36,113 bases of DNA, from positions 1-36,113 of the forward strand of contig VERF01000022.1 of assembly GCA_018882895.1 (NCBI GenBank). Direction: 5' to 3'. The position numbers and the translations under genes were made by a program. Source of the DNA: Candidatus Kapaibacterium sp. (GTDB lineage Bacteria; Bacteroidota; Ignavibacteria; Kapaibacteriales; Kapaibacteriaceae). The notes under the pieces are model-generated. The model saw only the letters and a program-made list of their open reading frames with translations. It was not told the origin of the DNA and did no database searches. Shown piece after piece: positions 1 through 36,113 of this stretch (position 1 is its first letter; the number at the start of each line of letters is the position of its first letter).

Positions 1-205
1 ACCAAATGTCGGGGGCACGATAGCGTTCACGGAGGCCGGCTATGCTCTCGGCCACCGTGCGATCAATGTATGCCCTTGGGACGGCGTAGATCATGTCGGC
101 ATACGTGACGATGCCCTCCTTGGCAAGCGCCTCTGCACGACGTGGTCCCACCCCCTTGACGTACTGCAGAGGCAGGATGACCGGTGGTTTGGTCTCTGCG
201 TCCAT
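1..205 (-). CDS. recG: ATP-dependent DNA helicase RecG, N-terminal fragment
   Basis: Only the first 68 codons or so lie in the window; the gene runs off the left edge. Translation on the minus strand from the ATG at 203-205 gives a short leader, then LQYVKGVGPRRAEALAKEGI, followed by a segment with VPRAYIDR. This is the helix-hairpin-helix-like opening of the RecG wedge region (family pattern: VGP, then a LaxxGI element, then a P-R-x-Y-x-D-R motif). RecG remodels stalled replication forks and Holliday junctions. The ATG lies 15 bp downstream of the ilvE stop on the same strand, so the two are probably co-transcribed. The helicase motifs are outside the window, so the call rests on the N-terminus alone. 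Confidence 0.8.
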   Translation of the reverse strand, partial: MDAETKPPVILPLQYVKGVGPRRAEALAKEGIVTYADMIYAVPRAYIDRTVAESIAGLRERYRAPDIW

Positions 206-220
206 GCTCACACGTATGGT

Positions 221-1285
221 CTATCGTGCCGTGCCGTCGACGATCGTCATCCAGCCGTGCACATCTTCAGCGCGACCGAAACGAATGTCGTTGAGTCTTG
301 ACTTCAGAGCATACATCCGGCAATCAGGATCGACCTTCAGCTTGTGTTCCTGTCCATCGATGGATATCGTTTCGATCGGTGCCACGGAAGCAGCCGTGCC
401 TGCGCCAAAGGCCTCGGTCACGCGGCCGGAGGCGATGCCTTCACCCAGCTCATCAACCGAAACAGGTCGCTCCACAACGTCATACCCAAGGTCACGCGCG
501 ATCTGAATGATGCTCTCTCGCGTAACGCCCTTCAGGATGGTATCTCCCGTGGGCGGCGTCACGAGTGCGCCGTCGATAAAGAACATCAGATTCATGGTGC
601 CGGATTCTTCGACGTATTCATGCGACTTTGCATCGGTCCAGATCACCTGATCGAAGCCCGCATCCTGAGCCAACTTGGTCGGATACATTGCCGCGGCATA
701 GTTGCCGGCACACTTAGCGTACCCGGTACCGCCGGGTGCTGCTCGCGTGAACTCGCGCTCCACCTTAACGCGCAGAGGCTTTGTGTACACAGGCTTGAAG
801 GGGCCACCCACGACCATGAACGAGAACTCGTCGGCCGCCTTGAGTCCCATGCGCTCCTCGGTGGCGATCACGAACGGGCGGATGTAGTACGACGCGTCCG
901 GACCCGGTGGTACCCATTGACGGTCGAGATCCACCAACGTGTGGATCGCCTCGGCAAACAGATCCGCCGGAACCGCAGGCATGAGCATGCGTTCCAACGA
1001 GATGTTGAATCGCTCACTATGCCGTCCCGTGCGGAACACGCCCACACGGCCATCCTGCATGCAATAGGCCTTCATCCCTTCAAACACGATCTGCGCATAA
1101 TGCAGCCCGAGGGCAAGGGGCGAAAACGGGATCGGACGGTAGGCCTGAATACGCGCCTTTCTCCATTCGCCGTGAGAGTACTCGGCAATGAACATGTGAT
1201 CACCGGGTACGTTGATCAGCTTCATGGATGCGACGGCATCTGCGTCGAGACGCGGCATTGCCGCGCGGTCAATAGGTAATGGCAT
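221..1285 (-). CDS. ilvE: Branched-chain amino acid aminotransferase (IlvE, class IV PLP)
   Basis: A 354-residue protein of the long (group II) IlvE type, which interconverts Leu/Ile/Val and their 2-oxo acids with 2-oxoglutarate/glutamate. The family landmarks are visible: HYAQIVFEGMKAY (about 62-74), the RPFVIATEERMGL block (about 136-148), and GTGYAKCAGNYAA (about 186-198), in which Lys191 is the expected PLP Schiff-base lysine. EESGTMNLMFF and TILKGVTRESI follow in the usual order. The ATG at 1285 is used; M10 and M21 are possible alternatives because the conserved domain begins after them. The gene is divergent from panC across 62 bp and lies upstream of recG on the same strand. A one-mismatch promoter element (CACGTTTG, minus strand, 1312-1305) lies close to the start. 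Confidence 0.93.
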   Translation of the reverse strand: MPLPIDRAAMPRLDADAVASMKLINVPGDHMFIAEYSHGEWRKARIQAYRPIPFSPLALGLHYAQIVFEGMKAYCMQDGRVGVFRTGRHSERFNISLERMLMPAVPADLFAEAIHTLVDLDRQWVPPGPDASYYIRPFVIATEERMGLKAADEFSFMVVGGPFKPVYTKPLRVKVEREFTRAAPGGTGYAKCAGNYAAAMYPTKLAQDAGFDQVIWTDAKSHEYVEESGTMNLMFFIDGALVTPPTGDTILKGVTRESIIQIARDLGYDVVERPVSVDELGEGIASGRVTEAFGAGTAASVAPIETISIDGQEHKLKVDPDCRMYALKSRLNDIRFGRAEDVHGWMTIVDGTAR

Positions 1286-1347
1286 GTGCGAATCTAGGGA
1301 TTACCAAACGTGAATAATTGTTTGAGCTGTCGATATCTTCGAGCAAC

Positions 1348-2238
1348 ATGACGGCCAAACGTGACATCAACATCATAGAGACAATTGATGCCATGCAGAA
1401 AGTTTCCCGGGGGGCTTCTGCACAGGGGCTGACCATTGGCTGCGTGCCAACGATGGGATATCTGCATGAAGGGCATGCATCGCTGATCCGCCACGCTGCC
1501 CGGAACCATCCGATGGTAGTGGTGTCGATCTTCGTCAACCCAACGCAGTTCGGACCGAAGGAAGATTTCGCCCGATATCCGCGGGATCTTGAACGGGATC
1601 TCGAGATCGTGCGCTCTGCCGGCGGCACACACGTCTTTGCTCCCTCTGTCGAGGAGATGTATCCCGAGGGACCACGCTCAAGCATACATGTGTCGGGCGT
1701 CACCGATGTCCTTGAGGGAGCTTCAAGGCCCACGCACTTCGATGGGGTCGCCACGGTCGTGTCGCGCCTGTTCGAGGCGATGCTGCCCGACGTGGCCTAC
1801 TTTGGTCAGAAAGACTATCAGCAGACACTGGTCATCAGGCAAATGGTCGGTGCCTCGCCCCTTGCCGACGTGGCCCGTGTTCGCATCGAAACGCTCCCCA
1901 CCATGCGCGAAGAGGATGGCCTTGCCCGCAGCTCACGCAACATCTACCTTTCGGCCGATGATCGCCGCGATGCGCCCATCATCTATGCCGCTCTGAAGGC
2001 AGGCAGCGATCTTCTTGAAGGGGGCTGCCGGGATCTCGATCGCGTCGAGCAGACCATGCATGAAGTTCTCGGACAGGTTCCGAGGCTCAGTCTCGACTAT
2101 GCGGTGGCGGTAGATGCCGTTACGCTGCGCAGATCCGAGGCCCTCAGCGATGGATCGACCGTGGCGTTGCTCATTGCGGCCCGACTCGGCACGACGCGCC
2201 TGATAGACAACCTGCTTGTTACTCTGACGAGGCCGTAA
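1348..2238 (+). CDS. panC: Pantothenate synthetase (pantoate--beta-alanine ligase)
   Basis: A 296-residue protein that condenses pantoate and beta-alanine with ATP, the last step of vitamin B5 synthesis. The HIGH-like nucleotide motif is PTMGYLHEGH (about 34-43), followed by FVNPTQFGPKEDFARYPR (about 62-79), the YFGQKDYQQ block in mid-protein and the KMSKS-like REEDGLARSSRN loop. The reading frame is open back to 1318, but the residues before the ATG at 1348 do not resemble the family, so I place the start there. No other pan gene is adjacent. The last 20 bp overlap, tail to tail, the end of the acetyltransferase gene on the other strand. One AGGGGGC word lies at 2019-2025. Confidence 0.94.
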   Translation: MTAKRDINIIETIDAMQKVSRGASAQGLTIGCVPTMGYLHEGHASLIRHAARNHPMVVVSIFVNPTQFGPKEDFARYPRDLERDLEIVRSAGGTHVFAPSVEEMYPEGPRSSIHVSGVTDVLEGASRPTHFDGVATVVSRLFEAMLPDVAYFGQKDYQQTLVIRQMVGASPLADVARVRIETLPTMREEDGLARSSRNIYLSADDRRDAPIIYAALKAGSDLLEGGCRDLDRVEQTMHEVLGQVPRLSLDYAVAVDAVTLRRSEALSDGSTVALLIAARLGTTRLIDNLLVTLTRP

Positions 2239-2692
2239 GGTCGATGCGGTAGAGCATCCACTCGTTCATGAACGTAGCACCGCGGCGCTCATAGAAATCG
2301 CGCGCCAGTTTGTTCCAATCAAGTACCTGCCAGTCGACGCGTCCGCACCCACGGTTGCGGGCGGTCTGCACGACGTGATCGAATAAGGCAGAGCCAACGC
2401 CCCGACTTCGAGCGTCTTCGCGCACGAAGATGTCTTCGAGGTACATCGTCGGCAGCGCAAGAAATGATGAGTAGGTCTCCAGCGTGATGGCATAGCCACA
2501 GGCCATGTCCGCGTCATCGACAGCAAGAACCGCCTCGATGCGCGGCGCTGGGCCACAGATATCATTGAGCAACCGCGCACGCGCCTCGAGGCTTGGCGGC
2601 TGCAGATTCTCATACTCGGCCAGCATGTCGATCAGCGCCACCAGGTCGGCAAACCGCTCGGGTGTGACCGGGAGGATCGACACGGCACCCAT
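2219..2692 (-). CDS. GNAT-family N-acetyltransferase (diamine/thialysine acetyltransferase-like)
   Basis: A 157-residue single-domain GNAT protein. Motif A, which binds the acetyl-CoA pyrophosphate, is seen as YLEDIFVREDARSRGVGSAL (about 84-103) with the R-x-R-G-V-G loop. Motif B is visible as DWNKLARDFYERRGA (about 125-139). The LEDIFV strand and the VDWQVLDWN segment resemble SSAT-like polyamine or thialysine acetyltransferases, but the substrate cannot be read from sequence. Its ATG overlaps the dsbD stop codon by one base (TGATG), which implies translational coupling to dsbD. Its 3' end overlaps panC. Confidence 0.85.
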   Translation of the reverse strand: MGAVSILPVTPERFADLVALIDMLAEYENLQPPSLEARARLLNDICGPAPRIEAVLAVDDADMACGYAITLETYSSFLALPTMYLEDIFVREDARSRGVGSALFDHVVQTARNRGCGRVDWQVLDWNKLARDFYERRGATFMNEWMLYRIDLTASSE

Positions 2693-4707
2693 CAGAGCGC
2701 CTTTGACAGGAAGGCAATGAAGGTCGACGGGTCGGAGCGGTACTGCGTCTGGAACCCCGACTGGGCCACATAACTACCGTCGGACGTAAGCATCACGTAC
2801 AGGGGATTGGCCACCGTTCCGTACGATTTCAGGATGTTCTGATTGGTGATGTACGGCTCGGACTTCCGATCGGTGTAGAGCTGCACAAGGACGAACTTCT
2901 TGAACTGATCGACGACCTCGGGGCGAGGGAACACTTCCTTCTCCATCAGTCGACAGTTCACACAGGCAAATCCGGTGAAGTCGATAAAGATGGGCTTGCC
3001 CTGCTGCTTGGCCAGCTTCTTGGCCTTTTCGAGATCATTCAGCCAGGTCAGACCGGCATGCCCGGATTCCGAACCTGCGCTCGTCGGAACCACGGATCCC
3101 TGCATCGGAGGTGCTCCGTTCATTTCATCAAGAAGTTGATGATAGTTTTCCGGCGGCAGCAACGCTTCGAGATCGGCGGCAAGGGGCTTACCAAGCATCC
3201 CGGCCGTGAACCACATGGTGAATGTGGCAAATACGACGGCGAAAAGTGCGCGGATCCCTCCGACGCGTTCGACGGGCGTGTCAAGCGTCATACGGAACGT
3301 ACCAAGCAGGTACAACATGATCAACAGGCACACGCCAGCCCAGATTGCAAGGAAGACCTCACGTGGAAGCAGACCCAGACCGAAGATGAACTCGGCCGTG
3401 GAAAAGAACTTCACGGCCGCTGCGATCTCGAGGAAGCCCATCACAACCTTCAGGTTGTTCATCCAGCCCCCTGCCCGAGGCAAACGAACAAGCAGCGACG
3501 GGAACATCGAGAGGATGACGAATGGTATGGCAAATGCGGTCGCAAATCCGAAGGTCCCAACAGCAGGATACAGATAGTCGCCTCCCGAGGCACTCAGCAG
3601 AAGCGTGCCCACAAACGGCACCGTGCACGTGAACGAGGTAAGCGAGAAGGTTAGCCCCATCAGCAGGATGGAGAAGGTTCCATCACCCTGCGACTTCTTG
3701 TTCAACGCGTTCATGATCGAGACCGGCACCTGGATCTCAAACGATCCGAACAGGTTGAAGGCCAGGATCATGAACAGAAGACCAATACCGAGATTCATCC
3801 ACGGATTGGCAGCCAGATCCTGAACAGCCGTACCGCCAAAGACCACCGATGCCACGATGCCGACGGCTGTGAATGTTGATATGATGCCGAGGCCGAACAG
3901 AGCACTGTCGCGCATACCCGAGCCGCGATGCTTCTCGTGTCGCTTGGTGAAGAAAGAAACCGTGATCGGGATCATCGGGAACACGCACGGCGTCAGGAGA
4001 GCAAGAAAACCCACGCCCATAGCATAAAGGAAGAAGCTGAATAGTCCTTTGCGCTTTTCGCCTTCGAGTTCGCTCTGAGCATCTTCGACGACCGGGGCCG
4101 ACGAGGTTGCGGCCGAGACGGTGCCGCCTTGCGTTGAAGACGTCGCCGACGCTGCATCTGACGTATCGGCACTACCGCTCGCCACGCCAGTGATGACAAC
4201 ACCGACGTTCTGCGGCATGTCCTCCGACGGCAGGCAGGCCGACGTGTCGCACAGCTGCATGGTGACCGTTACCGAAGCCTTGTGCGAACCCACCGGCAGG
4301 GTGGCTGCCGCACGCACGGGCACGGCGATCTCGACCGAGCCCGAGAGCTCCTCAACGGTGGTCTCCCAGGTCTTGTCGAAGGCCGAGTGAGCCCCCTTCA
4401 GGATACGGGGCTTACCAGCAAGCTTTAGGGTGTTTGACGGGCCAACCGAGATGACCGTCGCATCCGGACCCAGTCCATCCGGGCCCACAGCCGGCGTCAG
4501 GCCGTAGCTGTGCCAATGCTTGGCGATGCGTGCCTTGACGATGATGGTGGCCGTATCACCGGCCTTGAGCGAGCATGCCGGAATTGGCTGAAAGGCGATC
4601 TTATCCTTGGCCGACGGCATTTGTGCCGAGACGCTTGCCGCCACTGCGGCAAGAAGAGCGAAGACCGACATCAGCACCCAGGCTGAACGCAAGTAAAACG
4701 TACGCAC
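2692..4707 (-). CDS. dsbD: Thiol:disulfide interchange protein DsbD
   Basis: Carries reducing power from cytoplasmic thioredoxin across the inner membrane to periplasmic proteins. The frame gives 671 residues from the GTG at 4707. It has a signal peptide, an N-terminal DsbD-alpha/DsbC-like domain, a Ser/Thr/Ala linker, about eight membrane segments and a C-terminal thioredoxin-like domain. Numbered from this start, the three cysteine pairs of the relay are all present: C153/C158 (periplasmic), C241 and C361 (membrane; TPCVFP and FTCTVP), and C582-VN-C585 (thioredoxin). The frame is open to a TTG at 4749, and an ATG exists at 4671. I prefer the GTG: it gives a signal peptide with two Arg in its n-region, and a TAGTTTTG promoter element covers the region just upstream. 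The GNAT gene is coupled downstream. Confidence 0.92.
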   Translation of the reverse strand: MRTFYLRSAWVLMSVFALLAAVAASVSAQMPSAKDKIAFQPIPACSLKAGDTATIIVKARIAKHWHSYGLTPAVGPDGLGPDATVISVGPSNTLKLAGKPRILKGAHSAFDKTWETTVEELSGSVEIAVPVRAAATLPVGSHKASVTVTMQLCDTSACLPSEDMPQNVGVVITGVASGSADTSDAASATSSTQGGTVSAATSSAPVVEDAQSELEGEKRKGLFSFFLYAMGVGFLALLTPCVFPMIPITVSFFTKRHEKHRGSGMRDSALFGLGIISTFTAVGIVASVVFGGTAVQDLAANPWMNLGIGLLFMILAFNLFGSFEIQVPVSIMNALNKKSQGDGTFSILLMGLTFSLTSFTCTVPFVGTLLLSASGGDYLYPAVGTFGFATAFAIPFVILSMFPSLLVRLPRAGGWMNNLKVVMGFLEIAAAVKFFSTAEFIFGLGLLPREVFLAIWAGVCLLIMLYLLGTFRMTLDTPVERVGGIRALFAVVFATFTMWFTAGMLGKPLAADLEALLPPENYHQLLDEMNGAPPMQGSVVPTSAGSESGHAGLTWLNDLEKAKKLAKQQGKPIFIDFTGFACVNCRLMEKEVFPRPEVVDQFKKFVLVQLYTDRKSEPYITNQNILKSYGTVANPLYVMLTSDGSYVAQSGFQTQYRSDPSTFIAFLSKAL

Positions 4708-4736
4708 GGCAATCCAAAAGGTCGTGACAGAACCGC

Positions 4737-4744
4737 CAAAACTA
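4737..4744 (-). promoter_or_regulatory. Candidate Bacteroidetes-type -7 promoter element for dsbD
   Basis: The minus strand reads TAGTTTTG, an exact TAnnTTTG match, 30-37 nt upstream of the proposed GTG start of dsbD in the 92-bp gap shared with glyQS. It overlaps the longest possible reading frame of dsbD, which argues against the TTG start at 4749. No clear TTTG -33 element is seen. Confidence 0.4.
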
Positions 4745-4799
4745 CGCAACGAGGTGGACTTCGTATTTTCACGCTCTTTCCGTCACGTATACTACGGGT

Positions 4800-6233
4800 A
4801 TGGCCTCAACAACGTCCATCGATGCAATTCTGTCTCTTTCCAAGCGGAAGGGATTTGTCTACCAGTCATCCGAGATCTACGGAGGCCTGAATGGCTGCTG
4901 GGATTTTGGTCCCCTGGGGGTCGAGCTCCTTCGAAACATCAAGGACTCGTGGTGGAAGGCCATGACGTTTCGTCCGGACATCGTCGGCATCGACTCGTCG
5001 ATCCTGATGCATCCGCGCGTCTGGGAAGCCTCAGGCCACCTGCAGCAATTCTCGGATCCGATGATCGACAACAAGACGTCGAAGTCGCGCCATCGAGCCG
5101 ACAATCTGATCGAGGACTTTATCACACGGCTGCGCAACAAGGGTAAGACGGAGCAGGCCGACGCCGTTGAGCACGCGCTCAATTCAGCAAACTCGAACGA
5201 TGACCTGCATGCCATCATCATGTCTAACTCCATTCCCGATCCGATCAGCGGAACAACGGACTGGACGGACGTGAGGAACTTCAACCTGATGTTCGAGACA
5301 CACGTCGGTCCTGTTGCCGATGCCGCCAACGTTGTGTACCTGCGTCCGGAGACAGCTCAAGGCATCTTTGTGAACTTCAAGAACGTGATGGAATCCTCAC
5401 GTATGAAGCCGCCGTTCGGTATCGCCCAGATCGGTAAGAGTTTCCGCAATGAGATCAACACCAAGAACTTTCTCTTCCGCACGAGAGAGTTCGAACAGAT
5501 GGAGATGCAGTTCTTCGTCAAGCCCGGCTCCGAAAACGAATGGTTTGAGCACTGGCGCATGGCCCGCTGGAACTGGTTTGTTGAGACACTTGGCATTGAT
5601 GCCTCGCGCTTAAAGCGCAAGCCCCATGAAAAGCTTGCACACTATGCGGCAGCAGCCGAGGACATCGAGTACCTCTTTCCATTCGGATGGGGCGAGGTCG
5701 AGGGTATTCACTCGCGGACAGACTTCGATCTTGGCCGCCATCAGGAGTTCTCCGGCAAGAAGCTTGAATACGTTGACACGGCCACCAAGGAGCGGTTTGT
5801 TCCCTACGTGATCGAAACGGCAGTTGGTGCTACACGCACATTCATGGCCGTCTTGTGTGACGCCTATGCCGAGGAAGAGATTCCCAATGGTGACGGTGGA
5901 TCGGAGACGCGTGCAGTTCTTCGTCTCAAGCCGCAGCTGGCCCCGGTCACTGTTGCCGTGCTGCCGCTGGTAAACAAGGACGGAATGCCTGAGGCCGCCA
6001 ATGCGATCGTCGCGGACCTGCAGAAGCAGTTCAGGGTCGACTACGACACTTCCGGTGCGATCGGGCGTCGCTATCGACGTCAGGACGAGGTTGGAACCCC
6101 CTACTGCGTCACCGTCGACGGTCAGACCATTTCTGACGGCACAGTTACGTTGCGGGACCGGGACTCCATGCAGCAGATCCGCATACCTGCGGCCATGCTT
6201 GGCTCCGAGATCGCCTCTCGTCTGACAGTATGA
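4800..6233 (+). CDS. glyQS: Glycine--tRNA ligase, alpha2 (single-chain, class II) type
   Basis: A 477-residue homodimeric-type GlyRS that charges tRNA-Gly. Visible landmarks: the N-terminal GFVYQSSEIYGGLNGCWDFGPLG block (written here with its positions, about 18-40); DPMIDNKTSKSRHRAD (about 86-101); RPETAQGIFVNF (182-193); class II motif 2, FRNEINTKNFLFRTREFEQ (215-233); and a C-terminal anticodon-binding domain from about residue 381 (APVTVAVLPL, later GTPYCVTVD). The 86-101 segment has no cysteine pair; from memory, many bacterial relatives carry CxxC there, so a zinc site may be absent. The stop overlaps the ctpA start by 4 bp (ATGA), so the two genes are coupled. Upstream there is no obvious Shine-Dalgarno sequence. 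Confidence 0.95.
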   Translation: MASTTSIDAILSLSKRKGFVYQSSEIYGGLNGCWDFGPLGVELLRNIKDSWWKAMTFRPDIVGIDSSILMHPRVWEASGHLQQFSDPMIDNKTSKSRHRADNLIEDFITRLRNKGKTEQADAVEHALNSANSNDDLHAIIMSNSIPDPISGTTDWTDVRNFNLMFETHVGPVADAANVVYLRPETAQGIFVNFKNVMESSRMKPPFGIAQIGKSFRNEINTKNFLFRTREFEQMEMQFFVKPGSENEWFEHWRMARWNWFVETLGIDASRLKRKPHEKLAHYAAAAEDIEYLFPFGWGEVEGIHSRTDFDLGRHQEFSGKKLEYVDTATKERFVPYVIETAVGATRTFMAVLCDAYAEEEIPNGDGGSETRAVLRLKPQLAPVTVAVLPLVNKDGMPEAANAIVADLQKQFRVDYDTSGAIGRRYRRQDEVGTPYCVTVDGQTISDGTVTLRDRDSMQQIRIPAAMLGSEIASRLTV

Positions 6234-7864
6234 GGCGCTTGCTCATCATCCTAGCGGCGATCTGCGCGCTCGCCGTCCGCGCCTCAGGTGCCCGAGATGA
6301 TGACTCAACCTACCAGCGTCTTTCCAAGGCGCTGGAGACGCTTAACGCAGTCTTTCGCGAGATCAATACTCGCTATGTCGACAATGTCAATCCTACCGAA
6401 CTGGCCGACGTTGGCGTGGGTGCCATGCTGGGGTACCTCGACCCGTACAGTGAGTACTATGTCGACGACGAGACCGACGAGATAGAGTCGGTGACCACCG
6501 GCTCGTATGTCGGCTTTGGCATCACGGTGTCCAATCCTGACAGTGTTCTGACCATCACCGACGTGCGTGAAGCCGGCCCCGCACGCAAGGCTGGCATTCG
6601 CATCGGAGATCAGCTCCTGGCCATCGACAGCGTGCGAACCGACACCATGCAGTCGGGAAACCTGCGCCCCCTTACAAGAGGTAGGGCCGGATCAACGTCG
6701 CGACTGAAGATCCTTCGTGAGGGTCGGAGCGACACGCTGGCGTTTGACTTGCAGCGTTCAGAGCTCGACCTTGCATCGATCGGATATTCCGATATGCTGC
6801 CAAACAACATCGGCTACATCAGCCTGGAGCGCTTCACTCGCAAGTCCGGCAAGGAACTTCGCCAGGCCATCGCCGCACTTCGATCTAGGTCAGCTCTCAA
6901 GGGGCTGGTGGTGGACCTGCGCGACAACCCGGGTGGACTTCTGCAAGCTGCGATCGACGTGGTGGAGACCTTCGTGCCCGTTGGCAGTCCGGTCGTTTCC
7001 ACGCGCGGACGCTATGACGACTCTTTCGTGGAGTATCGATCAGAGAACCAACCTGTCGAGCCCGATGTGCCACTGGTTCTGCTGATCAACGAGGGATCTG
7101 CAAGTGCCAGCGAGATCGTGGCAGGAGCCATGCAGGATCTGGATCGCGCAGTGGTCGTGGGCGTTCGTTCATTTGGCAAGGGGCTTGTCCAGTCCATCTT
7201 CCCGCTTGGCGAGAATGCCGTACTGAAGCTCACAACGGCACGATATTACACCCCCTCCGGCAGGTGCATCCAACGACGGAACTATCGCACGGATCGCGAT
7301 GAGCAGGACACCACCACATACCGGACCGCCAGGGGTCGCCGTGTTTCGGCAACGCATGGAATCGACCCGGACATGACGGTCTCGGATTCGCTCTTTTCGC
7401 CGCTCGTGGCCGAACTGATGGCCTCAAACCTCATTCAGAGATTCGCCACGCGCACGGCCGCCGGAATGACGTCGATCGAGACCGGATTCATGGCCGATGG
7501 CAAATTGCTCGATGGTTTCGTTCGATTCGTCGAACAGCAGCCGCCCCGCCGGCGCAGTCGCCTGCTCGAAGGTATCGCCGGCGTCGAGGAGCTGGCCTCC
7601 CAGAACAAGATGCCCAAATCGTCGATCTCCGCTTTGGAGGGGGCTCGCCGCTTATTCGAGCGCGACCAGATCCAGTCGATCAGACGCCAGCAGAGCGATA
7701 TCCTGCGCCTGCTCGACGTTGAGGTGCGCACACGCTTTGCAACAGCCAGGGAACGCGATAGATTTTTTGTTCCGCTCACACCATCGGTGAATTGTGCCAT
7801 TGAGATCCTGCGCACCGAGCAGTATCGGCAATTGCTGACATCACAATTGCCCGCAGATCACTAA
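6230..7864 (+). CDS. ctpA: C-terminal processing peptidase, S41 family (CtpA/Prc-like)
   Basis: A 544-residue periplasmic serine protease that cleaves substrates near their C-termini. It has a signal peptide (about 1-20, ending ASG), a leader helix region with LDPYSEYY (about 70-77), a PDZ domain (about 85-175, GSYVGFGITV onward) and the S41 core. Spacing against E. coli Prc suggests Ser292 (in EGSASASEI), Asp303 and Lys317 (in SFGKGLVQ) as catalytic residues. An unassigned, mostly helical C-terminal extension of about 150 residues follows. It starts by a 4-bp overlap with glyQS. Its stop codon is within the candidate rpoD promoter element. Confidence 0.92.
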   Translation: MRRLLIILAAICALAVRASGARDDDSTYQRLSKALETLNAVFREINTRYVDNVNPTELADVGVGAMLGYLDPYSEYYVDDETDEIESVTTGSYVGFGITVSNPDSVLTITDVREAGPARKAGIRIGDQLLAIDSVRTDTMQSGNLRPLTRGRAGSTSRLKILREGRSDTLAFDLQRSELDLASIGYSDMLPNNIGYISLERFTRKSGKELRQAIAALRSRSALKGLVVDLRDNPGGLLQAAIDVVETFVPVGSPVVSTRGRYDDSFVEYRSENQPVEPDVPLVLLINEGSASASEIVAGAMQDLDRAVVVGVRSFGKGLVQSIFPLGENAVLKLTTARYYTPSGRCIQRRNYRTDRDEQDTTTYRTARGRRVSATHGIDPDMTVSDSLFSPLVAELMASNLIQRFATRTAAGMTSIETGFMADGKLLDGFVRFVEQQPPRRRSRLLEGIAGVEELASQNKMPKSSISALEGARRLFERDQIQSIRRQQSDILRLLDVEVRTRFATARERDRFFVPLTPSVNCAIEILRTEQYRQLLTSQLPADH

Positions 7865-7869
7865 TTTTG
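7862..7869 (+). promoter_or_regulatory. Candidate Bacteroidetes-type -7 promoter element for rpoD
   Basis: TAATTTTG, an exact TAnnTTTG match beginning in the ctpA stop codon and about 107 bp upstream of the rpoD ATG. A TTG at 7847-7849 is too close and another at 7832-7834 is too far to be a convincing -33 element, so this rests on the -7 box alone. Confidence 0.35.
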
Positions 7870-7976
7870 CAGCCCTCGCCGGAATGCACGAAGGTTGATT
7901 CATCATCGTCGTGACGTCCGCCGCGCTGGCACCCACCGTTCCATACCACAAAAGAACACGCCACGGAAAGCCTTCC

Positions 7977-8840
7977 ATGAGGATTACGAAACAGTACACC
8001 AATCGCGAAAGCCAGTCACTTGACAAGTACCTGCAGGAGATCGGTCGCGTCGACCTTCTGACGGGTGACGATGAGATCGTTCTTGCCCAGACCATCCGCA
8101 AGGGCGGATTTGAAGGTGCGCAGGCTCTCGAGCGCCTCGTCAAGGCGAACCTTCGCTTCGTGGTATCCGTGGCCAAGCAATACCAGAATCAGGGTCTCTC
8201 CCTGGGTGACCTCATCAACGAAGGGAACCTTGGCCTTATCAAGGCCGCCAAGCGCTTCGACGAGACGCGTGGTTTCAAGTTCATCTCGTATGCGGTGTGG
8301 TGGATCCGTCAGAGCATCCTTCAGGCGCTGGCCGAACAGTCGCGCATCGTGCGTCTTCCACTGAACCGCGTTGGTGCACTCAACAAGATCGGCAAGAAGT
8401 TTTCGGAACTCGAGCAACAGTACGAGCGTGAACCGACCGCCGCCGAACTTGCAGAGCAACTCGAAATGTCGATCGCCGAGATCTCCGAAACGATCAAGAT
8501 CTCCGGACGTCACCTATCGGTGGACGCGCCGTTCGTGCAAGGCGAAGACAACCGACTGCTCGACATTCTTCCGAATGATCAGCAGCCACCGCCGGATAGC
8601 GAGCTCATGCGCGAATCTCTGCGCGTGGAAGTCCAACAGGTTCTCAACACTCTCAGCGAGCGCGAAGCCGAGGTTATCCGACTGTACTTCGGTTTGGATG
8701 ATCAGCAGGCCCTGACGCTGGAAGAGATCGGCGAAAAGTTCAACCTCACGCGCGAGCGCGTTCGCCAGATCAAGGAGAAGGCCATTCGCCGTCTTCGTCA
8801 CGCCTCCCGCAGCAAGGCTCTGCGTACGTACCTGGGCTGA
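7977..8840 (+). CDS. rpoD: Primary RNA polymerase sigma factor, short Bacteroidetes type
   Basis: A 287-residue sigma-70 factor that directs housekeeping transcription. It starts [20 protein letters not shown], which I recognise as the N-terminus of Bacteroidetes primary sigma factors, and it lacks the acidic region 1.1 of E. coli sigma-70. Region 2 is complete (about 55-130, including [19 protein letters not shown] and [15 protein letters not shown]), followed by region 3. Region 4 includes a helix-turn-helix, [20 protein letters not shown] (247-266). The frame is open to a GTG at 7911, but the ATG at 7977 matches family starts. This factor is probably what reads the TAnnTTTG elements noted here. 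Upstream is a 112-bp gap with one such element. Confidence 0.94.
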
Positions 8841-8881
8841 CAGGGTACGGGGCTGAACAGACGTAAGGGTTGCTGCCCGAC

Positions 8882-9430
8882 ATGAGCACATTCGACGAGT
8901 ATCTCGGCGTCGTCACGCGGTCCCACGGTCTTGACGGAACGATGGTCCTGACGGACGTGGTTGCCATGCCTCGCCCCCTCCTCAGAGGGTCCGAGGTTGC
9001 CATCGGGTATAGTCGCGATTTCACCACCGTGTATCAGGTGGAAGAGTTCAGCTCAATGCCGAATCGCACAACTCTCCGGCTTCGTAGCGTCACGACGGCT
9101 GAAGCCGTCACGCCATTGATCGACCAGGCCGTCTACGCTCGGTCGGCCGATGTCGGTATCGACCAATCACAGCGCTATCGCATCGGCGATGTCGAAGGCT
9201 GCAGTGTCTTCGACGAACAGGGCTCCCTGCTCGGAACAATATCCGACGTGTGGCTCATGCCTGCTAATGATGTGTGGGTTGTGACCGCCGACGGCGGACG
9301 AACGATCCCTCTGCCAGTCATCAACGACGTGGTCCTGAATGTAGATCTGCCGAATCGTCGCATCACGGTGCGCCTTCTGCCGGGCCTTGCCGATGTGGAT
9401 TCTGCGGAAGGAGAGCGCGATGACTCCTGA
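8882..9430 (+). CDS. rimM: Ribosome maturation factor RimM
   Basis: A 182-residue protein that assists 30S subunit maturation. The N-terminal barrel opens with YLGVVTRSHGLDGTMVL (about 7-23), matching the family pattern G-x-hydrophobic-x-x-x-HG-x-x-G. The C-terminal PRC-barrel begins near GCSVFDEQGSLLGTI, contains NDVWVV, and ends in IPLPVINDVVLNVDL. The ATG at 8882 is chosen over an in-frame TTG at 8870. The end overlaps trmD by 11 bp. In most bacteria rimM sits between rpsP (S16) and trmD-rplS (L19); neither ribosomal gene is here, and the upstream neighbour is rpoD. Confidence 0.9.
   Translation: MSTFDEYLGVVTRSHGLDGTMVLTDVVAMPRPLLRGSEVAIGYSRDFTTVYQVEEFSSMPNRTTLRLRSVTTAEAVTPLIDQAVYARSADVGIDQSQRYRIGDVEGCSVFDEQGSLLGTISDVWLMPANDVWVVTADGGRTIPLPVINDVVLNVDLPNRRITVRLLPGLADVDSAEGERDDS
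9408..9413 (+). promoter_or_regulatory. Shine-Dalgarno for trmD
   Basis: AAGGAG lies inside the rimM coding region, 6 nt before the ATG at 9420. It decides the trmD start over the in-frame upstream ATG at 9387, which has no comparable site, and it shows that Shine-Dalgarno sequences are used in this genome. Confidence 0.7.
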
Positions 9431-10130
9431 GGCGCCGATCCGTATCGATATCGTCTGCGTCGTCCCACAGATCCTTGAGTCATTCATCTCAACGTCGATC
9501 GTCGGACGTGCCCGCCAAAAGGGGCTTGCCAGCATCACGTTGCATAACCTGCACGATTACGCCACCGATGCCTTCCGGCATATCGACGACACGCCATACG
9601 GCGGCGGTGCCGGAATGGTGATTCAGTGCGATCCCGTGTTTCGGTGCATCGAAGCGCTTACTGCCCAGCATGACTACGATGAGATCATCTTTCTGTGTCC
9701 GGAAGGGCACGTCCTTGATCAGAAGACCTGCAATGACCTCTCGATCAAGCGATCGATCATCCTGCTGTGTGGACATTACAAGGGCATCGACCAAAGGATC
9801 AGGGATCTGCTGGTAACGCGAGAGATCTCCGTCGGTGACTATGTGCTGACAGGGGGCGAGATCGCCGCCGCAGTTCTTACCGATGCCATCGTTCGGCTCG
9901 TTCCCGGCGTTGTGGGTGATGCCGAAAGCGTTCTTGAGGATTCCTTCATGAACGGTCTTCTGGATGCGCCACTGTACACCAAACCGGCTGACTTCCGGGG
10001 ACACAAGGTGCCGGATGTTCTATTGAGCGGCAATCATGCCATGATTCGCCAGTGGCGCAAAGAGCAGGCGCTCGAAAGAACGCGCCTGCGCCGGCCGGAC
10101 CTTCTGTCGGGTCAGGAGGACACCCCATGA
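9420..10130 (+). CDS. trmD: tRNA (guanine-N1)-methyltransferase (position 37)
   Basis: A 236-residue SPOUT-family enzyme making m1G37 in tRNA, which prevents frameshifting. Visible: the DDTPYGGGAGMV block (about 56-67), LLCGHYKGIDQR (about 115-126) and ISVGDYVLTGGE (about 136-147), which form the trefoil-knot SAM site and active site. Further along are the DSFMNGLLDAPLYTKP and VPDVLLSGNHAMIRQWR blocks. The start is set by the AAGGAG site. It overlaps rimM by 11 bp and the downstream hydrolase by 4 bp. The rplS gene that often follows trmD is missing. Confidence 0.95.
   Translation: MTPEAPIRIDIVCVVPQILESFISTSIVGRARQKGLASITLHNLHDYATDAFRHIDDTPYGGGAGMVIQCDPVFRCIEALTAQHDYDEIIFLCPEGHVLDQKTCNDLSIKRSIILLCGHYKGIDQRIRDLLVTREISVGDYVLTGGEIAAAVLTDAIVRLVPGVVGDAESVLEDSFMNGLLDAPLYTKPADFRGHKVPDVLLSGNHAMIRQWRKEQALERTRLRRPDLLSGQEDTP
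10114..10119 (+). promoter_or_regulatory. Shine-Dalgarno for the alpha/beta hydrolase
   Basis: AGGAGG near the end of trmD, 7 nt before the ATG at 10127. It supports that start rather than an upstream in-frame start that would read through trmD. Confidence 0.7.
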
Positions 10131-10987
10131 TCGTCGAATCTGTCGTCAGCGTCCCCAACAGACATGCTCGGGCGCTTCATACGACCGTGACCATTCCGAC
10201 CTCCGCCGATGGCCAATGGCCCCTAGTGGTGATTCTGCATGGACACAAGGGATTCCGCAACTACGGCTTTCTTCCGTGGATCGCTCAAGGTGTTGCCGCC
10301 AGCGATATGATTGCCATCCGAATGTGCTTCTCGCTTAACGGAATGGATAACACCTCGTGGCTGGTTCAAAGGCCCGACGACTTCGCCAGTAACACACTAA
10401 CGTGTGAGGTCGACGATGTGCATGATCTGCTGCAGCAGATCCAGACACATGATGAGTTCTCTGCACTTCGCGCTTGCTGGAACGGACGTCTTGCCATCGT
10501 GGGACACTCCCGCGGCGGAGGTATCGCTCAGGTTGCCGGACGTGAAATTGTGGAAAGTGGTTCGGAGTTTGCCAAGTGGCTCACTGTGATCGGCCTGAAT
10601 TCGGTTGGTAACTGGACGCGCTGGACGCCGCGCCAGGCGGCCGCTTGGCGTCAGGCCGGGCATGTCGAGGTCAACAATCAACGCACCGGTCAGACAGTTC
10701 GTATTGACTCCTCCTTTTTGGACGACGTCGAGAACAACGAGGCTCGACTTTCACTAACGGCCGCTGTTCAACGCCTCGATCGGCAGATGCTCTTCATTCA
10801 CGCAGCACAGGATCTTACCGTGCCGATTGCGGAGGTTCAGACCCTTGCGTCCCACGCTCCCGGTGGAGCCAACCTTGTCGTCATCGACAACACAACGCAC
10901 ACATTTGGGATGACACATCCCGTCGAGCGCATCACATCCGGCTTTTTAGATGCCTTCACCCACATCATTGATCGAATTGGTCAGTAA
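10127..10987 (+). CDS. Alpha/beta hydrolase (dienelactone hydrolase/acyl esterase-like)
   Basis: A 286-residue protein with an alpha/beta hydrolase core. VVILHGHKGF (about 34-43) supplies the oxyanion-hole loop. GHSRGGG contains the nucleophile Ser128. HAAQDLTVPI contains the probable acid Asp229, and the His of NTTHTFG (258) completes the triad. No signal peptide is seen, so it is probably cytoplasmic. Substrate unknown; the lid region of about 140-215 shows no family-specific feature I recognise. It is translationally coupled to trmD (ATGA overlap), so it probably follows trmD expression, but the sequence gives no functional link to tRNA modification. Confidence 0.83.
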   Translation: MIVESVVSVPNRHARALHTTVTIPTSADGQWPLVVILHGHKGFRNYGFLPWIAQGVAASDMIAIRMCFSLNGMDNTSWLVQRPDDFASNTLTCEVDDVHDLLQQIQTHDEFSALRACWNGRLAIVGHSRGGGIAQVAGREIVESGSEFAKWLTVIGLNSVGNWTRWTPRQAAAWRQAGHVEVNNQRTGQTVRIDSSFLDDVENNEARLSLTAAVQRLDRQMLFIHAAQDLTVPIAEVQTLASHAPGGANLVVIDNTTHTFGMTHPVERITSGFLDAFTHIIDRIGQ

Positions 10988-10992
10988 GGAAT

Positions 10993-11424
10993 ATGCACTT
11001 GCGTCGCACCATCGCCATGACGGCATTAACCATCGCTCTTTCGGGTTGCGAGCTCTTCGTGATCGGAACGAGCACACGACGCCCGACCGTCATTGAGCGA
11101 AGTCAGCGCTCGTCCGCCGGAGTAGTGCATGTCTTCAAGGCTGAGATCGACAGCGGTAACACCACAGCAGCAACGGAGCTCATGGTAAGCGGCTCGGGTC
11201 GCCCCCTGCTTGCCGTTGAGAAGTACGAGCTGGCCGACGATCTTGTTCGCTGGCGATCGGTGATGGCAGGCATCCCGATCTCGGAGACGCGTATTGACAC
11301 GGTCTCGGAATCGGTCCACGATGTGACGATCACGTTGGACTACATCCGCAAGATGCAGTTTGGTACGCTTCGCAAGGATGGGCAGTGGTGGATCACGAAG
11401 ATCACCGACCTGCGCAGAAAGTGA
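10993..11424 (+). CDS. Small lipoprotein of unknown function
   Basis: A 143-residue protein with a type II signal peptide: basic n-region (HLRR), hydrophobic stretch, and lipobox LSGC with Cys19 as the lipidation site. The mature part is about 125 residues with a predicted alpha+beta look, including an EYELADDLVRWRSVMAGI-like helix (about 76-93) and strands ending in GQWWITKITDLRRK. The pattern recalls NTF2-like/DUF4878-type lipoproteins, but that is a guess. The gene starts 5 bp after the hydrolase stop, with AAGGA overlapping that stop, so it is the last gene of the rimM-trmD transcript. Confidence 0.75.
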   Translation: MHLRRTIAMTALTIALSGCELFVIGTSTRRPTVIERSQRSSAGVVHVFKAEIDSGNTTAATELMVSGSGRPLLAVEKYELADDLVRWRSVMAGIPISETRIDTVSESVHDVTITLDYIRKMQFGTLRKDGQWWITKITDLRRK

Positions 11425-11456
11425 ACTTCGCCGTGGGGCACAGCGGCGTCGGTTCA
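11422..11456. terminator. Imperfect stem-loop between convergent genes
   Basis: TGAAC (11422-11426) pairs with GTTCA (11452-11456), and inside it CGCCG (11429-11433) pairs with CGGCG (11444-11448) around a 10-nt loop. The structure starts in the lipoprotein stop codon and ends 15 bp before the stop of the convergent BNR gene. No U-tract follows on either strand, so termination function is uncertain. Confidence 0.35.
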
Positions 11457-11471
11457 ACTTGTGAAAGACGA

Positions 11472-12809
11472 TCAGCGAACGACGGCGACCGGGATAGTTC
11501 GCACGCCGCCCTGTGAGCGCACAACCGCAGAATACATGCCCGAAGGCAGATTGTCCGTCGACAGCCACAGCGTAGTGACCGTCGCCGGATCCGTCATCGT
11601 GGAATGCGTCGGAAGAACACTCCGTCCGGATGCGTCGATAAGATCGACCTCGACCTGGCCGACGACGTTTGCACCAAGTTCTACTCGAAGTCGATCAGAA
11701 GCCGGATTCGGGTAGGCCAAAGCCTGCAATGATGACGGGATCTCGTTAACCGATGTCACGCCCGGATGGCGCATGACGAAACCAGAGATCGGAGCAATGT
11801 ACTCGGCACCATCCGAGGCAATGATAACAGAAGAGGCTGCGCCGTCATCGCCCTCAAAGCCATCCTTGATGGCGGTCCACGTAGCACCGTAATCGGTGCT
11901 GAGAAATGGTCCGGAGGCCTTTTCGAGCGTAGCCCAGATGCGGCCACTTTTTCCAACCACGATCGAGCTGATTCGATTGTTTGTGATATCCCGATTGTCC
12001 CAGCCACTGGTAAGATAGGTCCATGATTCCCCATCGTTGGTGGACTTCATCACCACCGCATTGGGTGTGCGGGTCGAACCCGGCAGTGCATTACGGCCAA
12101 CATACAGATGACCCTTTTCATCGAACGCTGCCGACTTGAACGTATCGTCGCTCTCGCCCGATGAAGCGTCCGTGTCGATACGACGCCAGCTTCCTCCACG
12201 ATCGGTCGTGCGATAGAGGCCCTTGTTATAATTGACCAGCACAAAGAGCTTGTCGGAGTTCGGCGTCATGAACACACCAAAGATCGACGAGGCCTGCGTA
12301 GGAATGTTCGAACGGGATACATCCGTGAATGTCTCGCCGCCATCCTCCGAGATTCGCATGAACATGGCCGTCGGTCCGCCGTCATATGCGGCAAACACTG
12401 TCAGCTTGCCGGACGATTGACGCTTGAGGTCAACAAAGAAACGACCTGTCGCAGAGACATTGTTGATATTCAGATTCAGCAGCTTCCACGTCTCGCCGTT
12501 ATCGTCGGACCGCATGATACCCTTGCCATAGACTGCGGCGTAGAGGACATCATTCGGGGCCACGCGAATCTGCGAGATCGTCGTAAAGTTGATGCCATCA
12601 AAGATCCCGTTGTCGAACGGCTCCCAATTCAGCCCACCGTCAGTGGTACGATAGACCTTGCTGAACGCAGTGCCGGCAAATACATGCCCCTTGGAGTTGG
12701 TTGCAAGACACACCGTTGGCGCCGATGGGCCGGTAGTCTGAACCCAATACTGTGCATGAGCGCTGATTGTGAGGATGACAGTGCAGACAGCGAGTCGGAA
12801 GAAGGTCAT
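11472..12809 (-). CDS. Secreted Asp-box (BNR/sortilin-like) repeat protein with T9SS sorting domain
   Basis: A 445-residue secreted protein with signal peptide MTFFRLAVCTVILTISAHA (1-19). The body holds about six Asp-box repeats of the form S/T-x-D-x-G-x-x-W, for example RTTDGGLNWEPF, RSDDNGETWKLL, RTTDRGGSWRRI, KSTNDGESWTYL and LSTDYGATWTAI. These indicate a beta-propeller. The last 85 or so residues (AYPNPASDRLRVEL ... LPSGMYSAVV ... VAVVR) are a type A T9SS C-terminal sorting domain, so it should be exported across the outer membrane and held at or released from the surface. Such propellers bind glycans or proteins in some families, but no glycosidase catalytic residues are evident. It is divergent from mpl. 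Confidence 0.88.
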   Translation of the reverse strand: MTFFRLAVCTVILTISAHAQYWVQTTGPSAPTVCLATNSKGHVFAGTAFSKVYRTTDGGLNWEPFDNGIFDGINFTTISQIRVAPNDVLYAAVYGKGIMRSDDNGETWKLLNLNINNVSATGRFFVDLKRQSSGKLTVFAAYDGGPTAMFMRISEDGGETFTDVSRSNIPTQASSIFGVFMTPNSDKLFVLVNYNKGLYRTTDRGGSWRRIDTDASSGESDDTFKSAAFDEKGHLYVGRNALPGSTRTPNAVVMKSTNDGESWTYLTSGWDNRDITNNRISSIVVGKSGRIWATLEKASGPFLSTDYGATWTAIKDGFEGDDGAASSVIIASDGAEYIAPISGFVMRHPGVTSVNEIPSSLQALAYPNPASDRLRVELGANVVGQVEVDLIDASGRSVLPTHSTMTDPATVTTLWLSTDNLPSGMYSAVVRSQGGVRTIPVAVVR

Positions 12810-12855
12810 GGTCGCCCCTTAGCAGATGTTCGACGCACCGCCATGCGCGGTCGCG

Positions 12856-12863
12856 TATGTTTG
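12856..12863 (+). promoter_or_regulatory. Candidate -7 promoter element for mpl
   Basis: TATGTTTG, an exact TAnnTTTG match on the plus strand, 40 bp upstream of the mpl ATG. A TTCG at 12829-12832 is a weak -33 candidate with long spacing (23 bp). Confidence 0.45.
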
Positions 12864-12870
12864 CTGACAC

Positions 12871-12878
12871 CAAAGTTA
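12871..12878 (-). promoter_or_regulatory. Candidate -7 promoter element for the BNR T9SS gene
   Basis: The minus strand reads TAACTTTG, an exact TAnnTTTG match, about 61 bp upstream of the ATG at 12809. It lies 7 bp from the oppositely oriented mpl element, so the two promoters are nearly back to back. Confidence 0.5.
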
Positions 12879-12890
12879 CCACTTTTCGGA

Positions 12891-12903
12891 GAGTCGGCGA
12901 CTC
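12891..12903. repeat. Inverted repeat abutting the mpl start codon
   Basis: GAGTC-GGC-GACTC, a perfect 5-bp palindrome with a 3-bp centre, ends at the base before the mpl ATG and lies 12 bp upstream of the BNR promoter element. It could be an operator or an mRNA hairpin that affects mpl translation; it partly overlaps the only Shine-Dalgarno-like purines (GGAGA). Confidence 0.5.
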
Positions 12904-14337
12904 ATGCACATTCACTTCACGGGTATCGGCGGAACCGCCATGGGCTCTGTCGCAGTGGCCTGCCGAATGCAGGGACACACCGTCACCGGCAGTGATGGGC
13001 CGGTCTATGAACCAATGCGATCTGTGCTTGATACAGCCGGCATTGAACGTCGAGAATCCTTTGATGCGGATATCCTCATGCAGGAGCAACCCGATCTTGT
13101 GGTGATCGGCAACGCCATAAGCCGAGGGAATCCGGAACTGGAGGCAGTTCTTGATCGCCGACTGGAGATGACTTCAATGGCCGAACTGGTGGGCCGCCTG
13201 TTCATCTCGCGCAACACTTCGATCGTCTGCTGCGGCACACATGGCAAGACCACAACGTCGAGCATTGCCGCCTGGCTGCTCGAGCATGCCGGTCGCTCTC
13301 CGGGCTTTCTCATAGGGGGCGTACCGGGCAACTTCAACGTGGGATGTCGTCCGGTACCGGAGGGCATTCACGACACACACGCCGGCGTGTTCGTCAGCGA
13401 AGGAGATGAATACGACACGGCGTTCTTCGATAAGCGCAGCAAGTTCGTGCATTACCGGCCGACGATCGCCGTGATCAACAACCTCGAGTTCGACCATGCC
13501 GACATCTTCGATGATCTGGAAGCGATCGTGCGAAGCTTCAAGCAGCTGGTCCGAATCGTTCCGTCTTCGGGCGTGGTCCTGGTCAACGGCGATGATGCCA
13601 ATGCCATGCGCGCAGCCGCCGGTAGTCCGACACGTGTCGAAACCGTCGGTTTAGATGAATCTGCCACGTGGCGCATTCATGATGTGACCGAGCAAGGTGA
13701 CGAGACATCCTGGGGTCTTTCCTACAACGACACGTCGTATGGACATTTCACCATCGCCATGCCGGGCTTGCACAACGTGCGCAACGCCACGATGGCAATC
13801 GCATCAACGTATCATGCTGGTCTGAACGCCCATGAACAGCAGCTGGCCATGCCGGCCTTCGTCCCTCCAAAGCGACGTCTTGAAGTCCTCGGCACATGGC
13901 AAGGGGCTCACGTGATCGATGACTTTGCTCATCATCCGACGGCCATTGCCGCCACGATCGGCGCTCTTCGACAGAAGTATCCAGCGGCACGAATTCATGT
14001 GGTCTTTGAGCCTCGTTCCAACACCACCACGCGCAATTTCTTCCAGAAGGAGCTGGCCGATTGCTTTCAGGGGGCTTTCTCGGTGTGCTTCGGACCTGTG
14101 AATCGTCCGGAGCGGTATGCAGAGAATGAGCGCCTTGACACTTCGCGTCTGGTGCAGGACGTGCAGCAATCCGGTGCGGTCGCCCTATCCATCAGCGCCG
14201 ATAGATCGTCAGATCCGTCTTGGGGTGCAGATGTGGTGAGTTTCCTTACGTCAATGGTCTCGGCCGGAGACGTCGTTGCGATTCTCAGCAACGGCAATGT
14301 TGGCGGTTTGAGGCAGATGCTCGTCAGCCAGGGGTAA
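12904..14337 (+). CDS. mpl: UDP-N-acetylmuramate:L-Ala-gamma-D-Glu-meso-DAP ligase (Mpl)
   Basis: A 477-residue Mur ligase that reattaches the recycled murein tripeptide to UDP-MurNAc. The N-terminal UDP-binding Rossmann fold begins HIHFTGIGGTAMGSVA; the ATP P-loop is GTHGKTTT (111-118). The EGDEYDTAFFDKRSKF block (166-181) and INNLEFDHADIF (191-202) are specific to Mpl, where MurC differs. The PGLHNVRNATMAIA block and the C-terminal DFAHHPTAI and FEPRSNTTTRN elements complete the three domains. No murA-G cluster is adjacent. The ORF is intact and slightly longer than typical (about 450). It converges on the subtilase gene with only 5 bp between the two stop codons. Confidence 0.92.
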   Translation: MHIHFTGIGGTAMGSVAVACRMQGHTVTGSDGPVYEPMRSVLDTAGIERRESFDADILMQEQPDLVVIGNAISRGNPELEAVLDRRLEMTSMAELVGRLFISRNTSIVCCGTHGKTTTSSIAAWLLEHAGRSPGFLIGGVPGNFNVGCRPVPEGIHDTHAGVFVSEGDEYDTAFFDKRSKFVHYRPTIAVINNLEFDHADIFDDLEAIVRSFKQLVRIVPSSGVVLVNGDDANAMRAAAGSPTRVETVGLDESATWRIHDVTEQGDETSWGLSYNDTSYGHFTIAMPGLHNVRNATMAIASTYHAGLNAHEQQLAMPAFVPPKRRLEVLGTWQGAHVIDDFAHHPTAIAATIGALRQKYPAARIHVVFEPRSNTTTRNFFQKELADCFQGAFSVCFGPVNRPERYAENERLDTSRLVQDVQQSGAVALSISADRSSDPSWGADVVSFLTSMVSAGDVVAILSNGNVGGLRQMLVSQG

Positions 14338-14350
14338 GCCCCTTACCTCT
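14330..14350. terminator. Stem-loop spanning two convergent stop codons
   Basis: AGGGGTAAG, a CCC loop, then CTTACCTCT form a nine-pair stem with one G-U wobble. The stem contains the mpl TAA and the subtilase TAA. No T-run follows on either side, so it is a candidate bidirectional 3' end or mRNA-stabilising hairpin, not a classical intrinsic terminator. Confidence 0.4.
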
Positions 14351-17300
14351 CGATCCAGACCTTTCGAAGAACGGGGCCCGTTGACTCGTTGGCGGTGTCG
14401 GCCACGCGCACATAGTAGAGTCCCGGCACCAGATTGCGTCCATCGGGCAGACGCAGGTCCCACACGATACCACCAACACCGGAGGTGGTCTCAAGGCGCG
14501 TTAGCGAAGAGAATGCGGCATCGAGGACTTCAACACTGGCCGAGCTTGGCAGACCTGCGATGGTCAGAGTTGAATGCTGACCCAGACGCAGTGGCTGCGG
14601 ATAGGCATAGACGGATTCGAGGTCCGATGCTACGACCGCAAAGAGCAGCGTCGCTCCGGGTCCGGTGGTCATGCGTGCGCCGGTAGGCGCACTGACACCT
14701 GTGGCGGTGACGGAGTACGATACACCGCGTGGCTCCAATGGTGCGTCCTCTGCCAGCTGCAGGCGCACGGTCCGTTCGTCAACCGATGAAGCAGAGATAA
14801 TGCGACCGGCCGGAGCAAGTCGGTAGTTGCCTGCCACCGTGCTGCTTGCATCGACCGGCTCACTGAAGGTGAGCAGGAGCTGGCGCATTGACTCGACGCG
14901 CACCGACGCAAGCGTGATCTCAGGCTGACGTGCTCCATCCGGCACGATACGAAGAAGCAAGAGCGTATCGGAAAGCCCCCTGCCTTGATCATCGCGAAGA
15001 CCGCTGACGCTGACGCGCAGTGTGTCGGTGATCGACGAGGGCGGGAAGCTCACAAGCACGTCGCGCAGCGACCTCGCCACGGCCGATGAAGCGTCGCCTA
15101 TGTGCTCTCGGCCGACATCAACGAGCTTGAAACTTGATCGCATCATGCCGCGCATGTCGAGGTCTGCCGATGATGTCAGGCGAACATGAGCGCCGGCACG
15201 AACCTCCGAAAGCGTGATACTATCGCGGTCCAATGCCAAGTACGTATTGCCATCGCGACGAAACACGGTCACGACATTCGACGGCGCAGAGATCACACCC
15301 GTTGCGGTATCGAGGTGACGTACGCGGTAGCGCAGAACAGGAGCGCTCATCGCAGCTGCATCGAACGTGTAGAACCGACCTTTCATCACCGTATCGATCG
15401 GCTGGAATGGGGCTGATGGTTCTGCCTGCTCAATGATCGTGATCGGCCCTGGCAAAATCACTTCACTGAAATGAACCCAGTCGAGACGGACACTGTCTCC
15501 CACCCAAATCGAGCGAAGTGATCGTGGGGCTTCGTTCTCAACCGATAGCGCCTCCGTAAAAGCAAATGAGGTCATGGCGCCGATCTCGGCAACGGTCACG
15601 CCATATCCCAGTTCATTGCGGCCGTTCCCATCAAAATCGTATGCAAGAAACCGTGGCGACGCAACGTCGGGGATGTATCTCTTGCAGACAATATCTTCTT
15701 GCTCCTTCCCGGTTGAAGCGCCAAACACGTACAGTCGGGGAAAGGCGCACACGATGATCTCAGCACCCGGCAGACTGTCGAGATCAGCAGCACCCAGCCC
15801 GTTGCGGAAGCCCATACCGTAGCGCACACCGGCGATGTTTTGAAACCAGCGCAGAGAAAGACTTCCGGCCGACCTTGACACAGACGACACCAGGTAGGTC
15901 CACAGTGAGGGTCCGTAATCTCCGTTGGCATCGGCCTCAATATTGTCAGGAACCCCGTGAATGATATCAGGTACTCGGTCGCCATCCACATCAGCCGAAG
16001 CGACGTAGCCCGAGCCCCCTGCTCCGGGCTCGGTATATGAGTATGAGACGACAAACTTCTCGTCGCGCCACTCTCCCACTACCAGATCACCATCCGTGTC
16101 ACCAAAGGCCACTTCCATGCGTCCGTCCGCATCGAAGTCGCCGGTGGCAATGCTTATCTCATCCACCCTATTGCGCGCGTTGCCGGGCTCGGGAGGGGTC
16201 TCGTTGCGGATCGATCCCAGGGTCCGGAAGGTTGACTCCTTGTAGGTCAGCACAAGGCATGAATCATCGGCCAAGGCAAGGATCTCTTCACGGCCATCGC
16301 CGTCAATGTCGGCCATTCCGGCAGCATTGAGTCCGCTGAGTGTATCGGCATAGATGACCGATCCGAAGGGGCTTCCACCAACCTCATTCTGTTCGACGAG
16401 GACGACCATGCCGACCGAATGCAGAAGAAGCTCCAAGCGGCCATTGCCGTTGGCATCACCAAGGGCACGGGGGATGTACACGTCGGGAATGGAATCACGT
16501 GTGATCCATTGTCCGTCCACAAACTGCCGCGTGACCACGCCGCCAAACGTCCCGCGCGACAGGTCGTTCATCACCACCGTCGGTCGTCCGTCACGGTAGA
16601 TATCTCGTACGTCGTTCAGCACATAGCCGCTCCATGGAGCCGTGCCGGCAGACCTCCACTGAGCATCGGCACCGGCGGCCAATGTGGGTATCCTGAGCCG
16701 AATGGTCGAATCAACGGCTGCACCAACCTCGGGCCGACATCGAACGAGGAAACGTCGCCCACCCGCTTGCCCGGACGGCAACGCGATCGTGTCGGGCAGA
16801 ACTATGAAGTGCACGCGTGAGCGTCTCGAAGACTGCGCTAGCGCCGGCCCCAGAGGGCGCAGTTCATCAAGCACCTCGCACTGGCACGGTCGCGCGGCTC
16901 TGATGGTCATCACGATGTTTCTTCGATCGGTCACCCAGGCTCGTTCCCAATCGATGGACAATTGCCTGAAGTCTGCCGAGTCAACAAGACGCAGACGCCG
17001 GAACACATCAACGAAGCGACCATCACTGCTGCGTACGCGCATTCGAAGGGTCACCACCTGACTGTCGCTCTTTGGCAGTCGCACGCGTGCCAGCAGACCA
17101 TCGCGCACCGCAGTCGTAGAGCTCGTGAGGCTCGTCCACGCCTCCGGCCTCAGGCCCTCGCCCCAGGCGATATCGGAGCCATCAAAGCTGGCCAGCATGC
17201 TGCTGCCCCGCACCTCGATCTCGGGCGTCTTGGCTGGGTCGATCTCAATCTCATTACGAGGTGAGGTGATCTCCACCCGGCTCAACGGTCCATCCTCCAG

Positions 17301-18629
17301 AGCTGCGTCGGCCTGGACAAGGCCCGACCCAAACAGTTCATCCCAGCCGCGGGTGCCAAGATCAAGACTGCGCTGTTGGAGCGTGGCCCGCACGTCGGCC
17401 GGACTCATCGTTGGGAAACGCTCACGCATCATGGCGATGGTCGCTGCCACGTAGGGGGCGGAGAACGACGTTCCGTTTACCGTCCTGTAGCGCGATCCAA
17501 CCGATGTGGTAATGATGCCCTGTCCGGGAGCGCACAGCGCAACCAGCGCGCCGGTGGAGGAGAACGGCGACCGGCGGTTCTCATCATCGGTCGAGGCAAC
17601 GGCGATCACCTCGTCGTACCCGGCCGGGAACTGCCTTGACGTGGTACCCGTGTTTCCGACCGACGCCACGAGGATGCAACCGCGTTCGGTGGCAAATCGG
17701 ATGGCATCGCGCATCAGCGGTGAGTCCACCCCATCGCCGAAGCTCATGTTGATCACGTCCACCCCCTCCAGAGCCAGGTAGACAATGGCCGAGGCGATGT
17801 CATCTTCTTCGGCGTTGCCCGTTGCGTCGAAGGCACGCACAATACGCAGGCGCGCATCATAGGCCAGACCGGCAATGCCCTTGCGATTATCTGGTGTGGC
17901 GGCTATGACGCCCCCTACCAGAGTGCCGTGACCCTGTTCGTCAAACGGCACCGGATCATACGTGCGGTCGTCACCCAGGTTGCGAAATGTCTGGTCGACA
18001 AGGTCAATGCCGATCACATCGTCAACAATGCCGTTGCCGTCATCATCGACACCGTTAAGATCCCCCGCAACGCCGCCGATGGTGTCGGAACTTGGCCAGG
18101 CATCGAAGCGGCGGTTGCCGTTTCGGTCTTCCTTGACGCGGATGTCAAGCGCGTCGACCAGATCTTCATGCGTCCAATCGATACCCGTGTCGATGATGCC
18201 AACGATCGCGCCCTTGCCGGTGGCGCGCTTCCATGCCCTCTGCGCTCCGATGCGATGCAGGGCAAACTGACGCTCCGAAAGCGAGTCGTTCGTCAGTGGC
18301 CCCTCGTGCAAACGGATACGTGAAAGGGGGCGCACATCCACCACACCGTCAACTGCGGCAATGTCGTCGATGGTTGCGCCCAACGGAAGATCGACCACCA
18401 CATGCAGTGAGAGCCGCTCGAGCAATGCCTGCTGCGAAGACGACTGAAGTGCATCAACCACCTTATTGCGCAGAAGCGCGTCGGCCACGGCCGGGCGAGC
18501 TCCCCAGCGCGCAAGGGCCACAGGCATCGTCCTGGTTGACAACGTGGCAACCACACGTTGCTGTGCTGCGGCGCGCGGAAGCGTAAGCACCGATATGCAC
18601 ATGACTGCGATGGCGAGGATGATATTCAT
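14343..18629 (-). CDS. Secreted subtilase (S8) with FG-GAP/VCBS region and probable T9SS sorting domain
   Basis: A 1428-residue protein. Signal peptide 1-22; propeptide-like region about 25-110; S8 catalytic domain about 135-440 with Asp147 (IIDTGID), His234 (GHGTLVGG), Asn326 (SVGNTG) and Ser388 (NGTSFSAP). An acidic insertion with DLNGVDDDGNGIVDD (190-204) looks like a calcium site. Further on are an Ig-like stretch, a long FG-GAP/VCBS-type region (repeated DxDxDGxxE/D motifs such as ADIDGDGREEIL and ADVDGDRVPDII, about 690-960) and an SbsA-type Ig-like domain (about 1235-1335). The final 90 residues (AYPQPLRLG ... LPDGRNLVPGLYYVRV ... KVWIER) form a sorting-domain-like module. All catalytic residues are present, so it should be an active surface or secreted protease. 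It is last in the minus-strand run, 9 bp after recQ. Confidence 0.9.
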   Translation of the reverse strand: MNIILAIAVMCISVLTLPRAAAQQRVVATLSTRTMPVALARWGARPAVADALLRNKVVDALQSSSQQALLERLSLHVVVDLPLGATIDDIAAVDGVVDVRPLSRIRLHEGPLTNDSLSERQFALHRIGAQRAWKRATGKGAIVGIIDTGIDWTHEDLVDALDIRVKEDRNGNRRFDAWPSSDTIGGVAGDLNGVDDDGNGIVDDVIGIDLVDQTFRNLGDDRTYDPVPFDEQGHGTLVGGVIAATPDNRKGIAGLAYDARLRIVRAFDATGNAEEDDIASAIVYLALEGVDVINMSFGDGVDSPLMRDAIRFATERGCILVASVGNTGTTSRQFPAGYDEVIAVASTDDENRRSPFSSTGALVALCAPGQGIITTSVGSRYRTVNGTSFSAPYVAATIAMMRERFPTMSPADVRATLQQRSLDLGTRGWDELFGSGLVQADAALEDGPLSRVEITSPRNEIEIDPAKTPEIEVRGSSMLASFDGSDIAWGEGLRPEAWTSLTSSTTAVRDGLLARVRLPKSDSQVVTLRMRVRSSDGRFVDVFRRLRLVDSADFRQLSIDWERAWVTDRRNIVMTIRAARPCQCEVLDELRPLGPALAQSSRRSRVHFIVLPDTIALPSGQAGGRRFLVRCRPEVGAAVDSTIRLRIPTLAAGADAQWRSAGTAPWSGYVLNDVRDIYRDGRPTVVMNDLSRGTFGGVVTRQFVDGQWITRDSIPDVYIPRALGDANGNGRLELLLHSVGMVVLVEQNEVGGSPFGSVIYADTLSGLNAAGMADIDGDGREEILALADDSCLVLTYKESTFRTLGSIRNETPPEPGNARNRVDEISIATGDFDADGRMEVAFGDTDGDLVVGEWRDEKFVVSYSYTEPGAGGSGYVASADVDGDRVPDIIHGVPDNIEADANGDYGPSLWTYLVSSVSRSAGSLSLRWFQNIAGVRYGMGFRNGLGAADLDSLPGAEIIVCAFPRLYVFGASTGKEQEDIVCKRYIPDVASPRFLAYDFDGNGRNELGYGVTVAEIGAMTSFAFTEALSVENEAPRSLRSIWVGDSVRLDWVHFSEVILPGPITIIEQAEPSAPFQPIDTVMKGRFYTFDAAAMSAPVLRYRVRHLDTATGVISAPSNVVTVFRRDGNTYLALDRDSITLSEVRAGAHVRLTSSADLDMRGMMRSSFKLVDVGREHIGDASSAVARSLRDVLVSFPPSSITDTLRVSVSGLRDDQGRGLSDTLLLLRIVPDGARQPEITLASVRVESMRQLLLTFSEPVDASSTVAGNYRLAPAGRIISASSVDERTVRLQLAEDAPLEPRGVSYSVTATGVSAPTGARMTTGPGATLLFAVVASDLESVYAYPQPLRLGQHSTLTIAGLPSSASVEVLDAAFSSLTRLETTSGVGGIVWDLRLPDGRNLVPGLYYVRVADTANESTGPVLRKVWIER

Positions 18630-18638
18630 GGATGTATG

Positions 18639-21278
18639 TCAGAGTCCATTCTGCGAAAGATCACGTCGGGCGAAAGCAAGGGCGACTCTCAGCACCGGCA
18701 GATCGACCTCACGCTGAAGGTGTTCACGCACATGCCGGATCTTGGCGTAGCGATGATACCGAACGTAGTCGAGAACCTCGGCATAGAGATCGTCGTCGAC
18801 AAGTCCAGAACGTTCCACCCACGAATATCGTTCGATGGCCTTCTCGATTGCGTATGAGGCCGCAGGGGGCGTCATGCGAAGATCACGCACAACGTCGCCA
18901 AAGGTCCGACGCGACTTACGCAGAATCTCCACGAGCTCGGCCGGGAGTTCCTCGACGTGCGGCTTACTCTGTGCTGCGGCATCCACCTGACGAAGCGTCT
19001 CGAGAACATCCGCACCATATCGAGCGATGAACAGCCCGCTGCCGTGACGTCCGGGAATCATGCGCGCCATTGATGACGGAGAATCCTGTGCAATGCGCAG
19101 CAGCTCCTCGTCGGTTGCCAGCGCTTCGGGCGCGGTCTCGGAGCGTGCGGCAAGGCGCTCACGCATGGATGAAAGTGCATTGAGTCGCCGATGTGTCTCT
19201 TCCGCGTCGGGACCGTTGGGTGAAGCAGCAGGACGTGATCGCAGGTCGAGCGGCCTTGCCGGCTCGTCAAGCAGGCGCAGCCCCTCGTCGGTAACGCCGA
19301 TCGTCGGATACATGTCGGCACTGCGCACAAGCCAGCCTCGGCTGAGCGCTTCATCGATGGCTTCGAGAACTTCGGCCCTGCTCCGGTCGGCATGAGCCGA
19401 CCAGCACGATGCTCTGTCGAGACGATACTGCTGGACCTTTTCAGAGAGCACGCCCCGCACCACGTCGGCCACAACGTGCCTGCCAAACCGTCCACGCAGC
19501 TGCCATGCGGCATCGATAGCGGCAACGATGATCGGTTGCTGACGTTCCGACGGTGCGGCAGTGCCTGTTTGCTGCAGGCACGAACTGCAGCGTCCACATC
19601 GCAGCGTTCCGGATGCATCTCCAAAGTACGAGAGGATAAAGTTCTGCTTGCACTGCCGCGTCTCGGCATATCCGATCATGATCTCGAGCTTACGCACCGC
19701 ATGGGCACGTCGCTCGTGCAGTGCCGCAATATCCAGCGGCAGATCCCGAGGCAGCAGGCGTGCGCCGAGGACCATCACGCCCCCTCCGGACTGAGGCGGA
19801 CGATACCGGATGAGCTGGGCCATGTGCATGGCCGAGAAGGCGGCGGCCAGTTCGGCCGGGGCAAGATCGGTACGACGAAGCATCTCGCTCAGCGGGAGCT
19901 CGATCTCGCCGCCCGGTTCGAGATGACTAAGACGACGGACGATGAAGTCGGCCGCCATACGCCGCTCCACCGGAGCCTGATTGGCGTACTGCTGAAGTCG
20001 CGCGGCCGTCGTTCTGAGCTGAACGCGCGCCTGCCCGTGGGCACTGGTGCGGATCACCAGACCATGCCGCTCCAGAAGCGTCAGCGCGCCGTTGACCACG
20101 GCGATCGACGTATGAAGTTCTGCAGCGATGCTCTCGGCATCGGCAAGGATCGGTTCGCTGCTTGCCATGCCCACCGGCACACTCATGCGCTGCGCAAGAG
20201 CCTGATACACTTTACGGATCTCATCCGGCTCCGGATGGGTACCGGAAATGAAGAAGTCCATCAGCTGGCGATCCTGGCGCTGATACAGGAGGATGCATTC
20301 GGCCGGCTTACCATCGCGGCCGGCACGTCCGGCCTCCTGATAGTATGCCTCAAGGGTCAGCGTCAGGTCCGTATGAATCACACGGCGGACATCTGCCTTG
20401 TCGATGCCCATACCGAAGGCATTGGTGGCCACAAGCACGCTGCCCGAACCGCCGATGAAGCGATCCTGCACGTCGGCTCGCTGCTGCGAGTCGAGTCCGG
20501 CATGATACGCCATCGAATCAATGCCACGCTTTCGAAGCTCGTCGGCGATCGTCTCAACGCGTCGCCTTGAACCTGCATAGATGATCGTACTTCCGGTACT
20601 CTGCTGGCGAAGCAAGCGAGTAATGAATTCGATCTTCGAGCCTGTCTCTTCGACACGAAAGGTCAGATTCGGACGGTGAAATCCGCGAACGATCTCGATA
20701 TGATCACGCAGACCGAGTGAGGCGGCGATATCCCGGCGCACGTCCGGCGTAGCCGTAGCAGTAAGTGCAACGATCGGCACCCGAGAGCGCGACTCAAACA
20801 GCGTCGAGATTCGTCGATAGCTGGGACGGAAGTCGTGGCCCCATTCACTGACACAGTGAGCCTCATCAACGGCCACCAGGCTCAGTGCAACCGGTTGCAG
20901 TCGAGCACGAAATGAGGCTGACTCAAGGCGCTCGGGAGCAATGTAGAGCAGGCGCAGTTTGCCCGCCGTTGCCTGACGTAGGATGGCGTCGATCTGATCG
21001 TCATGGATCCCTGAGTGAATGCACGCCGCCGCAACGCCTCGTTCGGCAAGTCTCTGCGTCTGGTCCTGCATGAGCGCCACAAGCGGTGATATCACCAACG
21101 TCGTGTGCGGGAACAGCATCGCCGGGATCTGATAACAGAGGGATTTTCCGCCGCCGGTGGGAAGCACACCCAGAACGTCTCTTCCCGAAAGAACCGCCCG
21201 AAGAATATCGTCCTGCCCGCCTCTGAAGTCCGGATGCCCGAACACGTCACGCAGGATGGTTCGTGCACGCTCGAACAT
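18639..21278 (-). CDS. recQ: ATP-dependent DNA helicase RecQ, long form
   Basis: An 879-residue 3'-5' helicase for recombination and repair. Walker A is TGGGKS (41-46), the DEAH box 138-141, the aromatic-rich loop SEWGHDFRPSY (144-154), and motif VI QEAGRAGRDG (314-323). The RecQ zinc site uses Cys543, 561, 564 and 567, followed by an RQC winged helix (about 583-670). An HRDC domain (about 698-766) and then a further C-terminal helical module with helix-turn-helix look (about 777-879) follow. E. coli RecQ is about 610 residues, so the last module is an addition. It is 26 bp after purM and 9 bp before the subtilase gene. Confidence 0.94.
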   Translation of the reverse strand: MFERARTILRDVFGHPDFRGGQDDILRAVLSGRDVLGVLPTGGGKSLCYQIPAMLFPHTTLVISPLVALMQDQTQRLAERGVAAACIHSGIHDDQIDAILRQATAGKLRLLYIAPERLESASFRARLQPVALSLVAVDEAHCVSEWGHDFRPSYRRISTLFESRSRVPIVALTATATPDVRRDIAASLGLRDHIEIVRGFHRPNLTFRVEETGSKIEFITRLLRQQSTGSTIIYAGSRRRVETIADELRKRGIDSMAYHAGLDSQQRADVQDRFIGGSGSVLVATNAFGMGIDKADVRRVIHTDLTLTLEAYYQEAGRAGRDGKPAECILLYQRQDRQLMDFFISGTHPEPDEIRKVYQALAQRMSVPVGMASSEPILADAESIAAELHTSIAVVNGALTLLERHGLVIRTSAHGQARVQLRTTAARLQQYANQAPVERRMAADFIVRRLSHLEPGGEIELPLSEMLRRTDLAPAELAAAFSAMHMAQLIRYRPPQSGGGVMVLGARLLPRDLPLDIAALHERRAHAVRKLEIMIGYAETRQCKQNFILSYFGDASGTLRCGRCSSCLQQTGTAAPSERQQPIIVAAIDAAWQLRGRFGRHVVADVVRGVLSEKVQQYRLDRASCWSAHADRSRAEVLEAIDEALSRGWLVRSADMYPTIGVTDEGLRLLDEPARPLDLRSRPAASPNGPDAEETHRRLNALSSMRERLAARSETAPEALATDEELLRIAQDSPSSMARMIPGRHGSGLFIARYGADVLETLRQVDAAAQSKPHVEELPAELVEILRKSRRTFGDVVRDLRMTPPAASYAIEKAIERYSWVERSGLVDDDLYAEVLDYVRYHRYAKIRHVREHLQREVDLPVLRVALAFARRDLSQNGL

Positions 21279-21304
21279 GCTATTCTCTTTCAGACACCGA
21301 ACGC

Positions 21305-22294
21305 TCAGGCCGGCGTTACGTGTCCAATGATGAAGGGGGCTGCTTGGTGCGTCAGCTGCATGACCTGGTCGACCTTATCCGGGCTGACGATCATGATCAT
21401 ACCGACCCCAAGGTTGAACACATGGCGCATCTCGTCATCCGTGATCGTACCTGCATGCTGGATCAGACGGAAGATCTCCGGGACGGACCACGAGCCCCAT
21501 GACACATCGAGAGCCTGACCCGGTTGAAGTACACGCGATGTGTTGCCGATGATACCGCCACCGGTGATGTGCGACAGTGCAGAAATAAGTCCTGCTTCCA
21601 GTGCAGGCCACACCACGCCGAGGTATGAGGAATGCACGGCCAGAAGGGACTCGCCAACGGTGCATCCGAGGGCATCAACGTACTGATCGGTCGTATATGT
21701 TGGGAACAGCGCCGCGCGAGCAAGCGAATATCCGTTGGTGTGCAGGCCTGTTGAGGGAAGACCAATGAGCACGTCGCCAACCGATACTCGGGTGCCATTG
21801 AGAATGCGTGATTTTTCGACCACGCCAACGATCGTGCCGGCCATGTCGTAGTCACCGTCTTTGTACAGTGACGGCATCTCGGCTGTCTCACCACCGAGCA
21901 GCGCTGCGCCGTTCTGCTGGCACGCCGTGGCGATGCCCTTGATAACATCCCGGGCAACACCCCGCTCAAGCCGACCGGTAGCAAAGTAGTCGAGGAAGAA
22001 CAGGGGGCGAGCACCACAGGCAAGGATGTCATTGACGCAGTGATTGACAAGGCACTGCCCCACCGAATCATGCTTGCCCGCCATGATGGCAACATTGAGC
22101 TTGGTGCCAACGCCGTCGGTGCTTGCTACCAGTACCGGGTGCTCCATGTCCGGAAAGCGTGCGTCGAAGAGTCCACCGAATAGGCCGATCTCACTCAGCA
22201 CGCCGGGGGTGCGCGTGGCTTTCACGTAGGGTTTGATGTCGTCGACGAGTGCCTCGCCAGCTTCAATGTCAACACCAGCAGCTTTGTAGTCCAT
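21305..22294 (-). CDS. purM: Phosphoribosylformylglycinamidine cyclo-ligase (AIR synthetase)
   Basis: A 329-residue enzyme of purine synthesis converting FGAM to AIR with ATP. Landmarks: the N-terminal MDYKAAGVDIEAGEALV; VASTDGVGTKLNVA (glycine-rich ATP/substrate loop); GGETAEMPSLY; VGDVLIGLPSTGLHTNGYSLAR; and HITGGGIIGNTSRVL. The frame is open to an ATG at 22345, but those extra residues overlap the upstream glycosyltransferase gene and do not resemble the family, so I start at 22294. No other pur gene is adjacent. Two AGGGGGC words lie inside it (21334, 22002). Confidence 0.94.
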   Translation of the reverse strand: MDYKAAGVDIEAGEALVDDIKPYVKATRTPGVLSEIGLFGGLFDARFPDMEHPVLVASTDGVGTKLNVAIMAGKHDSVGQCLVNHCVNDILACGARPLFFLDYFATGRLERGVARDVIKGIATACQQNGAALLGGETAEMPSLYKDGDYDMAGTIVGVVEKSRILNGTRVSVGDVLIGLPSTGLHTNGYSLARAALFPTYTTDQYVDALGCTVGESLLAVHSSYLGVVWPALEAGLISALSHITGGGIIGNTSRVLQPGQALDVSWGSWSVPEIFRLIQHAGTITDDEMRHVFNLGVGMIMIVSPDKVDQVMQLTHQAAPFIIGHVTPA

Positions 22295-22326
22295 GGCGCG
22301 GCAATTAGAGAGAGAATTGGTGATGG

Positions 22327-23082
22327 TCAGCGGACCGGCTCCCATTCGTCAGACGTTGAGCGGCCGCGCAAGAGAACGCTAAGGCCATTGATGGTCCACG
22401 ACAGAATGACGCGAAAATACCCAAACTTGCGGAACCGCCTTGGCGACTCGAATACGAGCAGTTCACTGGCAAACAAGACGCGTCCCTTCATTCCGATTCG
22501 AGCCAGCAGATCAAAGTCTTCTCCGGCAACCAGGTGGGTCTTGTACCCGCCGACAGCGACGAACATCTTCTTCCTCACAACCTGGCATTCGCCACGGCCG
22601 GCACCGATACGCAGGACTGAAAGCAGCCGCACGTAGGTATTGTAATAGCCGTGAAACAGGCGATCAGCGAATCGTTCATCGGACGGAACGAAGCGCACAG
22701 GACAGGCCAGAGCTGACGCCCTCGCATAGGGTCCACGTCGCAGAGCAAAGTCCTCGATCGCAGCGGTGAACCTCGACAGATCGGCAGGCATGGTATCGCC
22801 GTTGATGAATACCAGGACCTCTCCTCGCGCATGCGCAGCCCCCTGATTCCGACCCTCGGCAATTGTCTGACGGCGCCTCTCCGTGTGGAGCACAACTACA
22901 TCTGCATACTTGTTGGCAATCTCGATCGTGCGATCGGTGCTGCCGCCATCGCTGACGATGAGTTCAGCGTTGTGCTCAGATCGCCACTTACGACTGAATG
23001 TGCTCAACGTTCCATCCAGGAGTTTCTCTTCCTGCAAGGTCGGAACGATCACACTGATGCGTATTGGCTCCTGAGCACTCAC
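22327..23082 (-). CDS. Family 2 glycosyltransferase
   Basis: A 251-residue GT-A fold enzyme. ISVIVPTLQEEKLLDGTL (9-26) is the nucleotide-sugar entry, LIVSDGGSTDRT (41-52) the first Asp motif, and VFINGDTMPADL (91-102) the position of the DxD-like metal motif (here NGD). GEDFDLLARI (187-196) fits the acceptor/ED motif. A hydrophobic amphipathic segment near 222-238 (YFRVILSWTINGLSVLL) suggests membrane association. The sugar and acceptor cannot be told. The start overlaps the DUF2279 stop by 4 bp, so the two are coupled. Confidence 0.88.
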   Translation of the reverse strand: MSAQEPIRISVIVPTLQEEKLLDGTLSTFSRKWRSEHNAELIVSDGGSTDRTIEIANKYADVVVLHTERRRQTIAEGRNQGAAHARGEVLVFINGDTMPADLSRFTAAIEDFALRRGPYARASALACPVRFVPSDERFADRLFHGYYNTYVRLLSVLRIGAGRGECQVVRKKMFVAVGGYKTHLVAGEDFDLLARIGMKGRVLFASELLVFESPRRFRKFGYFRVILSWTINGLSVLLRGRSTSDEWEPVR

Positions 23083-24059
23083 AGAGGTACCACGACGGCG
23101 AATGGGAACAGCAAAACGAAACGCGGACCCGAGTCAGAAAACTCCAGTGTAGGCCCCGGAAGCCGAATGTAGTTCAGTGCTTGGCGCACATAGTTGAGCA
23201 CTCCGACGCGCGATTCAGGGATGATCTTGAGCCAGTCGTAGTCAATGCCGATCAAAGCACGGGAGCGCACCGGAAGCATCGGTCCGTCCGGCAGTGAGCT
23301 GCGAACCTCGTAATCGCGACATCCATACCCAACGCTGATGGTCATCCAGTCGGGCCAATACTCGGCCCACTTCACCGGAAGCATGTTCTCGACATTGAAG
23401 TTCAGCCAGAACACCGTGCTGTTATAGTCATCAAAGATGGTCAGGGGGCGCTCGGTAGTTGCCCGTTCCCCTGTCAGCTGCGCGGGCATGTAACTCCATC
23501 GTGGCGTCACGTTCTGCAAGGAAGGGACGAGGTTTCGCGCCGCGTAGAAAACTGCACCGGTAGTGTTGGCTATCTGGTCGGAGGGTGAAAAACCCCACGT
23601 TGTGGCGTAGCCATCTTGGATCTCGATGACGGTCATGTATGCAAGCCCCATGGCAGAGCCCAGCCATGTGGACGTTTCATAATTGAAACCGCACTCCATG
23701 AGCGCATCGCCCATTATCGTGCTCATCGTAAAGCCGGTAAAGAAGTGCCCGGCCTTGTCTGCATAACGGGCGTAATCGCCATCCTCTTGGATCTTGAACG
23801 ATCCGGAGCGCTGCCACCAAGAGCTCGACATCTGCGCCTGAAGGGCAACGAAGAGACCAGTATAGGCAGCGCTGATGGCCAGCGTAGGAACGGTCTGGAT
23901 ATCAGTGATACGCCGCGGGGTACTTCCCGTGAACGTATACCGAGGACGTCCGGCATCGGTGAATTCGTGTCGAAAGAGATACAGAGAGTCATCCGGCGCC
24001 GCGTGTGCCGCACCGATCGATGCCAGAAGAAGGATCGCGATTGCGACTCTACAGCGCAT
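23079..24059 (-). CDS. DUF2279-family exported protein
   Basis: A 326-residue protein with signal peptide about 1-20 (MRCRVAIAILLLASIGAAHA). The core motif YADKAGHFFTGFTMSTIMGD, with several short hydrophobic segments after it (GSAMGLAYMTVIEIQDGY, a W-G-F-S-P-S-D element), matches DUF2279, a family of unknown function related to YfiM-type periplasmic proteins. The C-terminal part (about 210-326) is beta-rich and ends in hydrophobic, aromatic-bounded strands. An outer-membrane location is possible but not shown. It overlaps atuA by 11 bp and the glycosyltransferase by 4 bp, so it is inside an operon. Confidence 0.75.
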   Translation of the reverse strand: MRCRVAIAILLLASIGAAHAAPDDSLYLFRHEFTDAGRPRYTFTGSTPRRITDIQTVPTLAISAAYTGLFVALQAQMSSSWWQRSGSFKIQEDGDYARYADKAGHFFTGFTMSTIMGDALMECGFNYETSTWLGSAMGLAYMTVIEIQDGYATTWGFSPSDQIANTTGAVFYAARNLVPSLQNVTPRWSYMPAQLTGERATTERPLTIFDDYNSTVFWLNFNVENMLPVKWAEYWPDWMTISVGYGCRDYEVRSSLPDGPMLPVRSRALIGIDYDWLKIIPESRVGVLNYVRQALNYIRLPGPTLEFSDSGPRFVLLFPFAVVVPL

Positions 24060-25407
24060 CGACCTGAACGCGCATTGTCACCACGCGCTTGTCGAGCAAT
24101 GCCGGGAAATAGGCCACCACGTCACTTGGCTTGGGCCTTCCACCGGAGAACCCCGTCACGCTTGGTGGACCTGTCAGGATCAGCGGAGCGATCTCCTTGG
24201 AAAATGCCTCAACGGCCTTGCGGTCACGCCCGCGCACGCCGATGCGCATCATCACTTCGTTCGGCTCAATCTGCGGCGCTATGGCTCCATGGCAGGCATT
24301 CATGCCAACATATTCCGTGCGTACCTCATCGAAGGAGAGCCCCAGCATGTCGAGTCGTTGACGGAGGATCTTGTCAGCAGCCTGTGCCTTTTCGTAGGCA
24401 TCCGGAGCTGAATATGTTAGCGACCCAAATGCAACATATCCATCGAGATAGGACGCGCTGACCTTGTAGGTTGGAGTATAGGGGCGCCCCTTTATTCCAA
24501 ACACTCGCACGCGATCGTTTCCGAGGTCTTCGAGATGGATCGACGAGAAGTCGGCAATACAGTCAGGGGTGATATAGGCCTCAGGATCGCCGATCTCGTA
24601 CATCAGCTGTTCGCTTACCGTTTCGCGACTGACGAGTCCACCGGTGCCTTCATGCTTTGTCACGACAAAGCTACCGTCAGGGTAGGCCTCAATGATCGGA
24701 AAACCAACGTCGGCCATGTTGGGCAGCGATCTCCAGTCACCAAGGAAGTTGCCGCCGCTGGCCTGAGCACCGCATTCGTTGATATGTCCGGCAACCGTGC
24801 CGGCGGCCAGCAGATCCCAGTCCTGCTCGCCCCATCCAAACTCATGGATCATCGGAGCCAGCGTAAGCCCGGTGTCTGTTGTGCGTCCGGTGATGATGAT
24901 CTGAGCTCCTGCACGAAGAGCCTCAACAACAGGCCAGGCGCCGGTGTAGACGTTGGCGCTCAGAAGCTTGTCCTTGACGTTTGCGATCGGCTCACCGGTC
25001 TCCATGTGCCGAAGCTCATGACCTGAGTCCACCAGCGTAGAGATCTCGGGGAGTATATCATCGCCCAGAACGACGCCGACCTTCAGACCCGTGATACCCA
25101 GCTTGCGTGCAACCTCAAAGATCTTGTCGCGCGCAGCCAGAGGATTGACGCCTCCGCCATTCGTGATCAGCGTGATCCCCTTTTCGACGATCGTCGGCAG
25201 GATCTGCTCACACACGTCGATGAGATCTTTGGCATATCCGAGTTCAGGATTGCGCATGCGCTGCTTCTGCAGGATCGACATGGTGACTTCTGCCAGATAG
25301 TCCATGACGAGGTAGTCGATCGGCCCTCTGGTGACTTGTTCGTAGGGGGCTTTCTGGAGATCCCCCCAGAATCCTTGACCGGAAGCGATGCGGATAGATG
25401 ACTTCAT
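24049..25407 (-). CDS. AtuA-like (DUF1446) family protein
   Basis: A 452-residue protein consisting essentially of the DUF1446/AtuA domain. It opens SIRIASGQGFWGD and contains YLVMDYLAEVTMSIL, TLITNGGGVNPLAA, GAQIIITGRTTDTGLTLAPM and HINECGAQASGGNFLGD, which I recognise as family signatures. In Pseudomonas citronellolis AtuA belongs to the acyclic terpene utilisation cluster, but its biochemical role is not established, and no geranyl-CoA carboxylase or acyl-CoA dehydrogenase genes are next to this copy. Cytoplasmic, no signal peptide. Preceded by a membrane-protein gene (14-bp gap), overlapped by the DUF2279 gene. Confidence 0.85.
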   Translation of the reverse strand: MKSSIRIASGQGFWGDLQKAPYEQVTRGPIDYLVMDYLAEVTMSILQKQRMRNPELGYAKDLIDVCEQILPTIVEKGITLITNGGGVNPLAARDKIFEVARKLGITGLKVGVVLGDDILPEISTLVDSGHELRHMETGEPIANVKDKLLSANVYTGAWPVVEALRAGAQIIITGRTTDTGLTLAPMIHEFGWGEQDWDLLAAGTVAGHINECGAQASGGNFLGDWRSLPNMADVGFPIIEAYPDGSFVVTKHEGTGGLVSRETVSEQLMYEIGDPEAYITPDCIADFSSIHLEDLGNDRVRVFGIKGRPYTPTYKVSASYLDGYVAFGSLTYSAPDAYEKAQAADKILRQRLDMLGLSFDEVRTEYVGMNACHGAIAPQIEPNEVMMRIGVRGRDRKAVEAFSKEIAPLILTGPPSVTGFSGGRPKPSDVVAYFPALLDKRVVTMRVQVDAL

Positions 25408-25421
25408 GATTTACCGAGTCG

Positions 25422-25997
25422 TTACCGGCTGTTGACCGGTGTTTTGGAGAGGATCGTAGCCGTGCTCGATTGCCGCAGACGCTGCTCGAGACGTGCCCGT
25501 TGGAACGTGAAAATACGAAAGGCAACGGGCTCGCCGTGCGCGTGGAGCACGCGCACGGTGGTCCAGAGCGTGCTACCGATGAGCTCGACGCCGGTCATAT
25601 CCGAATACTGGATCACGATGGGGCCGGGCCTAACGATCGGGCGCACAACCAGAGCCAGCGTACGCACGCGCGTACGCTGAAAATGCAGTCTAAGCATGAT
25701 CTGGGTCATGAGCACGCCCCCTATCAGCGGCAAAGCATACCGAAACACCGTCGGCGGCTCGATCCTGTAGCAGACCATTGCCACGCCCACCGTTGCTAGA
25801 ACGCCGCAGAGCGACAGTATGACGCCCGGAGCACTGTAGAGCAGCAGAAGGTCTTCGCCGGAAAGCTTTCGGCGCAGCTCAAGATTGTCCAGAATTTGAC
25901 GAAATGCCAGGGCCCCAAAGAGCAAAACGCCGAACGCGAACGCCACATAAGCGCCGTGCTGCAGGATGGTCCATGGGTCGAGATACGATATTGTCAT
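25422..25997 (-). CDS. Small membrane protein of unknown function
   Basis: A 191-residue protein with three predicted membrane segments (about 16-34, 56-77, 87-103), then about 85 cytoplasmic-looking residues with a beta-rich stretch (VRTLALVVRPIVRPGPIVIQ, about 111-130) and a basic end. The layout resembles small PH-domain/DUF membrane proteins, but I do not recognise a family. First gene of the long minus-strand run and divergent from rodZ across 87 bp. An imperfect promoter element (TAAAATTG, minus strand, 26012-26005) sits almost at its start. Confidence 0.65.
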   Translation of the reverse strand: MTISYLDPWTILQHGAYVAFAFGVLLFGALAFRQILDNLELRRKLSGEDLLLLYSAPGVILSLCGVLATVGVAMVCYRIEPPTVFRYALPLIGGVLMTQIMLRLHFQRTRVRTLALVVRPIVRPGPIVIQYSDMTGVELIGSTLWTTVRVLHAHGEPVAFRIFTFQRARLEQRLRQSSTATILSKTPVNSR

Positions 25998-26038
25998 TTG
26001 TCCACAATTTTATGCTATTGGAGTGCGTTGTTTTCCAT

Positions 26039-26046
26039 CATATTTG
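26039..26046 (+). promoter_or_regulatory. Candidate one-mismatch promoter element for rodZ
   Basis: CATATTTG differs from TAnnTTTG at one base. ATTG ends 18 bp upstream, a plausible -33 element at the spacing expected in Bacteroidetes. It lies 39 bp before the ATG at 26085 in an AT-rich gap. Confidence 0.3.
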
Positions 26047-26084
26047 TGTCGCCCAACACTTTACTCCCGATCCATTCACCTGCC

Positions 26085-27101
26085 ATGGATCAGCTCTCGC
26101 AGCGACTCAATCAGGAACGCGTTCGTAGCGGCCTTTCAACCTTCGATCTTGCACAGAGAACGAAGATACGGGAGCCGTATATCCAAGCGATCGAGAAGGG
26201 TGACTACAACGTTCTGCCGGCCGTTTACGTTCGCTCGTTCATCAGAACCATGGGCAATGAGTTAGGTGTTCCGCAGGGAGAGATCAACCGACTGATCAAA
26301 CAGTGTCTCGACTCAGATGAGTCGTCAGGTTCCGGAGCATTGCAACGCGACGCCCAGTCGGCCCCTTCCTCACGCAATGCCGCATCAACGGAATCCTCAG
26401 ACCCGCTGGCCCCGATCATCGAGTTTGTGCAGACTTTACGGTCGAGCATCGATGTTACAAACCTGATGGCCAACCGCCGAAGGGTGATGATCATCATCGG
26501 CTCATTGATCGTTGCTCTCATTGCCGTCTGGTTCTTCTTTGGCCGCTCGGCTGGGAACTCCGATGGCGGCATCCCTTCAGAGATCGTCGACATTTCCAGT
26601 CCGGTCGCCGAAGACAGTTTGATTCTCACAGCCACGACGACGGACACGGCCGAACTGACCATGACGATTGACGGCACGAGGTATCAGAAGTTCATTGTCT
26701 TCCCTGAGACCGAGTACCGCTGGAGTGCCATGAAGAGGTTCACCGTAAGCAACATCTTCAATGCCGGTGCGATCGAGTTTGCGCGTGATGGCAAGCCCCT
26801 TCCCCGATATGGGAAAAGGGGCGAGGTGCTCCGCGAACTAGTGATCACGCGCACCGAAGTGGTAGCGTCGAACACCAGTACGAAGATGATCACACCACCA
26901 TCGGATCCGGAGCGGGCCCGACGTGATTCGATCGTCGAACAGCAACGTCGGGATTCGATCCGTGCCGTGCGTCGCAAGGAGCGCCTGCAAAGTCGCGAGT
27001 TGGCCAAGAAGAAGAAACCCGCCGCCAAGCCGGAGCGTCAACGCCGGGCACGGGCCGAAGAGCCCCCTATCCTGCGCACGCCACCACGAGGTGTGCGGTA
27101 G
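26085..27101 (+). CDS. rodZ: RodZ-like cell-shape protein (HTH, single TM, DUF4115)
   Basis: A 338-residue bitopic protein. Cytoplasmic N-terminal helix-turn-helix (about 4-70: LSQRLNQERVRSGLSTFDLA, then REPYIQAIEKGDYNVLP), Ser-rich linker, one membrane segment (about 134-153, VMIIIGSLIVALIAVWFFFG), then a periplasmic DUF4115-like beta domain (about 178-245, with NIFNAGAIEFARDGKPLP). In other bacteria RodZ links MreB to the elongation machinery. Unusual here is a long C-terminal tail (about 275-338) rich in Arg and Lys with repeated RRDSI and KKK runs. The start at 26085 is chosen because the HTH begins there; the longer frame upstream is unlike the family. No mreBCD genes in the window. Converges on the T9SS gene with 15 bp between stops. 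Confidence 0.82.
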   Translation: MDQLSQRLNQERVRSGLSTFDLAQRTKIREPYIQAIEKGDYNVLPAVYVRSFIRTMGNELGVPQGEINRLIKQCLDSDESSGSGALQRDAQSAPSSRNAASTESSDPLAPIIEFVQTLRSSIDVTNLMANRRRVMIIIGSLIVALIAVWFFFGRSAGNSDGGIPSEIVDISSPVAEDSLILTATTTDTAELTMTIDGTRYQKFIVFPETEYRWSAMKRFTVSNIFNAGAIEFARDGKPLPRYGKRGEVLRELVITRTEVVASNTSTKMITPPSDPERARRDSIVEQQRRDSIRAVRRKERLQSRELAKKKKPAAKPERQRRARAEEPPILRTPPRGVR

Positions 27102-27116
27102 CAGAATCGGTAAACC

Positions 27117-30100
27117 CTATCGAATTAGTGTCATCACTTTCGAGTAGACCCTGCCGCCGAGCGTAAGGCGCGCCACGTATGTGCCGCTTGGTGCCGCAGT
27201 TCCGTCCGATCGACGTCCGTCCCATTCCACTGGCGATGTTCCCAAACGTGCAGGCGCGGCCTCGTCGACGAGTACTGCAACAAGCGCACCCATCAGGTCG
27301 ATTATCTCGAATCGGACCGGAACTGGATCTTGTACCACGTAATGGAACACCGCCTGACCGGCTGAGGGATCCGGGAAGGGGCCTGACAGCACCGACATCC
27401 GCGCCTCGCGTAGGTGCACATTGACGACGTGTGAGTGTGATAATGTACCGTCAATATCGACCTGCCGCAGCCGATATTCATACGTGCTTCCTTGCAGAAC
27501 CTCGCGGTCAGTGTATGAGTAATCACGAGTGACCTCGGAATTTCCCGCACCCGGCACGAATCCGATGGTCTGCCATGGCCTCAGCGTATCGGCTGCCCCA
27601 TTCCCAGTGGCAACTGAATCCCGAGCCTCACCTGAACGGGCTGGATCACTGACCATGCGCCGCTCAATGAAGAACCCTGAGTTGTCCTGCTCGGTAGCAG
27701 TCTGCCAGAAGAGATCCACGGCGAGTTCACGCCCTCGCCCGTCGAAGTGGACGAGCTCTATGGGGGAAAAATTATTGCAGTATTTGGATGGTTGCGTCAT
27801 ACCGAAATATGGTCTGAGAAGCGGAATCCAGGAGCCCCGAGTGAACGTCTCAAAGCCGCCAACAGTACCCTTGGCATCGAGATGTGGGAATAATGGAGCG
27901 TTATTGTTCGGTACAAACGGCTTCCAGTCTGCGCCATTTGCTGTGCCGCTGTAGGCAAACAAGGCATTGTTTGGCACTTGTCCATTTTGGAGCTGTACTC
28001 TGAACCTCCGATCTACCAGCAGGCTAACCGAGCTGTCACGAGGCGCTCCGGGTTCAGAAAAAAGCGTGGTAACCATTCCCATGGCGCCGGCAGATGCGCC
28101 AAGTTCGAATCCCTTGGGACCGATTTGTCGAACCGATAACCAGTATCGCCCCCGATTGAGCCGAATCGTCTTCGGGAGTAAGTAGGTGCCATAGCGCCCG
28201 AAGTGCGGTCCTGAATCCTGGCTGAGATCATCTTCTCCGCGGTTGCGCACCATCACCGAAGACGTTACAGGCTGTGAACCCGGAAAGCCATTTACATCAC
28301 GGTAAATGGCGAACTCGATCTGATCGGGGCTCTTGTTGCGCTCAGCCCAGAAGGCTTGATACCCCAGGATGTCTTCAGTCGGCATCTCAAATCTCATGGC
28401 AATGCGTCCACCCGGAGCGTTGAGACCCGCTCCGCTGACTCCAGAGAACACTGAAGACTCTACATCGTTCGTTGGATTCGCTGGATTATCCTCGTAGGCG
28501 ATTGACGGGCCCAAGGGCAAACGAAAGGTCTTAACTAGATCATCGACTTCGAAACACCCGTAACTAAAAGTGTTGACCCTTGCACCGACAAAACCCGATT
28601 CTACGCACCGCAGATCGATTGAAGGCAGAAAAGCCCATACGTTTGCCTTCGACGGTCGCCAAGATAATCGAAATTGGCTAATATAGATGGGATTTGAAGC
28701 GCAAGTGGGGAAATCAGTGTTGTCTTTGCAAAAAGTTGCAGAAATATTTGTGTTGAGCCAACCATGCCAACTGTATGCCGCCAGACGCATTCGGATTGAT
28801 ACGCTATTTAACATCGAACTAGGAACCATTGTGTACGGCTGTATCAACCAGAGGTTGCTCACCTCCATATAACTTTCGCAACTATCGTAGAGGACCTTTA
28901 CGTTGTCGATATAGAAGTTATCCTCGTCGTCAACCGGGCCGGGTCTATCGGTATTCATGAGGCAGCTAGCACGCAACCGGAAACGAAAGTTGCGGGCTCC
29001 TTGTCCGACCCACTTCAGCACAGTATCGGGAATCGGGATGATGAGTTTAAAGAATTCAGCATCCTTGCCATCATCGTAGAAATCCTCCCGAATGCCCCCT
29101 TTGTTGGGAAGTGAATTGTTCCGAAGCTGCTTGTTGTATTCTATCTCGTCAAATCCTCGAGCATACCCTCCTCCGCCCCATATCTGATATGGCTGCACAT
29201 ACTCGGTTTTCAGACCCTGATAGTCGAGCAACCACTCTTTGACGTTCGTAATGCCATTGACGCCATCATCCGATGGGCGAGCAAACTCGATAAGAAGCTT
29301 GTCGGGCTCGCGATATGTTGTCACGTACCCGTCTGCCTTCATCATACCCACTCGGTGCTCGGGCCCCAATAGGCGCAGATCGGAGAACCCCCGTGCGATG
29401 CTCGGCAGTTTTCCCGCTCGCTGATAGGAAATTGATAGCACAGGGCGCTTCCCAGCAGTGAGATCGATCGGAAACGAACGGATCTCGTCGCCCCCCCACG
29501 CACCTGGTGCAGGAATCTCTGATCCGTCATGCGTTACACGATTCAGGCGCAAGACCGGTGAATTGAGCCGCATTTCAGGGGCGTTCTGTGCTCGATGTTC
29601 ACCCATCGGAGGAAGCGGATTATGAGTGTTGAGTGCGCCGTCAACAACTTCCGCATGATGGTTCACCCACATGAGAACTGACGGCACGGCTACACCGTTG
29701 ATCACGTGGAACTCGCCCCCTTTGTCCGCGAAATCACGCAGCCTACGCATACTAAAGAGAGCTACTCCGGATGTATCGTCGAAGGGCCACTGATCCCTGA
29801 TTGGTTCGCCACTGTTAGTAAGGGCATCAACAGTGATCCTGCACGTCAGCGGCCCGATGTTCTTATCGACAAGGGGATTGGGTTCAAATGGAGGAAATAC
29901 CACCTTGATGAACTCATACGGTAGCACCGCCGTGCCAGGGGGCTGGAATGGATTGTTTCTTCCACTTGCGTCACACCGAAACACCTGCGACAGATTGGTG
30001 TCGCGCAGAGCCGCATCAGTAACATCGCGAGTGCTTCGGTAGATGACCTCGCCCGTGGCCTGGTTGATGAACTGGCACTGCACCCGCAGGTTCATACCAT

Positions 30101-31691
30101 TGGTGATATAGTTTGCCCCCTGAGGCCCCTGTACATCATTGGCAAGGCGCTGTACGATGGCGACCGGTTGCACCGCACCCAGCCGCTGATCGCCTGCAAG
30201 GATCTCATAGCCACGCACCGAGTCTGCAGGAACGACTCTGCTGAACGCTAGGCTCGCCTCCGAACGGCGCTCTCGAATGCGATACGATGTGCTTACGCAG
30301 CGTGCTACGTTTCGGTGCTGTTTGAAGCCGATCGCCAGAAAATCCTTCGGCACATCGCCGACCGTAGCGGCATCACCACCGGCTCGCACGCCCCCTGCCG
30401 GATCCGTCGATACATTATACAGATACTCGGTGCTCTGCAGATACTTTGGAGCGCTATAGTCAAGCTCGGTAGATGTCGGCAGGGGGCTTGGAAACCCCGA
30501 CCAGTTTAGGCGTCGCGACGGACCGGCAATGCCGATGGTGGAATTGCATCTCACCCATGTCGAGGCCGGAAGCGGATTGGGCGAGGCCGCAGGGGCCCTA
30601 CCGTGAAACCGTTCGTAGTGGATCGTCAGCGAACTGTCGTTTCGACAAAGAATCACCTGCATGGAAAATCGATAATGCTCACCCGACGTTGGGCGGTTGT
30701 CAGGAGCAAAGTCCACCGTCTGTGTTGTTTGATTTCGAACGCGTGCCTGCTTCGTACCGATCGGTGTCAGGTTCACGAAGTAGATCACCAGTGTGTCGTT
30801 TGAGGCAGAACGACGGAAGTAGACTCGCGAAAAGTCGTCAACAACTCCGGTCGATGGGTCTCTGACAGACACCTGAAGATCGTCCCAGGCAGGTGCGATG
30901 ATCTGCGGCATGACGCTACCCCAAATGCTGCTCAGGCCGGCCGAATCGAGCATGGAGTTTGTCCTGGACCTCATGCCACTTTCCGGGTTCGATGGTTTGC
31001 CTCCGCAGGCAACCTGCTGCAAGCCCCAATCGTCTGCTGTCGCGTCTAGTAGCCCGTCACCGGAGCGCGTACGTATGTCGTCCGACTGCGGATCGTACGC
31101 TGACATGGTACCCGGTCTGACCTCGCTGCGTCTGCGCGAAACTGGAAATCCGAACTGGTCAACATCATAGAAGTAGCGCCGATTCGAGAAAGCAATCAGT
31201 CCATTGGTGGAGACGTAGAACGAATCCTGTCGCACACCATTGAATGCAAAGGGGAATCCGATTGCGATTGGGCCGGCAAATGCATTGTCTGTCGAGTCCT
31301 GCTGATTGCCGGGATTTCGAAAGTAGGCCCAGCCACCGGTCTGATTCTGCCGTGGATCCGTCCAGTGCTGGCTCGGCTTCTGATTCGGACCTGAGAGGAT
31401 GCGAAACCACGAGGTTTGATTGAACAGAGTATCACGAAACGGCGCAGCAAGCGGTCGCCAGACGTCAGATGATCGTTCATCCGAATCGACGAAGTAATAC
31501 CCCGTCGAGATTGCCGGATGTGTTCTCGGATTAAGACCCGATGATTGGAATGGTCGCGGAGTCGACGCAAAAGGGCCGTGCGTTGTGCTTGACCTCTGCA
31601 CACGATCGGCATCTTTGTCAGTGAGCGCGTGCGCCGATACGTGCGCAACGATCGCTAGGATGATAATAATAGGAGCGGACAACGCAGGCAT
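27117..31691 (-). CDS. Giant T9SS cargo protein, paralogue 1
   Basis: A 1524-residue secreted protein. Signal peptide about 1-20 (MPALSAPIIIILAIVAHVSA). A region near 120-330 (IGFPFAFNGVRQDSFYVSTNGLIAFS) resembles beta-sandwich or nidogen-like surface modules. After a segment with VQPVAIVQRLANDVQGPQG it is collinear with the partial protein encoded at 32893-36113 right to the end. Both share a DDGKDAE block and a DDEDNFYIDNVK motif that may bind calcium. The last 90 residues (FPDPSAGQAVFHY ... VEWDGRRSDGTAAPSGTYVARL ... KVMTLIR) are a type A T9SS sorting domain. A stretch encoded at about 28515-28860 is replaced relative to the paralogue and holds six of its cysteines. Function unknown; probably a surface-layer or adhesin-like protein. 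A strong Shine-Dalgarno and promoter element precede it. Confidence 0.88.
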   Translation of the reverse strand: MPALSAPIIIILAIVAHVSAHALTDKDADRVQRSSTTHGPFASTPRPFQSSGLNPRTHPAISTGYYFVDSDERSSDVWRPLAAPFRDTLFNQTSWFRILSGPNQKPSQHWTDPRQNQTGGWAYFRNPGNQQDSTDNAFAGPIAIGFPFAFNGVRQDSFYVSTNGLIAFSNRRYFYDVDQFGFPVSRRRSEVRPGTMSAYDPQSDDIRTRSGDGLLDATADDWGLQQVACGGKPSNPESGMRSRTNSMLDSAGLSSIWGSVMPQIIAPAWDDLQVSVRDPSTGVVDDFSRVYFRRSASNDTLVIYFVNLTPIGTKQARVRNQTTQTVDFAPDNRPTSGEHYRFSMQVILCRNDSSLTIHYERFHGRAPAASPNPLPASTWVRCNSTIGIAGPSRRLNWSGFPSPLPTSTELDYSAPKYLQSTEYLYNVSTDPAGGVRAGGDAATVGDVPKDFLAIGFKQHRNVARCVSTSYRIRERRSEASLAFSRVVPADSVRGYEILAGDQRLGAVQPVAIVQRLANDVQGPQGANYITNGMNLRVQCQFINQATGEVIYRSTRDVTDAALRDTNLSQVFRCDASGRNNPFQPPGTAVLPYEFIKVVFPPFEPNPLVDKNIGPLTCRITVDALTNSGEPIRDQWPFDDTSGVALFSMRRLRDFADKGGEFHVINGVAVPSVLMWVNHHAEVVDGALNTHNPLPPMGEHRAQNAPEMRLNSPVLRLNRVTHDGSEIPAPGAWGGDEIRSFPIDLTAGKRPVLSISYQRAGKLPSIARGFSDLRLLGPEHRVGMMKADGYVTTYREPDKLLIEFARPSDDGVNGITNVKEWLLDYQGLKTEYVQPYQIWGGGGYARGFDEIEYNKQLRNNSLPNKGGIREDFYDDGKDAEFFKLIIPIPDTVLKWVGQGARNFRFRLRASCLMNTDRPGPVDDEDNFYIDNVKVLYDSCESYMEVSNLWLIQPYTMVPSSMLNSVSIRMRLAAYSWHGWLNTNISATFCKDNTDFPTCASNPIYISQFRLSWRPSKANVWAFLPSIDLRCVESGFVGARVNTFSYGCFEVDDLVKTFRLPLGPSIAYEDNPANPTNDVESSVFSGVSGAGLNAPGGRIAMRFEMPTEDILGYQAFWAERNKSPDQIEFAIYRDVNGFPGSQPVTSSVMVRNRGEDDLSQDSGPHFGRYGTYLLPKTIRLNRGRYWLSVRQIGPKGFELGASAGAMGMVTTLFSEPGAPRDSSVSLLVDRRFRVQLQNGQVPNNALFAYSGTANGADWKPFVPNNNAPLFPHLDAKGTVGGFETFTRGSWIPLLRPYFGMTQPSKYCNNFSPIELVHFDGRGRELAVDLFWQTATEQDNSGFFIERRMVSDPARSGEARDSVATGNGAADTLRPWQTIGFVPGAGNSEVTRDYSYTDREVLQGSTYEYRLRQVDIDGTLSHSHVVNVHLREARMSVLSGPFPDPSAGQAVFHYVVQDPVPVRFEIIDLMGALVAVLVDEAAPARLGTSPVEWDGRRSDGTAAPSGTYVARLTLGGRVYSKVMTLIR

Positions 31692-31696
31692 TGCGG

Positions 31697-31702
31697 CCTC
31701 CT
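31697..31702 (-). promoter_or_regulatory. Shine-Dalgarno for T9SS paralogue 1
   Basis: AGGAGG on the minus strand, 5 nt before the ATG at 31691. A consensus site that fixes the start. Confidence 0.7.
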
Positions 31703-31738
31703 CAGATTGTCATTGAGTAAAGTACTATCTACATCGAC

Positions 31739-31746
31739 CAAAGCTA
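31739..31746 (-). promoter_or_regulatory. Candidate -7 promoter element for T9SS paralogue 1
   Basis: The minus strand reads TAGCTTTG, an exact TAnnTTTG match, 47-55 bp upstream of the ATG in the 135-bp gap after the isomerase gene. GTTC, 18 nt further up and part of an inverted repeat, is the nearest thing to a -33 element. Confidence 0.45.
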
Positions 31747-31755
31747 TCGCGTCTT

Positions 31756-31768
31756 GTTCCGCTGGAAC
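31756..31768. repeat. Inverted repeat upstream of the paralogue 1 promoter
   Basis: GTTCC-GCT-GGAAC, a perfect 5-bp palindrome with a 3-bp centre, 9 bp upstream of the TAGCTTTG element. Candidate operator. The rest of the 31692-31826 gap shows nothing else that I can identify. Confidence 0.4.
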
Positions 31769-31826
31769 TTACTCTTTTATTCAATACGCTCACCTCGCTC
31801 CTGGCAGCATCCCGAGAAGCCGGTTG

Positions 31827-32813
31827 CTATCGATCAGCACCCACGCTTATCTGCGCTCTGACGACATCATGCAGTCGAATGACGCCGACCAGTATGTTGG
31901 CATCGACCACCGGCAAGACTCCTATCTGACGTTGCCGCGACTCCATCGTATGGAGGGCCTTGTGCAGAGTTGCTGTTGGCGATATCATGGTGGGCTTGGA
32001 GGTCATCACCGATGCCACAGAGCCGGCAGAAAGGTCAACCCCGCGCTCGACGAGTCGACGTACGTCTCCGTCGGTCAATATCCCGAGCAGAGCGCCCCGT
32101 TCATCCACCACGCATACGATTCCGAGAGCGCGGGCATCAAGCTCGTGGATCGCCCCCTCAATGGTCGCCTCTGGTGCAATCTGCGGTACGGACGCTCCAG
32201 TGTGCATGTGCTGTGCAACAACCTGCGTAAGAAGCGAACCAATAGCTCCCTGAGGATGCGTAGAAGTAAGCACGTTAACCGAGTCGGGCATCTGATGAGA
32301 CACCGACATCACCAACAGATCCGCCAATACCAGCGCTGTAGTTGTGCTCGCTGATGGCAGCAGGTTCATTCGATCGAACTCGCGCTCGATCGGCGCCAGC
32401 AGCGATATATCCGCCCTATCTGAGATCGTGCTTATCCGTTGAGAAGTGATGCTGACAATCCTGACGTGATCCCGCTGAATCACGTCGAGGAGTTGAATCA
32501 GCTCCCGAGTCTCGCCACTCTTCGAGAACAGCACGAGCAAGGTTCCCGGTTTGACGGCACCAAGATCGCCATGCAGTGCATCTGTGCTGTGCATGAAGCG
32601 TGCAGTGGCGCCCAGACTTGTCAGCGAGGCGGCAAACTTCTGCGCCACAAAGCTCGACTTACCGACGCCCGACGTGACGATTTGCTGAGCTGATAGTATT
32701 GCGCTGACCGCGGCCTGATAGGTCTCGTCAAGGTGTTCTTCGAGCAGATCAAGAGCACGTCGCTGACGTCTCAGTGCTTCCTTGACATCGTCAGAAAGGG
32801 GGCTTGTATTCAT
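31827..32813 (-). CDS. kdsD: Arabinose-5-phosphate isomerase (KdsD/KpsF/GutQ family)
   Basis: A 328-residue protein with an N-terminal SIS domain (about 35-180) and two CBS domains (about 205-325). It should convert D-ribulose-5-phosphate to D-arabinose-5-phosphate for KDO synthesis. Family motifs: TSGVGKSSFVAQKFAASL (47-64, first loop), ALHGDLG (79-85), LFSKSGET (95-102, sugar-phosphate binding), ASTTTALVLAD (155-165), and HPQGAIGSLL (186-195), which contains the His expected in the active site. The frame is open to an ATG at 32855, but that ATG and the next codons lie in the loop and one arm of the terminator of the upstream gene, so I start at MNTSPL. No kdsA/B/C or lpt gene is adjacent. 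Confidence 0.87.
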   Translation of the reverse strand: MNTSPLSDDVKEALRRQRRALDLLEEHLDETYQAAVSAILSAQQIVTSGVGKSSFVAQKFAASLTSLGATARFMHSTDALHGDLGAVKPGTLLVLFSKSGETRELIQLLDVIQRDHVRIVSITSQRISTISDRADISLLAPIEREFDRMNLLPSASTTTALVLADLLVMSVSHQMPDSVNVLTSTHPQGAIGSLLTQVVAQHMHTGASVPQIAPEATIEGAIHELDARALGIVCVVDERGALLGILTDGDVRRLVERGVDLSAGSVASVMTSKPTMISPTATLHKALHTMESRQRQIGVLPVVDANILVGVIRLHDVVRAQISVGADR

Positions 32814-32831
32814 AGTCTGCGAATATCGTGC

Positions 32832-32870
32832 AAAAAAGAAGAGCCCCCGACGCATGCGCCGGGGGCTCTT
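32832..32870 (-). terminator. Strong Rho-independent terminator of T9SS paralogue 2
   Basis: AAGAGCCCCCG (32839-32849) and CGGGGGCTCTT (32860-32870) form a perfect 11-bp GC-rich stem around ACGCATGCGC. On the minus strand it is followed by TTCTTTTTTG. It lies 23 bp after the stop codon of the gene at 32893 and is the best terminator in the window. Confidence 0.93.
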
Positions 32871-32892
32871 TCAATTCGATACGATCAGTTGC

Positions 32893-35800
32893 TTAGCGAA
32901 CGATCGTGAGCGTCTTCGACAGCACAGTCTCACCGACAGTGAGCTTGTACATATACGAGCCACTTGCTACGTCGGTACCATCTTCACCACGGCCATCCCA
33001 CTCGACGGCATAGGCTGTGTTCTGACCGGCAACAACGTTGTCGTAGACATTCTTGACAACGTTACCCATGAGGTCAAAGACTTGAAGCTTAACGCGTGAG
33101 CTTTGTGGAACCGTGAACGAGAACGTTGTCTTGCCGCTCGATGGGTTCGGGAAGCTGTTGTCGAGAGCAACCGCAGAGCTGTTGCCCGTTTCGACATTGA
33201 CGACGTTCGAGAAGTTCATCGCGCCGCTGGCGTCGACTTGGCGCAGACGATACTGATACGTGATTCCGGATGTGACATCGGCATCGAAATACTTGTAGTT
33301 GAGCGTGGTGTTTGAATTACCGGCGCCTGCAACAAATCCGATGTTCTTCCATGGATTCTGTGCATCCGTCGTGTTGTCAACGCAGGTGAAGGATGTCTTA
33401 CCTGTTGTCAGGTTCGTCACTTCCTTCACAGCGCGACGCTCGATGTGGAAGCCGACATTGTCCTTCTCAGAAGCTGTTTCCCAGAACAGATCCACACCAG
33501 CGGAACGACCCTTCGCATCGAAGAACGAGAGTTCGACCGGGACCGGCGCATCACATGGAATGAACAGCGGTGGGTTCGAGAACGAGCGGTTGCCGAAGAA
33601 TGGACGAAGAAGCGGGATCCATGAACCACGCGTGAACGTGGCATAACCGAGGCTACCACCCATAGCGTCAAGGTGAGCATAACCAGGGTTACCGATCGTT
33701 GGCGTAAATGGCACCCAGTCACCGCTGAAGCGTGTTGCTTCATAAGCGAAACGGTTGTCGTTCAGCAGCTGACCGGCACGGTTGCGGAGACGGAAGTTCT
33801 TGTCGATCAACAATGAGCGGTTACCGATACCGAACACCGGAACATCCGAGTACAGTGTCGTGACCATACCCATGCGTGTCTCAGAAGCACCGAGTTCGTA
33901 ACCTTCAGTACCCATCTGAGCAACCGAAGCCCAGTACTCGCCCGGTGGGATAACGACCGGATTTGCAAGCAGGTACGTGACGTACTTGTCGAACTGAGGC
34001 TCTGTAAATGCTCCCGTCTCATCTTCGCCACGACGACGAAGGATCGTCGAATTGGCAATGCGCTCATCGCCAGGGACGCCACCTTGATCGCGGTACAGAG
34101 AGAACGAGATGTTCAGAACGTCCTGGTTCAGACCGGCCCAGAAGGCTTGGTAACCAGCGAGAGTATCCTGAGAGAAGAGCGTAAAGCGCATCGCAAGCTG
34201 ACCCGAGGCGTTACCGGCGTCTGCACCGTACATCTGAGCGGCTGCCAGAGGAGCAGGGAAAGTACCCCATGTTGATCCAGCTGTGTACTGCGAGGCAGGG
34301 CCAGCAAGTAGCGACTGCCACGTGGAACCATTTGCACCGGCTGAATAGCCTGAGTGATTGAGGCCCTTACCTGTGACACCGGAGAACTGAATCTTCGGAA
34401 CATCATTAGCAGGATTTGCTGGGTTCGTTTCGTAGGCGAACGATGGACCAAATGTCATGCGGAACATCGTGTACGTCGAATCATTCAGCGTGTCAAGGTC
34501 ATTGCCCGGGAAGTAGATACGCCCGGTGATCTTGTAGTTGCCAGGTGTCGTCGTGCGGAAGTTGGCATCTGGGAACGGAAGGATCACTTCACGGTTACCG
34601 GCCAGCGTTGGGACAGTGATCTGACGGCAATAGATCTGCTGCGACTCGTTTCCATCTGGCTTGATCCAGAGCTTCACGGAGAAGGCAGGAGCAGCGATGT
34701 TCGTGTTGTTCGACAGCTTCACGCGGATCGGAACGCGAGTTGCCTGCGAAGCCGGCGCCATCGTGTATGGCCAGATCAGCTGGATGTTGCTGAACTCAAT
34801 GTCCGTGACTTCGTCTGGATAGAGGAGCTTCACGTTATCGATGTAGAAGTTATCCTCGTCGTCCGATGGAAGCGGTGGAATCGAGTTCATCACGCAGTTA
34901 GCACGGAGGCGGAAGCGGAAGTTACGTGCACCTTCGTTGACCCAGCGCAGAACTGTATCTGGGATCGGAATGGTGACCTTGTAGTACTCCGCATCCTTAC
35001 CGTCATCGAAAAGATCTTCGCGCAGACCGCCGAGTGGTGGCGTCGTTGTATTCGTAAGCTGGAGGTTGTAATCGGCTAGGTCAAAGCCACGAGCAAATCC
35101 ACCACCACCCCAGATCTGGAATGGTTGGAGATACTGTGTCGTGCGACCTTGATAGTCAAGGATCCAGTTCTGAATGTTCGTGATACCGGTGATACCGTCG
35201 TTTGATGGACGAGCAAACTCAACCAACAGACGGTCAGGATTGCGGAATCCAGGCGTGAAGCCATTCACTGCAACCATGTTGACGCGGTGCTCAGGACCAA
35301 TGAGACGGTTATCAGAGAAACCGCGACCGATGTTCGTGAGCTTACCGGCACGCTGATACGAGATCGAAAGAACAGCGCGCTTGCGACGAACGAGATTGAC
35401 AGGGAACGAACGGAGTTCATCTCCGCCATAATTGCCAATGACTGGAATGTCAACATTTGCAAGATTCACCCGGTTCATACGAATGACCGGTGACTTCAGG
35501 CGGAAGATGTCTGAATTCGCAGCAGCGTATTCGCCACGTGGAGGCGGTGGGTTATTGGTCACTTCATCACCGTCGACTACTTCCGACTCAATGTTCACCC
35601 ACTTCAGAACCGACGGCATGGCTGCACCACCAATGAGGTGGTACTCGTTCACATCATCCGAGAACGACGTCAGACGGCGCATAGCGAAGATGCGGATACT
35701 GGTGGTGTCGTCGAACGGCCACTGATCGCCGATTGGCTGATTCAGAGAGTCCTTCGGCTCGGCAATCACCGTCGTCAGCAAGCGTCCGATCTGATCGTCA

Positions 35801-36113
35801 ATGAACGGATTAGGCTCGAATGGCGGGAAGATCACCTTGATGAATTCATACGGAAGCACGAACGTACCAGCTGGCTGATATGGCTGATTGACGCCGTTGA
35901 TGTCACAGCGGAAAACCTGTGAAATGTTGGTGTCGCGCAGAGCAGCGTCAGTTACGGCACGAGATGTGTTGTACACGATCTTGCCCGTAGCTTCATTGAC
36001 GATACGGAAGCGAACGCGGAAGTTGGTTCCTTGCGGAACGTAGTTCACACCTTGCGGACCTTGAATGTCATTGGTCAGGCTCTGCACGATGGCCACAGGC
36101 TGGATGGCACCGA
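32893..36113 (-). CDS. Giant T9SS cargo protein, paralogue 2 (5' end outside window)
   Basis: About 1072 C-terminal residues are visible; the frame continues past the right edge (GAIQPVAIVQSLTNDIQ at the cut). It aligns along nearly its whole visible length with the C-terminal two-thirds of the protein at 27117-31691: ALRDTNISQVFRCD, LPYEFIKVIFPPFEPNP, SISYQRAGKL, IWGGGGFARGFD, DDEDNFYIDNVKLLYP, YATFTRGSWIPLLRPFFG. It ends in a type A T9SS sorting domain (FPNPSSGKTTFSF ... VEWDGRGEDGTDVASGSYMYKL ... KTLTIVR). It carries an extra Gly/Ser/Ala-rich insert (about 45 residues, encoded near 34205-34345). Codon use favours CGT, GGT and GTT-type codons where paralogue 1 has AGA, CGG or AGG, and a strong terminator follows, which suggests abundant expression. 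It contains no AGGGGGC word. Function unknown; probably a major surface protein. Confidence 0.88.
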   Translation of the reverse strand, partial: GAIQPVAIVQSLTNDIQGPQGVNYVPQGTNFRVRFRIVNEATGKIVYNTSRAVTDAALRDTNISQVFRCDINGVNQPYQPAGTFVLPYEFIKVIFPPFEPNPFIDDQIGRLLTTVIAEPKDSLNQPIGDQWPFDDTTSIRIFAMRRLTSFSDDVNEYHLIGGAAMPSVLKWVNIESEVVDGDEVTNNPPPPRGEYAAANSDIFRLKSPVIRMNRVNLANVDIPVIGNYGGDELRSFPVNLVRRKRAVLSISYQRAGKLTNIGRGFSDNRLIGPEHRVNMVAVNGFTPGFRNPDRLLVEFARPSNDGITGITNIQNWILDYQGRTTQYLQPFQIWGGGGFARGFDLADYNLQLTNTTTPPLGGLREDLFDDGKDAEYYKVTIPIPDTVLRWVNEGARNFRFRLRANCVMNSIPPLPSDDEDNFYIDNVKLLYPDEVTDIEFSNIQLIWPYTMAPASQATRVPIRVKLSNNTNIAAPAFSVKLWIKPDGNESQQIYCRQITVPTLAGNREVILPFPDANFRTTTPGNYKITGRIYFPGNDLDTLNDSTYTMFRMTFGPSFAYETNPANPANDVPKIQFSGVTGKGLNHSGYSAGANGSTWQSLLAGPASQYTAGSTWGTFPAPLAAAQMYGADAGNASGQLAMRFTLFSQDTLAGYQAFWAGLNQDVLNISFSLYRDQGGVPGDERIANSTILRRRGEDETGAFTEPQFDKYVTYLLANPVVIPPGEYWASVAQMGTEGYELGASETRMGMVTTLYSDVPVFGIGNRSLLIDKNFRLRNRAGQLLNDNRFAYEATRFSGDWVPFTPTIGNPGYAHLDAMGGSLGYATFTRGSWIPLLRPFFGNRSFSNPPLFIPCDAPVPVELSFFDAKGRSAGVDLFWETASEKDNVGFHIERRAVKEVTNLTTGKTSFTCVDNTTDAQNPWKNIGFVAGAGNSNTTLNYKYFDADVTSGITYQYRLRQVDASGAMNFSNVVNVETGNSSAVALDNSFPNPSSGKTTFSFTVPQSSRVKLQVFDLMGNVVKNVYDNVVAGQNTAYAVEWDGRGEDGTDVASGSYMYKLTVGETVLSKTLTIVR

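Follow-up and report, generated by a model that had tools for sequence, protein, structure and literature searches.

A 36,113-nucleotide stretch of Candidatus Kapaibacterium sp. DNA (the window) contains many dispersed copies of the word AGGGGGCK, where K is G or T, and the question is whether this word is a genome-wide signal and, if so, what reads it. A sequence-only reading of the window had counted 32 copies of AGGGGGC on both strands (15 plus and 17 minus), followed by G or T in 30 cases, and our recount gave identical figures, with A after the other two copies. The same reading gave the bases before GGGGGC as G twice and T never, which was borne out (GGGGGGC 2, TGGGGGC 0), and as C three times, where we count four CGGGGGC. 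Across 100 shuffles AGGGGGCK averaged 1.59 copies and never exceeded 7, against the 30 observed. The four-G form had been dismissed as at or below expectation. However, AAGGGGC occurs 17 times in the window and ranks second among the over-represented 7-mers of a 288-kb sample (188 observed vs 27.6 expected, 7-fold, order-2 Markov model), AGGGGGC reaching 275 vs 19.7 (14-fold) under the same model. The full signal is A-R-GGGG-C-K, with AAGGGGC as its other half beside AGGGGGC, and its upstream flank is weak, about tGGn-ARGGGGCK. The 43 ARGGGGCK sites of the window are the following.

1115..1122, plus strand, copy AAGGGGCG
1856..1863, minus strand, copy AAGGGGCG
2019..2026, plus strand, copy AGGGGGCT
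3181..3188, plus strand, copy AAGGGGCT
3465..3472, minus strand, copy AGGGGGCT
4390..4397, minus strand, copy AGGGGGCT
6665..6672, minus strand, copy AGGGGGCG
6899..6906, plus strand, copy AAGGGGCT
7178..7185, plus strand, copy AAGGGGCT
7638..7645, plus strand, copy AGGGGGCT
8972..8979, minus strand, copy AGGGGGCG
9519..9526, plus strand, copy AAGGGGCT
9851..9858, plus strand, copy AGGGGGCG
11200..11207, minus strand, copy AGGGGGCG
12813..12820, minus strand, copy AAGGGGCG, intergenic
13314..13321, plus strand, copy AGGGGGCG
13901..13908, plus strand, copy AAGGGGCT
14069..14076, plus strand, copy AGGGGGCT
14337..14344, minus strand, copy AAGGGGCT, gene edge (called intergenic)
14974..14981, minus strand, copy AGGGGGCT
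16013..16020, minus strand, copy AGGGGGCT
16366..16373, plus strand, copy AAGGGGCT
17453..17460, plus strand, copy AGGGGGCG
17909..17916, minus strand, copy AGGGGGCG
18325..18332, plus strand, copy AGGGGGCG
18864..18871, plus strand, copy AGGGGGCG
19778..19785, minus strand, copy AGGGGGCG
21334..21341, plus strand, copy AGGGGGCT
22002..22009, plus strand, copy AGGGGGCG
22837..22844, minus strand, copy AGGGGGCT
23443..23450, plus strand, copy AGGGGGCG
24485..24492, minus strand, copy AAGGGGCG
25344..25351, plus strand, copy AGGGGGCT
25715..25722, minus strand, copy AGGGGGCG
26794..26801, minus strand, copy AAGGGGCT
26816..26823, plus strand, copy AAGGGGCG
27061..27068, minus strand, copy AGGGGGCT
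29714..29721, minus strand, copy AGGGGGCG
29937..29944, plus strand, copy AGGGGGCT
30389..30396, minus strand, copy AGGGGGCG
30481..30488, plus strand, copy AGGGGGCT
32151..32158, minus strand, copy AGGGGGCG
32797..32804, plus strand, copy AGGGGGCT

No site lies past 32804, and the last large gene (3.2-kb paralogue 2) therefore has zero copies, in agreement with the earlier remark that it lacks the word.

The enrichment is not limited to the window. AGGGGGCK occurs 1630 times in the genome against 89 occurrences of the backward-read word used as control, and the proposal of a genome-wide candidate signal is thus well supported. For ARGGGGCK, 2916 copies were found in 2.57 Mb (control, 197), or about 1.1 per kb, with 1479 in forward and 1437 in reverse orientation. 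Neither the Markov model above nor a codon-aware model explains the counts, as coding DNA contains 186 sense copies vs 17.3 and 152 antisense copies vs 23.1 under a codon-preserving shuffle null. The copies occupy all six frames, in genes and in the gaps between them. They show no consistent preference for these gaps, where the comparison in copies per kb gave 0.88 vs 1.32 in genome G000, 2.23 vs 1.33 in G113 and 0.58 vs 0.44 in G059. As G-runs are common at 57% GC, a compositional or codon artefact, a repeat family or terminator hairpins might be thought to produce the word, but we give this explanation practically no credence. Chance and composition are ruled out by the shuffles, the low backward-word controls and the Markov model, and codon usage by the codon-shuffle null in both orientations; the use of six frames and the near-expected counts of the core single-mismatch words also speak against an artefact. 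A long repeat family is ruled out by the lack of a long shared flank, since the copies in G000 share little sequence beyond approximately 4 bases upstream and 11 downstream, and terminators are ruled out by the small number of close inverted pairs. A test of low power for a surrounding cloud of decayed sites, each with one mismatch, showed none.

The spacing of the copies was analysed in stretches from 13 enriched genomes. Neighbouring copies lay on opposite strands in 739 cases vs 384 on the same strand, and pairs closer than 100 bp comprised 11 same-strand vs 65 opposite-strand pairs, the permutation mean for same-strand pairs being 36.5 (sd 4.3). Copies on the same strand avoid one another over 1-3 kb, whereas copies on opposite strands show no avoidance. 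Stretches of 12 genomes that had been omitted earlier (171,885 bases) were counted afterwards and gave 30 same-strand vs 73 opposite-strand neighbours (p 2.7e-5). Taken individually, strand alternation was not significant in G401 (12:11, same:opposite), G140 (11:15) and G395 (5:7). AGGGGGCK and AAGGGGCK repel each other, but the core-mismatch words do not. ARGGGGCG with itself gave a non-significant 28:36, and ARGGGGCC, although outside the defined word, avoids ARGGGGCG (30:56, p 0.007). An arrangement in paired convergent or divergent sites was rejected (162 vs 192 within 500 bp, p 0.12). ARGGGGCK is a single signal across the genome, spaced per strand and maintained either by selection or by biased gene exchange. 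Because same-strand copies repel each other and opposite-strand copies do not, each strand appears to be read separately, and whatever reads ARGGGGCK probably does so on one strand at a time.

The sequence-only reading had seen no strand bias along a replichore, and the wider counts agree with it: they were 155:137 in G000 and 104:81 in the complete chromosome G059, where polarity was taken from local GC skew in 20 stretches of 20 kb from 2.84 Mb. These figures contradict a replichore-oriented word. A chromosome-orienting word for FtsK or segregation, of the KOPS/AIMS type, would similarly be a dispersed, G-rich and non-palindromic octamer, but such words point to the terminus on both replichores, and the excess of opposite-strand neighbours is the reverse of polar-word behaviour, which makes this explanation very improbable. 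HIP1 and other palindromic octamers are likewise over-represented genome-wide, whereas ARGGGGCK is non-palindromic and its two strands are independent.

ARGGGGCK is strong in 20 of 23 genomes of the family and near control in the other 3, and it was not seen at comparable strength in 385 other genomes of the phylum. Both over-represented 7-mers recur in 8 sampled enriched genomes, the genome of the window included, with GC contents from 0.475 to 0.602. Copy number within its own genus varies more than 4-fold, which, together with the three near-control genomes, is as expected if the word depends on a losable trait. ARGGGGCK sites are conserved in near orthologues, although conservation is barely above background in G406 (1 of 15 still a motif) and G377 (3 of 23), and is not above background in G395 (0/12), G407 (0/18) and the unenriched G105 (1/25). 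In two genomes of genus g3, no replacement word came near the strength of the G000 signal when set against the codon-shuffle null. AGGGCGGC and AAGGCGGC, which had looked enriched in G101, fell short too, and the pooled neighbours of ARGGCGGC in g3 were 40 on the same vs 49 on the opposite strand. A ComEC tree groups G101, of genus g3, with the outgroups and apart from the enriched genomes (support 98/98), the placement of G105 in it not being trusted, as its row is fragmentary and its branch very long; a RecQ tree left g3 unresolved.

The reading that we favour, though tentatively, is that ARGGGGCK is a candidate strand-read self-DNA signal of transformation, narrowly ahead of a Chi-like role in repair. 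The word would serve as a mark of self when cells are naturally transformed, much as the uptake sequences (DUS/USS) do in Neisseriaceae and Pasteurellaceae. It would be recognised on single-stranded DNA and not by a pilus on double-stranded DNA, at or after import by ComEC, or at the step that protects the incoming strand or loads it for recombination; we infer this single-strand stage. Every imported strand would then need its own copy, strands bearing the word would enter or recombine more often, and such a bias would push the copies to about one per kb in any gene, frame or direction. The likeness to DUS/USS is considerable: about one copy per kb and thousands of copies, a non-palindromic core with weaker flanks, strand balance, and a mostly genic, clade-specific distribution that varies between species. 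The earlier preference for an uptake-like word over Chi or KOPS is thus backed, as a resemblance, by the density and the missing polarity, although that reading missed the ARGGGGCK form and the same-strand repulsion. It also missed a point against uptake, the lack of two type IV pilus markers, PilT (0/10 family genomes, E<=0.001) and prepilin N_methyl (0/11 genomes), which makes a ComP-type pilus system unlikely; on these two markers, type IV pilus uptake was rejected. Unlike DUS/USS, the word also has few paired-copy hairpins and does not consistently prefer gaps between genes. ComEC, which counts in favour of the self-DNA reading, was found in 18 of 18 genomes tested, although these include unenriched ones, genus g3 among them. 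In Riemerella, a member of the same wider group, transformation requires ComEC, DprA, ComF, RecA and four proteins of unknown function, and the abstract of that study names no pilus gene (PMC8459023). In H. influenzae, uptake is described as independent of orientation (PMC1939737), so ordinary uptake would predict strand-blind repulsion, whereas that of ARGGGGCK is restricted to the same strand; the expectation draws on published uptake work.

A Chi-like role is possible but somewhat unlikely. Here AddAB, while degrading DNA from a broken end, would read ARGGGGCK on one strand and be switched to recombination. Since a properly oriented site is required on both sides of a break, each strand would be provisioned independently; the strand-wise redundancy observed is what a directional reader predicts. 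Known Chi words are short, G-rich and non-palindromic, as is ARGGGGCK. The genome of the window encodes AddA (UvrD helicase and PDDEXK) and AddB (PDDEXK, weak AddB model matches), and AddB was matched in 22 and the AddA query in 23 of the 23 family genomes, the AddA match in G377 consisting of weak UvrD-type stretches only. However, AddB was not found in the strongly enriched G113, where an assembly gap is possible, and AddAB is kept in the unenriched G101, G105 and G396, with no replacement word in the two g3 genomes. ARGGGGCK also lacks the clear leading-strand polarity of E. coli K-12 Chi, for which 400 kb gave 65 leading vs 18 lagging copies with the origin and terminus at what we take to be their positions. 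Polarity is a criterion in the search for Chi candidates, and unpolarised candidates are reported in some species once it is lifted, according to PMC8022716. The E. coli word is, moreover, enriched 2.5-fold, well below ARGGGGCK, and its same-strand pairs within 1 kb are not depleted (13 vs 12.7 in 400 kb), in contrast to the strand-wise even spacing seen here, while Chi sites in Pantoea cluster (CV 1.31 for 100 sites among the matches listed). A cue for repair or replication that is strand-specific but not Chi, required on each strand within approximately 1 kb, such as a signal for nicking or for telling the strands apart in mismatch repair, would fit the strand-wise spacing, the missing polarity and the indifference to genes, but near-absence from 3 of 23 relatives is awkward for core repair and we consider it improbable. 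We know of no non-palindromic strand-specific nicking or discrimination cue of this kind.

ARGGGGCK fits no known genomic signal exactly. It may, although we hold this with some doubt, represent a third kind: a word marking self-DNA that is recognised in single-stranded form, with type IV pili undetected and copies evenly and independently spaced on each strand. The same-strand repulsion and the mutual avoidance of AGGGGGCK and AAGGGGCK are new here. Among the titles listed in literature searches, none dealt with this word, with uptake words of its group or with strand-wise even spacing, and the listed papers containing AGGGGGC concern human or viral topics, judged by title. To our knowledge, no uptake-type sequence is known outside Neisseriaceae and Pasteurellaceae, and none was seen in non-exhaustive literature listings. 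If the self-DNA reading is true, ARGGGGCK would be the first, and the way it is read would differ. Few genome-wide signal words exist, and Chi, DUS/USS and KOPS each opened a field; ARGGGGCK marks most of a bacterial family as densely as uptake sequences do, without a detectable pilus of the type by which those are read. Its strand-wise spacing would be the evolutionary footprint of a single-strand reader, and the same spacing test, applied to Chi, DUS and USS, could separate duplex-read from single-strand-read signals. The known uptake word AAGTGCGGT is also dense and strand-balanced (for example 638:632); of 295 genomes in the order to which Pantoea belongs, 14 have more than 1200 copies, judged by eye.

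The heptamer AGGGGGC occurs 32 times in the window, 15 times on the forward and 17 times on the reverse strand, and is followed by G or T in 30 of these copies, in agreement with the hand count of the sequence-only reading. AGGGGGCK (K = G or T) was found on average 1.59 times, and at most 7 times, per dinucleotide-shuffled window (100 shuffles). That reading had proposed an over-represented word and candidate genomic signal, and this was borne out in the own genome, G000 (2,565,285 bases in 131 contigs, the window being one whole contig, C119), which contains AGGGGGCK 831 times on the forward and 799 times on the reverse strand, compared to 42 and 47 for the control, the word read backwards. 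Over the window and 20 sampled stretches of the own genome (together 288,097 bases, GC 0.569), an order-2 Markov model placed AGGGGGC first among the over-represented 7-mers (275 versus 19.7 expected). AAGGGGC was second (188 versus 27.6), so that the four-G form, taken to be ordinary from the window, is not so once A precedes it.

A single-base scan defined the full word as ARGGGGCK: A1, G3-G6 and C7 are required, either purine is accepted at position 2, and at position 8 T is favoured, followed by G. After masking of the ARGGGGCK sites in dense genomes, words with a single core mismatch were about as frequent as expected (ratios 0.44-1.57), and partial enrichment (2.5-4.4) was left for C or T at position 2 or A or C at position 8. 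The flanks are weak. Upstream, both word forms, in sense and antisense copies alike, share a G at -3 and at -2 in G000, and this G was found again in all seven genomes examined (0.49-0.67 at -3, 0.49-0.79 at -2). The downstream flank varies by lineage, +10 and +11 being C in G000 and its relative G113 and G in the complete chromosome G059. From +9 to +14, G059, G228, G086 and G377 are unlike G000, G113 and G027, the upstream flank being common; these lineage-specific flanks look like dialects.

Codon usage was ruled out as the source of the word: with synonymous codons shuffled within each gene, G000 coding DNA contained 186 sense copies versus 17.3 expected and 152 antisense copies versus 23.1, and the backward words showed no excess. 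All six reading frames hold the word (43-69 copies each in G000), and its placement along gene length is flat. Gene calls for the codon and coding/intergenic tests were made with a custom script.

ARGGGGCK density per kb
G000: coding 1.32, intergenic 0.88
G113: coding 1.33, intergenic 2.23
G027: coding 0.73, intergenic 0.83
G059: coding 0.44, intergenic 0.58

The new observation is the strand-wise spacing of the copies. In stretches of 13 enriched genomes (ARGGGGCK well over control), adjacent sites lay on opposite strands in 739 cases and on the same strand in 384 (p = 1.7e-26). Relative to Poisson, same-strand pairs in the six dense genomes were reduced to 0.24 at 50-100 bp, 0.62 at 200-300 bp and 0.74 at 600-800 bp, the depletion being gone beyond 1 kb (ratio about 1); it was stronger in the remaining seven (0 to 0.72 in all bins to 1.25 kb). 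Opposite-strand pairs were scattered about or somewhat over 1, whether convergent (162 within 500 bp) or divergent (192). When strand labels were permuted inside stretches, 36.5 same-strand pairs (sd 4.3) were expected within 100 bp and 495 (sd 15) within 1000 bp; the observed pairs were 11 same and 65 opposite, and 372 same and 648 opposite, respectively. In dense genomes the per-kb hazard of meeting another site on the same strand starts at 0.13 and reaches 0.86 over 2 kb; in sparse genomes it starts at 0.03 and takes 5 kb to reach 0.34. Comparable alternation was absent in four control words (same:opposite 19:27 and 29:34, both with few copies, 1947:1829 and 1120:981). Stretches left out of the earlier spacing tests and counted afterwards as a check (12 genomes, 171,885 bases) reproduced the pattern: 30 neighbours were on the same and 73 on the opposite strand (p = 2.7e-5), and within 500 bp the split was 6 to 33.

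Same-strand repulsion is usable as a functional test of word variants. An AGGGGGCK and an AAGGGGCK within 500 bp of each other share a strand in 79 cases and lie on opposite strands in 176 (p = 1e-9), showing same-strand repulsion between the two forms, whereas words with one wrong core base show no repulsion with the signal (ratios 0.87-1.06); both forms are therefore one signal, with the strands served separately. Among the degenerate positions, repulsion was present with C at position 8 (30:56 same:opposite); with A there, or with C or T at position 2, it was not significant. We are highly confident that ARGGGGCK is a single genomic signal that is maintained and spaced strand by strand.

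Among 395 genomes of the phylum, AGGGGGCK reached 491-1672 copies, 11- to 25-fold over control, only in 8 of the 10 own-family genomes; outside those 8, no genome with at least 100 copies exceeded about 4-fold, as judged by eye. ARGGGGCK was 3- to 20-fold over control in 20 of 23 family genomes: all 11 of the own genus, all 6 of genus g2 and the only member each of g171, g173 and g174. It was at or near control in the two g3 genomes (173 versus 275 control, 287 versus 411) and the g172 genome (261 versus 201). The 8 enriched genomes sampled first, one of them the own genome, span GC 0.475-0.602 and have AGGGGGC and AAGGGGC among their leading 7-mers; in G059 both are outranked by words from a long repeat array, and AAGGGGC is fifth in G228. 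A reverse-strand array in G059 (L133, C1:1960001-1980000) has 159 copies of GGCTACTAGAGCAGATCT with a period of 65-66 bases and is CRISPR-like and unusually long. Short tandem arrays around TAGTAACT, with a period mostly of 14 bases, lie in G000 (L099 15171-15262, contig 6; L115 1032-1088, contig 90). AATGGGGA, TGGGGAAT and similar words, strongly over-represented in the sampled stretches of G377 (L174-L178), are probably a tandem repeat.

The closest named matches of one window protein (47-52% identity) carry the labels Chlorobi, Chlorobiota, Ignavibacteria and Bacteroidetes, with which a Por secretion tail domain in the window is consistent. Very large proteins adjoin housekeeping genes at 14343-18629 and 27117-31691 of the window; their domains are a subtilase with FG-GAP repeats and a FlgD-Ig-like match under its cut-off.

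The sites are conserved in near orthologues, identity being 2.8 to 3.8 times as frequent as for any 8-mer.

G000 ARGGGGCK sites in orthologues (still motif: any ARGGGGCK form at the orthologous site)
G113: identical 17/52, any 8-mer 9.4%, still motif 22/52
G400: identical 14/27, any 8-mer 18.8%, still motif 19/27
G399: identical 7/17, any 8-mer 10.8%, still motif 8/17

Eleven remoter relatives ranged from 8/30 (G401) down to 0/18 (G407) still-motif sites, and the unenriched g3 genome G105 had 1/25.

The word had been likened to DNA-uptake signals, and the likeness stands for copy number, strand balance and on-off distribution but not for the pilus machine, a defining feature of uptake sequences: the type IV pilus markers PilT and N-methyl prepilin were found in 0 of 10 family genomes and 0 of 11 genomes, respectively. 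For comparison, the known uptake word AAGTGCGGT exceeds 1200 strand-balanced copies in 14 of 295 genomes of Pantoea's order (by eye, from counts only), which we infer to be Pasteurellaceae. In H. influenzae, USS uptake is reported to be independent of orientation and a second USS within 100 bp to add nothing (PMC1939737, PMC7811141). ComEC was matched in 18 of 18 genomes, enriched and unenriched alike. It diverges fast between G000 (L215, contig C15) and G113 (48% identity, versus 77% for RecQ). Transformation of Riemerella involves ComEC, DprA, ComF, RecA and four function-unknown proteins (PMC8459023). Our preferred reading, to which we give somewhat less than an even chance, is that ARGGGGCK marks self-DNA, is read on one strand and serves a transformation route without pili.

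A Chi-like word read by AddAB comes second, with a somewhat lower probability. The strand-by-strand spacing does resemble reading in one direction, as with Chi, but the polarity that defines Chi fails: as had been noted for the window, no clear replichore bias was found from local GC skew, in G000 (155:137) or in G059 (104:81, sampled at 20 places). In 400 kb of E. coli K-12, Chi is 2.5-fold enriched, with 65 of 83 copies leading and 18 lagging relative to the origin and terminus, and its same-strand pairs closer than 1 kb are as frequent as expected (13 versus 12.7). One hundred Pantoea Chi sites among the matches listed were clustered (CV 1.31, versus 0.62-0.88 per strand for ARGGGGCK); no polarity was drawn from them because these matches were forward-strand sites only. 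Membership of either class, uptake sequence or Chi, thus fails at a tested defining feature, the pilus machine and polarity, respectively. Both AddA and AddB occur in the own genome and in the g3 and g172 genomes, which are not enriched; the G113 assembly lacks AddB, and in G377 AddA is a weak match. A PDDEXK nuclease joined to an SF1-type helicase in a Dna2-like fusion was also seen in the own genome and relatives:

L212 3-2810 (own genome, C90), reverse strand, PDDEXK nuclease and SF1-type helicase
L217 3723-6536 (G113), forward strand, PDDEXK nuclease and SF1-type helicase
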